DNA of 62,833 bases from a virus. Both the position numbers and the translations under genes were made by a program. The stretch spans positions 1 through 62,833 of the IMG/VR virus record IMGVR_UViG_3300033144_005983, one strand, 5' to 3'. Of the stretch, positions 1-62,833 are shown in pieces; within the stretch, counting starts at the first letter, position 1; every line of letters begins with the position of its first letter. The notes below the pieces were generated by a model. That model ran no database searches, had not been told where the DNA came from, and saw only the letters and a list, made by a program, of their open reading frames with translations.

Positions 1-1896
1 AGTGTTCAAGGACATTATGACTATATGAAAGATCTTACAGATATAGGAAAGATGGTTAAACCTGATGTAACTTCAAGACTAGGCGAAGACGGAAAATACT
101 ACTATACAGTAAAAAATACTAACGTATCCAGAGCTAAACTTGAAAGTGCAATAGCAAGTGCAATGCCAGAAGGAGCGAGACAAGCTTTAAAAAATGACTT
201 CTATGTACAAAGAGATAAAGCACAAAGAGCAGGTACTTTAGAAGAGCAACCATACTTAAATGACTTTTATGACTTTGTAAAAGTTAAAGCTGCAGGAGCC
301 GCTACTCCATTTGTACAACATCAGCAAGAAGTTACAGGTAGAGGCATTCTTCCTGAATATACTCAAGGGTTAAAAGATAAAGCAGGAGCAGCTCAGATGA
401 TACAAATGAAAGCTCCTCCAATAAAAGTTGCAGATGGAAGTATAAGTAAGTCACTTAATGATAGAAGGAAAGCAGCAGCAGACCTTAAAGCTATACAAGG
501 ACAACTAGCTAAAACTGGATTTGGCCAACAAAAACTGGATATAAATGATCCTAAAGCTATTGAAGAGTATCTAATACAAAATCCCAATGAGGGAGAGATG
601 CTTATGACTTATAAACAACAGATAGATCAATTAAGTGGAGTAGTAAATAATGAGAATAGTATTCTTAATCAAACTAATAACGCATTTATACAATCCGATC
701 AAGGCAAAGACTACTGGAATAACCAATACAATAAAATTAAGACATTCCATAAAATGGAAAATAATGAGTTTACTTGGCAAGATAAAGACGGTAAAGAAAG
801 AAAAGCAACTATAAATAGTGGAGAAGACTTAATGAACTTCATGGTAAATGGTAAAGCAAATGTTGAAGATGAATATGATTGGTATGATGAAATAAATCCA
901 TTTAGTTCAAACTTCTGGATGGGTACAACACGACAAGCAGCAAGTGCAGTAGCAGGTCCAGACACATTTACAAAACGTATTCCTAAAACAAGTCATGGAG
1001 AATATATGTTACAAGAATTATTAGACAATGTAACAACAGAACTTCAAGACTATGCTGAAAATGAAGATATAACGAGTAATTTAAATCTTCTAGCAGGTCC
1101 TAAAGATTCAGCTATTGGACAACAGCAAGAAATGGTTCATAAAATTCTTCAAGAAGGTCAGGGACAATTTTTCTCTGCTAATGATGCAACTCCTTTAAGA
1201 GACTTAATCCAAGACCAAAAGGTTAAATGGGATGACGTAAGAAAAAGAACAGAAGTAAATCTAACAGATGGTGTAGGTAAAAATGGATTACCTATGGTAT
1301 GGATAACTGCTTATAATAAAGACGGGACAAAGAAAATAGTAGATCAAGCATTTGAAATGCAAACACAAGATGCTTCTCTAACTAACTTTTTAGCCGATCA
1401 GTCAATTGCAGCAGGGCTTGCAAAAAACAATCCCGCATTTGTAAGAAGCGGAGAAACTATGAAAGCAAGACATCTTAAAGATTCTTTACGTGGCACTAAT
1501 CTATATGATACTATAGGCAATGCCAAACTTATCCAGAATTCTCCTACTAGAGATGAAAGAGAAATACAATATATCCAAAGAGGAGTTCCAGGACATCCTA
1601 ACCTTGCTTTAAAAGCAACAGCCTTAACAGGAAGTTTGGTATATACCTTAATGCAACCTGTTCCTAATCAAGAAGGAGAATGGATGCCTGTTAAACATAG
1701 AGAAATAAATGAACAAGGAGAACTACTATCAAGTGACCAGGTAGATACAAGACTTTCACCTGAATTAAAAAGTGTGTCTGCAACTAATATGGCAGCATTA
1801 TCTTGGATGTGGTGGAAATACAAACCAGAAAATCATGGAGAAAGAGCTATCTTTGATCCAGTAACTAATAGATTTAAATATTTACCAGCAGAATAA
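1..1896 (+). CDS. Probable virion cargo protein, 5' partial
   Basis: The reading frame is open from the first base, so the ATG at base 25 is probably internal and the true start lies outside the window. At least 631 residues are present. I recognise no enzyme motif. The protein is polar and mostly helical in appearance, with a hydrophobic Met/Trp-rich patch near the C-terminus. It ends 9 bases before the giant RNA polymerase gene on the same strand. In crAss-like phages the genes just before the virion RNA polymerase encode cargo proteins packaged in the capsid, and that is the inferred role. If the window were a circular genome, this frame would continue the ORF that runs off the right end. 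Confidence 0.75.
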   Translation, partial: SVQGHYDYMKDLTDIGKMVKPDVTSRLGEDGKYYYTVKNTNVSRAKLESAIASAMPEGARQALKNDFYVQRDKAQRAGTLEEQPYLNDFYDFVKVKAAGAATPFVQHQQEVTGRGILPEYTQGLKDKAGAAQMIQMKAPPIKVADGSISKSLNDRRKAAADLKAIQGQLAKTGFGQQKLDINDPKAIEEYLIQNPNEGEMLMTYKQQIDQLSGVVNNENSILNQTNNAFIQSDQGKDYWNNQYNKIKTFHKMENNEFTWQDKDGKERKATINSGEDLMNFMVNGKANVEDEYDWYDEINPFSSNFWMGTTRQAASAVAGPDTFTKRIPKTSHGEYMLQELLDNVTTELQDYAENEDITSNLNLLAGPKDSAIGQQQEMVHKILQEGQGQFFSANDATPLRDLIQDQKVKWDDVRKRTEVNLTDGVGKNGLPMVWITAYNKDGTKKIVDQAFEMQTQDASLTNFLADQSIAAGLAKNNPAFVRSGETMKARHLKDSLRGTNLYDTIGNAKLIQNSPTRDEREIQYIQRGVPGHPNLALKATALTGSLVYTLMQPVPNQEGEWMPVKHREINEQGELLSSDQVDTRLSPELKSVSATNMAALSWMWWKYKPENHGERAIFDPVTNRFKYLPAE

Positions 1897-1905
1897 TAAT
1901 TAACT

Positions 1906-4900
1906 ATGGCAGATCCAACAGAAGCTTTAAGTGGGACCAAAATAGATAAGCAAACTGGATTAACTAAAGATATACCAAATACAGTAAAAACAGTTAATAC
2001 CAGTGCAGATCCTACTGCAGCGCTTACTAATACTACGCAAGGATTAGAAAAAGTAAGAGCTAAACACTTACCTACTGATATAGATGTAGGAGGACAGGCG
2101 TACTCTCTTCAAAAACAAGGTTATGATACATTAGAAAGTTATCAAGAATATAGTGATGACTTAAGAGCTAATTTAGCTGCTCCAGATCCAGAGATGGCTA
2201 ATAGAATGAGAGCTGAACATCAAGGAGTTGGCGAACAACTTGGAACAGCTGCTTATCAATTACCTCTTAATATAGGTATGGGAATCTTAGAAACTGCTGG
2301 TATGATCGGAGATTTCCAAAACTATTTAGGAATGTTTGGAGTTATAGATACTGATTATGACAACTGGTTATCTAAATCTATGCGAGATGCAAGAACAGGT
2401 CTTGCAAAATGGGATCCTATTTATAGAGAAGCTCCTCAAGATGTATGGTCTCCTACAGACTCAGCATGGTGGATAGATAATATATCAGGATTAGTTGAAT
2501 CAGTAGTAGAGTTCGGTGTAACAGGTTTTGGAGTAGGTACAGGTCTTAAAGCTGGAGCAAAAGCTATAGGAATGGCTGCAGCAGCAGGTAGACTTGGAGC
2601 AGGAGCTGCTAATGTAGCAGGAAAAACAGCAATGGGGCTTCAGAAAGGTACTCAATTAATGACTGCAGCTAGTTTAGCATACTCAGAAGGAGTAATGGTA
2701 GGTATTAATGTATATGATACCGTTTATAAAGAATCTTTAGCTGCAGGTATAAAGAAAGAGCAAGCTGAAAAGAATGCTGCTAATGCGGCAACTACTACAG
2801 TTAGAATGAATATGCTTAATACTGCTCTTAATTATACAGCAGTAGGACAACTCTTTAAATCAACTAAATCTTTAAGAAATAGTGTAAGTAACGGATGGAA
2901 TAGGCAAACACTTAAAAGTGGACAAAAAGAAAACTTCTCAGAGTGGTTAACTAGACTTAAAGGAGAACCTAAAGTAATGAAACATCCAGGTATACTTAAA
3001 AAAGTAGGTACACTAGTTAAAGAAGGTTCTTTCGAGGCTGCAGAAGAATTGGTGAATGAAATATCTCAAAGAGAAGGAGAATTAGTAGGAAGAAGAGAAT
3101 CAGGAATTCTTTTACCAGAAGAAAAAGATTCAGATTTTGGAGATAGAGTACTACATGCCGCAACTTCTCCTGAAGGAACACTAGCTATGACAATGGGATT
3201 TATTGGAGGAGTAGGTAATACAATGTTTCTAGGAGGAGTAGATAAAGGACATAGAGCATATCAAAATAGACAACGAGCTAAAAATGGACAAGAAGCTCTT
3301 AAATCTCCTGAAGAATTAGTATCTGAATCCTATACTGCTGAACTAGAAGGACTTATAGATAAAGCAGAAAACCTTGAAAAAATAAATGATAGTCTTTTAG
3401 AAGCAGTAGCTGCAGGAGATGTGAAAAAGATAAAAGCAGCTCAACAGGCTTTAGCTTCAGAAAGTTTATTTTCAGCTTTCCAAAACGGAAGTCCTGACAT
3501 GATGATTGCAATGTTGGAAGAAATTGAAGGCATAGACGATACTACAATGGGACCTGACGGTCAAACAGATGCAGAAAGAGAGGGACTAGAAACAAATAAA
3601 CAATCTAACCAATATTATAAAAAAGTAGCGAGACAGAAGTTAAATGATATAGGTGAACTTCAAAATGATTACGAAGCTGTAATGGATAAGTTCTGGATGG
3701 GAGACCAAGAAACTATGAACTATGCCAGTAAAGTATTTGGCTATAAAGTTTTAATGAAAAGTGCTAAAAATACTTTAGAAGGCTCCGAACAAGATCTAGC
3801 AAAATTTGAATCTCAATTACAAGAAAGACTAACTAATGCGGGTTATGAAGGAGCTCCTGCAAGCTTAATAGAGACTTTATCAGACTATGATGCAAGTACA
3901 GAGGCATATAACGAAGTTCTTGCAGATATTAAAGCTATTGAAGCTATGTCAAGTATGCAAGATGGCAGAACAGTTTATAAAAAAGATAGGGTCTCTTCAG
4001 CTGAACGAACTAAAATTAGACAAAAATACGGTATAAGAGCTACTGAACGAATAGATAAAACTTTAGCTCTTATTAAGAAACAATTTGAAGGAGTAGAAAA
4101 AGAGACCAGAAAAAAAGCAACTGCTATTACTGAAGTTTTTAAAACATTCAGTGAAGATATTCTTTCAGAAGATGGAGAAAGTTTATTAGAAGAATTAGAC
4201 TCACGATCAGGAGATTCAATTAGACAGATATATAATATATTCAAAGAAAGAGGAGAAGGAGAAACAGGAGAAACAAAAGCATTAAGAGATGCCATAGAGA
4301 AATTTAAAAATATTATAAATCTAACTAATGTAGATTATAACAATGTAGTTCAAACTAAAGCTTTTATTGAGCATCAAAAACAAATGGTTGAGGCTTTTCA
4401 AAAAGAATATGACGAGCTTAATAAACCTGGAGCTTTAAATAAATGGTTAAAAGAAGAAAGAGAAAACAAAAAGAATGCGGTTGAAAAAGAAGCTGAAGAA
4501 AGAGCTAAAACTAAAGCAACTGAAAGGGACAAGAAAAATAAAGAAACAGCAGAAAATATAGATAGAGAAGTACAAGCAGAAAATGAAACTGATTTGTCTC
4601 CAGATCCAGAACCAGAAAGAACCTATACAGGTAGTGAAGGAGAAGTGATTACTGAAGAGGAATATAATTCCTATCAAGAAAACCAAGAAGATAGTACAGG
4701 AACAACTCCTACAAAAGAAGATATAGACTCAGGAGAAACTACAGAACTAAACGAAGAGGATGAAAAGAAAGAGCTAGAAAAAATACTAGGAGATCAAAAA
4801 GAACTAGGATTTCTGAAAGAAAATGTACTTTCTTTTGCATATCTCTCACGAGAATATCAATTAACAGAAACAGGTCTTGAAGGTAAAAAAAGATTTACAA

Positions 4901-7900
4901 CATCAACAGGTGATCAAAAAGAAGGAGCACTTCATAATGATTTAGAATCTCATACTAGATTTCAACCAGGAGATGGTCTTTATACAATCGAAATTGCTCC
5001 TAGCGCTGATGCTGAAATATTAACAGAAGCTGAAGTTTCTAAAGGAAAACCTAAAACTACTACATACGGAGAGTGGAAAAAAGATAAAACAGCTGAAGAG
5101 CAGGCCCAAGGAGTTCCTTTAGTAATTAAAGATGCTAAAGGAACTATTGTAGCTTATATCCATGATGGAAGACCTGCCATAGAAGACGGTAAAGAAATAG
5201 TAGATACTAAAGGAGACCCAGTTTCTACATTTGTTTATAGAAGAATAGCACAAAAAACTGAAGACAATGGTGACAATTGGGCAACTCAAACAGAAAAACT
5301 AAAAAGATTTAGAAGAACAGCTATTGAGATGATCAATACTGGTCAAACACCTCAAATTGCAATTACTAGTAAAAGTTATGGAAGTATTATCCGTAATAAA
5401 GTAAAAGGAGAAGTTACAGAAGCACAAGTAAATGATGTAATGGGTCCTAATGTTCAAGTAGGAGTTTCTATTAATGGTACTCTTATGAAAGGAGATACTC
5501 CTATGAATGGACTAGCTATTGGAGGAGAAATTATAAATGATGGTGATCTTCCTAATGGAGCTGTATATGTAATCTTACCAACTCCTGTTGAAGGAAAATA
5601 CTTTGCTGCTTATGTTAGAGCTCCACAAATAGGCGAAATAACAGGCATAAAGACACAATCTACCGAAGTAGATGGAGATGCTTATGCAGGAATGGTAATG
5701 TTAGCTATAGGGATTCATTTTAAAACAATGGCTAATCAAAACTTAACTCCATCTGAAGAAAATGTAGTCCAAAAAATAAAAGACCACATGGATGGGTTGG
5801 ATATTACAAAAAGTGGATACGACTTAAAGAAATTTGTTTCATATTATGTAGTAGATAGGGCTTTTGATAAAGAAGGTAAAAATGCACAAAAAGGAAATAG
5901 AACTAAACCAGGCTATGGCCAACTCCATATAAGAACAGATGACGAAGGAAATCTAAAAACTATTAAATATGGCAGAAAAGAAACAGATCAAACTACAAAC
6001 ATTTCAAGCTGGAAAGCTTTTGAAGACAAAGGACAAGGTCTACTAGATAGTCTTAATGCAACACAACTTTCTGTTAAAGGAGAATTTTTAGGAGTAGAAG
6101 ATGATGTTAATATTCCTATACCAATAGATAATGGAGATGGTACTTATAGCATAGAGACAATCGAAGGAGCAGGTAATGAAATGACTACAGGCTATGAACA
6201 GTTTGTTAAACAAAACTTGAAAACAAAGCTAAAAGGAGAAAAAGTAACACTTTCTGATGGAGTAGAAGAATGGGTATATTTTGATCAGCCTGTAATATCC
6301 TTTACACCATTAACTGACACTCCTCCTAAAGACACTACCAAAGACCCAGAAGAACAAGGAACACCTCCAAAACAAGATCTACCTCCAGATATTGACCTAA
6401 TTCCTGAAATAGACTTAGATCTTTTAGATCAACTAGGAGAAGAAGGAGATGAAGATGGAGGAGTTAAACTAAATGAAATTGATCCTGAAGCAATCGCAGA
6501 AGCAGGAAAATTATTTGATGAACAAACACGAAAACTAAGAGATGAAGGAGAAATTGGTCAAGAATCTCCTGCTATTTCAGATCCTAATGATAGATTAAAT
6601 AAAATTATTCCAGGAGCATTTGTAGGAATGGATGGTAAAAAATTAGTTCAAGCAGCTGATAGTATCTATACATTAATGCTTAATCACTATGATAAAGCTG
6701 TAGGAAAAGGAAAAACTCCAAGTGCAGATAGTTTATTTAGCTATGCTCTACAACAATTAAAATCAAAACAAGGAATATATGGAATTGCTCTTAAACCAGG
6801 ATTCACAGTAGAAGCTCTTCTAGCACAACTAAAAACTGCAGGCAAATCAAAAGCATATTTAAATAATATAGAAGAAGCCTATTCTATTATTATAAAAGAT
6901 GACAAAGGTAACATTGATCTGGATGCTAATAGAGAAAGAGCTAAAGAATTTGGAGTAGTCATAGATAACTTTGACGGTCTTAAAAAGTTAGTAATTGAAA
7001 AATTAGGACGAATTGGAATTAAAATAAATGACAAAAAGTTATTAGAGTATATATATGAAGGAGAAGAAGCTCGAGAAGAATTAGTAGATATAGAAGTTTC
7101 TGATGGACTTACTGAAAGCTATGCGTCTAAAGCTAAATTAAAAACTGATTTAGGAAAAACAGCTCCATGGCAAGTAAGAATTCTTTTTTCAAGATTTCCT
7201 AAAATCAAGACAGCGATTAAAAACGCAAAAGGAGATTATGTATATACAGAAGAAACTAATTACTTAGGAATGAGAACCTTCATTAATTATGAAGATCTAT
7301 ATAATAACTTACTAAGTATTTTAGTTAATAAACCTGAAACATTTCCCGCTATAATTAATGCAATAGACAAACATGCAGAAAATACTTTAAATCCTCAATT
7401 GATTTTCTTAGCAGGATTTCTTAAGAATATAGATTTAAATCCAAAGATTTTACAACCTAATCAACTTAAATCTCAATTAGTTGTAGCCTTTCCTGCCAAT
7501 GCAGAAGTTCAAAGAGTAGTAGCACAGATTACTCCTGATAAAAACGACGGAGGTGGAAGTATGGGTTCTAAACTTATAAACTTTAGTGGAGATACTAGAA
7601 ATGATACTAATCTAATTATTAGTCAATGGGAAAATAACTTAGCGTCTAGTACTGGTGAAACAGGGCTTATTAGTGAAATAGGGGGAAAACTATTTATATC
7701 TCCCACTAAAGCAGCCAATGTTAAAATGATCTATGAGCAGAAAGCCAAAGAGCTTTTAGCTATAAGAGAAGGAAAAGATGATATTAAACGCTTTGGTAAA
7801 AAATTAAATCCAGAAGAAAGAATAGCGGAAATGGCTAGTGGTATTCAGGATATATTTAAACTACTTGGTATAGAACTTTCGCATCCTTTAGCTGTACAAC

Positions 7901-10900
7901 TTGTAAAAAGCCCTAAAAATGTTTTAGGAAAAGTAAGATCTAAAACAGGAGGAGTTACAAATTTAAGACAGTTAATTGCTCCTGATGGAAACTTTGCAAA
8001 ATACTTATTTGATACGCTAGTTGTAGATGAAACTATAGGTAAAGGACATAACGTTCTTTATAAAGGAAGAGATAGAATAGTCCAAGAAGTTGGTACGGGA
8101 GATAAAATGGGGAAAATTAAGGTAGATGGTGCTTGGATACTAGCCAAAAATGTAGAAAAACTTGCTACCCTAGAATCAAAAAATCCTTTCCGTGATCTAA
8201 CTGAAGGACAAATAGGAAGAATACGAGCACTAGCCAGAGCCGAAGTAAGAACAACAGGAGTAAAAGTAGGAACTGGTTCTCGAAATGTGAGCAATCAGTT
8301 ATTATACAAGTACTCTCAGCTTTCTCAATTTACTGAACAAGCTAAACTATTACAAATAGCTAATGAATACGGAGAAGCAGAAAATAGAAGCCCTGAAGTT
8401 ACAGAAGCTGCAAATAATCTACACCAACTTTCTCAAATGCCTTTTCAAGTTAATTCAGAATGGATAGCTGCATTTGATACATTTATGATGCAAGAGACTC
8501 CTCCTAAAGGATTAAATAAAAATGAGACAAAAAGGTGGAAGAAAAGAAAAGAAAGATATAATAAAGGAGAGCTCTTACGTCAGGTTTTTAAAGTAGAGAT
8601 AGTTGATGGTTTAGCACATGGAATAAGAAGAGGAGTAGCTGCAGAAATAGCTGATATGACTCCTAAAGAATTTGAGTTCTATAAAATAGCTCTTTTTCAA
8701 AACAATGGGAATGAAAAAGTAGCTAAGTATATCTACATGACTCCTGCTGATAATACTGTAATACCTGTAATACATGCATTAAGGAAAAAAATTAATTTAG
8801 GATGGAATGATGCCGCTGAAGAAGGAAAGCCAGGAAGTATTATAAGTATAGGACTTGAAGGACAAAAAGCTGCTTATGATATTTTTGAAGCGGAAATGCT
8901 AAGAATAGCATCTTTTCAAAAATTAAGTACTGCTGAACAAGAAAAAGTAAACGGATATAAAGATGGTGCTAATAAATTCTTAATGTTTCCATTTCTTAAT
9001 AAAGAGATATTAAATAAAGAAGATATAGGAAAATTATGGGATGGGGAAGGAAATCTAATTATTCCTTTTGGTGATGAACAGAAATTAGAAATCATTAGTA
9101 TTATAGAACGAAACTTAATTGCTTCAATAGAAGAACAAGTAGCTGATTGGTCAAACTTAGGAATATTTGAGACATTTGAAAATGACAAAGGAGATAGAAT
9201 ATGGAATCTAGCAGGATTTTCTAAAGACTATATGAAAAGAATGCGGTCAAAAGACATGACCAAGCTGACTACGCAAACTCCAGGTATAACCATGGATGAT
9301 GTTCATCATAGATCTATTCAATCTGCTGCTGCAGACTATGTATTAAATAACATGTTTGCAAACAAAGAGATGTTTCAGTTAATGAGTGGAGACCCTGCTT
9401 ACTACTATAAAGGGAAAGAAGGAAAAACACTTCAAGAGAATCTGATGTCAACTTTTGCAAACCTTAACAAAAGAATAAGTGGAGTAAGAGCAACAGGATC
9501 TAAAGGATATTGGGCTAATCCTTTAATAAAGGATAATCCTATCCATGCTTCAAGAGCAACTTCTTTAAAGATTATAATAGCTAAAGATAGAGATGTTGCA
9601 ATAAAGAATATGGATCAGATGATCAAAATGAATAAGGTCATTGCTGCAAACTTTAAAAATAATCCTTCAACAGATGCACAGTCTCTTACAACTATGGGAG
9701 AACATCTTAGTACTTTAATGGCCTATGGTAAAATAAAAGATACTCAGTTTCAAGACTTAAGTAATAGATATGAAAAACAACTTAAAGCTTTAAAAGATAT
9801 TGTAGCAGCACGAAAAAGTAAAGATAAAGCGAGTGAAAAACAAGCCCTAAAAGAACTTGAGGATAATAAATTTACCGATAAAGAAATAGGTGAAGTAATA
9901 TTACAGCCGCTTAAACCTGTATATACAGGATTTAAATTAGAAGGAACAGCAAGAACAGCCAGAGCCGTCTATTTAAAAACATCTTCTTTTCCTTTGATCC
10001 CACAAATAGTAAAAGATCTAGACGTATCACAAGTTCTGTTACAATTGGAGAATTCAGGTGCTGATATGATGATATATGAAACAGGAGTAAAACTGGGAGC
10101 TTCTAATATTCAAAATGTTTTTGACAGTAAAGGAAACATGAAGGAAGATCTTGAGTTTAAAACTGAAGATGTAATTATTCTTCCAAGAAGTGGTTATAAA
10201 ATACAGCAAGAAAATCCTTATAAAGGGCAAAAAGATATAATTAGAGAATCTACTCAAGGACAAAAACTTCTATTTGAAGGTCTTCCTAAAGTATCTAGAA
10301 ACGGAACTGATATAGAAGCTCTACGTCATAAATTTGATAGCTTACAGAAAGATATATTAGATCTTAAATTTGATAAGTTCTTAGACGATATAGGAGCTAA
10401 AAAAACAATAAAGACTGTTAAAAATCTTGATGGTGAGGAATACGAAACAGAAAATGTATATATAGAAGACTTAAGTGCATTAAGAGATTTTTTAGTAGAC
10501 GAAGCTTTAGAAAGAGGATATCCATTAAATGATATTATGGCTCTTGGTCTCACCAAAGTCAATACATTTGATCTTCCTTTAGGTTTTCATTTAGCTGCAT
10601 TTAGAATGGAGCCCCTTATCTTAAGTTTAATTAAGAATAAAATACTACGTTCTGAATTACCTGGACAATCTTTTATTCAAGGATCTAGCGCAGGCTTTAA
10701 AGGAATAAAAGAATTCAATAAACTTTCTGCAGAAGAAAGAGGGGATATAGCATGGGCAGAAGGATACAATCCTGAAGAAGGATTAAGCTATATGGTTACT
10801 GAGGACAATAAAGTCCAAAGAGCACAGATTATTTTACCATGGACTATTAAAGGAAAGAATGGTAAGATAGCCGATATAAATAAGTATATCAAAAAAGAAA

Positions 10901-13900
10901 AAGGTAAACTTACTATAGATACAAGCAAATTAACTCCTGAGCTTTTAGAAATATTTGGATTTAGGATCCCACTTCAAGGCCATAGTAGTATGGTAACACT
11001 TGAAATAGTTGGATTCCTACCATCTTACCAAGGGGACTTGGCCATAGTTCCTGATGGTATCACAACTCAAATGGGTTCTGACTTCGACGTAGATAAACTC
11101 TTTACCTATAATTACTGGACCTATGAACTTGAAGATGGAAAAATAGTTAAATATGGTTCAAGAGAACATGCTGAAGATAAGCATAGAAAAGACCAAGAAA
11201 GAGCCGCTAAAAAAGCAAAAGAAAAAGATAGTAAAGACTCAGAAATAGGAATTCCTGAAGATTCTACAGAAGGATATGCTAGAGTTGCTGTAACCAATGA
11301 AAAATATACACCTAAATTTATAAAAGATAATCCAGACCTACTCTTTGTATTTGGAGATAATATGGAAAGAAAGGGTAAAGGAGGACAAGCAATAGTCAGA
11401 GATGAATCTAATACTATAGGACTAAGAACTAAAGTATCTCCAACTACAAAAGATGGTGCATATTTCTATGACGAGTTTTTAGAAGATAATAAAAAAGCAA
11501 TAGATGAAGATATTACAGCAATTACAAAAGCAGGTTTTGGAACACAAGTAGTATTTCCTAAAGGAGGTTTAGGAACTGGGCTTTCTAAACTAAAAGAAAA
11601 GGCTCCTAAAACATATGAATATCTTAAGAAAAGACTTATCGAAGAGTTTGGTTTTGATAATGATCTAGGAACAGTAGACCTTGACAAAATAGGAATTCCT
11701 TATGGTAATGTTATAATAGACGCAGAAACAAAAGGGTTACCTAGAGAAGAAAAGACCGTTGAAGAAGTAGAAAACGAGCTTCAGAACAATATGAAAGGCC
11801 TTCAAAATAAAGTAGTTCAGGTATATAATGATGTAATGGAAATACCTGAAGTAGTAGAAAAAGCACTTACACCACTTGATGATGCCAAAAATGAAATAAA
11901 TAAAACAGGAGAAAGACTAGAACAAATAATGACAAGACCAGGAACTTCTCCATTATTTATTGCTCCAACTACTCAAAGAGATTTCTTTTTTATAAACAAA
12001 GATGGACAAACAGCTCTTGGAGTTTATTCTTTGTTTAATACTTTTCTAGCTCAAGCACAGAATGTAGATATAGAATTTGAGTATGCTATAAAAAATGAAG
12101 AAACAGGGAAAATGGAAAATTTTCCTTTACTAATAAAATTTAAAGGCGAAAAAGGAGAAACACTTGTTGGTAATAGAGTTTCAGATACAAAATTAGTATC
12201 AAAAGATGGACTTAAAAATGAAGTTTCAGCGGGGTTCCAATCAGCAGGTGCCGATAATGCAAATGATCAGGCCCTTCATAAATTAAATATGGAAAGTTCT
12301 ACTTTCGGAATATCTTTAGCTTTTATGGCTCAAGGATTTGATGAAAGATATATAGGAGCTTTTGCTAATCAGGAAGCTATTCAATTGTGGATAGACATTT
12401 ATAACAGAAAGAGTAGTAAGGTAACTGAAGATACAATAATGGGACGAACAAAAGCTAGTGAAGAAGCTTTTGAAGAAGTTGAAAGAATATTACTTGATAA
12501 AGCTAAAAGAGATAATACAGTTCCAAACCCAAGAGTAGCTTTAAATGATCAAGAAAAACTAGATAATGTTTTATCTCTTAATGAGATGGAAGATATGCTT
12601 GGTAAAAGAGCAGATCAAAAAGGAACTGCTTACTGGGGAACCCAATTAAACATTTTAGCTCAATTTGAAGTTATTACTCAAATGGGAGAAGATCTTTCCC
12701 AAGCACAGAATGTTACAAATACTAATCAGCCAATGAGGCATCCAGGTAAAACAATGCTAGATGCTATAGAATTAAAAGATAGAATAAAGAAAACTGTAGG
12801 TACAGGAGAAAGAATGGTATTCCTTAAAGGGACAGAACAACTAATAGGAGATGTAGTTCTTGGGCCAGATGGACAAGTAGATATACTTAATCCTCAAGGT
12901 CTCATAGGAACTGCTGCTAAATATGGAGAACTGCTCGCTACAAAACTCTTTGGACAACTATATTCTTATGAATCAAGAGCTTATACACAAGCCCTCAAAG
13001 GAATAGAAGAACTTTCAGGATCTACATATATGCCTATTGAAAGAAAAGCAGAAGTATGGGGAGATCTAAAACAATTTGTAAATGCAAAAGTATTTGAACA
13101 AGTATTTGGAGAATCATTATCAGATGTAAGACAAAGACTTCTTTTTGATGTAAAATCTGAAGCCTCAACTAAAGATGAAATTATCTTAGCAGAAGCCTCT
13201 ATGGCTAGAATAATACATTATTTACAACAAACAGAATGGGGACAAAATAGTAAACTTTTAAAAAGACTCTATCCAAGAATGGCAGAAGTAATAGGTGAAG
13301 AACCTTCCAGGTTAGAGTATATGGCTAGTGGAAATGAAAAAATAGATGAGCCCGATCTTCTGAGAGAATTATATTCTTGGCTAAATAGCACACAAACTAT
13401 AGAAGTAGAAGGAGGACGAAAGATAGTTTTAAAAGATATTGCTTTAGACCTACTTAAATATTCTTTTGCATCAGGAGGTATACAAAATCCTACTAATTTC
13501 ATGAGAATCTTACCTTATGTAAGTCTTCAAGATATGGGCTATGCAAAAGCTATTAGAGATGTTGATTTTAAAAACCCTGATATTTTAGGACCCCCATTAA
13601 CATCTCCTTTTGGGTACCCAAATCCATCTACATTTACTAGACAATACTTCCAACATAAACCCTATAGAACAAAAACTATAGTAAAATTTGATAAAAAGAA
13701 CCAAATTAAAAAAGGAGACATAATTACTTTACTTGGCGGAAGCGATGAGGTTGCAAATGGAACAGAACCAGAAGAAAATAAAGAGTTTGTAACTCAAGTA
13801 GATCTTATTGGAGAAGACGGTAAAGGATTTGCATACATACATTTTCTTGCTTATAGAAATAACGAGACCAATAAATGGGAACTTTACGAAAAGATAGAAA

Positions 13901-16900
13901 ACAATCAAAAAGGTAAAGACGGTAAAATGTATACTGTTTATCACAGAATCAGTACATTAGGAACTCGACAAGATGCTGAATATGATGCAAACGAAGCAAA
14001 CTTACTAAGTAAGAATACTGAGAATCTTCCTAAAACTTTAGCACCTACCCCTGAATCTCCTCAAGTAGTAGAACAAACTAATAATACTCAAAATCAAGGG
14101 CTTAAAAGAGCAGGAGATGGCCAAAACGAGATCATAGCAAAAAAAGATACTCCTATCCAAGGAGTAATTGATGCTATTAGTGAGCCTGTAACAGGAGACA
14201 CTCAAGCAGAAAGACAAAATCAAAGACTAAAAAATCTTCTCTCATATGTAGCAAGAACAAGTGGAAGTAATGCTTTTAATAGACAAATGGCTACACTATA
14301 TTCTAGAATGCTTGGGAGTTTAAGCGAAACTCCGATTGGTCTTAATATGTATGGAGCAGTAGAAAAAGGAGGAGAAGTAGTTCAACTAGATCCTGATGGA
14401 GGAATTTTAGTTACAGGATTTTTCGGAGGAAAATTTACTCCAAAAAAAGGATATGAAGCAGCTCATCTTGATTTATATCAAAGTAAAAAAAGTGATTATG
14501 TAAATACTAAATTTTCAAAAGAAGAGCAAATAGAATATCAAAACAATTTAATACTACATGAATTTACACATGTACTCACATCAGGACTAGCTACCAAAGT
14601 AACAATGGGAAAAGCTACAGCTACTGAGAAGAAATTCTATAAGAATATAGTTAAACTAAGAGATGCTACTCTAGATGCTTTAGTTAAATCAGGTCCAGAA
14701 ACTCAAATAAAATTTAGAATAAAAGGAAGTCAAGATTTTGGTACTAAAACATTAGGAGAATTATTTGGGGATAACTGGAAAGATGAAAAAACCAGAAGAG
14801 ACTATATAAATAAATTACAAGACGATTTTAAAAAAGGTGAAGGAATACCTAATCATTATATTAATGAATTACTATATCCTTTATTTGGAGAAAGAGCAGG
14901 CCAAGGAGATATAGAAGAATTCCTTGCAGGCATAATGACTTCCCCAACATTTCAAATATTTGCTCGTTCTCATTCAATTCCAACAGGTTACCAACAAGGA
15001 AAGAATCTTTGGGAAAAATTAATAGAGATATTCAATACTCTTTTTAAGAGCTGGGAAAAAGAAACTGGAATAACAGGAGTAAAAGACAGTATTCTTAAAT
15101 ATGGAATAGATCAAACCTTACAGATGGCTACTCTTCAAGCTGAAGAAATGGCAAAACTCAAAGAGAAAAAAACAATAGAAGATGGTGAATTCCTTGAAGA
15201 TGCCCTTGAAGATGATGTGGACTATAGCATATCAGGACCAGGAGAAAGAATTGTTATAGATGGAGATGATAATGTAGAAATACATGCTCGTAAAATGTAT
15301 AATAAACAAGATGCTGAACAAGTTTTTAAAATAATTGAAGACATATTTGATAGAACTTATGGTGCAGAACATGCTGAATCTGACAAATCGGGAAGAATAA
15401 GACGTTCTATGTATTATGGAGATGTAGAGTATGTATATGGAACAGGAAAGTCTGAAGTAAGAAGACCTCCAAATACAAATGTACCTCCTGCATTAAATAA
15501 AGTTATAAGAGATGTAGAAAAAAGATTAGGCTATCCTGAAGGTTACTTTGACGTAAATCTGATAAATGAATATAAAGACGGCAAGCAAAAAATTAATTTT
15601 CATACTGATAAAGAACCTATACTTGTAGATAACGGAAGAGTTGACCCTACTGTAGTAACAATAAGTTTTGGGGATACCAGAAGTATGGTTGTTAAGGCAA
15701 TAAGAGGAGGAAAAGAAGTTTCTATTCCTATGGAATCTGGAGTTGCTATAACTATGGGAACTCGTTCTCAACTTGATTACCTACATGGTATAAAAGAAGA
15801 AGGGAATAAAACCAAAAGATTTAGTATAACTCTAAGACATAACGCAGTTAAAGCTAGACAAGTAGCAGAAACAAGTGCCCAAGAAGCTTTAACTCAAGAA
15901 GAGTTGATGGAGCAGGCTGCGGGAATGACTGCAATACAGCAAAACTTTACAGATGGTTCAAAATACCAAGACGAAAATGGTGTATGGAAAGAACGTACTA
16001 TGCAACCTCAATTTAAAGGTAAATCTGCTATGGATCTTATATTGAGTGGAGATAGAACCAGAACTACAAGAGCTAAGACAGATATTCAAAGAATGGTAAA
16101 AGAATATGGGCTAAGCAGAATATCAGATCTTAAAGGAAAAATTGTAAGAATGACCTCTAAAGATGGTCGTTCAGTATTTACTAAAATTACAGGAGTACAT
16201 CAGTTTACTACAGAATATCAAAACCAAACTTGGCAACAAGAAGGATGGACAAAAGATGTGACAGATAGATTAGTAGGTGATTACCCTATTGCCTTAGAAT
16301 TTGAAGTAGTAGAAGGAACTGAAACTCATACAACAGACCCTAGAAAAACTACTGACGAAAAACCAAAGACAGTAGAAGAAATACAATCATTTTTTCCTAT
16401 AAGACGTTTAGACGCTTATACAGTTAGTGAATTGTTTCAAGGCATAAGTGGAGTACTACGTTTACAAGGAGCACCAGGAGTTCAATTAAAAGTATTTGGT
16501 AATAGAGTGCCGAAAGGAGTATATACTTATGATAATGTAGTTCAAGCTGTTCTTGATAAATTGACATTACGAGGAAAATATGACGGTTTACTTGAACTAT
16601 TAGAAAAAGAAAATCTTAAAGAAGAGGTTGAAGGAACAACTACTCCTACACAACCTGCAATAAAAACTGATCCTACACTACCTACAAAAATGGCTGATTT
16701 TACAAATCATTCAGGAGGAGCAAAAGGAGGAGATACACTTTGGGATAAAATAGGAAGAGGTTTTGGAGTAGTTAATCATAAACATTATAGAGAACCTGGA
16801 GCTACTGATGTAGATAGCGACCAATTAAAAAATCGAGGTACTAAACCTACTCATCTATCTACTGAAGATTATCAAGAAGGACAAAAGAAAGCAACTATTG

Positions 16901-19900
16901 CAGCTAGACAAATGGGAAGAGTTGCACCTACTCATCAAGTTAGATCAGCTTATATGATTAGAAACTGGGCACAAGTTAAGTATGCAGATGCTGTATATGC
17001 TATTGGAACTATAATTCCCAAAGGGACTGAAATGAAATATGGCAAAAAAGCCAAAATAGAGCAAGTAAAAGGAGGAACAGGTTATGCAGTTCAAATGGCC
17101 ATCAATGAAGGTAAACCAGTTTATGTATATGATGCAACACAAGATAGTTGGTTTCAATGGGAAGTCAAAACAGAAAGATTTAGAAAAACTGAAATTCCTG
17201 TACTTACTAAAAACTTTGCAGGTATAGGATCTCGTAGTTTAAGTACAAAAGAAGCTTGGGCTAAATCTGAACAAGCTATTAGTGATGTATATCAAAAAAC
17301 TGATAGTTTACTGGAACAATGGTTAGCAGAGACTGTTTATGATTCTCCTCAAGCTATAGCAAAAGGAACAAATATTCCACGTACAAAACTTTTTGATGTA
17401 AACGAAACTCGTACTGATCTTTCACCTGATCCCGTAGAGTTTACTGGAGTTGCTCAAGAATTAGTAGACTACAGAGGAACTATCTATAGAATAGAAGTCG
17501 ATAGTACTTTCCAAAAGAAACAAGTTAAAAACCATAGAACAGATAAGTTAGTTCCTCCAGGCACAGTAATTTATGAAAATGTTATAGCATTAGGAACTGA
17601 AAATTATAGTACTCCTAGTGAACCTCAATCTACAAATAATAGTGTAACTATTAATGGAGTTACGATAGACACAGGCCCTATAGCTCTTACAGAGGATCAG
17701 ACTATAGGCCTTCAAAAAATGGCAGATTTCTTTGATAGAAAAGATGCTAACGCAGGAAATGCATTTTCTTTAAGAGGGTATGCAGGAACTGGAAAAACTA
17801 CTTTAGTTACATTCTTTTTAAGTTATGTTGCCTCTAAAAGAGGAACCCAAGAAAAAATAGAACTTTCTACCCCTACTCATTATGCAAATGATGTTTTATA
17901 CTCCGTAATTTCAACTGCAGGATCTCATATTGGACTTTCTAATGTCGAACTACCAAGAACTGTAGACTCAAGATTGAGCACAGCTAAAATGATAGATAGT
18001 AATGGTAGAGTTGTATTTAGTAATAAATATCAAACACAAGAAAAAATAGAAAAAGGATTTCCTTATGGATCTGTACTTATTATAGATGAGGCCTCTATGA
18101 TAAAAGATGATTTTAATAAAGCAATAAGCATGCTAATTAAAAAGCAAAACATGAAAACCATATTCATGGGAGATCCTTTGCAGTTGCCACCTGTTGGAAA
18201 TAAACAATTAAGTGATGCATTGAATCATGGAGATCACTATGAGCTAACTGAAGTTAAAAGACAAGAAAAAGGTAATCCTTTAATGAAAGTTTTAGGAAGC
18301 ATAAGAAGTAATAGACTTTCTAGAACAGATAAATTTGAACATAAAACAGATGTAAACGAAAAAGGAGAAGGAATAGTTTGGACAAGTAATATGCAAACTT
18401 TTAAAGATACTATTGTAGAATATATGGGAAATTCTGCTATGAAATCAAGTCCTCTTTATGCAAAAGTAATAGCCTATACAAATGCTGCAGTAAAAGAATA
18501 TAATACGCTTGGAAGACGAGCTCTTTTAGGAGATAAAGTAATGAATGGAGCCTTTCAAGTAGGAGAACCACTTACTGGATATGCTAAATCTGGACAAATT
18601 GACAATGCAGGAACCTACGTTATTACAGAACAAACAAGCTACACAGATGAAATGCTTGTTGCAGATAATCCCGATCTTAATGAAAAAATAGGAAATACTT
18701 CTGATGCAGGAGCTTTAGTCAGTAAAATAACAGGTCAAAGAATGTCTGAACTCGCATTTACAGGAAAACTTGTTACAGTACAAAGAAGATATTCAGCTGA
18801 AGTAGAAGAAAAGTTAAAAAAAGAAAATGCTTATCCAAAACCTTTTAAAACATTCATATTTGATCCTGCTGCTAAAGCAGAAGGTAATATTGCAGTATTA
18901 GATGTACTTACTCAAATAGAAACTTATAAAAGTCAAATATATAGTGATGATAGTCTTACTTTAAGAGAAAAAAATAAACGCTATGCACAAAGTTTTGACC
19001 AATTAGACACAATTAAAGATCAGTTTCAGATACCTGCAGAACGATATCAAGCAAAAACTGCTTCACTAGGAGGTGAAACGATGTCGAAAGCGGAAGCAAT
19101 GAAAAGATTTAAAGGAGACTTTTATAAAGGAAAGTGGGTAGGAATAAAAAATAGTAATCTTTTCCAACATGAAAAAACTTTGGATTATGGCTACGCTATT
19201 ACTGCTCATAAAGCTCAAGGTTCTACTTATACAAATGTTCTTATAGACTGGGACAATATGGAAAAAGTATCAGGAAGAGTAATAAACGATTGGGATGGTA
19301 AACCATATATGACTGAAAGCAACTCTTTAAAATATGTAGCTCTTTCCCGACCCACTACTAAAGCTATTATATATAGTGCAGATGTTGTCCCAGGAGAACA
19401 AAAAACAAATACACTAACTGAAGACTCGCCTGCAAGTGCAGTAGGCCTAACTGGTGAAGTAGGCTTTGCAACAGGTGGAATAGATTTCAATGAATTACAA
19501 GATCTGGTAGCAAGTCCAGCAGAAGTCAAAAAAGCATTAGGTAAAGAGAAGCAAGAGTACGACGACTTTATGACAAGGCTAGATGATGATACTTCAGGAG
19601 AATTTGGACAGAAAAAAGAAGTTCCTATAGAATCTATAGCAAAAGACGCTATTTATACAGGAGTATTTTTAGGTAAAGAAGCAAGAAAAATGTTACTAGA
19701 CAAGTTTCCTGCTAAACATAAAAATGTTTTCATGCATCATTCAACAGTTCAGTTTAAACCTGAATCTGAAGATATAATGAATTTGGACTTTAATGGTCAC
19801 ACTGACTTAGTTGTTACAGGAATAGTTCAGGATGATAAAGGACAAGCCCTTATTGTAAAAAATCCTGTTTCTAAAATACCTGTTCCACATATTACAGTAT

Positions 19901-22900
19901 CAACTGCTGAAGGAGTTAAACCTTTTTACTCTAATGCAATGATAAAGAAAGCCATCAAAGAAGGCAATGTACAAACTTTAAAAGACCCTGTTGTAATCAA
20001 GGGTAAATTAGGAGTAATGTCAAAAAAGAATGATATATACCTTTCTAAAGATACTAAACCCGCTCCTAAAGTAATCCCTACTATAAGGAATCTTCCTTTA
20101 CATAAAATTGAAAAAGGATATGGATTACTTAATAGTAAAGGAGGTAAAAAACTATTTACCTTTATTAAAGGTGCCCAAGATATTGCAAAAAAAATAGAAG
20201 CTGAAAATCCTGGAGTACAAACAAAAATAGTTCCAGATACTAACAGAGGCTACATAATATTACTTTCAGATACTAGAGGTGATGGAACAATAAGTCAAGC
20301 ATCTCCTATAGTAAGTTCAAACAGATTAGGAAAACTTGATAATGCTACAAGAATAGTAGTTTCATCAATTGAAAATCAAATAGCTAACCTTAATAGAAGG
20401 ATAACTAGAGCCAGATCTCTTGATAAAGATGATAAGAGAGAAGCAATTGCTCCATTAGAGCATAGAATTACTGTACTAAAAGAGCAAATAGATACTATAA
20501 TAGATAAAAAAACCTCACAACAAGTAGTTGATATAGCAAAAGAACAGCTTCAATGGGCAAGTGATCTATTAGCAAAAAATGGAACAATGGCTGATCTTGA
20601 TTCAGTGATTAAAACTATCAAAGCATGGGAAGGAGTATTAGATAGGGTTAGTAAAGATACTGAGTTTAAAAGATATGATTTCCAAGACTTGCCTGCTATA
20701 TTGTTTGATCTTGAAAGACGATGGACTACTTCTGCAAAAGAAATAATAGGATATCAAGTGAATGCTTCATCAGGAATGGATCTCGCTATGGAAGATATTT
20801 TTGGTCCTCAATTTGATCCAGATTGGTTCAGTGCAACTACTCGAGGAGCATATACTTCTAAAGTACCCCTCGTTAGAATAGTAGATAAATGGCTACAAGA
20901 TGCAATCATTAAAGCTAATAATGAATTTACAGGAATAGCAAAAGAAGTAGACAAAGCTATTAAAGAATTAGCAGAAGCTCCTGGAGGAACTCTCATAGAG
21001 AAATTTGATATGATGGCTCAAATAGATGAAGAAGGAAAGAAAACAGGCAATCTAGTTAGAAGAGTAGGAATAGAATACTATAGACAACTAGCAGCACAAC
21101 GTTCAAAATTAGATACTGCCAGAGGTAAAGCAGGAAATGCAAATACAGCTTATAGAAATCATATCAAATGGTTAGGTGACAATACAGTAGGTATAAATAT
21201 AAACATGCTTATTGATGGTAAAGAAGTATATGATCCTCGTATTCCTATGGAAGATCAGAAAGTTAGATCTGCAGAAGAAGTAGCAGAGTATAGAAAAAGT
21301 TTAATAGAAAAACTAGGAGGAGACGAACAAGCTGAAGAAATAGTAGATGCTTTAATTGAAGATCAAAAATTAAGATTTGAGCAATATAAAAACGCAAGAG
21401 AAGAAATAATAATAGGTAACGAAGCTAAGTATCCTTCTGAAAAGAAAGAAGATATCTCTGGAAGATCTAATGCATTAGGATATTGGGAACAAAGAAATAG
21501 TCCCTTTATATACAGTAGTATAACAGAAAAAATATTAGATCCAACTAAATTGAAAAAAGTTGGTGGTGTAACCGAAAATGCTATTCCAAATAAATTTAGT
21601 TTTAAAAGTAATAGAGCTTCTCAATATGTTCCATCAGTACCTGCTTCTAAATTTTGGGATAGTAGGTTTAAGGAGATCATGAAAGATCCCGCATTAAAGA
21701 AATTCTATGAGTTTTATAGTGATAAAATGGAGGATATGTGGAGTGTGCTTCCTGATAATGGAGACATCAGTAAAAACCGAATACCTGATTTAGTCCGTGA
21801 CCTTCAAGAAAAATATACAGACTCTGCTCTTAGAGGAATAATTACAGGAGCACAAGACAGCTTAGTAAGTTTATTAACTGATAGAACTAATGCTGAAGTA
21901 GAATATGGAACTATAGATTCAGGTACAGGAGAAAAAATTCCTTCCATTCCATTATGGATGACAAATGAATCCTTAATGCCCGATCAAAAAAGTTATGATC
22001 TTGGAAAAATACTTAAAGCTTTTGCGGCCATGGCTACTAATTACAAACATAAAGCACGAGTAGAACCTCAAGTTATTCTAGCAAATAGAATGCTAAGAAA
22101 TGTAAAAGAAGCTACTGAAACTGAACGAGGAACTAAACAGATAGATGGACAAGGGCACTTAATGAGAAAAGAAGCAGGACTAACTCGTTCTAAAGCTCAA
22201 TTACAATACACTATAGAAGCCTTACTTTATGGCATAACAAGAGAACCTGGTACTCCTATTAAAATATTAGAAGATGTAGGAAGTGACTTAAAGATGAGTA
22301 CTGAAGCAAAAGAACAGCTACAACACGCAACTGAGGCAGCCGATCAATTTAAAAAAGATTTAGATAGTGGAGTTGAATACCTACAAGCCTACTCTGATTT
22401 TAAGAAGACTGTTAAAGACCTTCCTAAAGGAGTTAAATCGTTTATATATTCTGATTTAAACCAGAGACCTGAATTTTTAAGCTCAGATCCTGTCCGCCCA
22501 GTCTTTGAACTCACAGAAAAGAACAAAGAAAACTATATTAAAGCTCTACGAAAGCATTTTGAGCGTCCTATAACGTACCAAAGTGCAGGTGATGTGCTTA
22601 TAAGCTACACACAAGCCCTTGGAATGGGTTTTAACTGGTTCTCAGCCACTGCAAACCTTGTATTTGGTACATCTGCAGTGTTCAGACATGCAGCAGGAGG
22701 TTCTGAGTACACTACAAAACAAGCTAGACAAGCATTTGGAATAATGATGGCTTCTACTATGAATGGAGGAAAATACTCTCCTACACAATCAGGTAAAAAA
22801 GTAAGAGCTCTAATGGAAAACTTTGATGGTCTTGCTCAGGTAGTTGAATCTATGTATGGAGATGACTCTTCCAGAAGTGAAAACTGGTTATACTTCTTAC

Positions 22901-23853
22901 AAGAACGTTCAGAGTTCTTTGTATACGGACAGATCCTAGTAGCAATGATGCATAAAGAAAAAGCTATTGATAAAAACGGTAATGAAAGAACAGTATGGGA
23001 AGCTTATGATAACGATGGTGACTGGAACGTAGAAGAATTCCCAATTAAAGATAATCCAGGATGGAATAAATTTGCCAAAACAGACAAAGGAAGCGCTGAC
23101 TGGGTTAAATTCAAAAGAAAATACGATGCTACGGCAAAGAAGATACATGGTAACTATGATAGAAAATCTCCAGTACTTGGAAAGAAAGGAGTATTTGGAA
23201 GAATGCTCTTTCAGTTCAGATCTTGGGTTCCTGAAATGTGGTTTGACAGATGGGAAACAGAAAGATTTGATGAAGGTCTTGACCGATATACTAAAGGAAC
23301 ATGGAAAAGCTATGGAGCTGCTATAGAAAAATCAGGAGGAGCATTTGGTTTTGCTAAACTAATGGCTAAACAATTTGGAATGCAACTATTAGCAAAAGAT
23401 TCTCAGGAATTGCTTGAAATGGATGAAGTTGATCAGATCAATATGAGAAAGAATATGGCAGAGATATATTTTATAATGGCAATGATGAGTGCTTTATATC
23501 TCCTTAGTAAAATAGAAATAGAAGATGATGAAGATGAAGTATTTGCAAGTGCAGCTATGACATTAATGTTCAATACATTTAACCGTGTAAATACAGAGAT
23601 AACCTTCTTTATGAATCCAGACGCAATGTTACAACTCACAAGAGGTCAACCTTTCCCTGCATTAGACACACTCGCAGGTATACTTATAGATCTTCCCACA
23701 GCAGTAGTAGATACATTAATGGGAGATGGTATATATGAAAGAGGTGTAAGAGCGGGGCATTCAAAACTTTTAAAAGAATTTTTAGAACTTATGCCATTAG
23801 GAAATCAGTACTATAAATTTCATTATATGACTAATACTAAAATGGCAGGTTAA
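1906..23853 (+). CDS. Giant multidomain virion RNA polymerase polyprotein (7315 aa)
   Basis: One uninterrupted frame fills a third of the window. Approximate domain map by residue: Ala/Gly-rich, partly hydrophobic N-terminal region (113-280), as in injected virion proteins; charged coiled coil (840-905); acidic Pro-rich linker (1470-1520); RNA polymerase core with the catalytic loop MGSDFDVDKL at 3056-3065 (Asp 3059, 3061, 3063), preceded by a RIPLQGHSS-type motif. Then a FVFGDN/KGKGGQA domain (3131-3253), an HExxH zincin (His4218, Glu4219, His4222), an AlkB-type dioxygenase (His4566, Asp4568, His4627, Arg4638, Arg4644), an ASCH/PUA-like domain (4699-4805), a SLOG-like Rossmann domain (4930-5100), an SF1 helicase of Dda/RecD type (Walker A 5291-5299, Asp5394-Glu5395, later motifs to 5823) and a 2H-phosphoesterase-like pair (His5945-x-Thr, His5995-x-Thr). 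The C-terminal 1200 residues are helical with a hydrophobic segment at 7186-7207. DxDxD single-chain polymerases are known from crAss-like phages, where they enter with the DNA. The RNA polymerase call is firm; the accessory domains rest on motifs. Confidence 0.9.
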   Translation: MADPTEALSGTKIDKQTGLTKDIPNTVKTVNTSADPTAALTNTTQGLEKVRAKHLPTDIDVGGQAYSLQKQGYDTLESYQEYSDDLRANLAAPDPEMANRMRAEHQGVGEQLGTAAYQLPLNIGMGILETAGMIGDFQNYLGMFGVIDTDYDNWLSKSMRDARTGLAKWDPIYREAPQDVWSPTDSAWWIDNISGLVESVVEFGVTGFGVGTGLKAGAKAIGMAAAAGRLGAGAANVAGKTAMGLQKGTQLMTAASLAYSEGVMVGINVYDTVYKESLAAGIKKEQAEKNAANAATTTVRMNMLNTALNYTAVGQLFKSTKSLRNSVSNGWNRQTLKSGQKENFSEWLTRLKGEPKVMKHPGILKKVGTLVKEGSFEAAEELVNEISQREGELVGRRESGILLPEEKDSDFGDRVLHAATSPEGTLAMTMGFIGGVGNTMFLGGVDKGHRAYQNRQRAKNGQEALKSPEELVSESYTAELEGLIDKAENLEKINDSLLEAVAAGDVKKIKAAQQALASESLFSAFQNGSPDMMIAMLEEIEGIDDTTMGPDGQTDAEREGLETNKQSNQYYKKVARQKLNDIGELQNDYEAVMDKFWMGDQETMNYASKVFGYKVLMKSAKNTLEGSEQDLAKFESQLQERLTNAGYEGAPASLIETLSDYDASTEAYNEVLADIKAIEAMSSMQDGRTVYKKDRVSSAERTKIRQKYGIRATERIDKTLALIKKQFEGVEKETRKKATAITEVFKTFSEDILSEDGESLLEELDSRSGDSIRQIYNIFKERGEGETGETKALRDAIEKFKNIINLTNVDYNNVVQTKAFIEHQKQMVEAFQKEYDELNKPGALNKWLKEERENKKNAVEKEAEERAKTKATERDKKNKETAENIDREVQAENETDLSPDPEPERTYTGSEGEVITEEEYNSYQENQEDSTGTTPTKEDIDSGETTELNEEDEKKELEKILGDQKELGFLKENVLSFAYLSREYQLTETGLEGKKRFTTSTGDQKEGALHNDLESHTRFQPGDGLYTIEIAPSADAEILTEAEVSKGKPKTTTYGEWKKDKTAEEQAQGVPLVIKDAKGTIVAYIHDGRPAIEDGKEIVDTKGDPVSTFVYRRIAQKTEDNGDNWATQTEKLKRFRRTAIEMINTGQTPQIAITSKSYGSIIRNKVKGEVTEAQVNDVMGPNVQVGVSINGTLMKGDTPMNGLAIGGEIINDGDLPNGAVYVILPTPVEGKYFAAYVRAPQIGEITGIKTQSTEVDGDAYAGMVMLAIGIHFKTMANQNLTPSEENVVQKIKDHMDGLDITKSGYDLKKFVSYYVVDRAFDKEGKNAQKGNRTKPGYGQLHIRTDDEGNLKTIKYGRKETDQTTNISSWKAFEDKGQGLLDSLNATQLSVKGEFLGVEDDVNIPIPIDNGDGTYSIETIEGAGNEMTTGYEQFVKQNLKTKLKGEKVTLSDGVEEWVYFDQPVISFTPLTDTPPKDTTKDPEEQGTPPKQDLPPDIDLIPEIDLDLLDQLGEEGDEDGGVKLNEIDPEAIAEAGKLFDEQTRKLRDEGEIGQESPAISDPNDRLNKIIPGAFVGMDGKKLVQAADSIYTLMLNHYDKAVGKGKTPSADSLFSYALQQLKSKQGIYGIALKPGFTVEALLAQLKTAGKSKAYLNNIEEAYSIIIKDDKGNIDLDANRERAKEFGVVIDNFDGLKKLVIEKLGRIGIKINDKKLLEYIYEGEEAREELVDIEVSDGLTESYASKAKLKTDLGKTAPWQVRILFSRFPKIKTAIKNAKGDYVYTEETNYLGMRTFINYEDLYNNLLSILVNKPETFPAIINAIDKHAENTLNPQLIFLAGFLKNIDLNPKILQPNQLKSQLVVAFPANAEVQRVVAQITPDKNDGGGSMGSKLINFSGDTRNDTNLIISQWENNLASSTGETGLISEIGGKLFISPTKAANVKMIYEQKAKELLAIREGKDDIKRFGKKLNPEERIAEMASGIQDIFKLLGIELSHPLAVQLVKSPKNVLGKVRSKTGGVTNLRQLIAPDGNFAKYLFDTLVVDETIGKGHNVLYKGRDRIVQEVGTGDKMGKIKVDGAWILAKNVEKLATLESKNPFRDLTEGQIGRIRALARAEVRTTGVKVGTGSRNVSNQLLYKYSQLSQFTEQAKLLQIANEYGEAENRSPEVTEAANNLHQLSQMPFQVNSEWIAAFDTFMMQETPPKGLNKNETKRWKKRKERYNKGELLRQVFKVEIVDGLAHGIRRGVAAEIADMTPKEFEFYKIALFQNNGNEKVAKYIYMTPADNTVIPVIHALRKKINLGWNDAAEEGKPGSIISIGLEGQKAAYDIFEAEMLRIASFQKLSTAEQEKVNGYKDGANKFLMFPFLNKEILNKEDIGKLWDGEGNLIIPFGDEQKLEIISIIERNLIASIEEQVADWSNLGIFETFENDKGDRIWNLAGFSKDYMKRMRSKDMTKLTTQTPGITMDDVHHRSIQSAAADYVLNNMFANKEMFQLMSGDPAYYYKGKEGKTLQENLMSTFANLNKRISGVRATGSKGYWANPLIKDNPIHASRATSLKIIIAKDRDVAIKNMDQMIKMNKVIAANFKNNPSTDAQSLTTMGEHLSTLMAYGKIKDTQFQDLSNRYEKQLKALKDIVAARKSKDKASEKQALKELEDNKFTDKEIGEVILQPLKPVYTGFKLEGTARTARAVYLKTSSFPLIPQIVKDLDVSQVLLQLENSGADMMIYETGVKLGASNIQNVFDSKGNMKEDLEFKTEDVIILPRSGYKIQQENPYKGQKDIIRESTQGQKLLFEGLPKVSRNGTDIEALRHKFDSLQKDILDLKFDKFLDDIGAKKTIKTVKNLDGEEYETENVYIEDLSALRDFLVDEALERGYPLNDIMALGLTKVNTFDLPLGFHLAAFRMEPLILSLIKNKILRSELPGQSFIQGSSAGFKGIKEFNKLSAEERGDIAWAEGYNPEEGLSYMVTEDNKVQRAQIILPWTIKGKNGKIADINKYIKKEKGKLTIDTSKLTPELLEIFGFRIPLQGHSSMVTLEIVGFLPSYQGDLAIVPDGITTQMGSDFDVDKLFTYNYWTYELEDGKIVKYGSREHAEDKHRKDQERAAKKAKEKDSKDSEIGIPEDSTEGYARVAVTNEKYTPKFIKDNPDLLFVFGDNMERKGKGGQAIVRDESNTIGLRTKVSPTTKDGAYFYDEFLEDNKKAIDEDITAITKAGFGTQVVFPKGGLGTGLSKLKEKAPKTYEYLKKRLIEEFGFDNDLGTVDLDKIGIPYGNVIIDAETKGLPREEKTVEEVENELQNNMKGLQNKVVQVYNDVMEIPEVVEKALTPLDDAKNEINKTGERLEQIMTRPGTSPLFIAPTTQRDFFFINKDGQTALGVYSLFNTFLAQAQNVDIEFEYAIKNEETGKMENFPLLIKFKGEKGETLVGNRVSDTKLVSKDGLKNEVSAGFQSAGADNANDQALHKLNMESSTFGISLAFMAQGFDERYIGAFANQEAIQLWIDIYNRKSSKVTEDTIMGRTKASEEAFEEVERILLDKAKRDNTVPNPRVALNDQEKLDNVLSLNEMEDMLGKRADQKGTAYWGTQLNILAQFEVITQMGEDLSQAQNVTNTNQPMRHPGKTMLDAIELKDRIKKTVGTGERMVFLKGTEQLIGDVVLGPDGQVDILNPQGLIGTAAKYGELLATKLFGQLYSYESRAYTQALKGIEELSGSTYMPIERKAEVWGDLKQFVNAKVFEQVFGESLSDVRQRLLFDVKSEASTKDEIILAEASMARIIHYLQQTEWGQNSKLLKRLYPRMAEVIGEEPSRLEYMASGNEKIDEPDLLRELYSWLNSTQTIEVEGGRKIVLKDIALDLLKYSFASGGIQNPTNFMRILPYVSLQDMGYAKAIRDVDFKNPDILGPPLTSPFGYPNPSTFTRQYFQHKPYRTKTIVKFDKKNQIKKGDIITLLGGSDEVANGTEPEENKEFVTQVDLIGEDGKGFAYIHFLAYRNNETNKWELYEKIENNQKGKDGKMYTVYHRISTLGTRQDAEYDANEANLLSKNTENLPKTLAPTPESPQVVEQTNNTQNQGLKRAGDGQNEIIAKKDTPIQGVIDAISEPVTGDTQAERQNQRLKNLLSYVARTSGSNAFNRQMATLYSRMLGSLSETPIGLNMYGAVEKGGEVVQLDPDGGILVTGFFGGKFTPKKGYEAAHLDLYQSKKSDYVNTKFSKEEQIEYQNNLILHEFTHVLTSGLATKVTMGKATATEKKFYKNIVKLRDATLDALVKSGPETQIKFRIKGSQDFGTKTLGELFGDNWKDEKTRRDYINKLQDDFKKGEGIPNHYINELLYPLFGERAGQGDIEEFLAGIMTSPTFQIFARSHSIPTGYQQGKNLWEKLIEIFNTLFKSWEKETGITGVKDSILKYGIDQTLQMATLQAEEMAKLKEKKTIEDGEFLEDALEDDVDYSISGPGERIVIDGDDNVEIHARKMYNKQDAEQVFKIIEDIFDRTYGAEHAESDKSGRIRRSMYYGDVEYVYGTGKSEVRRPPNTNVPPALNKVIRDVEKRLGYPEGYFDVNLINEYKDGKQKINFHTDKEPILVDNGRVDPTVVTISFGDTRSMVVKAIRGGKEVSIPMESGVAITMGTRSQLDYLHGIKEEGNKTKRFSITLRHNAVKARQVAETSAQEALTQEELMEQAAGMTAIQQNFTDGSKYQDENGVWKERTMQPQFKGKSAMDLILSGDRTRTTRAKTDIQRMVKEYGLSRISDLKGKIVRMTSKDGRSVFTKITGVHQFTTEYQNQTWQQEGWTKDVTDRLVGDYPIALEFEVVEGTETHTTDPRKTTDEKPKTVEEIQSFFPIRRLDAYTVSELFQGISGVLRLQGAPGVQLKVFGNRVPKGVYTYDNVVQAVLDKLTLRGKYDGLLELLEKENLKEEVEGTTTPTQPAIKTDPTLPTKMADFTNHSGGAKGGDTLWDKIGRGFGVVNHKHYREPGATDVDSDQLKNRGTKPTHLSTEDYQEGQKKATIAARQMGRVAPTHQVRSAYMIRNWAQVKYADAVYAIGTIIPKGTEMKYGKKAKIEQVKGGTGYAVQMAINEGKPVYVYDATQDSWFQWEVKTERFRKTEIPVLTKNFAGIGSRSLSTKEAWAKSEQAISDVYQKTDSLLEQWLAETVYDSPQAIAKGTNIPRTKLFDVNETRTDLSPDPVEFTGVAQELVDYRGTIYRIEVDSTFQKKQVKNHRTDKLVPPGTVIYENVIALGTENYSTPSEPQSTNNSVTINGVTIDTGPIALTEDQTIGLQKMADFFDRKDANAGNAFSLRGYAGTGKTTLVTFFLSYVASKRGTQEKIELSTPTHYANDVLYSVISTAGSHIGLSNVELPRTVDSRLSTAKMIDSNGRVVFSNKYQTQEKIEKGFPYGSVLIIDEASMIKDDFNKAISMLIKKQNMKTIFMGDPLQLPPVGNKQLSDALNHGDHYELTEVKRQEKGNPLMKVLGSIRSNRLSRTDKFEHKTDVNEKGEGIVWTSNMQTFKDTIVEYMGNSAMKSSPLYAKVIAYTNAAVKEYNTLGRRALLGDKVMNGAFQVGEPLTGYAKSGQIDNAGTYVITEQTSYTDEMLVADNPDLNEKIGNTSDAGALVSKITGQRMSELAFTGKLVTVQRRYSAEVEEKLKKENAYPKPFKTFIFDPAAKAEGNIAVLDVLTQIETYKSQIYSDDSLTLREKNKRYAQSFDQLDTIKDQFQIPAERYQAKTASLGGETMSKAEAMKRFKGDFYKGKWVGIKNSNLFQHEKTLDYGYAITAHKAQGSTYTNVLIDWDNMEKVSGRVINDWDGKPYMTESNSLKYVALSRPTTKAIIYSADVVPGEQKTNTLTEDSPASAVGLTGEVGFATGGIDFNELQDLVASPAEVKKALGKEKQEYDDFMTRLDDDTSGEFGQKKEVPIESIAKDAIYTGVFLGKEARKMLLDKFPAKHKNVFMHHSTVQFKPESEDIMNLDFNGHTDLVVTGIVQDDKGQALIVKNPVSKIPVPHITVSTAEGVKPFYSNAMIKKAIKEGNVQTLKDPVVIKGKLGVMSKKNDIYLSKDTKPAPKVIPTIRNLPLHKIEKGYGLLNSKGGKKLFTFIKGAQDIAKKIEAENPGVQTKIVPDTNRGYIILLSDTRGDGTISQASPIVSSNRLGKLDNATRIVVSSIENQIANLNRRITRARSLDKDDKREAIAPLEHRITVLKEQIDTIIDKKTSQQVVDIAKEQLQWASDLLAKNGTMADLDSVIKTIKAWEGVLDRVSKDTEFKRYDFQDLPAILFDLERRWTTSAKEIIGYQVNASSGMDLAMEDIFGPQFDPDWFSATTRGAYTSKVPLVRIVDKWLQDAIIKANNEFTGIAKEVDKAIKELAEAPGGTLIEKFDMMAQIDEEGKKTGNLVRRVGIEYYRQLAAQRSKLDTARGKAGNANTAYRNHIKWLGDNTVGININMLIDGKEVYDPRIPMEDQKVRSAEEVAEYRKSLIEKLGGDEQAEEIVDALIEDQKLRFEQYKNAREEIIIGNEAKYPSEKKEDISGRSNALGYWEQRNSPFIYSSITEKILDPTKLKKVGGVTENAIPNKFSFKSNRASQYVPSVPASKFWDSRFKEIMKDPALKKFYEFYSDKMEDMWSVLPDNGDISKNRIPDLVRDLQEKYTDSALRGIITGAQDSLVSLLTDRTNAEVEYGTIDSGTGEKIPSIPLWMTNESLMPDQKSYDLGKILKAFAAMATNYKHKARVEPQVILANRMLRNVKEATETERGTKQIDGQGHLMRKEAGLTRSKAQLQYTIEALLYGITREPGTPIKILEDVGSDLKMSTEAKEQLQHATEAADQFKKDLDSGVEYLQAYSDFKKTVKDLPKGVKSFIYSDLNQRPEFLSSDPVRPVFELTEKNKENYIKALRKHFERPITYQSAGDVLISYTQALGMGFNWFSATANLVFGTSAVFRHAAGGSEYTTKQARQAFGIMMASTMNGGKYSPTQSGKKVRALMENFDGLAQVVESMYGDDSSRSENWLYFLQERSEFFVYGQILVAMMHKEKAIDKNGNERTVWEAYDNDGDWNVEEFPIKDNPGWNKFAKTDKGSADWVKFKRKYDATAKKIHGNYDRKSPVLGKKGVFGRMLFQFRSWVPEMWFDRWETERFDEGLDRYTKGTWKSYGAAIEKSGGAFGFAKLMAKQFGMQLLAKDSQELLEMDEVDQINMRKNMAEIYFIMAMMSALYLLSKIEIEDDEDEVFASAAMTLMFNTFNRVNTEITFFMNPDAMLQLTRGQPFPALDTLAGILIDLPTAVVDTLMGDGIYERGVRAGHSKLLKEFLELMPLGNQYYKFHYMTNTKMAG

Positions 23854-23939
23854 TGAATATTGCAGGATTTATAATAGCAATGCTAATAGTAATGTGGCTT
23901 ACATATAAAATATTTTGGGATAACGATCAGTACTTATAA
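23853..23939 (+). CDS. 28-residue single-span membrane peptide
   Basis: The ATG shares its first base with the last base of the giant gene's TAA (TAATG), a layout typical of translational coupling. The peptide is almost entirely one hydrophobic helix (about residues 4-22) followed by a short polar tail with Asp, Asn and Asp. It has no cleavage or lipobox motif. It could be a small inner-membrane protein made with the polymerase, perhaps a holin-like or DNA-entry helper, or a chance ORF. Length and coupling are the only support. Confidence 0.4.
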   Translation: MNIAGFIIAMLIVMWLTYKIFWDNDQYL

Positions 23940-23956
23940 AACGAATTAACGCTTTT

Positions 23957-23998
23957 AAAAAAAAGGGGAATAAGGCGTAGACACTAACCCTATTCCCC
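23957..23998 (-). terminator. Intrinsic terminator for the minus-strand replication unit
   Basis: GGGGAATA at 23965-23972 pairs with TATTCCCC at 23991-23998 and the stem continues two more pairs after a mismatch. Read on the minus strand, the hairpin is followed by an eight-T run (23957-23964), the standard form of a Rho-independent terminator. It lies downstream of the DNA polymerase stop codon, separated from it by another structured stretch. Confidence 0.7.
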
Positions 23999-24003
23999 AA
24001 TAA

Positions 24004-24228
24004 CACTTAGTCCTTATCCTCATAATTACGGACAAAATTGTCCTCCTAAGTGCTTAAAAAAAAGAATGAGCCATTCGTAATCATTCGAAAGGGTAGGGTG
24101 ACAGGCCAGCAACCGCGTTACAGTTTTCGCACATTCACCATTTTGTTTCTTTTACAACGAAATCGCCTCTAATCCACAGTCAAATGCTCAAATGGTCTCA
24201 TTCTATTTTGTCCGACCCTCCTACCCTT
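24004..24228. ncRNA. Structured convergent 3' region
   Basis: No gene fits here. CACTTAG (24004-24010) pairs with CTAAGTG (24046-24052) and encloses the hairpin GGACA/TGTCC (24030-24043). The A-run after it on the plus strand is a U-run on the opposite transcript. Further right, AAGGGTAGG (24089-24097) pairs with CCTACCCTT (24220-24228), closing a loop of about 120 bases that contains smaller hairpins. On the minus strand this would be the 3' untranslated part of the DNA polymerase message or a separate small RNA. Confidence 0.4.
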
Positions 24229-24239
24229 ATTTTGAAAAA

Positions 24240-26141
24240 CTATTTTTTCCAAACATCGGAAACAGATACATCGACGGTCATTTTCATTGATTTAACAAAT
24301 TCAGCACCTGCTTCCTCCATTAAACGTTGCTGTACAGGTAACCATTGGTCTACATACTCTTCTTTCACCTCACAACCTATCTCATCATGTACCTGAGTAA
24401 TAAGCTTTACTTTATCCCATAGATCATTCTCTCTAATATACTCTACAATCTTAGCTAATGCTAACTTGATCATATCTGCTCCAGTCCCCTGGATCGGAGT
24501 ATTCTTAGATTGCCTCTCTATCTCACCAAGAGTCCTAAACATCTCTTTCCTGTCCATCTGACTTAGATAGACATCATCAGGAAAGAATCTTATTCTTCTT
24601 GATGGTTTAAAAGTCCGTATATGCTTATTCTTCTTACCATAATTACCTAAAGCTTCTAAAAACTTCTTGATCTTAGGCAACGCTATAAAATACTTATCAA
24701 TAAAAGCTTTCGCATCTTCTACAGGAATATCAAGAGTATCAGCAAGCTTATGTTCCGACATACCGTATGCAAGTCCGAAATTAATGGTCTTAGCAACATC
24801 CCTATATGATTTTCCTCGTAGAAAGTCTGGCTTATTTCTTACATCAGCCACCTCTATATCAAAGACCATTGCAGCAACCTCCCCATGTACATCTCCACCC
24901 TCATTAAAAGTTTTAATCCACAACGGATCCTGGGCACCCTCTGCGATAAGGCGTAACTCTTGGCCACTAAAATCAAAACTTACAATCTTACAGCCGTCTT
25001 CAGCTATAAAACAGTTTCTATACTCACTCAAAGCAGGAATATTCTGCATGTTAGGATAATCTTCAAAGTAACGACCCCCTTTGGATCCACTCGAGACACG
25101 TCCTGTATTCAAAATTTGCCAGAAAATAGTATGTACCCTACCTGTTTCCTTCTTTATATACTTAACAAACTCTTTCCCATAAGTACTCACTAGTTTAGCC
25201 TCTTTACGATAATCTATAAGGCTCTTAAAAAGCTTATGAAAGTTCTGTCTTTTAAAGAGCTCTCTTACACCAGTTGATTGTATACTAGGATCAAGCGTTT
25301 GAAGTACATTCTGCACCTGTAAAGGTGAAGACCACAGGACCGTAGTATGTTTTTCTTTAACACCAAACATTCCTAACTGAACTCCTGGACTCTTATACTT
25401 ACGTAAGTCATTGTCTTTCAATACTATATCATCTAATTCCTCTTCTTTCTCCTCTAAACGATTCTCTGCATTAGCAGCTAGCCCAAGCCATTTCTCATGA
25501 TCTAGCTTAATTCCATTGTTTTCTATCTCAGCAAATGCAATCGTTGCACGATTTTCAAGATCCAGGACATACTCTAAGTCCCATCCCACAATTGCGAGCA
25601 TTTGAAAATCCCTGATCGAGGGAAGGTGCTCTACATCTTTAGCCCCATAAATGATCTGAGACTCAGTAAACGGAGTACCATTCTGAATCAAATGGAACTC
25701 ACTACGAGTCTCTTTACTTAATTGAATACCTAAATATCTATAAACTAAATCAGAGAGTCCTTTAGATACTCCTTTTTGTCCACAAGTAAGTAAACATTCA
25801 GCTAACAAAGTATCGTATATATTGACCATTCTAATTCCAAAGTTCGACAACAAAAACTTATAGTCGAACTTCGCATTCTGTAAAATCTTAACTATATTAG
25901 GATCTTCCAAAGGAGCCTTAAGCAAAGAAATATCTACAAATCGTGTGTCTATCACAAATTGATCCTGTTCATCCCCTATTTGAAGCATAATCACCTTCTT
26001 TGAAAGCCAATTAAGACCTTCAGTTTCAGTATCTACTCCCATGACTTTATTAGGTGTGTCATAACACCAAATTACTACATCTTCTATAGTTGCTGTTTCA
26101 CAACAAGGCAGTATTCCCTGATTTCCAATAAAATATATCAT
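24240..26141 (-). CDS. DNA polymerase, family A, with 3'-5' exonuclease
   Basis: The protein has 633 residues. The N-terminal half is a DEDD 3'-5' exonuclease: VDTETEG near 36-42 (ExoI), NAKFDYKFL (ExoII) and YGAKDVEHL (ExoIII). The C-terminal half carries polymerase motif A (FDFSGQELR, about 387-395), motif B (KTINFGLAYG, about 450-460) and motif C (VHDEIG, about 583-588). It lacks a 5'-nuclease domain, as usual for phage enzymes. It is the last gene of the minus-strand replication unit and its ATG overlaps the upstream TGA by four bases. It should be the main replicative polymerase, working with the primase, DnaB-like ATPase and SSB-like protein encoded upstream. Confidence 0.96.
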   Translation of the reverse strand: MIYFIGNQGILPCCETATIEDVVIWCYDTPNKVMGVDTETEGLNWLSKKVIMLQIGDEQDQFVIDTRFVDISLLKAPLEDPNIVKILQNAKFDYKFLLSNFGIRMVNIYDTLLAECLLTCGQKGVSKGLSDLVYRYLGIQLSKETRSEFHLIQNGTPFTESQIIYGAKDVEHLPSIRDFQMLAIVGWDLEYVLDLENRATIAFAEIENNGIKLDHEKWLGLAANAENRLEEKEEELDDIVLKDNDLRKYKSPGVQLGMFGVKEKHTTVLWSSPLQVQNVLQTLDPSIQSTGVRELFKRQNFHKLFKSLIDYRKEAKLVSTYGKEFVKYIKKETGRVHTIFWQILNTGRVSSGSKGGRYFEDYPNMQNIPALSEYRNCFIAEDGCKIVSFDFSGQELRLIAEGAQDPLWIKTFNEGGDVHGEVAAMVFDIEVADVRNKPDFLRGKSYRDVAKTINFGLAYGMSEHKLADTLDIPVEDAKAFIDKYFIALPKIKKFLEALGNYGKKNKHIRTFKPSRRIRFFPDDVYLSQMDRKEMFRTLGEIERQSKNTPIQGTGADMIKLALAKIVEYIRENDLWDKVKLITQVHDEIGCEVKEEYVDQWLPVQQRLMEEAGAEFVKSMKMTVDVSVSDVWKK

Positions 26142-26647
26142 TTTCTAAATAAATTTATTATTAAATTATTCTCTCCATCTTTATTTGTATATTCTTTAAG
26201 TTCTTCTATCTGAAGCTTTTGTTCTTCTGTTATTAGAAACCTATAAAAATATTTTTCTTCTGCTTTTTTACTTTCAAAAGAAAGAACTACACATTGCTGT
26301 GCTCCTTCTACACCATCTATGCCTTCTTCAACAGCTTTTTTAATAGCATCAACATTATCTACTTTTACTTTAGCATAACAACACTCTGAAGCAAAGCAAG
26401 CATGAGTAGCATCATAGTCATTAATAATAGTATTAACACCATCCGCTATGATCTGTTCACCATTTTGTTGTTCAAACAAATGAGGAGGAATAGGGTGTAA
26501 TTTAAAAATACCGTCTCCAGATTTAACAAATAAAGAAGGAGGTAAATGATTTTTATGCTTTTCATAAGTAGCAAGCACAAACTTAATTACCTTCTTCTGG
26601 AATTCAGAATCTTCACTATTAAGATTATCAAATTCTTCATTTTTCAT
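26138..26647 (-). CDS. Hypothetical protein, 169 aa, coupled to DNA polymerase
   Basis: I do not recognise this protein. It starts with an acidic stretch and has a small central cluster of cysteines (FASECCYAKV) and an alternating Lys/Glu helix near the C-terminus. Its stop overlaps the DNA polymerase start (ATGA), so it may be made in step with the polymerase and act with it. A perfect 9-bp hairpin lies just upstream of its start. Confidence 0.75.
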   Translation of the reverse strand: MKNEEFDNLNSEDSEFQKKVIKFVLATYEKHKNHLPPSLFVKSGDGIFKLHPIPPHLFEQQNGEQIIADGVNTIINDYDATHACFASECCYAKVKVDNVDAIKKAVEEGIDGVEGAQQCVVLSFESKKAEEKYFYRFLITEEQKLQIEELKEYTNKDGENNLIINLFRK

Positions 26648-26673
26648 AACTTATTTTTTATGGATAACCCTTC

Positions 26674-26701
26674 CCTGGAACCAAACCGATAAGGTTCCAG
26701 G
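26674..26701 (-). promoter_or_regulatory. Leader hairpin before the 169-aa gene
   Basis: CCTGGAACC (26674-26682) pairs perfectly with GGTTCCAGG (26693-26701) around a ten-base loop, in the gap between two minus-strand genes and 26 bases upstream of the ATG at 26647. There is no long U-run directly after it on the minus strand, so it is more likely a leader or processing structure than a terminator. It belongs to a series of such structures in this unit. Confidence 0.5.
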
Positions 26702-26718
26702 AGAAAGATATATCCGCT

Positions 26719-26913
26719 CTACGCTTTCTTTTTAAAATACTCGGTTATTATCTTATGGATACAAGTATGACTTACACCAAACTTATTACCTATATTCTTT
26801 AAACTATCTCCAGTTGCAGTAAAATGCTTAATAACATCTTCACGAAACTCCTCAGAGATCCAAATATGACCATTACGATTTTTTAAAGTTTTACGTTTCT
26901 TCTTTTGAGTCAT
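26719..26913 (-). CDS. Small helix-turn-helix protein
   Basis: The protein has 64 residues with a very basic N-terminus (KKKRKTLKNR), then a helix-turn-helix of resolvase/Hin-recognition type (SLKNIGNKFGVSHTCIHKII) that fills the C-terminal half. It is too short to be a recombinase, so it is probably a small DNA-binding regulator or accessory factor. Its start overlaps the end of the upstream gene by four bases. Confidence 0.75.
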   Translation of the reverse strand: MTQKKKRKTLKNRNGHIWISEEFREDVIKHFTATGDSLKNIGNKFGVSHTCIHKIITEYFKKKA

Positions 26914-27257
26914 AATATCCTATTATAAGGAGTATTGAACCCATCTTTTACACGTTTAGCTTTAGATTTACGTAAGTTATAATCTTTTCCTCTTAATTCA
27001 GGAATTTCTTCTTGAATTTTTCTACGGCATCTAGTTGCACTCTCCCAGTTAGTCAACTGTCCTTTAGAAACAGCAATGAGTAATTCCTCTGCTGTTTCTA
27101 TAAGGCCTAAAGTTGATTGCACTTCGTCATACCAGATCCTTGCCATAAGCTTACTATCGCTATCACGTAGATCAGGATTGTTCATAAGATAAGTACTTAT
27201 TTTTGAATACAAATCCTTACCAAAAAGGACTTTACTGTTTAGGTTCTTTTTTATCAT
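26910..27257 (-). CDS. Hypothetical protein, 115 aa
   Basis: Unrecognised basic, helical protein. The C-terminal third is rich in Lys and Arg (LRKSKAKRVKDG), suggesting nucleic-acid contact. It overlaps the small zinc-binding gene upstream by 26 bases and the HTH gene downstream by four, so all three are probably translated together. Confidence 0.7.
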   Translation of the reverse strand: MIKKNLNSKVLFGKDLYSKISTYLMNNPDLRDSDSKLMARIWYDEVQSTLGLIETAEELLIAVSKGQLTNWESATRCRRKIQEEIPELRGKDYNLRKSKAKRVKDGFNTPYNRIL

Positions 27258-27420
27258 CTTCTCTAGATTTTAAAACTCTTCTTAATCTATCAACAATTAC
27301 ATCACCATTACAAATAGAGCAGCACCTTCCATCTTTGACCAAAGGTTCTGCATTATGGCTTTCTCTTGCTTCCATTACGTCTCCGCAAATATCACAATTA
27401 GTTCTGTTATCTTTATTCAT
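27232..27420 (-). CDS. Small zinc-ribbon protein
   Basis: The protein has 62 residues. Two knuckles, CDICGD and CCSICNGD, provide four or five cysteines spaced as in zinc ribbons, with a conserved-looking EARESHNAEPL loop between them. Small phage zinc ribbons of this form occur in replication regions and are thought to bind nucleic acid or protein. It overlaps neighbours on both sides, four bases on the upstream side. Confidence 0.75.
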   Translation of the reverse strand: MNKDNRTNCDICGDVMEARESHNAEPLVKDGRCCSICNGDVIVDRLRRVLKSREDDKKEPKQ

Positions 27421-28049
27421 AACTTACTTCTTCTACGCCCATCTAGCCTCCATTTAGCTTTTCTCACTTGATATAATAGCTCTTTACCAGCAAACCTATG
27501 TATTTTAGCATGCTTAGATCTTACTTCAGCTATTATCTCCTGTTTAGTAAAATGTAAAGAGTTTAAAGCTCTACTAATAGCTTTATTATACTTACTAGTA
27601 GTCTTGGCACCAAAAACATTACTACCATTATCTGTAGTAGGTGGGCCAACTTGAAGAACTACAGTTCCACTTTCTTTCTTCCTCTTTTTATAAGGACCTC
27701 TTTTCTTACCAAGTTGAGCTGTCTTTCTTTTAGAAATCTCTTTAACCATTTCATCAGCTTCAGGAAGAATCTCAAAAATATTCTTTTCAAGATTAGATAC
27801 TCTAATATTTACATTACCTAACTGTCTTGCTAACTTCTCATTTTCCTCAATTAAAGTTTTTACCTTTTTATGAAAATAATCTATATTTAGACCAGGCTGG
27901 TTTCTAGTTTGTTCTTTCCAGTTACCCCATTCAATCAAATGTTTGTTTAAAGTATCTGCAACATCAGTTTCTGAATTTGTAGTTTCTCCATATTGTTTTT
28001 GCACCTGCAAAACTTTTAATACAGTTTCTATTAATTCTTCATTTGTCAT
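27417..28049 (-). CDS. Coiled-coil, basic DNA-binding-like protein, 210 aa
   Basis: The first 110 residues are helical with a coiled coil (about 60-105). A very basic linker (KKRGPYKKRKKES) follows, then a small C-terminal helical domain ending in KWRLDGRRRSKL. No catalytic motif is seen. The layout suggests an oligomeric DNA-binding protein. It is the first gene after a structured leader (28080-28152). Confidence 0.7.
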   Translation of the reverse strand: MTNEELIETVLKVLQVQKQYGETTNSETDVADTLNKHLIEWGNWKEQTRNQPGLNIDYFHKKVKTLIEENEKLARQLGNVNIRVSNLEKNIFEILPEADEMVKEISKRKTAQLGKKRGPYKKRKKESGTVVLQVGPPTTDNGSNVFGAKTTSKYNKAISRALNSLHFTKQEIIAEVRSKHAKIHRFAGKELLYQVRKAKWRLDGRRRSKL

Positions 28050-28079
28050 TCTTTCTTACATTTAAAAATTAAAAAATAA

Positions 28080-28246
28080 CAGACATAAATAGATGCCAAT
28101 TAATTAAGCACTACTGAGAGGTTAAAGAATTGTTAGCTCTATTTTATGTCTGCAATGAATCCTACGAACTCTCCGTATAGGGAGCTACATATGAGACTTT
28201 TTGTTGTGTAACATTTTGTCTCTATATAGCCTCCCATTGGAGTTTC
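28080..28246 (-). promoter_or_regulatory. Structured leader with U-rich end
   Basis: A 10-bp stem, CAGACATAAA (28080-28089) with TTTATGTCTG (28143-28152), is followed on the minus strand by TTATTTTTTAATTTTTAA and then the ATG at 28049, so it looks like an attenuator or terminator. Just upstream, 28193-28197 pairs with 28218-28222, and GGGAG near 28180 can pair either with CTCC just before it or with CTCCC at 28231-28235. These are mutually exclusive folds. Confidence 0.5.
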
Positions 28247-28468
28247 TCAATCCATTGTATAATCATCAGGTAACTTACCTGATGAATTTGTAGTTTTATC
28301 ATCCCATACCTTGCTCATTTTTGCAGGATAATCAACAATATGCTCTACTTCATCTCCTGGATCGGAGATAATTACTACTATCGTTTTTAGAGTTTCTGCT
28401 ATACTTTCAAGGGATCTTCTAATCCCAGGCAGATCTCTCTCATACATAATTTGTTCATACTTAGTCAT
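28247..28468 (-). CDS. Hypothetical acidic protein, 73 aa
   Basis: Unrecognised. It is helical in the N-terminal half and rich in Asp in the C-terminal half. It lies two bases after the stop of the VWA-domain gene on the same strand, so it is part of the MoxR-VWA gene group by position. Confidence 0.65.
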   Translation of the reverse strand: MTKYEQIMYERDLPGIRRSLESIAETLKTIVVIISDPGDEVEHIVDYPAKMSKVWDDKTTNSSGKLPDDYTMD

Positions 28469-28470
28469 AA

Positions 28471-29952
28471 TTAAAATTTTCTTCCTGGTTCTATATAGTA
28501 ATATTTCCTATCATAACTACCATCATGTTCTACAATTTTAGAATGGTAAAACTTACCAGTATCCCAATACACATACTTATTTTTAGCAACCATTCTAGCT
28601 AAAGGAACGCTCTTATCACAAACAGAACCACAATATCCTCCACCTCCTGATATATTTATCATATAAGCTTTTTCAGAATGCTGTAGCATACTTGCATGTC
28701 CATCTGTAATGATAATTCCAGGTCTTCCTATCTTTTTGATATTTTTAATTATTTGAGTAAAATCAGTTCCACCTCCTAAACGAGAAGTAAGCAAATTAGC
28801 AAAACTAATTTTTTGCAAAGAATTATCAAAAAGATAAATATCTCTAAGCATCCCTAATTTATGCAACTTAAGAGCAATAAAACGTACTAAAAGTCTTTGT
28901 CTAATACTTTTATTGTTTCCTAAAGAACATGTACCTGTCATAGAAGCGCTATCATCAAGATAAACATCAAAGTTCATATGATACTTAGTAGTCTTAACAA
29001 ATAGATCTCTATAAAGAGCAGGATGAATTAAATTTTCTATCCCTTCTATCTCATCAATCTCCTCTGCTTCAAAGATACTCTCCTGATAAACCTTGGGAAC
29101 ACCTCCCAAAGATTCAGTAGAAGAATCAATTACTTTATCAACAAACTTATTAATAGACTTACCACTTACAGCTACAGCTTTCATAATATCAGGATCAAGA
29201 TATACATCTATATAATCCAATTCAGCTGTAGTATCACCTGCAGAATTTCCCATAAACTCACGATATTTATCAATATCCTTTTTAGCCTGACGAATTCCAC
29301 TTTGAATACCTTTCTCAAGTTTATCTTTGAGCTGTAAAGTTAAGTCCTTAATAGCATCTCTTTCATTCTTTTCATCATCTCCTCCACAATAATATGGCAT
29401 AAAAGATTTACCATCAAAAGAGTCTTTAACTGCTTCCCACAATCCTTCTTTACTCAAAAAATCTCTTAAAGCCCATTGTGTTTGACAAACATCAGTCTGA
29501 AACTTCTGCAATATATTATTAAACTTCTTGCATATTGCAATAGTTGTAAGGACACTATAAAGAACTCGAGAATCAGTTATTGTTTTCAATAACCAATTAT
29601 CCATCTTACTTAAAAGATAATGCCAGTGATAATCATTAGGAGTTACATTTACTATATGACTATATGCTTTATAGAAATACTTAAATATATCAAGTATATG
29701 TTTATCTTCCATTAAAACATCTCCCTTAATACTCTTTTTTACTAAACGTAGTACTTTATCAGATAAATAACTACGTATAGGAGGATCAATGATACAATCA
29801 TCTTGTTTCATATCCCGAAATATTGTATTTACATCAAACAAGCTTGCTTGATATTCATACGAATTTAAATTAGCTTGGCTACTATAGGGATCTACATAAT
29901 CCCCATAGCCATAGCCATCTTCATAACTATATGTTGTATAGTCTTTATCCAT
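28471..29952 (-). CDS. VWA-domain protein, partner of a MoxR ATPase
   Basis: The protein has 493 residues. The C-terminal third is a von Willebrand A domain with a complete metal-ion-dependent adhesion site: YLDDSASM (DxSxS, about 331-338), GGGTDFTQ (Thr) and IITDGHAS (Asp). The N-terminal two thirds are helical, with a long internal coiled segment. The start codon is adjacent to the stop of the MoxR gene. MoxR-VWA pairs act as metal-dependent chaperones or assembly machines in bacteria; the target in this phage is unknown. Confidence 0.85.
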   Translation of the reverse strand: MDKDYTTYSYEDGYGYGDYVDPYSSQANLNSYEYQASLFDVNTIFRDMKQDDCIIDPPIRSYLSDKVLRLVKKSIKGDVLMEDKHILDIFKYFYKAYSHIVNVTPNDYHWHYLLSKMDNWLLKTITDSRVLYSVLTTIAICKKFNNILQKFQTDVCQTQWALRDFLSKEGLWEAVKDSFDGKSFMPYYCGGDDEKNERDAIKDLTLQLKDKLEKGIQSGIRQAKKDIDKYREFMGNSAGDTTAELDYIDVYLDPDIMKAVAVSGKSINKFVDKVIDSSTESLGGVPKVYQESIFEAEEIDEIEGIENLIHPALYRDLFVKTTKYHMNFDVYLDDSASMTGTCSLGNNKSIRQRLLVRFIALKLHKLGMLRDIYLFDNSLQKISFANLLTSRLGGGTDFTQIIKNIKKIGRPGIIITDGHASMLQHSEKAYMINISGGGGYCGSVCDKSVPLARMVAKNKYVYWDTGKFYHSKIVEHDGSYDRKYYYIEPGRKF

Positions 29953-30993
29953 TTATTCAGTATTTTCTTTGTCAAAAATTTCTTCATGCTCTGTTCCTGC
30001 ATAGTTTTCACCTATATAGTCCTGTAATTCAACCATTAATTCACCAGATTTCTTTTTATAGGTAGTCATTTCACCTAATTCCTTGATATCTGTAATTAAT
30101 TGAGTTAAATACATTTGAGCATAAGACTTGTCATTACCGTTTATAACAGTACTTAAAGATTTAATCTGACTTCTTAAAGATGCAACCCGTGCAGTCTCCA
30201 ATTTACCAGATAGATCAGCTACTTTAGTAGGACATACAAATTCGCATGTCTTCATAAGAGCTTCAACATCTTCTAAACCATATATTGCTTTAATAGCCTT
30301 AGCTACAGTCGGCAAATAAGAAGCAGTTCTATCAGAAGTAGCATCATAGACAACATTTAACATGGTCTCTACTTTAGATTTATGAATTTGAGTTCCTATA
30401 ATTTCTCTACCTGAAGGAATATTAATACGTACATCTTTCATTGTCATATCTTTCCAATAGTTAACAATACCATCTATACCAACACGTTCTACCTTATAGG
30501 TAAGCACAAATCTATCCCAAAAAGGACTATCTGATTCATCATCAGGAATCTCATTACAACTTGCAGCTAAAACTTTCCATTTACATGGAATTACTTTATC
30601 TCCAAAGAAAAGAGTTCTTTCCCTCATTAATGACAACATAGTATTTCTAATTCCAGAATTACATTTATCAACTTCATTTAGTAAAATATACTCAGCATCA
30701 GCTATAGGAGCTTCTACTTCATATTTCTTATCTTCAAGAAGAGTCTTCATATTTACTCTACCTTTAACTTCAGAAGTTTTAGTCCCTTCATCCAATTCAA
30801 TTATAAAGCTCTTTTGTAAAGCTTCTTCTTTATCACCATAAATGGCAGTTGCATAGTCCAACAAAGCTTGGGTTTTACCAACACCTGGAGGGCCTAATAA
30901 TAATACAGGAAGTTTTAAAGCTTCTCCTAAAGCTAGTACTTTAAAGATTTCATCTTTGCCATACATTTTAGTTTTTACAATTCTCTCTTGCAT
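29953..30993 (-). CDS. MoxR-family AAA+ ATPase
   Basis: The protein has 346 residues. Walker A GPPGVGKT is at 34-41; Walker B/sensor region ILLNEVDKCNSG is followed by SLMRERTLFFG, and sensor 1 AASCNEIPDD sits before FWDRFVLTY, all typical of MoxR. The VWA gene directly downstream completes a MoxR-VWA module. Such modules remodel or insert cofactors into protein complexes. In a replication unit it might load or dismantle a replication or host complex, but that is speculation. Confidence 0.9.
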   Translation of the reverse strand: MQERIVKTKMYGKDEIFKVLALGEALKLPVLLLGPPGVGKTQALLDYATAIYGDKEEALQKSFIIELDEGTKTSEVKGRVNMKTLLEDKKYEVEAPIADAEYILLNEVDKCNSGIRNTMLSLMRERTLFFGDKVIPCKWKVLAASCNEIPDDESDSPFWDRFVLTYKVERVGIDGIVNYWKDMTMKDVRINIPSGREIIGTQIHKSKVETMLNVVYDATSDRTASYLPTVAKAIKAIYGLEDVEALMKTCEFVCPTKVADLSGKLETARVASLRSQIKSLSTVINGNDKSYAQMYLTQLITDIKELGEMTTYKKKSGELMVELQDYIGENYAGTEHEEIFDKENTE

Positions 30994-31023
30994 TTAAATA
31001 ATTTTAAAATGTTAATTAATTAA

Positions 31024-31566
31024 TTAATCTTGCTTCTTAAGCACTCGATGTACTTCCCTATCATACCTATAAATCTCATCCTTTGGATACGGCAGATCCC
31101 ATACTTCATTTTCTTTAGGTAATTTTGTATTTAAAACTTTTTCCCAATAAACTTTAAGCTCAGGATCTTTAAACAATACTTTATAAATATTAGAACCTTT
31201 TTTAAATAGAGCTTTATACTTTTTACTAAATTGAGAATATTTCCCAATTTTAAATAAATCGTAATCATTTTTAAACTCATCAGGAATTTTAAATACAAAC
31301 ATTACTTGTCCCCGCTGTTCACCAACATCATATACATCTACACATAATGGATGTTCTTCTAATCTTGTTTCATAACTAATATACTGTTGTGTAAATCTAG
31401 GTTTGTATAAACCATATACACAATAGTCATAAAGACATTCATACCCATGATCAGCTAAGTAAAGATTTTTAAATCCATAAGATTTATAATAAGCTCCTAA
31501 TACTTCTTCAATCATTGGTAAAAGAAACAAAGTAGACTTAGTCCAGTTGTCCATTTTTGTTTTCAT
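31024..31566 (-). CDS. Hypothetical protein, 180 aa, next to the MoxR gene
   Basis: Unrecognised; rich in Tyr, Lys and Phe, without membrane segment or catalytic motif. It lies between the RecB-like nuclease (two-base gap) and the MoxR gene (30-base gap). It could belong to either neighbour's function. Confidence 0.65.
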   Translation of the reverse strand: MKTKMDNWTKSTLFLLPMIEEVLGAYYKSYGFKNLYLADHGYECLYDYCVYGLYKPRFTQQYISYETRLEEHPLCVDVYDVGEQRGQVMFVFKIPDEFKNDYDLFKIGKYSQFSKKYKALFKKGSNIYKVLFKDPELKVYWEKVLNTKLPKENEVWDLPYPKDEIYRYDREVHRVLKKQD

Positions 31567-31568
31567 AG

Positions 31569-32654
31569 CTACTCGTTTTCTAGAGGTACTATACTGTAAG
31601 TACTTCTTTCATCAAATAAATCTAATTCTACTCCATCTACTCTAGCTAATGCCATCTCTCGTCGTATATCCCATCTATTATTATGTTGATGCCACTTAAG
31701 ATCCTCAATAAGATCACAGACTCCTTTAATATATTTAGCACTGTTTTTTAAATATCCTCCGTGTAATCCTACAGTAATATCATTTGAAGTACATTTATAG
31801 ACTAAAGGTGGAGTATAACACGCAGTTTCAGCTACTATAAATCTAAAGTTATCTATTTTATAGTCTTTGATTCGCCTGTCTTTTAACTTCCAACTTTCAA
31901 GAGCTCTCATATAGAAAGCTGCTTGCCTAAAGTATCCGTATTTAAGAACACTTTGATGAAAAGAATATGCAGATTTACCTGTTGTCTTTAAATCCATAGG
32001 ATGTATCATTTGTGCATTATGATTTACTAAGACCTTATCTAAATGAGAAACAGCATCATAGCCACGATACTTCCATTCTATTTCAAGTTGATCATATGTA
32101 TCAATATCAGGATCAGCAGACATTTCTAAAATCCATTTTTTAGTAAGATCTCCTGTTTGAAGAGCTAATACTATACGTGATACAATTTGATCTTCTTCAG
32201 CAGAAATAGGTATTCTTTCATCTGCTACTAATTGCTCATTAAAATAACCCTGAATTTCAGGTTTAGTTTCAAAGTTCTTAATTACAGTCTCTGCTTTAGT
32301 TTTATACCCAGCTCGAACATGCGCATCTAGATAGTAAATCTCCCAATCTTCAATAGATATATCATGAATACCACGATCTTTAACTGACTCTAGTAGGTGA
32401 TCTACAAAATCACCCATCATTCCTGCAGGTCTTTGATGAACTACAAGCCTATACTTATTATAGAAGCTTTCGCTTCCAGTCAGAACATAATCTACCGCAG
32501 ATCCTATTCTGAAGTGCCGAGCATCAATCTGCTCGGGATCTTCAATTCTTCTTTTATAATCAATAGGATTCCAGGCAAGAAGATTTAGCCCGCTTATACT
32601 TATTCTATGATTCAACAACGTTTTCGGCTGTGATATTGATTCCATTACTTTCAT
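31569..32654 (-). CDS. PD-(D/E)XK nuclease, RecB/Cas4-like
   Basis: The protein has 361 residues. A GSAVDYVL motif near residue 51, a conserved acidic/Lys site HPMDLKTTG near 220 (the D-x-K of the PD-(D/E)XK core) and FRQAAFYMRAL after it (the QxxxY helix) define a RecB-like exonuclease. Together with the RecT-like annealing protein encoded upstream it should form a phage recombination pair. An alternative start three codons in (32645) is possible. The 5' end overlaps the RusA-like gene by 50 bases. Confidence 0.85.
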   Translation of the reverse strand: MKVMESISQPKTLLNHRISISGLNLLAWNPIDYKRRIEDPEQIDARHFRIGSAVDYVLTGSESFYNKYRLVVHQRPAGMMGDFVDHLLESVKDRGIHDISIEDWEIYYLDAHVRAGYKTKAETVIKNFETKPEIQGYFNEQLVADERIPISAEEDQIVSRIVLALQTGDLTKKWILEMSADPDIDTYDQLEIEWKYRGYDAVSHLDKVLVNHNAQMIHPMDLKTTGKSAYSFHQSVLKYGYFRQAAFYMRALESWKLKDRRIKDYKIDNFRFIVAETACYTPPLVYKCTSNDITVGLHGGYLKNSAKYIKGVCDLIEDLKWHQHNNRWDIRREMALARVDGVELDLFDERSTYSIVPLENE

Positions 32655-33225
32655 ATTTTGTAAGCTTTATATTAAAAATTAATTTTCTTTCATCCGATTC
32701 AACGTAATTTACTTGGCCTACGCTTCTTACGTAGTTTACGCTGTCATCTGGAATCTTTTTATACTCAACTAAAGTATCCATAAACCACTTTGTCCATGGC
32801 CATAGATTATCTAAATCCCAATTTGCTTCTCCAATAGGTCTATATAAATTAAGACACACATGTACATAATGATCTTTAGGAATAACTATTTTAGGTAATT
32901 TCCTTACATACTTAGAAAAATACTCATGTACCCATCTTGTTACCTTAGATCGTGCTGTATAATGTAATGTACCATCATATAGTCTTTGACCATTAATAGT
33001 CCAATACTTAGGTGTACCCGCTGATCTTGGATTTGCCAAAAGACGTTCTCCTTTTTCATCTACTAAAACATTATCTGGATTCCATTTATAAGAACCATTT
33101 GCTAATTTAGTTTGATTGCGTTTACTTAAAGGATGTCTATCCTTTTGGATATACTTAGCTCTTCTCTTAAGAGATAAAGGAACTTTATCAATATAGTCAG
33201 AAATTTCAACTGTCCATTCTTTCAT
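32605..33225 (-). CDS. RusA-like Holliday-junction resolvase
   Basis: The protein has 206 residues. The C-terminal half carries the RusA-type acidic cluster: NWDLDNLWPWTKWFMDTL followed by IPDDSVNYVRSV, giving the metal-binding Asp residues and the conserved Asn. The N-terminal half is basic. RusA enzymes cut four-way junctions made during recombination-dependent replication. It overlaps both neighbours, as usual in this unit. Confidence 0.75.
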   Translation of the reverse strand: MKEWTVEISDYIDKVPLSLKRRAKYIQKDRHPLSKRNQTKLANGSYKWNPDNVLVDEKGERLLANPRSAGTPKYWTINGQRLYDGTLHYTARSKVTRWVHEYFSKYVRKLPKIVIPKDHYVHVCLNLYRPIGEANWDLDNLWPWTKWFMDTLVEYKKIPDDSVNYVRSVGQVNYVESDERKLIFNIKLTKYESNGINITAENVVES

Positions 33226-34267
33226 ATTTTTTGATTTTACGTGTTAAAAGATTAAGAGTTTCCTCTTTTCCATACATAGCGTAGAAATCACTAATATCCT
33301 TACACTCACTTTCCACAGAAATTATTATATTCATCAAATTATCTTTACTAAAATAAGATGATAATTGACTATATAATTTAGCTGCTCCTCGAATACCTGC
33401 TTCATCATTATCAAACAATATATAAATTTTATCGAATTTTACAAAAAAATCTTCTATGATCGCTTCACTTAAATGTTGCGTTTCTCCTTGTGGAGCAACA
33501 GCTTTATAACCCATTTCATACAAACACATTACATCTTTCATCGATTTAGTAATGATTAAATCATTTTCCTCTTTAAGCCATGGTAACCTTCCTTGAATAG
33601 TATCAGACGTAGTATTAGACAACCACCTAAAATTAAAAGCTAGTGGTCTATATACTTTTATTCTACTATTAGGAAAGACATAACAATAAACAGGACAATG
33701 ACTATTATAATACATAACCAATTGTTTACGAAGAAATACATATTTAGCTGAATAAACATTGAACTTAACTAAAGTGTCTTTAGTGACACCATATTGCATC
33801 CAATAACCTATATCATGAGAAGTAAATAACTGAGGCTTGAATTGTATTTGAGTATTCTTACTCTTAAACTTTTCTTTAAACTCAGTATAGTCTAACTTTT
33901 CACGTTTAGCTAAAATTGTATATACATTTCCTTTTCTTTCTGCAAAACTTCCAAATCCCAGAGAAAAATCTCTATTAATAATTTGAAGTCCTTCATAAAA
34001 ACCAACTCGGTACATATTCATAACAAGATCAAAACAACTACCTTGACTGCCATTAAAGTCCTTATAACAAAGTTCTCCTCTGGAATTATAGTAAAGACCA
34101 AATGTAGGCTTCCTATCATCCCTCAAAGGACTCAGATATAACTTCTTACATGCAAAATCAAAACCAAGATAATGTCTAAAGATCTCTTCTGGAGAAATAG
34201 CATTTAGGATATTAACTTTAGTTATTGGTACAAACTCTTTTATATTATTAAAATCATATTTACCCAT
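33206..34267 (-). CDS. DNA primase-like protein with Toprim domain
   Basis: The protein has 353 residues. The N-terminal part resembles the DnaG zinc domain region (SPLRDDRKPTFGL, then KDFNGSQGSCFDLV) but lacks a clear CHCC set. The C-terminal part is a Toprim fold with YILFDNDEAGIRGA (the DxD site) and an acidic ECKDISDF further on. It is the likely primase for the phage replisome, working with the DnaB-like ATPase. A long-stem leader structure precedes it. Confidence 0.85.
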   Translation of the reverse strand: MGKYDFNNIKEFVPITKVNILNAISPEEIFRHYLGFDFACKKLYLSPLRDDRKPTFGLYYNSRGELCYKDFNGSQGSCFDLVMNMYRVGFYEGLQIINRDFSLGFGSFAERKGNVYTILAKREKLDYTEFKEKFKSKNTQIQFKPQLFTSHDIGYWMQYGVTKDTLVKFNVYSAKYVFLRKQLVMYYNSHCPVYCYVFPNSRIKVYRPLAFNFRWLSNTTSDTIQGRLPWLKEENDLIITKSMKDVMCLYEMGYKAVAPQGETQHLSEAIIEDFFVKFDKIYILFDNDEAGIRGAAKLYSQLSSYFSKDNLMNIIISVESECKDISDFYAMYGKEETLNLLTRKIKKYERMDS

Positions 34268-34280
34268 AACTTTTGTAATA

Positions 34281-34383
34281 AAGATAAGGAAAAAGATTTA
34301 CCTCATAATTGAACTACGTGGCATTAACCTTGTTCGCCCACTATGTTAATCCTAACTGGATTAGGATCTTTATTCCTTATCTT
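34281..34383 (-). promoter_or_regulatory. Multi-helix leader before the primase gene
   Basis: An 11-bp outer stem, AAGATAAGGAA (34281-34291) with TTCCTTATCTT (34373-34383), encloses a perfect 7-bp hairpin (34349-34355 with 34361-34367, loop of five) and a weaker GTGG/CCAC stem (34318-34341). The structure sits 14 bases upstream of the primase ATG at 34267. The same plan, a closing stem with internal hairpins, recurs before other genes of this strand. Confidence 0.55.
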
Positions 34384-34399
34384 ATTAACAACCTAAAAT

Positions 34400-34936
34400 C
34401 TAAAATGGTAGAATTTCTTCATCACTACTACTTACTTCTGCAGTAGCCAACGAAGCAGCTTTTTCTAACTTATCAATATTGTTCATCTTTAATTTAGACT
34501 CAGCTAAAGAAGAGTAAGTTACTTTTAGTCTTACAGCAGTAGTTGAAATATCATCTTTATTAGCATCTAAAGTTTTACAAACAGACTCACATAAAGACTT
34601 CCAATCTGTTGCAGTAATAACAAAGTCATTAGGATCAACAAATTTAGTACAAATATGTTTAATCCTTTGAAGAAGATTACTAAGCTTACGATCAGAAGCT
34701 TCTTCTTGAGTTTCACCTGCTTTAGGAGTTACTCTATCAGGATCTACATCCCATTCAGTATGGCTTAATGTAGCTTTCTTAGAGTCTGTAAATCCAAACC
34801 AAAGATAAGTACTACCATTACTGGCTTCTTTCACTTCCCATCCAGTTAAGTGACAATCTTCATTAATACCAATAGGAATAATGCTTGAACCATTTCCTTC
34901 TTGGACTGCGGTATTTTGATTAATTGAATAATTCAT
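34400..34936 (-). CDS. Probable single-stranded DNA-binding protein
   Basis: The protein has 178 residues. The body has no clear motif, but the C-terminus SSSDEEILPF is a textbook SSB acidic tip (acidic run ending in Pro-Phe) that recruits replication partners. Its position between the primase and the recombination genes fits. The N-terminus, with a strand-rich GWEVKEASNGSTYLWFG segment, could be the OB-like fold. Confidence 0.65.
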   Translation of the reverse strand: MNYSINQNTAVQEGNGSSIIPIGINEDCHLTGWEVKEASNGSTYLWFGFTDSKKATLSHTEWDVDPDRVTPKAGETQEEASDRKLSNLLQRIKHICTKFVDPNDFVITATDWKSLCESVCKTLDANKDDISTTAVRLKVTYSSLAESKLKMNNIDKLEKAASLATAEVSSSDEEILPF

Positions 34937-34964
34937 TTTTTTTATTTTTTAAAGTTAGTTAATA

Positions 34965-35555
34965 TTAAAACATGTCAAGTTCCTCCTCCTCATCGTCTTG
35001 GGCTATTCCATCTACGACAGGTTGAGTTTTAAATTCAGGTGTACTTGCATTCACCTCTTTTTCCAATTCTTCATCAGTACCAGCTACAAATTGCTGAGCA
35101 TCGTCTTTTGTTGCTTCAGCAGTAACTTCTCTTTCTACGAGCTTATATCCTCTATCATCATCATCATTTGCTGAATTATTATCCAATTCAAATAGTTGAT
35201 AGCCTTCAAAAGCATCGGTAATTGGTTCAGGATCTACCATTATAACATGTTCTTCTGTTAATGGAAATCCTAATAAGTTTCTAATATCCCTATTATGAGG
35301 CATATTAAATAACCTTCCTTGTTTATTCACAGACACGCCATCACCGTCAATAGATGCATAAACACAACATTGAACAGCTTCACCTGCTTCAGAATAAGCA
35401 AAACCAATTTTATTAGCGCCAACTACACCAGCTTTTATGCCTAATGCAGATACTAATGCAGGAGATAATTTTATGTGACCAGTCTCCTGTATGGTCATAC
35501 AAAGAGAATTACCGTGGGCATTCCCTCTTTCTACTCGTTTACCTAATAGTTTCAT
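34965..35555 (-). CDS. Hypothetical protein with SSB-like acidic tail
   Basis: The protein has 196 residues: a compact N-terminal domain of about 120 residues and a low-complexity acidic tail ending DDEEEELDMF. The tail ends in Phe after a run of acidic residues, like the SSB-like protein directly downstream. It may be a second ssDNA-binding or SSB-competing protein. No enzyme motif is visible. Confidence 0.65.
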   Translation of the reverse strand: MKLLGKRVERGNAHGNSLCMTIQETGHIKLSPALVSALGIKAGVVGANKIGFAYSEAGEAVQCCVYASIDGDGVSVNKQGRLFNMPHNRDIRNLLGFPLTEEHVIMVDPEPITDAFEGYQLFELDNNSANDDDDRGYKLVEREVTAEATKDDAQQFVAGTDEELEKEVNASTPEFKTQPVVDGIAQDDEEEELDMF

Positions 35556-35574
35556 TTAATAAATTTTATAATGA

Positions 35575-36183
35575 TTAATTAATTACAACAGCTCCTTCCG
35601 CATCTACAGTATGTGCTACCTTCATAACTTCAGCTATTTCAGCAGTTTCATAGATACCTAATAATGCATCAGGTGCAACAAATCGAGCTCCTATCGCCAA
35701 AGCTCTGCTCCTCAACATGATTTGAGGCATTCTTTTCCAATTATCTTTAACTGTGAGTCCCTGTGCTTGGGCTTCTTTCCACGTAAAGCTAATATCATTT
35801 TCGATAGTTTCTCCATGCCATCTTTTAAAGAATCTGATAGTAGTTATTTTATCAACTACTTTACCATCTCTTTCTACATTTTCACAATCCTTTATTAACT
35901 TCCATACAATGCCTGCTCTTGCTAGAAGTGCAGCTATCGCATGAACTGATAATGTAGGCTTGCCTTGAATGACATGCAAATTACTAAGAGAAGTCATAGG
36001 ATCAAATCCTAATTCCTTTCCTTGTGTTACAGCTGCAACTACCTTTTCAGGTGTATTATAGGCTGGCGGTAACATTTTACTTTTAATAAGAGTTTCAGCA
36101 AAACCCATCATATCTCCAATATCATTGAAGTCATTGAATTTAGCTACTCTTTCTTCTTTTACAGCTAATTTATTCTTGTCCAT
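35575..36183 (-). CDS. RecT-like single-strand annealing protein
   Basis: The protein has 202 residues. The segment GKELGFDPMTSLSNLHVI, followed by GKPTLSVHAIAALL and then NWKRMPQIMLRSRALAIGAR, matches the RecT/RedB-type annealing protein pattern, in which a basic RA-rich helix precedes a FAPDALLGIYE-like strand. It would anneal ssDNA produced by the RecB-like nuclease. The 3' end abuts the 196-aa gene and the start overlaps the DnaB-like gene by 14 bases. Confidence 0.8.
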   Translation of the reverse strand: MDKNKLAVKEERVAKFNDFNDIGDMMGFAETLIKSKMLPPAYNTPEKVVAAVTQGKELGFDPMTSLSNLHVIQGKPTLSVHAIAALLARAGIVWKLIKDCENVERDGKVVDKITTIRFFKRWHGETIENDISFTWKEAQAQGLTVKDNWKRMPQIMLRSRALAIGARFVAPDALLGIYETAEIAEVMKVAHTVDAEGAVVIN

Positions 36184-37204
36184 TTAGTTGTTCTTTTTCT
36201 TGATTAACAAATTGTAATTCACCAGGGTTAAAATATTCGTCCACCCTGTTGTACTTTAAATTATCCACCATACTCATAATAAGACCACCTTCGCCATCTC
36301 TATTTTTAATTAAATGCCAATAGATCATAGCAATGTTCTTATTAAGTGGATTAAGCACAGGAAGTTTCTTAGGTCCATAGACCTGAAGATTCAGCATACA
36401 TGGTTTATGTGATATAAGTACATAATCAGAGCCATGAAATACTGAGTCACTACCAAAGAGATCTTTCTTCATAGGATAATGAACTTGAGGATTACTCACT
36501 CGTTCATTACTTTCAATATCCCTATTCAATTGACTTAATATTACAAAGATGCATTTGATATGCTTTTTTACAGTCATACACATCTTATATAAACTAACCA
36601 ATATCTCTCTTTCAGATTGACTTTGTCTTCCTTTAGTTAAAAGAGTATGATCTAACATAATAACTGTTCCATAACCAAGTCCTTTTTTAGTTAATTGACC
36701 TTTATGGAATTTCATTATCGTATTATACATCTCTTCAACTGTTCCAGGAGTATCCACATAAAATATATCATATTGTGCAGATATTTCCCTTGCAAGTTTT
36801 TGGGCTTTAGCGTAATGTTCATCGCTTAAAGCTTCTCTCGCCGAGTACAGATCTTGAACTGTCATATTCATTTTGGAAGAAATTTTCCTTCCTACTTGCT
36901 TTGGAGCAAGCATCTCAAAATTAAAACTAAGAACCGAAAACTTTTCAGTTGGATTCTTATCAAATAAACTTGTTTCAAGTTCGTTTCCAATAGATGACTT
37001 ACCGCATCCTGACATACCAGCTATAGTAATGATAGTGTTCCAATCAATTCCTCCCATTGCAGAGTTATTAAATTTAGCCCACCGTGTCATTAATGATCGC
37101 TGAAGTCCATGCCTTCTATCATCCATATACTTCATAAGTTCCTTTGCAGGATCTTGTATATGTTTATATTGTAAAACTCGATTATTATAAAACCTTTCCT
37201 CCAT
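36170..37204 (-). CDS. DnaB-like replicative helicase (RecA-fold ATPase)
   Basis: The protein has 344 residues. Walker A GMSGCGKSS is at 62-70, Walker B is VIMLDHTLL, and the FVILSQLNRDIE segment is the H3-type motif of DnaB helicases. The N-terminal DnaB domain is absent, as in short phage versions. It overlaps the RecT-like gene downstream and the 212-aa gene upstream, consistent with one replisome cluster. Confidence 0.85.
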   Translation of the reverse strand: MEERFYNNRVLQYKHIQDPAKELMKYMDDRRHGLQRSLMTRWAKFNNSAMGGIDWNTIITIAGMSGCGKSSIGNELETSLFDKNPTEKFSVLSFNFEMLAPKQVGRKISSKMNMTVQDLYSAREALSDEHYAKAQKLAREISAQYDIFYVDTPGTVEEMYNTIMKFHKGQLTKKGLGYGTVIMLDHTLLTKGRQSQSEREILVSLYKMCMTVKKHIKCIFVILSQLNRDIESNERVSNPQVHYPMKKDLFGSDSVFHGSDYVLISHKPCMLNLQVYGPKKLPVLNPLNKNIAMIYWHLIKNRDGEGGLIMSMVDNLKYNRVDEYFNPGELQFVNQEKEQLNGQE

Positions 37205-37823
37205 AATCTACAGTATTATCAGTCTTATTACTAGATTTCAAATCCTCAAGATACGGAGCAAAACATTCTTCTCCTAACCAGTTCTTCATACTTTTCATCC
37301 ACTTCATATCACCATTACTATCTCTCATTTTAAGTTCATGTTTTAAAGCACGAAGAATATCTCCTGCTTTATAACCTTTCTTTAAAAGTTTAAGATAAGT
37401 GACTTTAGAGTCTTTAGCTCCTTGCTTAAGAAACATTTCCTTACCATTAGGTCGTGTAACTTTAACAGGATAAGCTTTCTGAAACTCATTGAAGTCTTTT
37501 CCTTGAACATCGTTCATTAAATCCTCCATATCATCTATATCAATGAAGGGATTGTTTGCCTTTGCTACATCAAAATTATCTACAAGAGCATGAATAAAAT
37601 CTTTTCCCTTATCGGTTGCTGTATATTCTTCAGCATTATTATAAGCTATATGCTCACGTTTCAGTAATGCCTGATAATCAGTCCAATCCATAACATTACC
37701 AACCTTTTGATACTCATTCAAAAGGGCTCTGTCATGTACTAAACTATACAGGATAAAATATTGGGCAAGATTCATTCTATGCTCTATTAACATTTCAATA
37801 AAAGGTTTTCCAAATGCTATCAT
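37185..37823 (-). CDS. Hypothetical replication protein, 212 aa
   Basis: No family recognised. The N-terminal half looks helical and could be winged-helix; a KVTYLKLLKKGYKAGDILRA segment recalls replication-initiator C-terminal domains. It overlaps the DnaB-like gene by 20 bases and directly follows the 68-aa gene, so a role as helicase loader or initiator is plausible from context only. Confidence 0.7.
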   Translation of the reverse strand: MIAFGKPFIEMLIEHRMNLAQYFILYSLVHDRALLNEYQKVGNVMDWTDYQALLKREHIAYNNAEEYTATDKGKDFIHALVDNFDVAKANNPFIDIDDMEDLMNDVQGKDFNEFQKAYPVKVTRPNGKEMFLKQGAKDSKVTYLKLLKKGYKAGDILRALKHELKMRDSNGDMKWMKSMKNWLGEECFAPYLEDLKSSNKTDNTVDYGGKVL

Positions 37824-38029
37824 TATTTATTATTTTCCAGTTGTTCTTTAAATTCGTAATGATTAATCTCATTAACTATCTTTCTTTCTGCTTCATACTT
37901 TTCCGCTTCAATAATAAATTTATCAGGATCTAACGGAATATGATAATCTTCAGGAAGTTTTGGTTGTGCTACTTTTGTAGCTTTTATTACATACTTACCA
38001 GGCTGTCCTCGTACAGTTTGTTTACTCAT
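37823..38029 (-). CDS. Hypothetical protein, 68 aa
   Basis: Small charged protein with a basic N-terminus and a C-terminal helix rich in Glu and Lys. It shares one base with the 212-aa gene. A hairpin with a U-rich flank (38060-38090) lies upstream. Confidence 0.65.
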   Translation of the reverse strand: MSKQTVRGQPGKYVIKATKVAQPKLPEDYHIPLDPDKFIIEAEKYEAERKIVNEINHYEFKEQLENNK

Positions 38030-38059
38030 AGGGCTTACTATTTATAAAATTAAAAAATA

Positions 38060-38090
38060 TATACCCGTCCCATTAACTGAGACAGGTATA
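38060..38090 (-). terminator. Hairpin plus U-rich tract, attenuator-like
   Basis: TATACC (38060-38065) pairs with GGTATA (38085-38090) and, after one mismatch, GTC with GAC. On the minus strand it is followed by TATTTTTTAATTTTATAAA and then the start of the 68-aa gene. It follows the SF2 helicase stop by about 35 bases, so it may end that transcript or modulate read-through. Confidence 0.55.
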
Positions 38091-38126
38091 CTTAAAACAC
38101 ACACACTTTTAAAAATACATTTAAGG

Positions 38127-39341
38127 TCATACAATTATATCATCTAATGAATCAACCCAATGCACATTGGGATCATTCAGGCATCTTTTCCTGACCCATT
38201 TGACTTCTTGTGAACCTTTTACAAAGAGATTTATATATAAGGAGATCTTCCCTTCTTGCAACCTTAATGTTCTACCTGTCCGTTGAATATTATCCAACTT
38301 CATAGAACTTCCAGCTGCACATATGCCAAGAGAACACTCTGGCACATTTAAACCTTGATTTAAGGCTTTTACAGAACTGATTACTCTCGCTTTCGTTCTG
38401 TTGTCTCCAAATCTCTGTAAAGTTTCCTCTCTCTGTTTTTTAGACATCTTAGAATGAAATGTAACACATTCATCACCTATTCTGTCCTGAAGTTTTTGAG
38501 CAAACTCAATTGATTCACTAAATACTAGGGCCTTTCTATCTACAAATTTACGCAAAATCTGATCAGTAATCACTAATTTATTAGACGCATTATAACATAA
38601 TTTCTTACGCTTTTGCATCATTGCATAAAACATATTTGCCCATTTAGCCTGCTCCTTATCAGAAGAATTCTTCCATTTAGTAGCATTAGTAAAAGCAGTC
38701 CATTGACCACCTAATTTTACTGTACATAGCTTAAAAAGATTATCTACTCTATCATACTCAATCTTTTCAGCAGGTGTAAAATTTAATCCTACATTATATA
38801 TAATATAAGGAGAAACAAGTCCCATTTTAACAGCAGACTTTAGATCAGTTTGAGAGCATACAGGAGCTATCTCTTTTAGAAATTTCCTATATTCAACATT
38901 CTCTGGTGGAGTAGCTGTTAAGCACATTAAGTTATCCCAAGAATTGTTATCATAAAACTTACCATATTCCCCTGAAAGAGTAGTATGAGCTTCATCAACA
39001 ACAACAATATCATAATGCCTATTTGTTAACTTATAAGCTGAATGAATACACATTATCACTACATCCTTAAGGTAAGGTTTCATTTTCCATTTAGTAAACT
39101 CTTTGGGCCATTCATTATCCCTTAAATTCTCATTAGGAACAATAATAAGAGCACTACGTGTACTTTTATTTTTAAAGACATGCTCTATTGCCATTAAACC
39201 TATTCGGGTCTTACCTAAACCTGTAGCTGCTATACAACTACCTGTTCCACCATTTTGAACCCAAGAATTTAAATGGCGCTTTTGTTCTAGAGTCTTTTCC
39301 ATAGCTCCAATATCAAACTTAGTTTTTTTAAATTCTATCAT
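38127..39341 (-). CDS. SF2 DNA helicase, UvsW/DEAD-type
   Basis: The protein has 404 residues. Motif I ATGLGKTRIG, motif II VVDEAH, motif III LTATPP, motif IV ALVFSES, and motifs V-VI QGLNVPECSLG and QRTGRTLRLQ are all present in the right order. The size and motif set fit phage UvsW-type branch-migration helicases or DEAD-type helicases acting in recombination-dependent replication. Confidence 0.93.
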   Translation of the reverse strand: MIEFKKTKFDIGAMEKTLEQKRHLNSWVQNGGTGSCIAATGLGKTRIGLMAIEHVFKNKSTRSALIIVPNENLRDNEWPKEFTKWKMKPYLKDVVIMCIHSAYKLTNRHYDIVVVDEAHTTLSGEYGKFYDNNSWDNLMCLTATPPENVEYRKFLKEIAPVCSQTDLKSAVKMGLVSPYIIYNVGLNFTPAEKIEYDRVDNLFKLCTVKLGGQWTAFTNATKWKNSSDKEQAKWANMFYAMMQKRKKLCYNASNKLVITDQILRKFVDRKALVFSESIEFAQKLQDRIGDECVTFHSKMSKKQREETLQRFGDNRTKARVISSVKALNQGLNVPECSLGICAAGSSMKLDNIQRTGRTLRLQEGKISLYINLFVKGSQEVKWVRKRCLNDPNVHWVDSLDDIIV

Positions 39342-39345
39342 AATA

Positions 39346-39633
39346 CTATTTATTTAATTTCTCAATATTGTGTTCAATTAAAATAAACCAATGGATAGCT
39401 TTCTTATGTAGAGCATCTGCTCTATCAAAAGTATCCTTTAGATTATTTTTTAATAACGCATCAATAAAATGACCAGGGTATAAATGAACCCCGTCTCGGG
39501 CTAATAGTAATGTCTTTCCTGTTTCTATAAGTTTTTCACAATCAGTATTATCTAGATCATCAAATCCTATAACTGCAGTCTCCCCATTAGACCAAAAATG
39601 TTCTCTTATAATTTTATCAACAAACTTTGCCAT
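39346..39633 (-). CDS. Hypothetical protein, 95 aa
   Basis: A longer upstream extension of the same frame would lie wholly inside the 62-aa gene, so I chose the ATG at 39633 (MAKFVDKII). The protein has a VIGFDDLDNTDCEKL segment and a helical C-terminus. No family recognised. It lies four bases before the SF2 helicase start. Confidence 0.65.
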   Translation of the reverse strand: MAKFVDKIIREHFWSNGETAVIGFDDLDNTDCEKLIETGKTLLLARDGVHLYPGHFIDALLKNNLKDTFDRADALHKKAIHWFILIEHNIEKLNK

Positions 39634-39805
39634 CAATATAAACTTTTCCGTCTTTATCATCTTTATCATTTTTATTGTCAATCCAATCATGAAAACTTTT
39701 TCCATGTTTATTACGGATAGTTTCTTCAAGTCTCTTTAGAGACTCATCATTTACAGGCCATCCTCTTTCCTGTATTTCTTCTATTGCTCTCTTTATGTAA
39801 CTCAT
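39617..39805 (-). CDS. Hypothetical protein, 62 aa
   Basis: Charged, Lys/Asp-rich C-terminus; the rest is one or two helices. It overlaps the next gene by 17 bases. The start is preceded by TTTAAAAACC on the minus strand, a variant of the leader motif seen before three other genes. Confidence 0.65.
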   Translation of the reverse strand: MSYIKRAIEEIQERGWPVNDESLKRLEETIRNKHGKSFHDWIDNKNDKDDKDGKVYIDGKVC

Positions 39806-39846
39806 TTTTTTAGGTTTTTAAATACGATTTAAATTTTTTATATAAT

Positions 39847-39954
39847 GAAGTGCAGGAGGACCACAGCATGGGCCCTCCCTCTTTCTATTGTTTGGAAAGA
39901 ATCTCGTTAACATTAACAAACAATAGACTATCACTTCTGTTGCACACACGCAAC
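39847..39954 (-). promoter_or_regulatory. Multi-helix leader structure
   Basis: GAAGTG (39847-39852) pairs with CACTTC (39932-39937) and encloses two hairpins: GGAGG with CCTCC (39855-39878) and a perfect 11-bp stem TCTATTGTTTG with CAAACAATAGA (39884-39927). A further hairpin GTTGC/GCAAC (39939-39954) follows. The AT-rich leader and ATG at 39805 come next on the minus strand. The plan is the same as at 34281-34383. Confidence 0.55.
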
Positions 39955-39985
39955 TAAATCTATATACCACAAAAAATTTAAGAAA

Positions 39986-40210
39986 CTAACGATTACGAAT
40001 ACTCCTTTTTTTACGGCCTTCGTCTCCATAATATCTTAAAATATATTGTGCATATACTGTTGTAATAGTTAATTTTTGAAATTCAAATTTAGTTCTACCT
40101 TGTGTCAAGGCTTCATCTAAAATAGTTCTCAAATTTATAAGACTATTTGGTGTAAGAGTAAGATTATGAAGTCCTCCAAAACTCTTATTTGCTGACATTC
40201 CGTTTGACAT
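39986..40210 (-). CDS. Hypothetical protein, 74 aa
   Basis: Small basic protein with a conserved-looking FEFQKLTITTVYAQYI strand/helix and a very basic C-terminus (GRKKRSIRNR). No family recognised; possibly nucleic-acid binding. Confidence 0.6.
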   Translation of the reverse strand: MSNGMSANKSFGGLHNLTLTPNSLINLRTILDEALTQGRTKFEFQKLTITTVYAQYILRYYGDEGRKKRSIRNR

Positions 40211-40304
40211 ACTCTTCCATTTTGTAAGGATTAACTAAATACATCCAAAACTTGCTATTAAACCAAGTTTCACACTTATAATAAATACTAATTAGTTTTC
40301 TCAT
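40185..40304 (-). CDS. Hypothetical small protein, 39 aa
   Basis: The ATG overlaps the TGA of the 84-aa gene (ATGA), the coupling used throughout this strand, and the ORF ends 26 bases inside the next gene. The peptide is basic and aromatic-rich (ETWFNSKFWMYLV). Support is mainly from the overlap. Confidence 0.45.
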   Translation of the reverse strand: MRKLISIYYKCETWFNSKFWMYLVNPYKMEEYVKRNVSK

Positions 40305-40555
40305 CTTTTTTTTTCTACAAAACCAACATTAACATAATCAACTATTTCAAGAGTATACTCTCCATCTGCATCTTTATACTTTTTATGTATAGATCCGTCA
40401 GTATCTTGAGTATCATAATCTTTAATAAGTATAACACATCCTTTTGGACATTTGTCTACTGTGGCCATTCCGCCTTTAACTGATATTTGAATAATTTTAT
40501 CCATATAGTCTAAATAAAATACTTGCTTTTTTCCTTTTCTTGCCACTTCTACCAT
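40301..40555 (-). CDS. Hypothetical protein, 84 aa
   Basis: Predicted strand-rich small protein with a CPKGCVILI segment that could be a metal or structural Cys pair. It overlaps the 210-aa gene by seven bases. No function assigned. Confidence 0.6.
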   Translation of the reverse strand: MVEVARKGKKQVFYLDYMDKIIQISVKGGMATVDKCPKGCVILIKDYDTQDTDGSIHKKYKDADGEYTLEIVDYVNVGFVEKKR

Positions 40556-41181
40556 ATCTCAAAGCCACCACAATTTCGCAAAAATCTAACAAATTCCCTA
40601 ATATGAGAAAGGTATACCGAATGTGCAGGCTCTATAAGAACATACTCATCTTTAGGATCTTCTATTAAATAAGGCTTTGTTCCATATACTCCTTGACTCT
40701 TTAAATAATGTATTGCTTTTTTATACTTACCATTTCTCTCTTCTTCAGTTACAAACTCACTACCTCCAGTTCCTAAAGCTGTATTATCTACACCTTTTAT
40801 TTTACAATACATTCCTCCCTCTAAATATACTTTACCAATTCCTTGAGCTTCAAAGACTTTCATTTCATCTTCAATCCCATCAGCTAGTTTAGTACACTCT
40901 TCTTGAGTATCAAGTCCTGCTCCACTATTATTATCCCAATTATGCATATTAAGCTTTAAGTCACATACAGAATCAACTATAACACACATAGCATGCATAG
41001 GTCTCCACGCCCATACATTAGCTCTAAAATATTGCCCAGGTTCTACTTCTTCTCTGTATTTATCCCGAGCTTTCAAATAGATACCCCAATCTTCATCACT
41101 TGCCTCATCTAAAGGCCGAGTTGGTTCTATACTATCTACAATAAGTTTAAATGGTTTAATACCATATATATCCATACCCAT
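40549..41181 (-). CDS. Conserved phage protein with MGMDIYG start, 210 aa
   Basis: The MGMDIYG opening and the YFRANVWAWRPMHAMC core recur in proteins of unknown function from many phages, including those of Bacteroidota. No catalytic site is assigned. It lies two bases after the stop of the 164-aa gene on this strand. Confidence 0.7.
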   Translation of the reverse strand: MGMDIYGIKPFKLIVDSIEPTRPLDEASDEDWGIYLKARDKYREEVEPGQYFRANVWAWRPMHAMCVIVDSVCDLKLNMHNWDNNSGAGLDTQEECTKLADGIEDEMKVFEAQGIGKVYLEGGMYCKIKGVDNTALGTGGSEFVTEEERNGKYKKAIHYLKSQGVYGTKPYLIEDPKDEYVLIEPAHSVYLSHIREFVRFLRNCGGFEIW

Positions 41182-41183
41182 TA

Positions 41184-41678
41184 CTAAACTTTTAATTTAC
41201 TTTCCTGACGTTCAATAATTTTCATAATTTTAATCTGTTCAGTAGTATTATGTTTCTTAACTTCTTGATAAACATTAGTTAATATACTTAAAAACACAAT
41301 ATTGTCTAATTTATCTAATCTTACAGTTTTAGATAAATTAACCTTTTGTCCTTTTCCTACATCACCTCCTCCTATCTTATGTCTTAACATACCTAGGTTT
41401 TTAGTAAATGCTTCAGGATCTTGAGACCCACATAAAGTTTCTAATAAAGATTGAGCTGTTCCTCCTTCAGGATCTATATTTTCTCTAATAGCTTCAGGAT
41501 ATTCCACTTCAAACATCACTTTAATCTTTACTTGTGCATCTTTATTCTCTAATGCAAGTTTTGCAATCTCATCTATACTTTCTAAATAACCATTTTGATC
41601 ATTAAGATCTTCAATCTTACTTTTAAGATTGTCAGAAAATGATTTAAGTTTTTCTAATCTATTGACTAAGTTCTCCAT
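41184..41678 (-). CDS. Hypothetical coiled-coil protein, 164 aa
   Basis: The N-terminal 45 residues form a coiled coil (KLKSFSDNLKSKIEDLNDQN region). The rest is mixed, with a VEYPEAIRENIDPEGGTAQS segment. No family recognised. Confidence 0.65.
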   Translation of the reverse strand: MENLVNRLEKLKSFSDNLKSKIEDLNDQNGYLESIDEIAKLALENKDAQVKIKVMFEVEYPEAIRENIDPEGGTAQSLLETLCGSQDPEAFTKNLGMLRHKIGGGDVGKGQKVNLSKTVRLDKLDNIVFLSILTNVYQEVKKHNTTEQIKIMKIIERQESKLKV

Positions 41679-41728
41679 TTTTATAGTTTTAGTTTTATAA
41701 GTTACTTAATAAATAATAACATTAACAA

Positions 41729-42028
41729 TTAAAAATCATCAATATTATCACCTTTTATTTTAAATTTATTTCGCATATCATCTACCATTTTTCGGTACAT
41801 CACAGCATGTGCATCATATCCTCCCATTAATATTCCTATTATTAAGATTTCAGATGCATTTTTAGGCTTAATTACTTCAAGAAGTTTCTCTACTCCCATA
41901 GATTTAGTTCCTATTTTGGATACAGAAGTAATATTTTTCTTGAACATATCTTGAATTTCTTCAAATCTTTCCAATGGTACTCCTAGAGCCCCAAAATAAA
42001 AATCACTTTTATGATTAAACTTTATCAT
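41729..42028 (-). CDS. Hypothetical protein, 99 aa
   Basis: Small mixed protein with a hydrophobic ASEILIIGILMGGYDAH segment that may be a buried helix or strand. The upstream leader contains the largest structured element of the unit (42051-42234). Confidence 0.6.
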   Translation of the reverse strand: MIKFNHKSDFYFGALGVPLERFEEIQDMFKKNITSVSKIGTKSMGVEKLLEVIKPKNASEILIIGILMGGYDAHAVMYRKMVDDMRNKFKIKGDNIDDF

Positions 42029-42050
42029 ACTTATTTCAATTTAAAAAAAA

Positions 42051-42234
42051 CACATGAAGATTATCTTTTACACTTAAAAGCGGTTTAGAAGTCCTCTCGA
42101 GTTAAAACAGAGGATCAGGGAGCTCACAAACAGATTCTGTATACAAAATCAAGTAACCCAGTTACTCGTGGAAGCTATAATCGTGTGATTCCTACTAGGA
42201 GTCTATGTTGTCTTAAGAGATAATCGTTCACGTG
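42051..42234 (-). promoter_or_regulatory. Large structured leader with U8 tract
   Basis: The two ends form a 19-bp imperfect stem: CAC, TGAA and GATTATCTTTTA (42051-42070) with TAAGAGATAATC, TTCA and GTG (42214-42234), interrupted only by two small defects. Inside are hairpins at 42092-42114 (TCCTCT/AGAGGA) and 42152-42166 (AGTAAC/GTTACT). Read on the minus strand, the stem ends in GTTTTTTTT just before the 99-aa gene. This is a strong candidate for a regulatory or ncRNA element. Confidence 0.6.
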
Positions 42235-42250
42235 TAATTTACTAATTATT

Positions 42251-42355
42251 TTAAAACAATCCTACATGATCTAGTATAACAACTATCGTAAAGATACCCA
42301 TCATAACCACAAATAATGCAGAACCTGTTTCAAACCATTCTATTAATTGTTTCAT
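42251..42355 (-). CDS. Small single-span membrane protein, 34 aa
   Basis: The ATG overlaps the TGA of the 91-aa gene (ATGA). Residues 12-30 are one hydrophobic helix with a Met-Met-Gly centre; the ends are polar. The coupling and clear membrane profile support a real gene. Function unknown. Confidence 0.55.
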   Translation of the reverse strand: MKQLIEWFETGSALFVVMMGIFTIVVILDHVGLF

Positions 42356-42627
42356 AATCGTATTATTTCATCATCAATATAACCCCAGGATGGACCTTTC
42401 ATAATCCAACTAATATGCTCTCCATTTCTGGCTCTTTCCGCATACTTTGAAGTCCTTGTCTTGTTTTGCTCCATAACCATAGGACCACCATCTAATTTGA
42501 CAGCTCTACAGGAATTCACACGTTTCATTATATTATACTTCTTCCCTCCAATTATTACAGACGTTCTATCTGAATGGAGAGCATTATGGACTGTTTTAAA
42601 GTCCGCCATACTATATTTACCTATCAT
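42352..42627 (-). CDS. Hypothetical protein, 91 aa
   Basis: Small basic protein; strands in the N-terminal half and a SKYAERARNGEHISW helix. Its start lies three bases past the stop of the kinase-like gene upstream. Not recognised. Confidence 0.6.
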   Translation of the reverse strand: MIGKYSMADFKTVHNALHSDRTSVIIGGKKYNIMKRVNSCRAVKLDGGPMVMEQNKTRTSKYAERARNGEHISWIMKGPSWGYIDDEIIRL

Positions 42628-42630
42628 ATT

Positions 42631-43074
42631 TTATAGTTTTATATCAAATCTATCCTTTTGTTTCTCTACTATATCAGTAGATATTCCATGCAAAGAATTA
42701 GATTGATGTCGGTTTTCAATAATAATATGTGTTACTTTATAACCATATTTAACTGCAAGCATCTCATACGCTTTAAATTCCCAAGCTCTTGTAAAAGTAT
42801 TATGAATCATAATCAATGCACTTACCTTAAGATCATGAGCTTTTAACATATTATGCTCGCATTTGTCTTCACAATATTTATGAGCTTCATTTAACTGAAA
42901 GGCATCAAACTTATATATACCTTTATCATCAGTAAAATAATCATCAGCACATATATTTGTAATAATACTTCCTTCTTTATGTGGACCATCAATTCCAAAG
43001 TTTGCCAACATATTTACAAATGTTGTCTTACCTGCACCTGATGCACCTCTAACTAAAATAAGTTCCTTTTTCAT
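42631..43074 (-). CDS. P-loop kinase, polynucleotide kinase-like
   Basis: The protein has 147 residues. Walker A RGASGAGKTTF is near residue 9, and ICADDYFTDDKG with the following helix EAHKYCEDK match the AAA_33/NEDD4BP2-like kinase group that includes phage polynucleotide 5'-kinases. It lacks the phosphatase half of T4 Pnk. It may repair cut RNA or DNA ends or phosphorylate another substrate. Confidence 0.75.
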   Translation of the reverse strand: MKKELILVRGASGAGKTTFVNMLANFGIDGPHKEGSIITNICADDYFTDDKGIYKFDAFQLNEAHKYCEDKCEHNMLKAHDLKVSALIMIHNTFTRAWEFKAYEMLAVKYGYKVTHIIIENRHQSNSLHGISTDIVEKQKDRFDIKL

Positions 43075-43141
43075 TTCAAATAATTTAACAAGTAATAAAA
43101 AAAAATAAAAGCAACATAATAATTACATTGCCTTTATTTAC

Positions 43142-43762
43142 TTAAACATAAATCCATAAAAGGACATTTTTACGATTCTTAAGAACCTTATCTAAATGCT
43201 TCATGTATTCATTTGATACCGCAGGACATCCATAGCCTTTAACGATTTCCCTTCTAGATCTGCCACTTTGACTAGGTATAGCACTCCACGAGTGTAATAC
43301 TATATTCCTTTCTTTTGCATTACTATTAGTTCGATCAAGACCATGAAGAATATACTTAATGTTTATTCCCCAATTAGACCATCCTCTAGATCCAACTTTA
43401 TACTTCCCTAAAGAAGATAAATGAGATCCTTCTACATTACTAAACATAATTTTATTAGTAGATGTTAATCCCATTCCATGACATACTAATCCTCTAGATA
43501 TAGGTTTACCTGATTGTAAATCAACTACCTTCATTCTAGGCCATTTAGATGACATTTTAAAATTGATTAAGATACAAACAGTTGTATCCATCTTATTGTC
43601 TTTAGCGTACTTTAAAGCCATACTGGCTTTAGTTGGTTTCACATCTGGTAAAATTTCTGAAGTTCTACTACAAGATGTAAATGATAATACCCATAGTATA
43701 AATATTGTAGCTATTACACTAAATACTACAGGAGTAATTAATATTTCAATTATCTTTTTCAT
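43142..43762 (-). CDS. Lipoprotein L,D-transpeptidase-like protein (YkuD_2)
   Basis: The protein has 206 residues. An N-terminal hydrophobic segment ending LSFTSCS is a plausible lipoprotein signal. The body carries the YkuD_2 pattern: MFSNVEGSHLSSLGKY, then GLDRTNSNAKERNIVLHSW and finally KGYGCPAVSN with the catalytic Cys and the His upstream. Bacterial members act on peptidoglycan peptides in the envelope. In a phage early region it could modify the wall during infection, block later phages, or help lysis. The ATCGGTTTAAAA motif lies upstream of its start. Confidence 0.8.
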   Translation of the reverse strand: MKKIIEILITPVVFSVIATIFILWVLSFTSCSRTSEILPDVKPTKASMALKYAKDNKMDTTVCILINFKMSSKWPRMKVVDLQSGKPISRGLVCHGMGLTSTNKIMFSNVEGSHLSSLGKYKVGSRGWSNWGINIKYILHGLDRTNSNAKERNIVLHSWSAIPSQSGRSRREIVKGYGCPAVSNEYMKHLDKVLKNRKNVLLWIYV

Positions 43763-43794
43763 TTTTTTATCGGTTTAAAAGATTAACAAAATAA

Positions 43795-43859
43795 AAAGAT
43801 TATAGAGCCTAAGTTAAATTAACCATAGGAGAGGTTTTAACCTAGCTCTATATATCTTT
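43795..43859 (-). promoter_or_regulatory. Leader structure with 14-bp closing stem
   Basis: AAAGAT plus TATAGAGC (43795-43808) pairs with GCTCTATA plus ATCTTT (43845-43859) with one bulged base. The interior can form AGGT/ACCT and CCTA/TAGG hairpins. On the minus strand it leads into a U-rich stretch and then the L,D-transpeptidase gene. Confidence 0.55.
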
Positions 43860-43871
43860 AAAAACTACAAT

Positions 43872-44405
43872 CTAGCCATTAAAACCTGCAGCTGACTCTG
43901 CTTCCACAGATGCTTCAAGTTTAATATCAGGTGTAGTTTCAGAACTGGTAGCTTCACTCATTAAAGTGTGACCCGCTCTGCTGAACAACTGGACGATGTT
44001 CTCACCTTTCAATGCAACGCAAGTATAAGAAGTAACTTCCCTTTCAGTACCATCCTGAGATGTTACAGCGTAAGCTTCAACTTCTTTTGTTACTATTGCA
44101 CCAGGTAATGCCTTACCAACATAATTTTTGATCATTGAAGGATCTCCTCCTTTCCAGATAGAGTTTCCATTACTATCAAACTGTTGACTGATTACTCTGA
44201 ATCTAGTAGATTGAAATGGATTATCCAAATCTTGGAAAATAGCAAGGTAATACTTTCTACCATCGCTTGTCTCATTGATCTTGCCATTAAGGCCTTTAAT
44301 ACCAGTAGTATCAGAGTCATCTAATACTGTAGCATTTGGATTGCTCGAAAGAGTAATCCCTACCAACTTAATTTGTTGGCCCTCATTTACGAATTCTGCA
44401 CTCAT
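43872..44405 (-). CDS. Hypothetical protein, 177 aa
   Basis: Strand-rich protein with a Ser/Glu/Ala-rich C-terminal tail. The core (RKYYLAIFQDL, TRFRVISQQFD) looks like a small beta-barrel and could be OB-like, but no family is clear. It has its own structured leader and stands alone, suggesting an abundant product. Confidence 0.65.
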   Translation of the reverse strand: MSAEFVNEGQQIKLVGITLSSNPNATVLDDSDTTGIKGLNGKINETSDGRKYYLAIFQDLDNPFQSTRFRVISQQFDSNGNSIWKGGDPSMIKNYVGKALPGAIVTKEVEAYAVTSQDGTEREVTSYTCVALKGENIVQLFSRAGHTLMSEATSSETTPDIKLEASVEAESAAGFNG

Positions 44406-44463
44406 AATTTAAGAATTTAAAAATTAAAAAATATAAAAAGAAGTTATTAGTATGCATACGCAT

Positions 44464-44540
44464 AGTCTATCTCACCACATAAAGGTTAACTCCATGAGAT
44501 AGATTTCAGGGATAATAAAATCCCTAGGTATTTCAACCTA
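44464..44540 (-). promoter_or_regulatory. Three-hairpin leader
   Basis: A 9-bp stem TCTATCTCA (44466-44474) with TGAGATAGA (44495-44503), extendable by two pairs, is followed by two adjacent hairpins GGGAT/ATCCC (44509-44524) and TAGGT/ACCTA (44525-44540). The next 60 bases toward the 177-aa gene are AT-rich with TATTTTTTAATTTTTAAA on the minus strand. Confidence 0.5.
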
Positions 44541-44563
44541 TTCTTGAATGTAACAAATCAATT

Positions 44564-44839
44564 TCATTCTGGAAGTGGAAGTCCCATCTCTACACAATCT
44601 GTAACGTTTTTAGGTACACCAAAGAAATTAAACTTTAAAGCTATTTCTGCTAAAGTCAATCCTTCTGCGTAGTAATCTCGTGCCAGATAATCAGTCCTAT
44701 TGGATTTCCATTCGATTAACTGTTGGTCAGCGTCTTCGATATCATGATCATATATTTGGTAAAAATACTCACCTAATGGGCGATCATACCCATATACAAA
44801 TTCTAAATTGCCCTTATGTATAGTATATCTACTCATCAT
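44564..44839 (-). CDS. Hypothetical protein, 91 aa
   Basis: Small acidic protein; the C-terminal half has a helix with LAEIALKFNFFGVPKNV that resembles a short helix-turn-helix. The start overlaps the 104-aa gene by 11 bases. Possible small regulator; unproven. Confidence 0.6.
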   Translation of the reverse strand: MMSRYTIHKGNLEFVYGYDRPLGEYFYQIYDHDIEDADQQLIEWKSNRTDYLARDYYAEGLTLAEIALKFNFFGVPKNVTDCVEMGLPLPE

Positions 44840-45143
44840 TCATATTCTTTTTAGCCTGAGCATACTTGATTGGAAGCGCTAATTCTGGATTCCATGGATG
44901 TTTAAGTAATCCTTCTTCTTCGGATGTATCTTCAGCTTGCATTAAAAGAATAGCTTCATGATCAAGTCCCCATAGAACTTCATCATGTGATAATGTTATA
45001 GCACGTGCTAAATCTATATCAGGGTTATTTTTTACTATAATAAGTGCTAGTAACACTACTTCAGGTGCTAATTTATATTTGGATGCTTCTTTAAGCACAC
45101 CAATAACAACTGATAAAGGATCTATTTCTTCGAGTTCTTTCAT
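44829..45143 (-). CDS. Hypothetical protein, 104 aa
   Basis: Helical and acidic, with a hydrophobic APEVVLLALIIVKN segment. The start has the TTTAAAACCGAT leader motif 3 bases upstream. Not recognised. Confidence 0.6.
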   Translation of the reverse strand: MKELEEIDPLSVVIGVLKEASKYKLAPEVVLLALIIVKNNPDIDLARAITLSHDEVLWGLDHEAILLMQAEDTSEEEGLLKHPWNPELALPIKYAQAKKNMNDE

Positions 45144-45146
45144 TTC

Positions 45147-45158
45147 ATCGGTTTTAAA
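45147..45158 (-). promoter_or_regulatory. Shared leader motif TTTAAAACCGAT
   Basis: The same motif, ATCGGTTT(T)AAA on the plus strand, lies 3-6 bases before the start codons at 43762 (43769-43780), 45143 (45147-45158) and 46815 (46821-46832), with a shorter TTTAAAAACC version before 39805. Its constant short distance to the ATG suggests a translation-level or processing signal rather than a promoter box. Confidence 0.45.
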
Positions 45159-45870
45159 GGTAAAAAAATAAAAAGTGATAGGTATAGCTTGAGATTACAG
45201 CCCTATCTGGTCAGTCTTTAGTTAGCTTATTTCCATCCTGTCAAGGTGGTTACTAACATATCCACTCTGTTTGCACAAAGTAACTGCCAATGGCGATTGG
45301 TAAAGCCAATCATTCTTAACGTCATCACCTACTCAAATCATAATAAGTTCAATTATAGGACGGCCATCCCATTATTGACCTTTCTGATCCAAACAACAGC
45401 TACCTTGCGAGTAACTGAAGCACTATGTTCACCGAAGTGCATAGTATTAGCCATCTTTCGATGAATAACGCCAAAGTAATTTTGCTCTCTTTTTGAAAGA
45501 CTTCCCAATTGAATAACAGCTCCTTTGGATAAGCTCCATTCTCTTTTGAAGAACAGAATACTTAACTGTTATTTGTAATGCTATCAACATCACGGTACAG
45601 AGTTATACTCAAGAGCATATCGTTGTACTGAAGTGTACTCCTCCTAGACTGATAAAATCTGATCGGAACCACCCCTTGCAAGCTTACCTATTGTCATCGC
45701 TGACTCAACTCTGATTGGGCATCAGAATAGAAACGCTAAGGATTTCCCCATTGTTTCCGTCACTTGGATGTTTAGATTGACCATATTGCTATGGCAACAA
45801 AGAAAGAGCTCTATAACCCTTGCAGTGTCTTTATACTCTATTGCTAGAGTTATCGCGCTAAACCGCGTAG
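45159..45870. other. Non-coding, hairpin-rich stretch
   Basis: I find no convincing gene here. GATAGG (45177-45182) pairs with CCTATC (45202-45207) and on the minus strand is followed by a U-rich run and the 104-aa gene, like an attenuator. GTTAG (45221-45225) pairs with CTAAC (45253-45257) around a CCATCCT/AGGTGG hairpin. Further hairpins include CCAAT/ATTGG with an alternative partner CCAATC, and ACTATG/CATAGT near 45422-45445. The region resembles the other blocks between 45 and 49.8 kb. Confidence 0.45.
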
Positions 45871-45950
45871 TGGAGATGGATGGAATCGAACCATCGTCTT
45901 GAATGTGCTCATAATAAGCCCTGCATTCAGTCAATGCCTGAATCATCCCC
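45871..45950 (-). tRNA. tRNA-like element, atypical anticodon region
   Basis: On the minus strand the 80-base segment starts GGGGATG and ends CATCTCC plus A, giving a 7-bp acceptor stem with one G-U pair. The T arm is perfect (GATGG, loop TTCGATT, CCATC) and the D arm TCAG/CTGA is present. The middle is wrong: 31 bases remain where about 23 are expected, and the best closing pair is GAATG/CATTC around an 18-base loop. No standard anticodon loop with U33 can be drawn. It could be a degenerate tRNA, a tRNA mimic, or one with an inserted loop. CCA is not encoded. Confidence 0.5.
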
Positions 45951-46507
45951 ATAATTTATAAAGTTACGATATTGTAACTTACATTCCTATATGATAAAGA
46001 TAAGAATATTCAGTGCATCCTCTAGAAGATACAACTGAACATACCTTACCTATAAAAAGATAGCCCACGGAGCTTATGTCTAATGCATCAGACATTACTT
46101 CAATGTGCAGAGTGTCCCAGGATTACGCAACTGCATTCCTATTCCCCTTTTGTTTGGCTTTAATGATATTTGACTGTGCAAATACCAAAACCTTTCTATT
46201 ATTATAAACAAAAGCACTCTCTTTTTACTGTATACCTGGTCGTCATACCATATCGACCAAAGGTAATTGCTAATACTGTTAACAATAACGCCAGTAGCTT
46301 ACTGGATAGTTACGAGGTTTTCGAAATCGTAACAATACGTTTTCAATCTTAAGGCGATTGAATAAATTTTCTAGTCTCCGTCTTTTCATACTCATGCTAA
46401 AACCTTATTGTATGTAACGCTTTACATAAATATATCTTCGTTCTCTCATCAATACAATGAGCTTTTTTAAAAGATATAACCTAGACAATGTAAACAGAGC
46501 AACTTGA
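45951..46507. other. Non-coding block B, structured
   Basis: No gene fits. Hairpins include ATGTCT/AGACAT around 46076-46095, TGGTCG/CGACCA around 46237-46260 and the three-way-junction module at 46283-46360. An AGGATTAC motif at 46119-46126 also recurs at 47630 and 49266. The rest is AT-rich without further visible structure. Confidence 0.45.
46283..46360. ncRNA. Three-way-junction RNA module, copy 1
   Basis: Outer stem CAAT plus CG (46283-46290, two-base bulge) with CGATTG (46355-46360). Inside are hairpin CCAGTA-GCT-TACTGG (46291-46305), spacer ATA, and hairpin GTTACGA/TCGTAAC (46309-46333) with the loop GGTTTTCGAAA, then AATACG. The second copy at 48741-48832 keeps the loops GCT and GGTTNNNGAAA and the spacer ATA while three base pairs change on both sides, which is evidence that the fold matters. 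Confidence 0.6.
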
Positions 46508-46624
46508 TTACATTCCTTGACTTGCTCCATATAAAAATAAAGCAAGTATAGTTATTGGGTTAGCTATCACAAATAATGTAATAACTACTACCCAATACAA
46601 ATACTTATTTCTAATCTTGATCAT
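46508..46624 (-). CDS. Small membrane protein, 38 aa
   Basis: The ATG overlaps the TGA of the 64-aa gene (ATGA). After a basic N-terminus (MIKIRNK) nearly all of residues 8-34 are hydrophobic, a single transmembrane span. It is the last gene of a four-gene cluster of tiny overlapping, mostly membrane-linked proteins. Confidence 0.55.
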   Translation of the reverse strand: MIKIRNKYLYWVVVITLFVIANPITILALFLYGASQGM

Positions 46625-46815
46625 ATCTTTATTCTCTTAGATGGTGACTTTTCTATTTCTAGTTGCCAACATAAAAATGGTAAAATAAAAATAAATTCAA
46701 GATCTCTAGGATCTTTTTGGAAACATATTCCAAAAGCTAATCCCCAATAAAACTCTCTTTTAAGAGTAATCTGTCTATTATTAATAGACGCATTTATTAC
46801 AGTTTTCTGACTCAT
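46621..46815 (-). CDS. Hypothetical protein, 64 aa
   Basis: Aromatic-rich small protein with a hydrophobic EFIFILPFLCWQLEI segment, possibly membrane associated. It overlaps both neighbours by four bases and carries the TTTAAAACCGAT leader motif 5 bases upstream of its start. Confidence 0.6.
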   Translation of the reverse strand: MSQKTVINASINNRQITLKREFYWGLAFGICFQKDPRDLEFIFILPFLCWQLEIEKSPSKRIKI

Positions 46816-46997
46816 AAACTATCGGTTTTAAAATTGTGTGAATCAATAAAATATCCATGAAGATCTTCAAATTCTTCTTGCGATATACTCAATACTCCTG
46901 TTTGATCAGGAAGTTTAGGACTTGAATGCTTAACTGCTTGTTTAGCAGTACCACATCCAATTCCAATAAACATTAGGATGACAACTATCTTAGTCAT
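46812..46997 (-). CDS. Small lipoprotein, 61 aa
   Basis: I chose the ATG at 46997 over the one at 47024 because it leaves a short overlap with the upstream gene and gives a clean signal: MTKIVVILMFIGIGCGTAK, a basic start, hydrophobic core and lipobox IGIGC. The mature part is polar with an acidic helix. It could be a superinfection-exclusion or envelope protein; context gives no more. Confidence 0.6.
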   Translation of the reverse strand: MTKIVVILMFIGIGCGTAKQAVKHSSPKLPDQTGVLSISQEEFEDLHGYFIDSHNFKTDSL

Positions 46998-47241
46998 TAC
47001 TTCTACAATCTTCACTGTAGGCACAAGCCATACATATGTGCATAAATAAAAGAATAAAAGATAGACCGCACCAAACTCCAGCTAATCCCTGAATTTCATG
47101 CATATATTCCCATCCAAATAAAAAACCTATTATAATAGCTAGTAGTTTACCAACTATAACAACAGAAAATGGTGTGCTTAATAAAATAAGCGATACTTTA
47201 AAGACTTCATTGAAGTCACGGTTTTTGCTATATCTAGCCAT
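46990..47241 (-). CDS. Two-span membrane protein, 83 aa
   Basis: Hydrophobic segments at about 15-43 and 53-73 are separated by a short acidic loop (EYMHEI). Cys residues sit at the second span. The gene overlaps the lipoprotein gene by eight bases, so the two may act together in the envelope. Confidence 0.65.
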   Translation of the reverse strand: MARYSKNRDFNEVFKVSLILLSTPFSVVIVGKLLAIIIGFLFGWEYMHEIQGLAGVWCGLSFILLFMHICMACAYSEDCRSND

Positions 47242-47274
47242 GTGTGTGTGATTTAAAGATTAAAAATTAAAAAA

Positions 47275-47526
47275 TTAATACATTACTATACCATTAATAG
47301 TTATTTCAACTGGACCTTTAATGCCCAATCTAGTTTTATTTTGGTATACATATTTACCCACAATTAATTTAGCGTACACGGGGTTATTTGCACATTTAAC
47401 ATATTCAGTCTCATTATCAAGACTAGGATTCCATCCAAACTTTTTCCCATTTGCATCAGTAATTGTTGCAAAATCAGGATACACGTCAAGACCAAACCCT
47501 TTCACTTTACTTTGTCCAAATTGCAT
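47275..47526 (-). CDS. Hypothetical protein, 83 aa
   Basis: Strand-rich small soluble protein with GKYVYQNKTRLGIKGPVEI near the C-terminus. Not recognised. It has a long AT-rich leader (TTAATTTTTAATCTTTAAA on the minus strand) identical in part to that of the 83-aa membrane gene at 47241. Confidence 0.6.
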   Translation of the reverse strand: MQFGQSKVKGFGLDVYPDFATITDANGKKFGWNPSLDNETEYVKCANNPVYAKLIVGKYVYQNKTRLGIKGPVEITINGIVMY

Positions 47527-48134
47527 GATTAAAAAATTTAAAGATTAAAAATTAAGAAAATATAAAAGACAAAGAATATAAGGGACTATTGCCCTCATAC
47601 CTTTGTAATTGCTGTTTTAATACATTAACAGGATTACATTGCGATTGTTTTCTGTTAATATTACAAATAAGCACAGCAAAATCGACAGTATTCTAATAGA
47701 ACACTGACCAACAAAAAAACATTTGTTGTCTGCTTACTCACTCTCATAGTTACGACTTGTGGTTTCCCTTCGTGTGACTGACATGGTATTTGTCCCGCTA
47801 AAGATTGCTCTTATAATAGCATCGAGTCATCGCATCATTATAATCTCTTATAATCCGCTCGTCTGGGTGTAATGATATAATGTACACTATATCAATACTA
47901 ACTTTCCCTCACACACTAGTCCTTTGGCCCGTTGGGTCTTGAGATGGTAACAAACTCGAGATTCTTTCGTATCGACTTCGCTTGTGCTAATTGTAACATG
48001 TGCTATAATATATAACACATATGCCTATTGGTTATAGGACTTTATTATTATTACAATGGAGTGCTTTACTCACCACGCATTTATCTCCAACCCTTGGTGT
48101 AGGGCTTCAAAGTAATAATTATATTTTGATTGAT
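47527..48134. other. Non-coding block C, structured
   Basis: No gene fits either strand. TTTGTAAT (47602-47609) pairs with ATTACAAA (47660-47667), and inside ATTAACA (47624-47630) pairs with TGTTAAT (47653-47659), 15 bp in all. AACAA/TTGTT and a CATAGTTACGA segment at 47745-47755 recall part of the three-way-junction module, but the fold is not complete. CCTAT/ATAGG is at 48023-48037. Confidence 0.45.
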
Positions 48135-48338
48135 TTAAGGTTCAATCACTCCCACTTGATGGACATCTTCGTATGGTTCATCTCGTGCAATCCCACCATA
48201 TTTAGCGTAGACAGAGTCTCCGATAATATAGTATTCTGCATAAGACTGACAACAATCGCCACCACAGTCCCATTGCCAATCATAACTGCTATATTCACAA
48301 TAGCGTTCTGCTTCTTCATAAGATTTGAATTTTTCCAT
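48135..48338 (-). CDS. Small Cys/Tyr/Trp-rich protein, 67 aa
   Basis: It has an unusual composition: many Tyr and acidic residues and a DWQWDCGGDCCQSY cluster that could bind a metal. It is an isolated gene between two structured non-coding blocks. No family recognised. Confidence 0.6.
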   Translation of the reverse strand: MEKFKSYEEAERYCEYSSYDWQWDCGGDCCQSYAEYYIIGDSVYAKYGGIARDEPYEDVHQVGVIEP

Positions 48339-48447
48339 AATAATACATTTAGTTAATAATTAGTTATTATTAAATGTAATGAAGAAGGTATCTTAAGAGC
48401 ACCGTGCCAGAACGTCATAAATTCATGGTAAAAACCACACATCATCT

Positions 48448-48558
48448 GTTCCTTAAATTGCACGTCTTGCTTGGCTCTCGTTATTTTAAAGAGCACCAGG
48501 CACAAGTATTTCTACTTGCGTTATTCCTGTCTTGCTTGGCTCTAATTTTTTAAGGAAC
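48448..48558. ncRNA. Multi-helix domain with 15-bp direct repeat
   Basis: GTTCCTTAAA (48448-48457) pairs with TTTAAGGAAC (48549-48558). Inside, GCTCT/AGAGC (48474-48494) and CAAGTA/TACTTG (48503-48518) form hairpins and CAGG pairs with CCTG (48497-48529). The 15-mer GTCTTGCTTGGCTCT occurs at 48464-48478 and again at 48529-48543, both inside the domain. Confidence 0.5.
48464..48543 (+). repeat. 15-bp direct repeat pair
   Basis: GTCTTGCTTGGCTCT at 48464-48478 and 48529-48543, exact, 65 bases apart. The two copies sit in equivalent places of the surrounding fold, each next to a hairpin or stem, so the repeat may reflect alternative pairing or a bound factor. Confidence 0.8.
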
Positions 48559-48740
48559 GATTCTGTTATCATTTATGATTTACTTTATCTAACAGAGTGA
48601 GCTCTTACTGATACTCCATCTCCTGCGCATACATCACCATGCGATACCTAATTTAGGTTAATAAATGTTTACTATCAGTTCCTTATTCTAATGTATGCTT
48701 ACGCATCATTAAATATGTCTACAACTTTACTGATAGTTGT

Positions 48741-48832
48741 CATCGCTAGTAGCTTACTAGATAGTTATGTGGTTAATGAAAACATAACAATACATATCTT
48801 TCACCGTTTTTAGTTTAACGCCAAAGACGATG
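48741..48832. ncRNA. Three-way-junction RNA module, copy 2
   Basis: Outer stem CATCG (48741-48745) with CGATG (48828-48832). Hairpin CTAGTA-GCT-TACTAG is at 48746-48760, spacer ATA, and hairpin GTTATGT/ACATAAC (48764-48788) with the loop GGTTAATGAAA, then AATACA. Compared with copy 1, one pair in the first hairpin and two in the second have changed from C-G to T-A or A-T to T-A on both strands, while loops and spacers stay. Confidence 0.6.
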
Positions 48833-48997
48833 TCTGGAAAAATGCGTTAGTTGCGGGATAACAGCTATAGGTAATTACTCCTACACCACTCTACTTCTAT
48901 AGTTGCAACTATGAGTAGTTAATATCCCCAGAGACTCAATGGAAGCTCCTTTGCAGGTCCATGAGACAATTAAATATATCTTTGAGATAAACAAAGA

Positions 48998-49162
48998 CTA
49001 AATATTAAAGTCTTTGTCATCTACTTTCATGCTATGATTTGGTTGAATAGGACTAGCATCTATCCTATGAATAAACTTAAGCCTTGCCAACTGCTCTTCA
49101 AGCTCTTTAACTTTGGCAATTTGCTCCTTAAGTAAATTCTTTACTATAATTAATTCAGTCAT
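48998..49162 (-). CDS. Small coiled-coil protein, 54 aa
   Basis: Residues 8-30 form a clear coiled coil (VKNLLKEQIAKVKELEEQLA); the C-terminus is polar. It starts with ATG at 49162, preceded by AAAG, and ends in TAG. It is likely a dimeric small protein. The heptad pattern makes a chance ORF unlikely. Confidence 0.6.
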   Translation of the reverse strand: MTELIIVKNLLKEQIAKVKELEEQLARLKFIHRIDASPIQPNHSMKVDDKDFNI

Positions 49163-49782
49163 CTTTACAAGGTTTAGTTAATAGATATGAATAAAAGTTT
49201 TACCTATGCGTCATACCAAACATGACTGCAGACCATGCGCTTATTACCACGCTGATACTTACATAGGATTACAGATACTATTGCTGCTCAATATCGACGA
49301 CTCCTTTGGTGAAAGCCAAGGTCAATAAAGTTCACAATAATTGTGCACTCAAATATGCTATGGATTTACTGACTAACTCAATGTTAGCCATAACCATGCA
49401 TACGGCACTCCTGGTTCGTCCTCTGTTAAGGAAGAACTATATTGTAATGTTCTAATCATTACTACTATGTAATGTTAGGCTTATCTTCAGATCCAATAAG
49501 ACTTTGTGCTATAATATAAGTATGTTATGAAAACATAAAGGTAGGAATTATAGCGATAAAGTGATGAATATGTACTGGAATACACATTCAAACACTTTTA
49601 TAAATTTCAGACTAAAAAAAGCAATAGTTTTTTTAATTCAGCTACGAGATTCAACTCGGTAAAGTAAAAAACAGTCTGTAAAGAACAACAATAATCTTCC
49701 AAGGAAGATAAAAACACGTTTTACCCTGTAACGTGTAAGGAAGGCAGTTTGCGACATACCTAGGTCAAGCAGTAGTAGTCTA
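49163..49782. other. Non-coding block E with terminal hairpins
   Basis: No gene fits. CCTTTGG/CCAAGG (49303-49321), CACAA/TTGTG (49333-49345) and TATGTT/AACATA (49521-49537) form hairpins. Nearer the next gene, ATCTTCC/GGAAGAT (49693-49708) and ACACGTT/AACGTGT (49713-49737) are candidate terminator or leader hairpins for the minus-strand cassette at 49783. Confidence 0.45.
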
Positions 49783-50097
49783 CTAGCCAGTGACAGGCTC
49801 CACGCTGTGCATGAAGGGTTTCCCTGTCTCTTTGTCCACGAGCTTCTCAATGAGAGCACCGAACTTGAAATCTCCCTTCAAGGTAGAACCTTGCTTGAAG
49901 TATTTCTGATTAGGCACGACATCACCGTTAATCTCTTCAGTACCATAAGCCTGTAAAAGACCGATACCATCAGAAGATTGACCAATGAAGCCAATGCCGT
50001 CTTCTAGTTCGTGAAGAACAACTGAAGCTAGCGTTAACCAAACTTTGCCATTCTCACTCACGGACGACTTGATTATTTTCGGATTTGTTACAATCAT
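49783..50097 (-). CDS. Hypothetical protein of high-GC cassette, 104 aa
   Basis: I chose the ATG at 50097 (MIVTNPKII) rather than the one 20 codons upstream, which adds a stretch of unlikely sequence. The protein is strand-rich with a GFIGQSSDGIGLLQAYG turn and ends in VEPVTG. No family is recognised. Its DNA is clearly richer in G+C (40-53% in the four lines I counted) than its neighbours (about 30-35%), which suggests recent acquisition. Confidence 0.65.
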   Translation of the reverse strand: MIVTNPKIIKSSVSENGKVWLTLASVVLHELEDGIGFIGQSSDGIGLLQAYGTEEINGDVVPNQKYFKQGSTLKGDFKFGALIEKLVDKETGKPFMHSVEPVTG

Positions 50098-50560
50098 GTG
50101 AAAACAATTTTCTGCAAAAAGGTGCAGTACCACGGGAAGTATTCCCCTGACCATCACGTACCCACATTATAGGGGGTACCAACGGCTCAACTACAATTGG
50201 GGATGACTTGATGGAGAGACCCTTACAAACTCGAAAATATAAACAAAAATTTTTTTTTGGAATTTTTTATACTTAAATTGCAAAACTGATTAGAGAGAGA
50301 AACTAACACAACATATCAGGACACCCTACCAAGAAAACAAAATGGTTAAATGAAGTAGGGCTGCTACGCCATCATCTATTATTACTACTTAATAAAAACT
50401 TATGGAGTTCTTCACGTACTGAAGTTTCAAATGGGAATTCAAAATCACATGCGGGGGGGATAAGGTGATCTATCTACGAATGTAACTATAATTAAGGTTA
50501 TATAATGTTTTGTATTATGCTCTAAAGTGAGTAAGTTTACAGAAACCTATCATTAATATA
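50098..50560. other. Divergent intergenic region
   Basis: This separates the minus-strand early unit from the plus-strand late unit and so must hold the promoters for both, but I cannot identify a promoter box with confidence. It contains a T9 run with an A/T-rich stretch (50250-50280), a CCCTAC/GTAGGG stem (50324-50360) and a G7 run near 50453. No gene is seen. Confidence 0.5.
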
Positions 50561-50929
50561 ATGAAGAGAGAAAAAAAAGAAAAAGTTCCAAGGAGTAAGT
50601 TCTATCACAAGTATCTTCAGATGATCAATGTCATACTCCCTGAACCTTTAACTTCTAAAGAGATAGAGATTCTATCTGCCTTTATGGAACTAAAAGGAGA
50701 TCTAATTGAAGAAGATAGATTCGGTACCCAATGTAGGAAGTATATAAGGGATAAGTTTAAGTTCAAGTCTTATTCGAACTTAGATAATTATATAAAGTAT
50801 ATGAAACAGAAAGGAGTTCTATTAAAGGACGAAGACACTGGAAAGCTTTATATAAATAAGAGAATAGAAATACCAAAAGATACAAAGGATATTGAATTGG
50901 TATTTAAATTTCAACTAGTTGATGGGTAA
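50561..50929 (+). CDS. Winged-helix-like protein, 122 aa
   Basis: First gene of the plus-strand unit. A basic N-terminus is followed by a helical domain (PLTSKEIEILSAFMELKG, then the DNYIKYMKQKGVLL helix-turn region) that looks like a winged helix. It precedes the HU/IHF-like gene by a short overlap. It is a likely transcription or packaging regulator. Confidence 0.65.
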   Translation: MKREKKEKVPRSKFYHKYLQMINVILPEPLTSKEIEILSAFMELKGDLIEEDRFGTQCRKYIRDKFKFKSYSNLDNYIKYMKQKGVLLKDEDTGKLYINKRIEIPKDTKDIELVFKFQLVDG

Positions 50930-51302
50930 GATAGAAGATATCGCAAAACAACTTTCTAAAGAAACAGGAATAAGCTTCTTAACAGTAGAGAGTGTTGTAA
51001 GACATCAATTTGGATTTGTTAAAAGAAGAATGGAAGACAATGACTTGAACTCTATTAAGATTCATGGCCTTGGAACATTTGAAGTAAAGCTAGAAAGATT
51101 AAACTCTTTAATAAGGAATCTTATAAAAGGTTTCAGAAAAAATCCTAACTTGTACAGCGAAACAGCTAAAGAAGAGCTGGCAAGGCTATGGGAGATACGG
51201 AATAGGAAAGTTAATGAGAAACTAGAATATAAAAAGAAGAATGAACACTTCACACGAATTCAAAGTAGTAACAGACCTGTACGAGGAAGACAAAGAAGGT
51301 GA
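50922..51302 (+). CDS. HU/IHF-like DNA-binding protein
   Basis: The ORF could start at a TTG one codon earlier, but the ATG at 50922 (MGKIEDI) gives the natural length of 126 residues. The MGKIEDIAKQLSKETGISF opening and the IKIHGLGTFEVK strand match the HU/IHF fold; the C-terminal third is an extra charged helix. crAss-like phages carry IHF-like genes in this position. It likely bends phage DNA in replication or packaging. Confidence 0.8.
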   Translation: MGKIEDIAKQLSKETGISFLTVESVVRHQFGFVKRRMEDNDLNSIKIHGLGTFEVKLERLNSLIRNLIKGFRKNPNLYSETAKEELARLWEIRNRKVNEKLEYKKKNEHFTRIQSSNRPVRGRQRR

Positions 51303-51543
51303 AGAACAACTCGTGAAGAAGAATATAGTTACAAGATGGTTATGTGACGACATCTCAAGTGTAGAGATAGAGCAGCATTTTGATGATAGAGGAAGAATAA
51401 AGAAAGGGCATTGTAGAATACATCATAAGACAAGGCCTATAACATTAGTGGTTAAAGACGACTATTATAAGCTTAAGAGATTAAAGCAGAGAATAGTGAA
51501 TGAAAAAAGTATAATAGGTTTTAAATCTAAAGGTAATGGCTAA
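51241..51543 (+). CDS. Hypothetical protein, 100 aa
   Basis: The start lies 62 bases inside the HU/IHF-like gene and no later Met gives a better fit. A basic, His-containing central part (KKGHCRIHHKTRP) suggests nucleic-acid or metal contact. Not recognised. Confidence 0.65.
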   Translation: MNTSHEFKVVTDLYEEDKEGEEQLVKKNIVTRWLCDDISSVEIEQHFDDRGRIKKGHCRIHHKTRPITLVVKDDYYKLKRLKQRIVNEKSIIGFKSKGNG

Positions 51544-51784
51544 AAAGAAAATAAGCGCAAAAACAAAGGCAGCCCGTAAGAAACCAGGAGGTTCTAATGC
51601 AGGTAAGTATAAAGGAGTTAAGTCTTTTTGTGGGCCCGCAGGTGGAGCACCCGCTGGTTCATTCCCAACTAATACTTTAGCAAGAGCTAAGTCAGCTCTT
51701 AAGCTAGCACATAATGCACCTAACCCAGGAAAACTTAAAGCTTGTGTATATAGAAAATATCCCCAATTGAAAAAGGGAAAATAG
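51536..51784 (+). CDS. Small basic protein with FCGPAGGAP motif, 82 aa
   Basis: Lys-rich N-terminus, then SFCGPAGGAPAGSFPTNTL, RAKSALKLAHNAPNPG and ACVYRKYPQL. This motif set recurs in small proteins of tailed phages and large DNA viruses, where it is linked to the virion, but no activity is known. Overlaps the next ORF by one base. Confidence 0.7.
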   Translation: MAKKKISAKTKAARKKPGGSNAGKYKGVKSFCGPAGGAPAGSFPTNTLARAKSALKLAHNAPNPGKLKACVYRKYPQLKKGK

Positions 51785-51924
51785 TGTATTTGGAAAAGTT
51801 AATTAAAAAATTGCAAAAAGCACCAAGTATGACTCAAGGTGATAGACAGAATGTTGCAATCAATATTGCAATATGCGAGATGCAGATAAAAATAAGAGAT
51901 AAATGGGTAAAGAGGAAGAAGTAA
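51784..51924 (+). CDS. Small basic protein, 46 aa, GTG start
   Basis: The GTG shares its first base with the TAG of the previous gene (TAGTG). The peptide is basic and helical with a CEMQIKIRDKW segment and a KRKK end. Tight coupling supports it; the start codon and short length weaken it. Confidence 0.45.
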   Translation: MYLEKLIKKLQKAPSMTQGDRQNVAINIAICEMQIKIRDKWVKRKK

Positions 51925-51974
51925 AACCAGTAACAGTAGAGACACAAGTATTAGGAACCATAAGATTATTATAA
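51903..51974 (+). CDS. Possible 23-residue peptide
   Basis: ATG GGT AAA within the end of the 46-aa ORF, stopping one base before the next gene's ATG. Acidic N-terminus, hydrophobic end. It may be a leader that couples translation into the large virion protein gene, or chance. Confidence 0.3.
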   Translation: MGKEEEVKPVTVETQVLGTIRLL

Positions 51975-51975
51975 T

Positions 51976-52986
51976 ATGCCAAAATTAGGATTATCATTAG
52001 GAGCACCTACATCAAGAGTAATCGGAATTCCTTGTGACCCATTATTTCCTCTTGACTTACACCCTAATGCATTGGGTGGTTTTTCTTTACGGAAGTTAAG
52101 AAGTGCTTATACAGGTAGTGCAATACGAATACGTAGAGGTACATTAGGACAAATGGAAGAAGTAAATGTAGCATTTGACGGAAATAATGAGGTAAGTATG
52201 GATTCTACTATAACTGCAGTAGTAGGTACTACTTTGGCAACCAATCTAGGAGAATTTGTTGGGGCTCCAACATATACAAATCCTGATGCCTTACCTGCTC
52301 AAGCTAATGCTTACATTCATACTTGGTATGACCAAAGTGGTAATGGTTTTGAGTTGCAACAAACTGTAACTGGAAGACAACCTATAATTATTAAATTAGC
52401 AGAGTTTTTCGTTGTAAATGGAAGAAAATGCATATACTTTGATGGGAGTGATGATACATTAACAGAGTGGGATTTGTTTAATTTAGAAGCCACATCTACT
52501 AATATAGTTCACTATTCAGTTCAATATATAGAAGATGAAAAATTTGTTTTTGCAAGAGGAGGACATGGAGGAGATTATTATGGAACGGGACAATATGCCA
52601 ACACCACTACGGGAAGTTATGGAACTTCTCCAGGCACTTCGCCTCCTAATGATTGGTATGTAAATGGGGTTGCATTACCAAAAACTTTACCTGCTGGTGG
52701 GCCATTTACTAATGTAGATAGAGATAGCGTTTTTTATGCTTTGTCTAATTTTGGAGGAAGCGTACCTCCTGCATCAGCAGGACAAACACTATGTACCTTT
52801 ACTGGAATAGATTTCATTTCATGGTCATACCCATCGCCTGGCAATGCAGAATATGAGTTGTGGTCTTATGGGGGAGGATATATAGTTAAAGGAAAACTTC
52901 AAGAACTTATTCTTTATAATGCTCCCAATCATCCAACACAAACAGATATAGAAAAGGACTTAAATTGTTATTATTCTGTTTATTAA
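51976..52986 (+). CDS. LamG/arabinofuranosidase-like virion protein, 336 aa
   Basis: The GGFSLRKLRSAYTGSAIRIR and HTWYDQSGNGFELQQT signatures match the arabinofuranosidase B/LamG-type beta-sandwich often found in phage tail or appendage proteins of Bacteroidota phages. The end (GKLQELILYNAP and DIEKDLNCYYSVY) is the usual closing strand of that fold. It probably binds host polysaccharide. It is set among small genes, away from the structural block, so it is likely a late-added accessory. Confidence 0.75.
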   Translation: MPKLGLSLGAPTSRVIGIPCDPLFPLDLHPNALGGFSLRKLRSAYTGSAIRIRRGTLGQMEEVNVAFDGNNEVSMDSTITAVVGTTLATNLGEFVGAPTYTNPDALPAQANAYIHTWYDQSGNGFELQQTVTGRQPIIIKLAEFFVVNGRKCIYFDGSDDTLTEWDLFNLEATSTNIVHYSVQYIEDEKFVFARGGHGGDYYGTGQYANTTTGSYGTSPGTSPPNDWYVNGVALPKTLPAGGPFTNVDRDSVFYALSNFGGSVPPASAGQTLCTFTGIDFISWSYPSPGNAEYELWSYGGGYIVKGKLQELILYNAPNHPTQTDIEKDLNCYYSVY

Positions 52987-52995
52987 TAACTAATA

Positions 52996-53175
52996 ATGGA
53001 AAGATATATGACAACAGAAGAGATAAAACAGTTAGCACAAAAGTATCATACTCCTGGAGAGCACATTAAGAAAAACTGGCATCCAGAGTATATAAAGGAA
53101 TGCGAAAAGATAAATAGAAAACATCTTGAAGCACAAATAATGAAGAAATATGAGAGAGTTAAAAGATTTGTATGA
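52996..53175 (+). CDS. Hypothetical protein, 59 aa
   Basis: Helical, basic; an AQKYHTPGEHIKKNWHP segment suggests a short metal or nucleic-acid binding turn. Starts nine bases after the LamG-like gene. It ends TATGA, overlapping an 18-residue ORF (53172-53228) that I do not call. Confidence 0.55.
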   Translation: MERYMTTEEIKQLAQKYHTPGEHIKKNWHPEYIKECEKINRKHLEAQIMKKYERVKRFV

Positions 53176-53239
53176 AAAAAATATTGTATCTTTTGCATAG
53201 AATTACTATGCATTTATTTATTAACTAAAATTAACTATT

Positions 53240-53389
53240 ATGCCATTTGTAAGATTTTTAAAATATATAAAGAATAGATCTCAAGGATTTCCTAAAGGAG
53301 GAAGCACTGTGCGTACAAGCGCACCCAAAGCAAAAAAAGGTAAAGCTCCTTCAAAGAAAAGTTTGAAAGGACCTGCTTTAAATGGATAA
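53240..53389 (+). CDS. Small basic protein, 49 aa
   Basis: Very basic C-terminal half (KAKKGKAPSKKSLKG), like the 82-aa FCGP protein upstream. The N-terminus has an FVRFLKYIKN helix. Likely DNA- or RNA-binding, possibly virion associated. Ends six bases before the next ATG. Confidence 0.5.
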   Translation: MPFVRFLKYIKNRSQGFPKGGSTVRTSAPKAKKGKAPSKKSLKGPALNG

Positions 53390-53395
53390 ACCATT

Positions 53396-53797
53396 ATGGG
53401 ATGTGGGTGTAAAAAAGGTAAAGCGAAAAGTATAGTAGCTAGTGCCAAAAAAATTAAAGAGACTGCTTCTCAAATACTTAAGGGGTGGTCTATTTATGCT
53501 AAAGGCAACGCAAATGCTAATCTTCAGGCAATAGCAGATTATCGTGCAGAAATATGTACAGGATGCCCTGAATTAAAAGCATCAAGTTTTTGGAAGTTCA
53601 TGACGACCCAAGTTTTGAAACACGGAAACCTTGAAGTAAATCAAATAAAGAAAGAAGTAGGAGAAAATCAAGACTGGGATCTGGCAGGTTACAAATGTAA
53701 CAAATGTGGATGTGCTTTTCCTGCTGCACTTTATGTAGAAGAAAAAGAATGTCCTTTAGGAAAATGGGAAAAAAAAGAAACAAATGAATCTCTTTGA
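53396..53797 (+). CDS. Zinc-ribbon protein, 133 aa
   Basis: The MGCGCKKGK opening, CTGCPEL and CNKCGCAFPAALY with a later ECPLGKW give several Cys pairs typical of phage zinc ribbons. The N-terminus is basic. Function unknown; it overlaps the next gene by 14 bases, so it may be linked to packaging. Confidence 0.65.
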   Translation: MGCGCKKGKAKSIVASAKKIKETASQILKGWSIYAKGNANANLQAIADYRAEICTGCPELKASSFWKFMTTQVLKHGNLEVNQIKKEVGENQDWDLAGYKCNKCGCAFPAALYVEEKECPLGKWEKKETNESL

Positions 53798-54329
53798 TCT
53801 TAAAGATAGAAAAGTAATTGTATCGACAGAAGCACTTCTTATTCCTGAATTCAAAGAATTATGGAGTAGAGATAAAACAAAAGATAAAGAAAAAGCAATA
53901 AAAGAACTTTCTTATATTTACTTTTCTACAGACTTTAAATCACCATATGTACAAAGCGCAGATATAGGTTTTGCAGCAAGGGTAGTAGCTAAAGACTTCA
54001 TGAAAGATCCGAAGTACAAACCCGATAAAAGTATAGAAGAGGCTATAGATAAATATATAGAATTACAAGAAACACCGTCTATGAGGTTACTTAAAGCTTC
54101 ATTAAAAACTATAAGTAACTTGACAAATTACTTAGAAACTGTTAACTTGCATGAGCGAGATAAAAATGACAGGCCTATTTATAAACCAAATGATGTGACA
54201 TCAGCATTAAAAGCAATAGGTCCTGTGATAGAATCCCTTAATAAAGTTAAAGAACAAGTGGAACGTGAAGTAGCTCAATTAGCTACATTGCGTGGACAAA
54301 GAATTAAAGGAAATAGAGAAGACCCTTAA
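53784..54329 (+). CDS. Hypothetical protein, possible small terminase role
   Basis: The protein has 181 residues, helical, with a KELSYIYFSTDFKSPYVQSA segment and a long C-terminal helix (SLNKVKEQVEREVAQLATLR). It lies five genes upstream of the large terminase and has the size of a small terminase subunit, but no motif confirms it. Confidence 0.6.
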   Translation: MNLFDLKDRKVIVSTEALLIPEFKELWSRDKTKDKEKAIKELSYIYFSTDFKSPYVQSADIGFAARVVAKDFMKDPKYKPDKSIEEAIDKYIELQETPSMRLLKASLKTISNLTNYLETVNLHERDKNDRPIYKPNDVTSALKAIGPVIESLNKVKEQVEREVAQLATLRGQRIKGNREDP

Positions 54330-54330
54330 A

Positions 54331-54564
54331 ATGGAACAAGTAAAAATAGATATAAAATTCCTAGTCACCATTGGTGCTATAGTTGCATCACTTGGTGGTT
54401 TCTACTTTACAACATCTATGCGAATAGATCAATTGGAGGAAAAGGTAGGCCAATTAGAAAAGAATAATGAAGCTATTATTCGGTTAGAAGAAAGATTAAA
54501 AAACGTTCAAACAAAAACAGATGAAATATACGCACATATTATGGATTTTATTAGCGATAAGTAG
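54331..54564 (+). CDS. Inner-membrane coiled-coil protein, i-spanin or holin
   Basis: I chose the ATG at 54331 (MEQVKIDIKFL); a GTG 13 codons upstream would overlap the previous gene. One hydrophobic span (about 8-27) is followed by a long coiled coil (MRIDQLEEKVGQLEKNN, then ERLKNVQTKTDE), the layout of an i-spanin. A 44-base overlap with the lipoprotein gene recalls the Rz/Rz1 pair. A holin role is also possible; no other candidate holin is seen. Confidence 0.6.
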   Translation: MEQVKIDIKFLVTIGAIVASLGGFYFTTSMRIDQLEEKVGQLEKNNEAIIRLEERLKNVQTKTDEIYAHIMDFISDK

Positions 54565-54748
54565 TTGTACTTATTTCCAAGGAGAAGGCAGTCAAACAAT
54601 TGATAGTCTTAAAACAGATAGTATAAAAATAGATACTACAAAAGTGGATACACCAGAAGTGGATTCTAGAACAGAGGTCCTTGACACTTTAAAAAAAAAG
54701 ACTGCGAGCATTCACTACACAATCAAGTGCGTAGCGTACAGGAGCTAG
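54521..54748 (+). CDS. o-spanin-like lipoprotein, with -1 frameshift extension
   Basis: The signal MKYTHILWILLAISSC ends in a lipobox (ISSC, Cys16). The gene begins inside the TM/coiled-coil gene in another frame, as Rz1 does inside Rz. The unshifted product has 75 residues and ends soon after an A9 run. At that run a -1 shift on A AAA AAG (54694-54700) enters an open frame with a coiled coil (VQELENKLDRLKTKLEE) that stops at 54870, giving about 116 residues. The extended form ends 13 bases before the amidase start and looks like the more complete protein. Confidence 0.65.
   Translation: MKYTHILWILLAISSCTYFQGEGSQTIDSLKTDSIKIDTTKVDTPEVDSRTEVLDTLKKKTASIHYTIKCVAYRS
54691..54700 (+). promoter_or_regulatory. 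Candidate -1 ribosomal frameshift site
   Basis: Nine A then G. In the lipoprotein frame the last seven bases read A AAA AAG, the heptamer used by E. coli dnaX. No clear stimulatory stem was found directly downstream. An assembly error in the A-run would look the same. Confidence 0.5.
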
Positions 54749-54883
54749 AGAACAAGTTAGACAGACTTAAAACCAAATTAGAAGAGCGTAAAAAACGCAA
54801 AGCTGATAGACAAAAAAGAAGAAAGCAAAGTGCTGAAACTTATAATAAAGGGAATAAAGAAAGTTATTAAAAACTACATAGTT

Positions 54884-55543
54884 ATGGATATGGATCTTAA
54901 AATAGAAGATAAATCTAAAAATGACTCAAAATATCTTTGGTTATTAGATCCTGGACATGGCGGTATGATCGACGGGCAATACCAAACAGCAGGAAAAAGA
55001 TCACCTAAATTTGCAGATGGAACTGTATTATATGAAGGAGAACTTAACAGAGCTATTGTACAAAGAATTGATAGTGCATGTAATGCAGCAGGTATAGATT
55101 CAATAGTACTTGTTCCTGAAGAAGAAGATATTTCTTTAAAGGAAAGAGTGCGACGTGCTAATGATTTTTATAAAGTTGATAAAAGAGCGGTCTATCTAAG
55201 TGTTCACGCAAATGCCTTTGGTAATGATTGGAATCAAGCTCATGGATGGTCCTGTTATACTTCAAAAGGAGAGACACGATCAGACCAAATAGCTACTATA
55301 TTTTATAGAATGATGGCAGCTGAATTTCCAGAAGAGAGAATGCGTAAAGACAATACAGATAATGATCCTGATAAGGAAGCAGACTTTTACGTTTTAAAGA
55401 AAACAGCTATGCCTGCCGTGTTAACTGAGAATTTTTTTATGACAAATAGTACAGAAGCATTAATGCTGCTAAATGAAAATATAAGAGATAGAATAGCAGA
55501 TGCACATATGGATGCGATATACTATTTAAGTAAAGTAATTTAA
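54884..55543 (+). CDS. N-acetylmuramoyl-L-alanine amidase (endolysin)
   Basis: The frame could begin at a GTG at 54830, but the ATG at 54884 clears the frameshifted spanin ORF and gives 219 residues. The LLDPGHGG motif (about 20-27), Glu of GELNR (about 52), SVHANA (about 106) and LTENFF (about 179) are the zinc ligands and catalytic Glu of Amidase_3 enzymes. It cuts the peptide off the glycan strand in peptidoglycan. No signal peptide, so a holin-type release is expected. Confidence 0.9.
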   Translation: MDMDLKIEDKSKNDSKYLWLLDPGHGGMIDGQYQTAGKRSPKFADGTVLYEGELNRAIVQRIDSACNAAGIDSIVLVPEEEDISLKERVRRANDFYKVDKRAVYLSVHANAFGNDWNQAHGWSCYTSKGETRSDQIATIFYRMMAAEFPEERMRKDNTDNDPDKEADFYVLKKTAMPAVLTENFFMTNSTEALMLLNENIRDRIADAHMDAIYYLSKVI

Positions 55544-57597
55544 TGGAAAATGAAAAGATAATAGTAGCTAAAAACCATATTAATCTTGACTATAATCCTA
55601 TTTATCATACGGGCCAAAATTATCTTAAGTTTATTAATACTAGCTACTTTTCTGTTTCTGCTCAACATTATCTTAAGCATAAATGTTATACACATGCTCC
55701 TTCAGGAACAACAGAATTTCTAGAATTTTGGGATGAAGAAGAAAATAGATGTAAGAATGGATATACAGTGGGTGGAGTTAGTATCACAGGTGAGCATTAC
55801 GCTTATCTCAATTATGGTAGGATACTTGCTACGGTGGGTGAAGGAAAAAGACAACGAAAAGTAGAGACCTTTCCCCGATTTTTAGATATGGATTACTATT
55901 GGTATCACGAGCTTGACCAAGCTGAAAAGAATGGTGAAGGGATGATAGTAGTAAAGGCACGGCGGAAAGGATTTTCTTACAAGAATGCCTTTGGTATGGT
56001 ATGGCGATATAATTGGTTTCCGTATTCTATATCAATACTAGCTGCATTTGAAAAAACATTCTGGGCTAATACTATGGAGATGGCTAAATCTATGATAAAC
56101 TTTATTAATGATAATACTGATTGGGCAAAAGGATATTTAGTAGACAGACAAGAAACTGTTAAAAGTGGATATGTAGTAAAAAATAGAGATGGAATAGCTG
56201 TCCAAAAAGGATTTAAATCTGAAATACTAGCGCTATCATTTAAAGACAGCCCACAAAAATCAGTAGGACGGACTGCAGAACGCATGCTTTTTGAGGAAGC
56301 TGGTGACTGGCCTGGATTGCTTCAGGCATATCAGCGTTCATATCCTTTATTCAAAGATGGTAATATAATGGTAGGAATTCCTATTATTTACGGAACAGGC
56401 GGTAACTCAAAGAACGGCACTAACTTCGATTTCGAAGAGATGTTTTATAACCCATCGTTTTACGGACTAAGATCTTACGAGAACATATATGATGAGAATA
56501 CAGTAGGAGAATGTGGGTGGTTTGTAGATGAACAATGGTATAGACCTCCTTTTGTAGATAAACAAGGGAATCATTTACGTGCAGAAGCAACCAAAGATGT
56601 AGACTTAGAAAGAGAAGAAAAGAAAGCAGTCCAACCTGTAGCTTATAATCTTTTTATTACTCAGCATCCCAAGACTCCAAAAGAAGCATTCCTTAGACCT
56701 GAAGGTGCAGTCTTTCCAGTCGTCGAACTTTATAAAGTTCTTAATAGACTCAAGTCAGATAATAAATATAAAAAACTAGGAGATCCTGGAATGTTAGTAC
56801 GTTCTGATAATGACAAACATCCTGTAAAATTTGAAATGGATATGGAGAATAGACTTCATCCTATTACTAAATACCCACATAAACCAAATGACCCTCAACA
56901 AGGATGTATAATTGTTTATCAACATCCCCCTTCCCATATTCCTCAAGGGCTATATAAGATTGGGCTTGATCCTGTTGCTTTTGATAAAGCAGGCGGAAAG
57001 TCTTTGAATGCTGCTTATGTTTACAAATCTTTTAATAAATTTGATTTTGGTTACGACGAGATTGTAGCTGAATATGTGGGAAGACCTGAGAATATAGAAA
57101 TATATCATAAAAATCTCGAGATGCTCTCGCAATACTACGGAGATGCAAAGATCATGTTTGAGAATGATCGAGGTGAAGTTCTATCTTATTTTAAGAGAAA
57201 AGGAAAACTCTACCTTCTTGCAGATCAACCAGATAATGTAATATCCAAGGTTATCAAAAATAGCACAGTAGCTAGAATCAAGGGGTGTCACATGAATGAA
57301 AGAATGAAGGACGCAGGAGAAAAGTATATACTACGTTGGTTATGGAGTGAAAGAGGAAAAAATTCAGATAACGAACTTGTATATAATATGGATCTTATAC
57401 CTTCCATAGCATTAGTAGAAGAATTAATTGCGTATAATAGAAAAGGAAACTTTGATAGAGTCATGGGTTTTATGCAACTGATGTTTATGATCGAAGAAGA
57501 ATACGAAGAAGAGATAGATGAAGTAGCACCTAAAAATATGGTTATAGACTTTCTACTCGGTAACTTAAAAAACAGTAATAAAATTAGCACATTATGA
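55543..57597 (+). CDS. Terminase large subunit
   Basis: The protein has 684 residues. The ATPase part shows VKARRKGFSYKNA (about 136-149, Walker-A-like) and AERMLFEEAG (about 245-254, Walker B). The nuclease part has IGLDPVAFD (about 474) and FENDRGE (about 539), the acidic residues of the RNase H-like fold. It is followed directly by the portal gene with an ATGA overlap. Packages DNA into the procapsid. Confidence 0.92.
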   Translation: MENEKIIVAKNHINLDYNPIYHTGQNYLKFINTSYFSVSAQHYLKHKCYTHAPSGTTEFLEFWDEEENRCKNGYTVGGVSITGEHYAYLNYGRILATVGEGKRQRKVETFPRFLDMDYYWYHELDQAEKNGEGMIVVKARRKGFSYKNAFGMVWRYNWFPYSISILAAFEKTFWANTMEMAKSMINFINDNTDWAKGYLVDRQETVKSGYVVKNRDGIAVQKGFKSEILALSFKDSPQKSVGRTAERMLFEEAGDWPGLLQAYQRSYPLFKDGNIMVGIPIIYGTGGNSKNGTNFDFEEMFYNPSFYGLRSYENIYDENTVGECGWFVDEQWYRPPFVDKQGNHLRAEATKDVDLEREEKKAVQPVAYNLFITQHPKTPKEAFLRPEGAVFPVVELYKVLNRLKSDNKYKKLGDPGMLVRSDNDKHPVKFEMDMENRLHPITKYPHKPNDPQQGCIIVYQHPPSHIPQGLYKIGLDPVAFDKAGGKSLNAAYVYKSFNKFDFGYDEIVAEYVGRPENIEIYHKNLEMLSQYYGDAKIMFENDRGEVLSYFKRKGKLYLLADQPDNVISKVIKNSTVARIKGCHMNERMKDAGEKYILRWLWSERGKNSDNELVYNMDLIPSIALVEELIAYNRKGNFDRVMGFMQLMFMIEEEYEEEIDEVAPKNMVIDFLLGNLKNSNKISTL

Positions 57598-59987
57598 GCC
57601 ATTATTTTCCACAGCAGAAACTAACTGATGCCGCAAAAAACAGAAATAAACAACAATGGGCAAAAAATGTAATAGACTCCTTAGATACATATAGGTTTAC
57701 TAGTATAAATGGAACAGATGATCGAATACGTAAAAAACTTAATTATGATCTTTTTAACGGACAGCTTTCACCTGAAGATTTTGATTATGTATTAAAACCA
57801 TATGGACAAGATATGGGAGATATGCCAGCAGAGTTACGAAACTATGATATAACAAGTCCTAAACTACGAGTACTATTCGGCGAAGAAATAAAAAGGCCAT
57901 TTAATTTTAGAGTAACTACTGTTAATCCCGAAGCAGTTTCAGTACGTGAAAAAGAAAAAATGAGGCTATTAAAAAAATATGTGGCTGAAAGAATTCAAAT
58001 GCAGATCCAAGAAGAGATCAAAAAAGAAGAAATGCAAATAGCAGGTATGCCTGCAGAAGAACAAGAAAAAGCAATTGAAGCTATTACTCAAGAAATGACT
58101 CCTCCAGATATCGAGCTGTATATGAAAAGAGAATATAGATCCAACGAAGAGATAACAGCGCAAAATTTAATTAACTTCCTAATTAAGAAAGAAACAGTTA
58201 GGGATAAATTTAATAAAGGCTGGAGACATGCACTAATTGCAGGAGAAGAAGCTTATTGGATTGGTATTGTAAATGGAGAACCAAAACTAAATGTAGTAAA
58301 CCCTCTTTATTTTCAATACGATAAAGATCCTGATATTGAATATATCCAAGACGGACAATGGGCAAAGTACGAAATGAGAATGACTCCTGGATCTGTAATT
58401 GATACATTCGGAGAATATCTTACATCAAAACAAATAAGTAATCTTTATGAAGATAATGTGTCTGATCCAAATTCAGATCCGCTTGCTTGGGAAGGAGGTA
58501 TTGATACAGATATTTTTGATAACTATATTACATTTGATTTCGATACTCAAAACGACTCATCACGATTTATTAGGGTAGTACATGTAGAATGGAGATCTTT
58601 AAGGAAGATTGGTTTTCTTGAGTACATGGATATTAATGGAGAAGTACAAGAAACAATAGTTAATGACACATATAAAAAGGATAAAGAAAAAGGAGATATT
58701 TCTTTAGAATGGCAATGGGTTCCTGAAATATGGGAAGGAACAAAAATCGGAAATGAGATCTATGTGAACATGAGGCCAAAACCTAATCAACATAGAGATA
58801 TAGATAATATCTTTACATGTAAATTAGGATTCTATGGAATAGCATATAATAACTTAAATGCTCAAACAGTATCTATGATTGATAGAATGAAGCCTTATCA
58901 GTATCTATATAATATAATGATGTATAGACTTGAACTTGATATAGCTTCTGATAAAGGAAAAAAATTCTTAGCAGATATTAATCAAATACCAAGTCATGCG
59001 GGAATGGACATGCAAAAATGGCTGTACTATTTTGATGCTATGGGAATAGCTTGGGTAAACCCACAAGAAGAAGGAAAACGAGGGCAAGCAAGTTCATTTA
59101 ATCAATGGCAAACCCTTGACTTATCTATGGGACAAACTATTGCTCAAAAAGTACAAATGCTAGAATATCTAGAAAATCAAGCAGGTGAAGTAGCAGGTGT
59201 AACTAAACAAAGAGAAGGACAAATCGGTCCATCAGAATTAGCCACCAATGCAAGACAAGCTGTAGTTCAGTCAAGTCATATTACTGAAGAATGGTTTCAT
59301 GCACATAATAGTCTAAAAAGAGAAGTATTAACAGGACTCTTAGAAGCATCTAAAGTAGCTTATGCGGCTGAACCAAAGAAAATCCAATATGTTCTAGATG
59401 ATATGTCAATAAGTACATTAGTATTAGATGAAGGATTTTCAGAAGCAAGCTATGGTATATTCTTATCTGACTCTGCAAGAGATCAAGAAACAATGGAGAT
59501 CTTAAAACAGTTGACACATGCAGCATTGCAAAACCAACAAGCAGATCTTTCAGATATTGTTTCTATGTTATCAAGTAATTCTCCTGAAGAAATTAAAACC
59601 CTTCTTCAAGCTGCTGAAGAGAAGAAAAGAGAACAAGCTCTTCAACAACAACGTGAACAACTTGAAGCTCAAAAACAAATGCAAGAAAAACAATTGGCTA
59701 GTGATCAAGATAAACAAGAATTTGATAAGTATAAAGCAGATACTAATAATCAAACTAAAATCACTGTTGCAGAAATTGGAGCACATTCTCGAGAAGACAA
59801 TGACAAGAACAATAATCAGGTTCCCGACGATCTTGAAGTACAAAGACTTCAAACAGAAACTCAAGTCAATAACCAAAAAGCTTCTATTGAGGAACAAAAA
59901 ATAGCCTTAAAAGAAAAAGAGCTTAGAACTAAAGAAAGGATAGAAAGTAAGAAATTAAAACAAGCAAAGAAAAAAGATAAGAAATGA
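57594..59987 (+). CDS. Portal protein
   Basis: The protein has 797 residues, the length of crAss-like portals. An N-terminal DDRIRKKLNYDLFNGQLS segment, a central helical stem and wing, and a long Lys/Gln-rich coiled tail after residue 650 (AAEEKKREQALQQQREQ) fit. The gene lies between the large terminase and the next structural ORF. No enzyme motif. Forms the DNA channel at one capsid vertex. Confidence 0.88.
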   Translation: MSHYFPQQKLTDAAKNRNKQQWAKNVIDSLDTYRFTSINGTDDRIRKKLNYDLFNGQLSPEDFDYVLKPYGQDMGDMPAELRNYDITSPKLRVLFGEEIKRPFNFRVTTVNPEAVSVREKEKMRLLKKYVAERIQMQIQEEIKKEEMQIAGMPAEEQEKAIEAITQEMTPPDIELYMKREYRSNEEITAQNLINFLIKKETVRDKFNKGWRHALIAGEEAYWIGIVNGEPKLNVVNPLYFQYDKDPDIEYIQDGQWAKYEMRMTPGSVIDTFGEYLTSKQISNLYEDNVSDPNSDPLAWEGGIDTDIFDNYITFDFDTQNDSSRFIRVVHVEWRSLRKIGFLEYMDINGEVQETIVNDTYKKDKEKGDISLEWQWVPEIWEGTKIGNEIYVNMRPKPNQHRDIDNIFTCKLGFYGIAYNNLNAQTVSMIDRMKPYQYLYNIMMYRLELDIASDKGKKFLADINQIPSHAGMDMQKWLYYFDAMGIAWVNPQEEGKRGQASSFNQWQTLDLSMGQTIAQKVQMLEYLENQAGEVAGVTKQREGQIGPSELATNARQAVVQSSHITEEWFHAHNSLKREVLTGLLEASKVAYAAEPKKIQYVLDDMSISTLVLDEGFSEASYGIFLSDSARDQETMEILKQLTHAALQNQQADLSDIVSMLSSNSPEEIKTLLQAAEEKKREQALQQQREQLEAQKQMQEKQLASDQDKQEFDKYKADTNNQTKITVAEIGAHSREDNDKNNNQVPDDLEVQRLQTETQVNNQKASIEEQKIALKEKELRTKERIESKKLKQAKKKDKK

Positions 59988-62833
59988 ACCGTCCTAAACC
60001 TGAAATAAGATTTATAGGAGAAGAAGATGAAGAACAAGAGTTTACAACTGATTTATCTCCAATAGAAGAAGGACAATTTATGGCATGGTATAGAAAAATG
60101 TCAGAAACTTTGCAACTTTCTCCTAATCCCGACGACAGGTTACACTATTATGATTATAGAGGATACTGGAAAGAAAATCCACTAGAGATTCTAGAAAGAG
60201 GAGATCATTTTGGAGACAAGTTTAAAAGACCAGGACATCCTACATTTTCAGACCAATCCCAATACTCTGCTCAAAAAGGAGGAAGTAATATATATGGAGG
60301 AGTATGGGATGGAAAGAATTTTGTACATTCTAAAGATACCGATCAACATGCAGACAGAACTGATGAGTATCTTGAAGGCTCAGGAGAAGAAGCAATTTAT
60401 GAGGGAGGAGATTTAGAAGAAATAGAAGTAACTCCTCAATATGATTCAAGTGGTTCTGTTTCAAGTGAAAAAGCTAAAGAGATTTTAAGACACGGTACAA
60501 TCCGTGGAAAAGGAATTACTGATAAACAAAAAAGGTACTTTGGGTTTATAGCAGGAGGGGGAAAACCTAAATACCATGCATCAGGAAATGTTAATGTCCA
60601 ATATGCACATACCCATGCACCAGGGGAAGATAGAACAGGTCATGACGCAGGAGAAAAAAAGTTAGATGTTACAGCGTCAGGAGTAATAACTCCAGAAGAA
60701 TTAGAAAGAAGAAAAACTCAATATACTATTTATGGGAGTAAAAAAGATGAAATAGAGCAATACGAAACAGATGAAATAACCCAAACAGATGAAAGTCAGA
60801 TAATATATGATGATCCTAGTAGTAGATATACAGAAAGAACTAAAATGAACCCTGATTGGGTAACAAAAAATCTATGGGAAAATCGTTACGAAGGCGATAT
60901 AAAATATCTAACAGATACAGAACTAGGAAAATTTCTTCAAAAAGAAAGACTACAAGATAGAGTAATGATGAATGATTTTGTAATTACTCCTACTGAAATG
61001 GCTCTTTTAAATTATAAAAGGCCAAAAAAACTAGAACATTTAGATAAAGAGGATAACCTATATAAAAGTTCTCAACAACTTGAAGAAACATGGTGTCCAG
61101 AAGGATTAAAAAAAGGATGTCTAGGAAGTGCAAATGCTGCATATGATTTAAGAGCCGAACAAGCTGGATTACCTACATCAATGCAAATAAAAGAAAAAGC
61201 GGGAGTACTTTCTCAAAGTAAAGAAGATATGAGTAAAAGATATCCTCTATATGAAGAAAATAGATCAGAAAAATGGCTAGTAGAAGATAAAATAAACAAA
61301 CTTGAAAATAAAGAAGATATAAATGAAACTGAAGCAGCTGGACTTTCTAATCTAAGATACGAGCTCAATAAGCTTGATGAAATGATAGAGAATGATGAAA
61401 ATTCATTTAAAGAATGGCATATGGAATTTACAAAAAACCATCCTTATCTAAGTGGTCCTACTAATCTAGGCGATGCATTTCATAGAGATTTCTCACCAGA
61501 CAGTTGGACACTTCCTGCAGCCTATGTAAAACAAGGAGGAACACTTCTATATAATAGAATGGATCATGTTCCTAAACTTCGTAATGGAAAAGTAGATCAA
61601 GCTAAAGAAATAAAAACACCACACGGAGATATCTTTGAAATGGATATTGACGGAAAATATCTTTACCCCGATAAAGTAAAAGATCTTTGGTCAACTATAA
61701 GTGTAGGTTCTATATTCTCAATGGGTTCAGGAGAACTAGCTATAGATCTAATGAGTCCTAAAAGATTAAAAGAGCAAAGAGAGAAAAGAGGAAAACCTAA
61801 CTATAATCAAGAAGAGCTTGGTATGGCATGGGCGGGCCATAGTCTAGAAGTTGTAGGCTGGACTCCATCTGGAGAACCAATTCTATATGATGGATTTTAT
61901 GGACCAAAAGGAACTCTTGTACCTAACACTTATCCAGATGAAGAAGGAAATGATATAACTGAATATGAAGTAGATGCTTATGGAGCAGGAGCGGGTAGAG
62001 GATATCATACTTTTTCAAATATGCTAATGACTTTGTGGAAAAGAGGCTACAGAATGCAAGGAATTACAGCACCTCCAGGTACTCAAAAGAATACTTTTAA
62101 AAATATGATGGAAGAAGGAACCGCTCTAGAAGTTATGACTAACTATGATACTGAATATGTTCGAAGTCTAGCTAATCTGTTAGAAGATAACAAACTAGAA
62201 TTAGGAGATAGCTTAGATATAGATGTTAATGCCACACAAAAATTTGTAGATACTTTAGGCAATATCAAAGCAAATTTTAAGAATCTAACAGGAATGGGAG
62301 ATGAAGAATACGACAGTCTTGCAGATATCGCCGTTGCATTGGGAATAAATGAAACATCAGGAATGGGGGGAAGCTTTAAAGCCCAAGGAATTTCCCATCC
62401 TCTTATAGATAGGGAAGGGGATACTCAAGGATTTACTCAATTAAATATGGAGAACATAACAGGAAAATACGGAGAAGATCATCCTGATGTATTAGCAGGA
62501 GTAAAAAAGAAGGGCGACGTCCGAGACGAACTTTTAAATAAAAGATATAAACAATTAGATGCAAGATGGAGAGAATCAAGGGGAAGAAGTCTTGATATAC
62601 AAAATCCCGAAGATGCCGCTGCGCTAACTATGATATATATATCGGAAGCGCATAAAAGAGCAATGAAAGATTACAATACAGGCAGACGACCATCCGAAAG
62701 AACTTTTAAGCCGCCAACAGACGAACAAATAACCAAGTCTTATATTAAAAACCCGCAAGCATATTTACCATTGGTAGATCTACCAGGAGGATCAACTTGG
62801 AATGACGATGGATTTTTAGTAGCAGATACAGAT
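59984..62833 (+). CDS. Large virion protein with hydrolase-like domains, 3' partial
   Basis: The ATG overlaps the portal stop (ATGA) and 950 codons are open to the end of the window. Cys379 in KKGCLGSANAAYD and His619 in AGHSLEVVGWTPSGEP, followed by PILYDGFYG, resemble an NlpC/P60- or C39-like cysteine peptidase. Near 790, GINETSG then GDTQGFTQLN resembles the Glu and GLMQ motifs of lytic transglycosylases. Together these suggest a wall-degrading virion protein used at entry. The hydrolase calls are by motif only. Confidence 0.7.
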   Translation, partial: MNRPKPEIRFIGEEDEEQEFTTDLSPIEEGQFMAWYRKMSETLQLSPNPDDRLHYYDYRGYWKENPLEILERGDHFGDKFKRPGHPTFSDQSQYSAQKGGSNIYGGVWDGKNFVHSKDTDQHADRTDEYLEGSGEEAIYEGGDLEEIEVTPQYDSSGSVSSEKAKEILRHGTIRGKGITDKQKRYFGFIAGGGKPKYHASGNVNVQYAHTHAPGEDRTGHDAGEKKLDVTASGVITPEELERRKTQYTIYGSKKDEIEQYETDEITQTDESQIIYDDPSSRYTERTKMNPDWVTKNLWENRYEGDIKYLTDTELGKFLQKERLQDRVMMNDFVITPTEMALLNYKRPKKLEHLDKEDNLYKSSQQLEETWCPEGLKKGCLGSANAAYDLRAEQAGLPTSMQIKEKAGVLSQSKEDMSKRYPLYEENRSEKWLVEDKINKLENKEDINETEAAGLSNLRYELNKLDEMIENDENSFKEWHMEFTKNHPYLSGPTNLGDAFHRDFSPDSWTLPAAYVKQGGTLLYNRMDHVPKLRNGKVDQAKEIKTPHGDIFEMDIDGKYLYPDKVKDLWSTISVGSIFSMGSGELAIDLMSPKRLKEQREKRGKPNYNQEELGMAWAGHSLEVVGWTPSGEPILYDGFYGPKGTLVPNTYPDEEGNDITEYEVDAYGAGAGRGYHTFSNMLMTLWKRGYRMQGITAPPGTQKNTFKNMMEEGTALEVMTNYDTEYVRSLANLLEDNKLELGDSLDIDVNATQKFVDTLGNIKANFKNLTGMGDEEYDSLADIAVALGINETSGMGGSFKAQGISHPLIDREGDTQGFTQLNMENITGKYGEDHPDVLAGVKKKGDVRDELLNKRYKQLDARWRESRGRSLDIQNPEDAAALTMIYISEAHKRAMKDYNTGRRPSERTFKPPTDEQITKSYIKNPQAYLPLVDLPGGSTWNDDGFLVADTD

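What the first reader, a model, noticed from the sequence alone, without database searches (positions are those of the whole stretch)
1906..23853. 7315-residue single-chain RNA polymerase fused to a set of repair, helicase and nucleotide-sensing domains
The DFDVD loop places the core in the single-chain polymerase family of crAss-like phages. What stands out is the one-ORF fusion with at least seven further domains: FVFGDN-type, HExxH, AlkB, ASCH, SLOG, SF1 helicase and 2H-like. If packaged and injected, one protein would deliver transcription, damage repair and possibly anti-defence functions at time zero.
Basis: partly seen in the sequence, partly recalled or inferred. Interest (0 to 1): 0.88.

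Follow-up and report, generated by a model that had tools for sequence, protein, structure and literature searches.

The report
Giant phage polymerase with swappable cargo
A virus of bacteria encodes one enormous 7,315-residue protein that joins its start-up RNA polymerase to a zincin-like (putative protease) domain and several repair- or defence-type enzymes; comparison with dozens of relatives suggests the polymerase is a conserved carrier whose enzyme cargo is swapped between phages.

Summary
The 7315-aa ORF (1906-23853, ~818 kDa) is real, and an independent contig encodes a 6647-aa homologue with the same fusion. The core is a Crassvirales (crAss-like) virion RNA polymerase: DFDVD aligns with DFDID of phi14:2 gp66 (E 2.6e-16), and an AlphaFold model of residues 2665-3860 matches PDB 6vr4 (Z 26.9, 828 residues). 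The chain is a three-gene fusion (g067-, g066- and g065-like proteins, separate neighbours in phi14:2), with extra domains between. ASCH was not confirmed. Giant crAss-like polymerases are already known (to ~6000 aa). What looks new is modularity. The zincin is ancestral; C-terminal to it lies a slot whose contents vary between relatives (helicase, AlkB, SLOG, DUF7831, NADAR, ADP-ribosyltransferase). SLOG identity is uncorrelated with polymerase identity (Mantel r -0.03; control 0.44), and SLOG also sits in an unrelated N4-type virion polymerase (phage Pylas). Most likely this is an injected polymerase carrying exchangeable early-acting enzymes, i.e. a polyvalent protein on a two-barrel polymerase. 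Packaging is inferred from orthologues; zincin processing and cargo functions are untested.

The parts
1906..23853 (+). 7315-aa giant virion RNA polymerase fusion ORF, ~818 kDa
   Evidence: homologous 6647-aa ORF in G001
1906..7905 (+). N-terminal module (residues 1-~2000); residues 70-635 homologous to phi14:2 g067, separate gene in 27 relatives, fused in 40
   Evidence: iterated HMM: phi14:2 g067 1.8e-71, cr8_1 gp92 1.4e-84; residues 700-2000 conserved only in G001
7903..13485 (+). two-barrel RNA polymerase, phi14:2 gp66-like (residues ~2000-3860)
11080..11094 (+). catalytic DFDVD loop, residues 3059-3063
   Evidence: aligned with DFDID of 6vr4
11179..11751 (+). insertion carrying DUF7831 (Pfam match 11296-11631), right after the catalytic loop; absent at this place in G001
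14083..15225 (+). zincin-like domain (residues ~4060-4440): HEFTH at 14557, E4338 at 14917
15442..15837 (+). AlkB-type 2OG-Fe(II) dioxygenase with intact HxD...H...R
   Evidence: nothing found, low-confidence fold
16693..17295 (+). SLOG / DprA-like domain (NHSGGAKGGD ... NFAGIGSR)
17623..19377 (+). SF1 helicase, RecD/Dda-like (Pfam AAA_30 match 17764-18345; Walker A 17776, Walker B 18076)
19603..20235 (+). 2H phosphoesterase-like domain (HHSTV 19735, PHITV 19885), shared with G001
20233..23850 (+). C-terminal module, phi14:2 g065-like; residues ~6880-7300 best conserved
   Evidence: g065 5.8e-83; Fpv1 gp34, cr118_1 gp15, cr125_1 gp20
55543..57597 (+). terminase large subunit (context: crAss-like late module)
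   Evidence: phrog_6681 1.3e-125
57594..59987 (+). portal protein (context)
   Evidence: phrog_6547 9.7e-174

Best explanation
A Crassvirales virion RNA polymerase that has become a carrier for other enzymes. The three proteins that sit in the capsid as separate cargo in crAss001 and phi14:2 are here one chain: N-terminal module, two-barrel polymerase plus zincin, and C-terminal module. An AlkB dioxygenase, a SLOG domain and an SF1 helicase sit in a slot between zincin and C-terminal module; a 2H domain follows at the start of the C-terminal part, and DUF7831 sits in a polymerase loop. The chain is packaged, threaded through the tail and refolds in the host. The polymerase transcribes the early genes while the cargo acts before any viral gene is expressed: helicase and SLOG on entering DNA, AlkB on methylated or alkylated bases, 2H (and possibly DUF7831) on cyclic-phosphate or ADP-ribose-type products. 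The conserved zincin may cut the chain into working parts. Shown: homology, fold, catalytic motifs, fusion states, cargo variability and its independence from polymerase ancestry. Inferred: packaging (by orthology), order of action, processing, cargo substrates.
For: Polymerase: phmmer 2.6e-16 to 6vr4; AF2 pLDDT 82, pTM 0.81; VIA Z 26.9, 828 residues, rmsd 3.0; next QDE-1 Z 11.7. Fusion: N-module fused in 40 and separate in 27 relatives; C-module fused in 22 and separate in 41, nearly always adjacent; N+R+C in 13 of 74. Zincin: HExxH in 55 of 69 (0.5 expected), median 884 residues after DxDxD; E/H/E near-invariant. Variable slot: 33 tails carry helicase (12), DUF7831 (2), 2OG (2), NADAR (2), ART-PolyVal (2), RNase H (1). 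Helicase is inside the polymerase ORF in 14 of 51 records and a separate gene in 11 (10 on the opposite strand), never both above cut-off (p 0.018). Independence: P versus L028 has SLOG 65% and DUF7831 54% while the backbone is 21-33%; SLOG versus polymerase Mantel r -0.03 (p 0.56), control polymerase half r 0.44 (p 0.011). Same cargo in an unrelated carrier: SLOG in Pylas N4-type vRNAP, which also has HExxH after its polymerase. Packaging.
Against: No virion proteomics for this phage; it is known only from a linear 62.8-kb metagenomic record. No cargo domain has been assayed. No structure search gave the zincin or SLOG segment a strong solved match (best Z about 5.5). SLOG comparison rests on 10 sequences, many near 30-40% identity where rank correlation is weak. 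The helicase either/or pattern may partly reflect shared ancestry. The DUF7831 insert could not be modelled (pLDDT mostly under 60).
Confidence: 0.72

Rival explanations
1. Ordinary crAss-like giant polymerase whose extra domains are a frozen, vertically inherited set that helps transcription (helicase unwinds template, others structural), with no payload role.
For: Giant multidomain polymerases are a hallmark of the order (PMC10136315; PMC7886860); a helicase is fused in many relatives, which would suit a polymerase.
Against: SLOG, AlkB and DUF7831 are absent from the 55-60% identical G001 backbone at the equivalent places but present, at higher identity or in another order, in distant relatives; SLOG lies N-terminal to the polymerase in L069 and L087 and in the unrelated N4-type polymerase.
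Confidence: 0.12
2. Polyprotein made late in infection and cut before packaging, so that only some pieces (polymerase, N- and C-modules) enter the virion and the repair enzymes act in the producing cell.
For: Zincin next to the polymerase in most relatives; the helicase is a separate, mostly opposite-strand gene in 11 relatives, so it can work as an ordinary infected-cell enzyme; polyvalent proteins are proposed to be processed by zincins (PMC5512222).
Against: Cargo domains lie between two modules whose orthologues are virion proteins; the same SLOG is in an N4-type virion polymerase. No data on timing of cleavage.
Confidence: 0.13
3. Metagenome assembly or frameshift artefact joining neighbouring genes.
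For: Record is a metagenomic fragment.
Against: G001 independently shows the same fusion; 13 of 74 relatives have the N+R+C fusion; no stop in 21.9 kb.
Confidence: 0.01

Closest known systems
phi14:2 gp66 virion RNA polymerase (PDB 6vr4) and crAss001 gp47/gp49/gp50
   Same: Two-barrel single-chain polymerase, DxDxD loop, same gene order (g067-g066-g065), late strand
   Different: Three separate proteins there; here one chain with cargo enzymes and an insertion after the catalytic loop
Giant crAss-like polymerases of Flavobacterium phage Fpv1 (gp33 4401 aa + gp34 1596 aa) and gut phages cr118_1, cr109_1, cr130_1 (5801 aa)
   Same: Same family; cr118_1 has a helicase, cr109_1 and cr130_1 a SLOG, cr130_1 also NADAR and DUF7831 in the giant protein
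   Different: Window is longer (7315 aa), has AlkB and 2H, C-module fused, DUF7831 inside the polymerase
Polyvalent proteins, incl. N4-type virion RNA polymerase (Iyer et al. 2017, PMC5512222)
   Same: Multi-enzyme injected protein; polymerase followed by HExxH metallopeptidase; SLOG shared with Pylas vRNAP; ART-PolyVal in relatives
   Different: Polymerase is non-homologous (two-barrel, not T7-like); crAss-like proteins, AlkB, ASCH and SLOG are not mentioned in that paper's main text
P23-45 gp96 tape-measure-fused virion RNA polymerase (PMC10770324)
   Same: Virion polymerase of the two-barrel superfamily fused into a 5002-aa protein
   Different: Fused to a tape measure; no enzyme cargo was sought or compared here

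Membership tests
Crassvirales virion RNA polymerase (gp66 family) | DxDxD metal-binding loop in a double-psi barrel | tested here: met
   DFDVD 3059-3063; three D invariant in 75 proteins; AF2 model matches 6vr4, Z 26.9
Crassvirales virion RNA polymerase (gp66 family) | Significant sequence match to a solved crAss-like polymerase | tested here: met
   6vr4 E 2.6e-16
Crassvirales virion RNA polymerase (gp66 family) | Genome with crAss-like TerL and portal and replication genes on the opposite strand | tested here: met
   phrog_6681, phrog_6547, primase, DnaB, SNF2-type helicase, PolA on minus strand
Crassvirales virion RNA polymerase (gp66 family) | Packaged in the virion and transcribes early genes | not testable with these tools
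   Inferred from phi14:2 and crAss001
Polyvalent proteins | Several unrelated enzymatic domains in one chain near late genes | tested here: met
Polyvalent proteins | Zincin-like metallopeptidase in the chain | tested here: met
   HExxH + distal E near-invariant; fold match weak
Polyvalent proteins | Domains specific to the class (LPD, ART-PolyVal etc.) | tested here: inconclusive
   ART-PolyVal in 2 of 33 relatives' tails, none in the window
Polyvalent proteins | Injected with the DNA | not testable with these tools
   needs virion proteomics or delivery assay
ASCH domain | Match to an ASCH profile or fold | tested here: inconclusive
   No Pfam match; AF2 segment low confidence
SLOG / DprA-like | Profile match and nucleotide-binding SGGAxGxD loop | tested here: met
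   phrog_768 3.7e-5; loop in 9 of the 10 aligned sequences (L084 deviates); fold confident but no strong solved match
AlkB dioxygenase | HxD...H iron triad and C-terminal Arg | tested here: met
   H/D in FHTDKE 4565, LDYLHGI 4623, RFSITLR 4638
2H phosphoesterase | Two HxTx motifs | tested here: met
   HSTV in HHSTV 5944 and HITV in PHITV 5994, conserved in G001 as HSTI/HITV

The most novel reading that the evidence does not exclude
Virion RNA polymerases of two unrelated folds have independently become delivery vehicles with a shared, horizontally traded cargo pool and a conserved adjacent protease that releases the cargo in the new host, so that host-takeover and anti-defence enzymes are at work before the first viral transcript.
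Probability: 0.35. Interest if true: 0.8.

Novelty: new variant of a known kind. Interest (0 to 1): 0.62.

Why it matters
Crassvirales are the dominant phages of the human gut and largely uncultured. If their polymerase is a carrier with a swappable slot, reading the slot gives a list of functions a phage needs in the first minutes, including likely answers to host defences, and gives a defined place to test it. The shared SLOG in N4-type and crAss-type polymerases points to the same design arising twice.

Tried and rejected
ASCH: Pfam, NCBIfam, PDB sequence, phage tblastn, viral contigs and AF2 gave nothing usable. PDB Foldseek with the zincin-AlkB-SLOG model gave no match under E 0.001; the second look gave only weak gluzincin (best Z 5.5, anthrax lethal factor metalloprotease domain, named only) and Rossmann-like matches (Z ~5), not used as proof. 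Viral-contig search with the C-terminal 1415 aa found no relatives. PADLOC hits to the helicase are generic RecD/SF1 models, not evidence of a defence system. Transmembrane segments in the N-module: none above a plain hydropathy threshold, so no membrane-channel claim. An assembly artefact was considered and rejected. The zincin was first taken as cargo, then rejected as cargo because it is ancestral.

Full report
OBSERVATION. The ORF 1906-23853 encodes 7315 residues without a stop, about 818 kDa. The window is itself an IMG/VR virus record, linear and open at both ends. Around it lie a crAss-like terminase (phrog_6681) and portal (phrog_6547) on the same strand, and primase, DnaB-type helicase, SNF2-type helicase and DNA polymerase A on the opposite strand. 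That is the block layout described for Crassvirales (PMC7886860). The closest cultured relatives by polymerase are Flavobacterium psychrophilum phages of the Fpv1/Fpv3 group (31% identity). No nucleotide-level match exists among 50,697 phage records.

POLYMERASE. The region matches the solved virion polymerase of Cellulophaga phage phi14:2 (6vr4, gp66; E 2.6e-16), with DFDVD aligned to DFDID. In 75 aligned relatives the three aspartates are invariant, together with K2729, G2731, Q2767, P2771, Q2784, G2920, R3020, P3022, G3036, G3057 and D3450. AlphaFold2 on residues 2665-3860 gave pLDDT 82.2 and pTM 0.81. The model matches 6vr4 at Foldseek E 1.8e-25 and VIA Z 26.9 over 828 residues at 3.0 A; next are QDE-1 entries at Z 11-12. 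DFDVD is the usual form in this family, so the sequence of the loop is not unusual.

FUSION. In phi14:2 three neighbouring genes, g067 (1797 aa), g066 (2180 aa, polymerase) and g065 (1421 aa), are annotated as virion proteins from MS/MS. Iterated profiles show that the window's N-terminal block belongs with g067 (1.8e-71) and its C-terminal block with g065 (5.8e-83), Fpv1 gp34 and cr118_1 gp15; residues 2000-2500 match g066 538-885. Across the 80 IMG/VR loci the N-module is fused to the polymerase in 40 and is a separate ORF, nearly always directly upstream, in 27. The C-module is fused in 22 and separate, nearly always directly downstream, in 41. All three are fused in 13 of 74. ORF lengths in 50 polymerase-bearing records run from 2420 to 6647 aa, so 7315 is the largest seen here but at the end of a continuum; a review already mentions up to ~6000 aa (PMC10136315). 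The 6647-aa homologue in G001 aligns along the whole chain except at two places: the DUF7831 insertion and the segment between residues 4438 and 5903.

ZINCIN. HEFTH lies at 4218, 1159 residues after the catalytic loop (about 970 without the insertion). In 55 of 69 relatives long enough to tell, an HExxH occurs 740-1300 residues after DxDxD (median 884), against 0.5 expected from shuffled composition. In an alignment of 33 tails the glutamate of HExxH is invariant, and the second histidine and a distal Glu-Phe (E4338 in the window) are at least 90% conserved. The segment folds with pLDDT around 88, but its structural matches are weak (Z 5.5). I read it as an old, probably active gluzincin-type domain of the family. 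Processing of multidomain injected proteins by zincins has been proposed for polyvalent proteins (PMC5512222); cleavage here is inference.

CARGO. Between zincin and C-module the window carries AlkB, a SLOG/DprA-like domain and a RecD/Dda-like SF1 helicase. A 2H domain with both motifs follows at the start of the C-terminal part and is shared with G001. The putative ASCH segment found no support. DUF7831 (the "FVFGDN" domain) is inserted inside the polymerase, at residues 3092-3283, directly after the catalytic barrel. G001 has a short linker there, and a phrog_2072 domain (the PHROG that also matches DUF7831) in its own slot instead. Other relatives carry coiled-coil-like extensions at the same polymerase loop.

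THE SLOT VARIES. Pfam over the tails of 33 proteins (the window and 32 relatives) finds helicase in 12, DUF7831 in 2, 2OG oxygenase in 2, NADAR in 2, ART-PolyVal in 2, and single cases of RNase H, GP30.3 and others. Mapping the helicase in 51 records: 14 have it inside the polymerase ORF, 11 as a separate gene (10 of them on the opposite strand), none both above cut-off. Under independence zero overlap has p 0.018, or 0.029 in records of at least 80 kb; shared ancestry makes this suggestive only. G027 (L052) carries SLOG, AlkB and helicase in the order SLOG-AlkB-helicase, the window AlkB-SLOG-helicase. G011 (L028) has SLOG-DUF7831-helicase. In L069 and L087 the SLOG lies N-terminal to the polymerase.

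EXCHANGE. Window and L028 share SLOG at 65% and DUF7831 at 54% identity while their backbones share 21-33%. L084 and L078 have polymerases 73% identical but SLOG domains 38% identical. Over ten carriers SLOG identity does not follow polymerase identity (Mantel Spearman -0.03, p 0.56), whereas the second half of the polymerase does (0.44, p 0.011). So the cargo has a history separate from its carrier. The same SLOG family occurs in giant polymerases of gut crAss-like phages cr109_1, cr113_1 and cr130_1, the last (5801 aa) also with NADAR and DUF7831. It also occurs at residue ~989 of the 3819-aa N4-type virion polymerase of Klebsiella phage Pylas, whose polymerase domains lie at 1599-2355 and which has HExxH at 2520. 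N4-type and crAss-type polymerases are not homologous (established knowledge; the two-barrel and T7-like folds), so the same layout has been reached twice.

HOW IT PROBABLY WORKS. Orthologues are capsid cargo: crAss001 virions contain gp47, gp49 and gp50, stored near the portal and thought to pass the tail partly unfolded; the capsid cargo zone was estimated at about 5.1 MDa, with six copies of each polymerase-associated protein given as an example (PMC10172136). Six copies of this 818-kDa chain would be 4.9 MDa, close to that figure, for what an estimate from another phage is worth. In the host the polymerase would transcribe early genes, as shown for phi14:2 (PMC10136315), and the cargo would act at once. 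Steps shown here: homology, fold, motifs, fusion states, cargo variation, incongruence. Steps inferred: packaging, ejection, refolding, cleavage, substrates. Plausible substrates from known families: alkylated or methylated bases for AlkB (resetting methyl marks has been suggested for phage AlkB, PMC7824862); single-stranded DNA or NAD-derived nucleotides for SLOG; 2',3'-cyclic phosphates or related nucleotides for 2H.

NOVELTY. Giant crAss-like polymerases, polyvalent proteins, and SLOG-helicase fusions in phages (PMC9503650) are each known. In the papers found here I did not find the crAss-like polymerase described as a carrier with an exchangeable slot, nor the shared SLOG with N4-type polymerases; the open-access library is incomplete and supplementary files were not readable, so this is a limited statement. 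I file it as a new variant of a known kind.

Noticed in passing
window 45186-45573 (-): A full-length GOLLD RNA (RF02032, 211.6 bits, E 2.1e-58) in a crAss-like phage; also in the relative G001 at 1859-2244 (206.5 bits) and weakly (81 bits, below cut-off) in G024 at 73466-73861; not found in the other 48 relatives searched.
   Followed up: partly
L014:9034-9095 (G001, + strand of contig): A Pistol ribozyme (RF02679, 49.3 bits) in the relative G001.
   Followed up: no
window 47548-50561: A gene-poor stretch of about 3 kb around the strand switch, with a 50-nt repeat pair (46289 and 48744, 82% identical) nearby; function unknown.
   Followed up: no
L008 (cr125_1) giant ORFs: Gut phage cr125_1 uses TAG as a sense codon heavily in the same polymerase block (78 TAG codons in gp21).
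   Followed up: no
L096, L097; LR745206.1 266359-269907: DUF7831 occurs in other phages as well (93 phage records), and SLOG and DUF7831 lie 3 kb apart in a 635-kb huge phage, LR745206.1, which suggests a functional link.
   Followed up: no
L103-L125: GTDB contigs labelled Rickettsiales, Erysipelotrichaceae, Acholeplasmatales, Sphaerochaeta and archaea carry related polymerases; probably mis-binned phages, hosts not established.
   Followed up: no

What the first reader, a model, noticed from the sequence alone, without database searches (positions are those of the whole stretch)
46283..48832. Two copies of a three-way-junction RNA with compensatory base changes
Copies at 46283-46360 and 48741-48832 share loops (GCT; GGTTNNNGAAA), spacer ATA and outer stem, while three base pairs differ on both strands in a pairing-preserving way. 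This is evidence for selection on structure. I know no described family with this form.
Basis: seen in the sequence. Interest (0 to 1): 0.82.

Follow-up and report, generated by a model that had tools for sequence, protein, structure and literature searches.

The report
Portable RNA hairpin module in phages
A small two-hairpin RNA piece, found twice in this phage and in dozens of other uncultivated phage contigs, sits just ahead of several quite different structured RNAs, as if it were an interchangeable head; its structure is strongly supported but what it does is not yet shown.

Summary
The repeat is real, but it reads on the opposite strand and is not a three-way junction. It is a 48-nt two-hairpin RNA, called M1 here: GUAUUG-[6 bp, loop UUYCnnnAACC]-nUAU-[CCAGUA AGY URCUGG], usually followed by a third, less conserved hairpin. 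A model built without any window sequence finds both window copies at E 2e-14 and 6e-14. Thirty-two distinct copies show changes on both sides of P2 pairs; 23 pairs are G-U and none A-C, which fixes the RNA strand as minus. M1 is patchy: absent from 46 of 48 contigs with close terminase relatives, present in contigs whose crAss-like terminases are only 27-33% identical. It sits between co-directional genes, just 5' of different structured RNAs: GOLLD (9 contigs plus the window), hatchet ribozymes (4 contigs), or an undescribed abundant RNA. Flanks recombine at its edges. No Rfam family matches, nor was it found in the named phages searched. Best guess: a cis-acting leader handle for making or maturing phage structured RNAs. 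That function is inferred, not shown.

The parts
46291..46338 (-). M1 copy 1 (48-nt core). P2 = 46327-46332 with 46310-46315, 11-nt loop between; P3 = 46300-46305 with 46291-46296, triloop
   Evidence: R2, built without window sequence, E 6e-14; pairs
46266..46286 (-). M2 hairpin after copy 1 (AUUGUUA / UAGCAAU, loop ACAGUAU)
   Evidence: stem sequence differs from other copies; moderate support
46238..46258 (-). hairpin GGUCG / CGACC after M2, resembling the M3a hairpin (GGUCC / GGACC) of other copies
   Evidence: read; resemblance by eye, the M3a pattern itself did not match the window
48746..48793 (-). M1 copy 2 (48-nt core). P2 = 48782-48787 with 48765-48770; P3 = 48755-48760 with 48746-48751
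   Evidence: R2 E 2.1e-14
48721..48740 (-). M2 hairpin after copy 2 (ACAACU / AGUUGU)
   Evidence: in G001 this is the edge of a 1.19-kb insertion
48391..48729 (-). non-coding stretch 3' of copy 2, conserved in pieces with contig G001 (84-95% identity)
45186..45573 (-). GOLLD RNA 3' domain (RF02032), 3' of copy 1 on the same strand, gap 692 nt
   Evidence: 211.6 bits, E 2.1e-58
45868..45950 (-). tmRNA-like tRNA domain without the tag region, between copy 1 and the GOLLD 3' domain
   Evidence: RF00023 44.6 bits, E 1.7e-15, 2.4 bits under the gathering score

Best explanation
SHOWN: M1 is a conserved structured RNA on the minus strand (two hairpins with invariant loops). It is a self-contained cassette that recombines with its neighbours and lies, in sense orientation, between co-directional phage genes, just 5' of structured RNAs of several unrelated kinds. 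INFERRED: it works in cis as a leader handle. As the phage operon is transcribed, M1 folds as it emerges and is bound by one trans-acting partner (RNA polymerase itself, as with HK022 put RNA, or a phage or host protein), which lets the long untranslated RNA behind it be made without premature termination and/or gives it a protected, correctly cut 5' end. Unrelated RNAs can share the same head because the partner reads M1 and not the body.
For: Covariation: 26 copies, 98.4% of cells paired, all six P2 pairs changed on both sides, covariation score 0.416 against 0.192 for shuffles and at most 0.083 for slid structures. A search demanding only GTATTG and the P2 loop gave 80 examined loci: 40 with at least 5 of 6 P2 pairs, of which 39 carry the P3 signature, and 40 without, of which 0 do. 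Strand: 23 G-U, 0 A-C, agreeing with gene direction. Position: 5' of GOLLD on the same strand with a 440-490 nt gap in 9 contigs, which leaves room for a GOLLD 5' region (residues 1-420 of env-38, PMC12286853 section 7); 3-76 nt before hatchet ribozymes in 4 contigs; within 450 nt before the X RNA in 11 of 32 distinct copies. Flanking genes belong to many unrelated families, which argues against a switch for one gene. Chimaeras: 5 pairs share upstream sequence but not M2, 11 share M2 but not upstream. HK022 put is about 70 nt with two stem-loops and acts in cis (PMC9378689, passages).
Against: No transcript or activity data. M1 lies 0.8-6.2 kb after the nearest long opposite-strand ORF (mechanical ORFs), not at a clear operon start. 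In 2 of 28 contexts an intrinsic terminator ends 8-12 nt upstream of M1, where an antiterminator could not act on it. Few terminator-like sites lie in the 1 kb after M1. One distinct copy (L143, also in L146) lies about 27 nt before an ATG with no structured RNA between. Eight of 32 distinct copies, besides window copy 1, have no recognised partner within the stretch examined, and window copy 2 is one of them. Near GOLLD, M1 is optional: contigs G002, G003, G005 and G009 have GOLLD but no M1.
Confidence: 0.4

Rival explanations
1. M1 is itself a small self-cleaving ribozyme that cuts structured RNAs out of the operon transcript.
For: Short, invariant loop bases across distant phages; hatchet or pistol ribozymes occur in some of the same loci and strands; pistol lies 5 nt after GOLLD in G041 and G057, so ribozymes do bound these RNAs.
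Against: No known class matches. No invariant base just upstream of GUAUUG. Pairing of UAUUG with CAGUA in the M2 loop fits only some copies and shows no covariation, since UAUUG is invariant and was required by the search patterns.
Confidence: 0.15
2. M1 is a 3'-end structure of the upstream mRNA that blocks 3' exonucleases.
For: The upstream ORF often ends 2-42 nt before M1. In G001, G039, G040 and G052 a hatchet lies just after M1; hatchet cuts at its own 5' end (recalled), which would leave M1 at the 3' end.
Against: Terminators separate the upstream gene from M1 in L087/L152 and L128/L157. M1 continues into GOLLD at near-constant spacing. In other loci the ORF ends hundreds of nt upstream.
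Confidence: 0.15
3. M1 is part of the larger RNA's own fold or assembly, for example an extra GOLLD 5' element.
For: Near-constant spacing to GOLLD.
Against: The same M1 precedes hatchet, X and an mRNA, and GOLLD occurs without it.
Confidence: 0.1
4. M1 is a DNA-level element: a hairpin promoter for a phage RNA polymerase, or a recombination seam.
For: Breakpoints fall at its edges. The triloop hairpin recalls N4-type hairpin promoters (recalled, not tested).
Against: One or two copies per contig, too few for a general promoter. Sense orientation and G-U without A-C, although G-T tolerance in single-stranded DNA cannot be excluded.
Confidence: 0.1

Closest known systems
GOLLD RNA (RF02032)
   Same: Phage-encoded structured RNA locus; M1 sits 5' of it on the same strand in 9 contigs and in the window.
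   Different: M1 does not match the family, occurs with other RNAs, and GOLLD occurs without M1.
HK022 put RNA
   Same: About 70 nt, two stem-loops, cis-acting in phage transcripts; a possible functional analogue.
   Different: No sequence or fold comparison was made; put lies close to the early promoters of a lambdoid phage. Antitermination by M1 is untested.
Hatchet (RF02678) and pistol (RF02679) ribozymes
   Same: Found in some of the same phage loci and strands; small RNAs with invariant loops.
   Different: M1 has no match to either model; cleavage untested.

Membership tests
Any Rfam 15 family | match to M1 at or above the gathering score | tested here: not met
   gathering; E up to 10: nothing credible on M1
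GOLLD | match to the conserved 3' domain | tested here: not met
   M1 lies outside the match; of 39 further contigs brought in by M1 patterns only 9 have GOLLD at all, all under the gathering score
Three-way junction RNA | closing outer helix conserved in homologues | tested here: not met
   4.41 against 4.37 in shuffles, 32 copies
tRNA / tmRNA | detected by ARAGORN or Rfam at M1 | tested here: not met
put-type antiterminator RNA | about 70 nt with two stem-loops | tested here: met
   48-nt core with two helices, about 80 nt with M2
put-type antiterminator RNA | near the start of an early transcript | tested here: inconclusive
   0.8-6.2 kb after a gene-direction switch; promoters unknown
put-type antiterminator RNA | makes RNA polymerase pass terminators | not testable with these tools
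   needs transcription assays
Self-cleaving ribozyme | site-specific self-cleavage | not testable with these tools
   needs biochemistry

The most novel reading that the evidence does not exclude
crAss-like phages build RNA machines by domain shuffling: a common M1 head, read by one factor, is joined to interchangeable bodies (GOLLD, which forms RNA nanocages; ribozyme-bounded RNAs; the abundant unnamed X RNA), comparable to a shared targeting or leader domain on unrelated proteins.
Probability: 0.35. Interest if true: 0.9.

Novelty: new variant of a known kind. Interest (0 to 1): 0.68.

Why it matters
GOLLD RNAs have no known function. A portable RNA head shared by GOLLD, ribozyme-bearing RNAs and an mRNA leader gives a concrete handle: whatever binds M1 probably acts on all of them. 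It also suggests that phage structured RNAs evolve by exchanging whole modules.

Tried and rejected
Protein-coding explanation: copy 1 lies in a short open frame on the + strand (46170-46352), but substitutions follow base pairing and the G-U evidence puts the RNA on the other strand. UAUUG:CAGUA pseudoknot: not supported by covariation, left as conjecture. Terminator always upstream: only 2 of 28. One conserved neighbour gene: rejected. BLAST in named phages: no match with a 6.5-kb window query or a 281-nt homologue; 51- and 48-nt queries at E up to 10 gave only partial matches at E about 3-4. R1 on 7 named crAss-like or Flavobacterium phages: best E 0.27 and 1.08, not credible. Genome-contig pattern: 0. 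The pattern was miscounted by one base and says nothing.

Limits: homologues were found with patterns, so bases named in a pattern are invariant partly by construction. Pattern 1 did not require P3 and pattern 2 did not require the P2 loop, and each recovered the other. Some contigs are near-identical; the 32 distinct copies are after removing repeats with the same core and next 32 nt, and after dropping two chance regex hits (L099 +, L100 +). Those two rows were still included in the shuffle control for M2 (mean score 10.66 against 8.72, sd 2.70). L145 was a false pattern hit. In one search I examined 80 loci of the 82 reported; L304, looked at, fits the family; one was not looked at. L174, L216 and L304 are further variants not in the 32. 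Absence from contigs may reflect fragments. Literature: for PMC12286853 I saw passages and section 7, for PMC9378689 passages, for others only search listings. Those searches cover open PubMed Central papers only, so unpublished or non-Rfam motif lists cannot be excluded; RNA-motif lists such as that of PMC8040213 were not checked.

Full report
WHAT WAS CLAIMED. Two copies of a three-way-junction RNA with compensatory changes. The copies and the three compensated pairs are there. The strand and the junction are not as described.

HOMOLOGUES. A terminase search gave 55 related viral loci, of which only L003 and L004 carry the motif; these two share 11.3 kb at 99.9% identity. A pattern demanding only parts of the motif found 33 viral stretches, about half of them true by helix complementarity. 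A second and a third pattern gave 36 and 41 stretches, largely overlapping. After removing repeats, 32 distinct copies remain.

STRUCTURE. On the minus strand of the window the module M1 reads GUAUUG, a 6-bp helix P2 with 11-nt loop UUYCnnnAACC, a 4-nt spacer nUAU, and a 6-bp helix P3 with triloop AGY. In 18 sequences (17 distinct) including the window copies, 93.7% of cells pair, with no shuffle of 500 as high. In 26 sequences without the window or L003, 98.4% pair, all six P2 pairs change on both sides, and the covariation score is 0.416 against 0.192 shuffled; sliding the partner destroys it. Two of the five measures are not significant (pairs with a change on both sides, 57 of 500 shuffles; further pair types, 126 of 500); P3 hardly varies there, so P3 rests mainly on U-A/U-G exchange (16 U-A, 14 U-G) and single both-side changes in window copy 2 and L144. 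A search demanding only GTATTG and the P2 loop separated cleanly: 39 of 40 loci with P2 have the P3 signature, 0 of 40 without P2 do. The variant pairs are G-U 23 times and A-C never, so the RNA is on this strand.

INDEPENDENT TEST. Model R2, trained on none of the window or L003 copies, finds both window copies (E 2.1e-14, 6e-14) and L003/L004 (E 2.5e-15), and nothing else in 105,576 bases at E up to 10.

SURROUNDINGS. M1 lies between genes read in the same direction. The upstream ORF often ends 2-42 nt before it. After M1 a third hairpin, M2, with a changing stem is found in most copies, then exchangeable pieces. In 9 contigs (6 distinct copies) GOLLD lies 440-490 nt downstream on the same strand; those GOLLD matches are all below the Rfam gathering score, at E 4e-24 to 8e-34. 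In the window the gap is 692 nt and the GOLLD match is strong. In G039, G040, G052 and G001 a hatchet ribozyme starts 3-76 nt after the M1 model; the G001 match is below the gathering score. In 11 of 32 copies an X RNA lies within 450 nt. In L143 and L146 an ATG comes about 27 nt later. Eight copies besides window copy 1 have no recognised partner; window copy 2, one of the eight, is followed by non-coding sequence conserved in pieces with G001.

MODULARITY. Between the window and G001 a 1.19-kb stretch with hatchet-like and pistol RNAs is present in G001 at the 3' edge of M1-M2. Among the 32 copies, 5 pairs share upstream sequence but not M2, 11 share M2 but not upstream sequence, and 7 share M2 but not what follows. 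Four contigs have a tandem second copy.

DISTRIBUTION. Of 48 contigs with terminase relatives, 2 carry M1. Of 28 M1 contigs, 16 have a terminase match: 15 at 27-33% identity to the window's and G001 at 89%. The window's terminase is 36-37% identical to the best-matching crAss-like and Flavobacterium phage terminases. Three large M1 contigs (G029, G060, G063) had no terminase match, so the spread may be wider. No M1 was found in the genome-contig scan or in 7 named phages.

FUNCTION. Shown: conserved RNA, one strand, portable, ahead of different RNAs. Inferred: a cis-acting leader handle for synthesis or maturation of long untranslated phage RNAs. The put RNA of HK022 shows that a two-stem-loop phage RNA can act in cis on RNA polymerase (PMC9378689, passages), which makes the idea plausible but is not a test. 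Results that count against it are given in the Against line.

Noticed in passing
L125:4420-4600 (-), L073:7777-7795 (+), L078:7546-7564 (+): An abundant unnamed RNA 'X' (UAAUGCACCAU - hairpin with loop UUCCCAAG - CAGUUGUAAU ... Of 64 distinct contexts 57 have the 5' piece and 60 the loop piece, but only 4 have an M1 P3 within 450 nt.
   Followed up: partly
window 45868-45950 (-): A tmRNA-like tRNA domain lacking the tag region, next to GOLLD; absent in G001 at that place, present in L029.
   Followed up: partly
L021:249-657 (-): A predicted full phage tmRNA (ARAGORN, tag ending ALAA); L082 has a permuted tmRNA.
   Followed up: no
G041:64529-64590 and G057:10683-10744: A pistol ribozyme lies 5 nt after the GOLLD match on the same strand, suggesting that pistol sets the GOLLD 3' end there.
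   Followed up: partly
window 48464-48486 and 48529-48551: A second repeated piece (GTCTTGCTTGGCTC) in the same non-coding stretch; the part 48391-48484 is 95% identical in G001.
   Followed up: no
window 48861-48922: A block found at a different position in L003 (536-595), a sign of module shuffling.
   Followed up: no
window 1906-23853 (+): A 7315-aa open reading frame filling a third of the window.
   Followed up: no

What the first reader, a model, noticed from the sequence alone, without database searches (positions are those of the whole stretch)
54521..54870. Candidate -1 frameshift in a spanin-like lipoprotein
A AAA AAG at 54694-54700 sits in the lipoprotein frame just before its coding potential ends. 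A -1 shift enters an ORF with a clean coiled coil that stops at 54870, 13 bases before the amidase ATG. Fused product about 116 residues. Both parts together look like one o-spanin; two products at a set ratio would be new for this family.
Basis: partly seen in the sequence, partly recalled or inferred. Interest (0 to 1): 0.75.

Follow-up and report, generated by a model that had tools for sequence, protein, structure and literature searches.

The report
Phage o-spanin made by conserved slippage
A phage gene for a lipoprotein that helps burst the host's outer membrane is split between two reading frames at a run of A bases, and the same split is kept in related viruses, so the full-length protein is very probably made by a deliberate slip during transcription or translation.

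Summary
A 75-residue lipoprotein frame (54521-54748) meets an A9 run (54691-54699); the -1 frame continues as a coiled coil to 54870, giving a 116-residue fusion 13 nt before the amidase ATG. It is not a sequencing slip. Of 20 records with the overlapping i-spanin/o-spanin pair (window plus 19 IMG/VR contigs), 14 (13 distinct) keep an A9 or A10 run with the same frame relation; 2 (identical in this gene) keep it with a bare A AAA AAG; 4 (2 distinct) lack the run and encode the whole o-spanin in one frame. That one-frame homologue is modelled as a linker plus one helix starting at the junction. Beyond the 0-frame stop only the -1 frame is under purifying selection (dN/dS 0.07). Long A runs are avoided elsewhere in the window's coding DNA yet kept here. 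No downstream RNA structure or conserved Shine-Dalgarno-like stimulator was found. I conclude: a recoded o-spanin giving a short and a long form, most likely by RNA-polymerase slippage at A9/A10, with -1 ribosomal frameshifting the close rival (and the only simple option for the A6G branch). No expression data exist. I found no recoded spanin in the papers searched. New variant of a known kind.

The parts
54331..54564 (+). i-spanin-like ORF, 77 aa, N-terminal hydrophobic segment then coiled coil
   Evidence: Homologues in 18 viral contigs; alignment A1; PHROG phrog_739 Rz-like spanin E 6.6e-5, also phrog_1296 holin E 1.3e-4
54521..54748 (+). o-spanin 0-frame product (short form), 75 aa lipoprotein; starts in the +1 frame of the i-spanin, overlapping it by 44 nt
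   Evidence: lipobox-like Cys at residue 15-18 in all 15 shift-bearing rows
54691..54699 (+). A9 slippage run (A10 in L020/L021; replaced by A6G in L098/L099; absent in L025-L028)
54694..54700 (+). A AAA AAG heptamer in the lipoprotein frame; A AAA AAA at 54691-54697 is also in frame
54685..54870 (+). -1 frame segment (coiled coil, junction Cys), read only after the shift; fusion product 116 aa from 54521
   Evidence: dN/dS 0.07 beyond the 0-frame stop
54884..55543 (+). Endolysin, N-acetylmuramoyl-L-alanine amidase (Amidase_3), ATG 13 nt after the -1 stop
   Evidence: Pfam PF01520 E 1e-25; phrog_435 endolysin E 5e-28

Best explanation
This is the outer-membrane subunit (o-spanin) of a two-component spanin pair whose gene is deliberately split by a slippery A run. 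Translation of faithful mRNA gives a short lipoprotein: lipid anchor, flexible linker and a 15-residue tail. Slippage at the A9/A10 run joins the lipoprotein to the -1 frame coiled coil, giving the full o-spanin that can pair with the i-spanin across the periplasm. In the A9/A10 members I think RNA polymerase most often adds one A (A10 transcripts in the window); -1 ribosomal slippage on A AAA AAA/AAG may add to it, and is the likely route in the A6G branch. The ratio of short to long form may tune lysis (inferred). Shown: anatomy, conservation, selection, homology to a one-frame o-spanin. Inferred: two products in the cell, the level at which the slip happens, spanin function, the role of the ratio.
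For: Same frame relation at an A9/A10 run in 14 of 20 records (13 distinct) and at A6G in 2 of 20. Frame relation kept although upstream and downstream lengths vary and L020/L021 have A10. One-frame homologues in 4 of 20 records, modelled with one helix, residues 44-81, that begins at the junction. Beyond the 0-frame stop dN/dS is 0.07 in the -1 frame against 0.71 and 2.96 in the others. A runs are avoided in window ORFs (7 or more: 18 seen, 45.9 +/- 4.5 expected; 8 or more: 3 against 16.3 +/- 2.9; 9 or more: 0 against 3.4 +/- 1.4), yet kept here. For slippage in particular: no downstream structure (mean z -0.18, 14 rows) and an SD-like GAGG in 1 of 15 rows; bacterial RNA polymerase slips efficiently in vivo on nine As or Ts (PMC5009743, passages), and nine is the length avoided in many bacterial genomes (PMC1088944, passages).
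Against: No transcript or protein data. L098/L099 use a run of only six As, which I take to be too short for ordinary RNA-polymerase slippage, in a classical ribosomal heptamer, so the family can use ribosomal shifting. All A9/A10 members also contain an in-frame A AAA AAA. L025-L028 manage with one long form, so the short form is not essential everywhere. Spanin family hits are weak: the fusion hits phrog_3268 spanin only at E 0.0085, and neither spanin-like protein reaches a Pfam cut-off.
Confidence: 0.57

Rival explanations
1. Programmed -1 ribosomal frameshifting on A AAA AAG / A AAA AAA makes the long form; the RNA is faithful.
For: Every A9/A10 member has an in-frame A AAA AAA, and the window has A AAA AAG as well; L098/L099 have a bare (TT)A AAA AAG one codon before the 0-frame stop. 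The window alone has GAGG 17 nt before the run. A 33-nt block (the run plus the next 24 nt) is invariant in 7 of 7 distinct A9-T sequences, and synonymous change is lower just after the run (pS 0.257) than further on (0.695), which could reflect a stimulator.
Against: No stable downstream structure in 14 rows (mean z -0.18) and no SD-like element in 14 of 15 rows. A7 or A6G would be enough, yet A9 or A10 is kept in all 13 distinct sequences outside L098 and the one-frame pair.
Confidence: 0.36
2. Phase variation: replication slippage switches the DNA between in-frame (A10/A7) and out-of-frame (A9), so each phage makes one form.
For: A9 is also prone to replication errors (inference).
Against: 0 of 14 records in the A9/A10 group carry the in-frame length; the L098 branch keeps the split with only six As.
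Confidence: 0.03
3. Sequencing or assembly indel in an ordinary one-frame o-spanin gene.
For: Homopolymers are error-prone; one-frame relatives exist.
Against: 16 of 20 records, 14 distinct sequences, share the frame relation, with three run types (A9, A10, A6G).
Confidence: 0.02
4. Two separate proteins: the coiled coil starts on its own from an internal GTG/ATG, or the gene is decaying.
For: GTG at 54727 would give a 47-aa product.
Against: The -1 frame has no ATG, GTG or TTG before the junction in any of 15 rows; the starts inside lie after it and mostly leave 25-47 codons. Such a product would lack the signal sequence and part of the helix. Purifying selection (dN/dS 0.07) argues against decay.
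Confidence: 0.02

Closest known systems
Two-component spanins (lambda Rz/Rz1; overlapped architecture as in P2 LysB/LysC)
   Same: TM i-spanin overlapped by a +1-frame o-spanin lipoprotein, next to an endolysin; coiled coil and Cys in the periplasmic part (definitions from PMC6139136 and PMC5295617, passages)
   Different: The o-spanin itself is split between two frames at an A run. In PMC6139136 'frameshift' occurs once, for the i-/o-spanin register.
Citrobacter rodentium tssM1 transcriptional frameshifting (PMC4256274, abstract and outline)
   Same: Run of As (A11) before a stop; slippage gives a short and a full-length envelope protein, and both forms and their ratio are needed
   Different: A bacterial type VI secretion inner-membrane protein, not claimed as a homologue; here A9/A10 in a phage lysis lipoprotein and no experiment
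Thermus dnaX (A9 slippage) and E. coli dnaX (A AAA AAG ribosomal shift) (passages of PMC1088944 and PMC5009743; the E. coli heptamer itself is recalled)
   Same: Same pair of signals; the same end reached by polymerase in one species and by ribosome in another
   Different: There the shift makes the shorter form; here it makes the longer, presumably working form
Phage recoding genes: tail assembly chaperones G/GT, T7 capsid 10A/10B (passages of PMC3556154, PMC4283147, PMC7660901)
   Same: Conserved -1 recoding with two products sharing an N terminus
   Different: Structural or assembly proteins of the virion, not a lysis protein

Membership tests
Two-component spanin (i-spanin/o-spanin) | i-spanin: N-terminal transmembrane segment with a periplasmic helical domain | tested here: inconclusive
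   Hydrophobic N terminus then heptad-like region in alignment A1; best PHROG hit phrog_739 Rz-like spanin 6.6e-5, with a holin family close behind. Topology judged by eye, no TM predictor was run
Two-component spanin (i-spanin/o-spanin) | o-spanin: signal peptide with lipobox Cys | tested here: met
   Hydrophobic N terminus ending in Cys at residue 15-18 in 15 of 15 shift-bearing rows and at 13 in L025/L026; judged by eye, no signal-peptide program
Two-component spanin (i-spanin/o-spanin) | Overlapped or embedded genes, near an endolysin | tested here: met
   44-nt overlap in the window; amidase 13 nt downstream; amidase-like or other ORFs downstream in relatives
Two-component spanin (i-spanin/o-spanin) | Sequence match to a known o-spanin family | tested here: inconclusive
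   Fusion: phrog_3268 spanin E 0.0085; short form: no spanin hit; one-frame L025: none named spanin
Two-component spanin (i-spanin/o-spanin) | Outer-membrane disruption in lysis | not testable with these tools
   Needs complementation of a lambda Rz/Rz1 defect
Programmed recoding (transcriptional slippage) | Conserved run of about nine or more A/T at a conserved frame transition | tested here: met
   All 13 distinct A9/A10 sequences including the window; not met in L098/L099, six As
Programmed recoding (transcriptional slippage) | Transcripts with extra or missing A | not testable with these tools
   No RNA data
Programmed -1 ribosomal frameshifting | X XXY YYZ heptamer in the 0 frame | tested here: met
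   A AAA AAA or A AAA AAG in frame in all 15 rows examined
Programmed -1 ribosomal frameshifting | Stimulatory SD-like sequence or downstream structure (common, not obligatory) | tested here: not met
   SD-like in 1 of 15 rows (the window); mean folding z -0.18 over 14 rows

The most novel reading that the evidence does not exclude
The first spanin known to be recoded: RNA-polymerase slippage at a conserved A9/A10 run sets a ratio between a short lipoprotein (anchor, linker and a Cys-bearing 0-frame tail) and the coiled-coil o-spanin, and both forms are functional, so that slippage tunes spanin assembly and lysis timing. The signal has interconverted in evolution between polymerase slippage (A9/A10), ribosomal shifting (A6G) and no recoding (one frame).
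Probability: 0.35. Interest if true: 0.8.

Novelty: new variant of a known kind. Interest (0 to 1): 0.68.

Why it matters
In the papers seen here, recoding in tailed phages is known mainly from virion structural and assembly genes; a conserved case in the outer-membrane step of lysis would extend it to lysis control. The family holds natural A9, A10, A6G and one-frame versions of one small gene, which makes it a compact test of how polymerase and ribosome slippage replace each other. Gene callers will miss or truncate such o-spanins, which may be one reason why spanins go unfound in some phages (inference).

Tried and rejected
Downstream stimulatory structure: folding of 45, 70 and 100 nt after the site in 14 rows gave mean z 0.06, -0.18 and -0.46; at 70 nt only L020, L021 and L083 fell near -2. 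SD-like stimulator: only the window. Isolated phages: tblastn of the fusion, of the L017 i-spanin and of the L025 o-spanin (only chance hits) found no homologue. Bacterial genomes: two scans of genome contigs found none. Flavobacterium phage Fpv20, similar to the window over 261 bp of the terminase gene, has no such pair among the ORFs of 40 aa or more listed upstream of its terminase. The 55 terminase-related loci gave no i-spanin hit beyond L001 at E <= 1, but many of those loci hold little upstream DNA. The i-spanin tree puts the one-frame pair inside the A9 group, with no starred branch, so the direction of change is unsettled. Whether the 0-frame tail is under its own selection is unclear: dN/dS in the overlap is 0.53 in the 0 frame and 0.54 in the -1 frame, and L098 has almost no tail.

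Rows dropped before counts: contigs re-listed under new locus ids (L084-L097, L100-L105, L107-L109) were treated as duplicates by contig name; L023, L027, L028 and L099 are identical in this gene to L022, L026, L026 and L098. dN/dS pooled non-independent pairs with divergence above 0 and under 0.30 only: 44 of 78 pairs beyond the 0-frame stop, 34 of 78 (-1 frame) within the overlap.

Full report
What is there. The window is a virus record of 62,833 bases. On the + strand a small lysis module runs: i-spanin-like ORF 54331-54564, lipoprotein ORF 54521-54748, amidase (ATG 54884, stop 55543), then a terminase large subunit and a portal protein. The lipoprotein starts inside the i-spanin gene in its +1 frame, the overlapped spanin layout (definition from passages of PMC6139136). 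In the lipoprotein frame...GAC ACT TTA AAA AAA AAG ACT GCG... leads to a stop at 54748. In the -1 frame the reading ...KKKDCEHSLHNQVRSVQELENKLDRLKTKLEERKKRK... continues to 54870. The A run is exactly nine bases.

Relatives. Searches of IMG/VR with the i-spanin, with its alignment and with the -1 segment gave 19 contigs carrying the pair; with the window that is 20 records. I read all three frames of each. Fourteen of 20 (13 distinct) have A9 or A10 followed by the -1 frame coiled coil. Two of 20 (L098/L099, identical in this gene) have TTT AAA AAA G, that is A AAA AAG with six As, one codon before the 0-frame stop, again with a -1 frame continuation. Four of 20 (L025-L028, 2 distinct) have no run, and the lipoprotein and coiled coil lie in one frame...DTAKKCQKDVIYEQMDRMSKLERKLERIKKKLERTKR. 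L002-L005, whose amidases are 88-89% identical to the window's, lack the pair in the sequence just upstream of the amidase.

Why this is not an error or decay. The frame relation is the same in all 14 distinct shift-bearing sequences while the length of the linker and of the coil varies, and L020/L021 have A10 with the frame relation still kept. Beyond the 0-frame stop, pooled pairwise dN/dS over 13 distinct sequences is 0.07 in the -1 frame, against 0.71 and 2.96 in the other two (44 of 78 pairs used, not independent). In the window's own ORFs of 100 aa or more, runs of 7, 8 and 9 or more As are far rarer than in 200 synonymous shuffles (18 against 45.9 +/- 4.5; 3 against 16.3 +/- 2.9; 0 against 3.4 +/- 1.4). 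A long A run is thus generally avoided but kept at this one place.

What the product is. The i-spanin's best PHROG match is an Rz-like spanin family (phrog_739, E 6.6e-5), with a holin family close behind; the fusion has a weak match to a spanin family (phrog_3268, E 0.0085) that the short form alone lacks. An AlphaFold2 model of the one-frame homologue L025 (two-sequence alignment, mean pLDDT 63.5) has one confident helix, residues 44-81, starting at the junction. In the split members that helix is therefore coded by the -1 frame, and the short product would be anchor plus linker plus a short tail. A Cys sits within a few residues of the junction of the long form in all 13 distinct A9/A10 sequences; the 0-frame tail also carries a Cys in all 13. 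In lambda, Rz1 forms disulphide-linked homodimers through its single Cys (PMC5295617, passages), so both forms could in principle dimerise (inference).

Which slip. Nine As is a length at which bacterial RNA polymerase slips efficiently in vivo (PMC5009743, passages) and the length avoided in many genomes (PMC1088944, passages). A ribosomal shift needs only seven bases and usually gains from a stimulator; I found no downstream structure (mean z -0.18 in 14 rows) and an SD-like sequence only in the window (1 of 15 rows). This favours slippage for the A9/A10 members. Against it, L098/L099 have only six As in a classical heptamer, and all members carry an in-frame A AAA AAA or A AAA AAG. In the A9-T subgroup (7 distinct sequences) the run and the next 24 nt are invariant, and synonymous change is low there compared with further downstream; this may be dual coding of a functional 0-frame tail, a stimulator, or recent spread, and is unexplained. 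I put slippage as the main route at about 0.57, ribosomal shifting at about 0.36, and recoding of either kind at about 0.93.

What is known. In the held paper library, searches for spanin with frameshift (66 papers, 20 listed), slippery, programmed frameshift, transcriptional slippage and ribosomal frameshift, and for lysis gene with frameshift, phage and Rz1, showed no recoded spanin in their listings; in the eight listed papers whose frameshift passages I read (at most 12 passages each) the frameshifts concern tail, capsid or other genes, or the i-/o-spanin register. Most subscription papers and preprints are not covered, and most of the 66 papers were not opened, so this is not proof of absence. 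The closest mechanistic parallel is Citrobacter rodentium tssM1, where an A11 run gives two forms whose ratio matters (PMC4256274, abstract).

Verdict. A real, conserved recoding site in a phage o-spanin, of a kind not seen in the papers searched; both the signal type and the protein type are known separately. New variant of a known kind.

Noticed in passing
window 1906-23853: A single 7,315-aa ORF; Pfam finds DUF7831, a 2OG-Fe(II) oxygenase domain, an AAA_30 helicase-type domain and a tRNA-ligase phosphodiesterase-like domain in it.
   Followed up: partly
downstream of the o-spanin in L015, L018, L019, L022, L024, L025, L026, L083, L098: The gene after the spanin pair differs between relatives: Amidase_3-like, a second amidase-like type, a peptidase-like ORF, or a large terminase-like ORF directly, while the o-spanin stays (types judged by eye except in the window).
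   Followed up: partly
L015, L016, L017, L018, L019, L022, L106, at and just after the A9 run: The A9 run plus the next 24 nt are identical in 7 of 7 distinct sequences although synonymous sites further on are very diverged.
   Followed up: partly
L002-L005, upstream of the amidase: Relatives with amidases 88-89% identical to the window's lack the spanin pair there.
   Followed up: no
L016 1815 onward: A 78-aa ORF with one strongly hydrophobic segment lies between the o-spanin and the amidase-like ORF: a possible holin.
   Followed up: no
window 53769: An A8 run near the end of ORF 53396-53797, just before the next gene starts at 53784.
   Followed up: no
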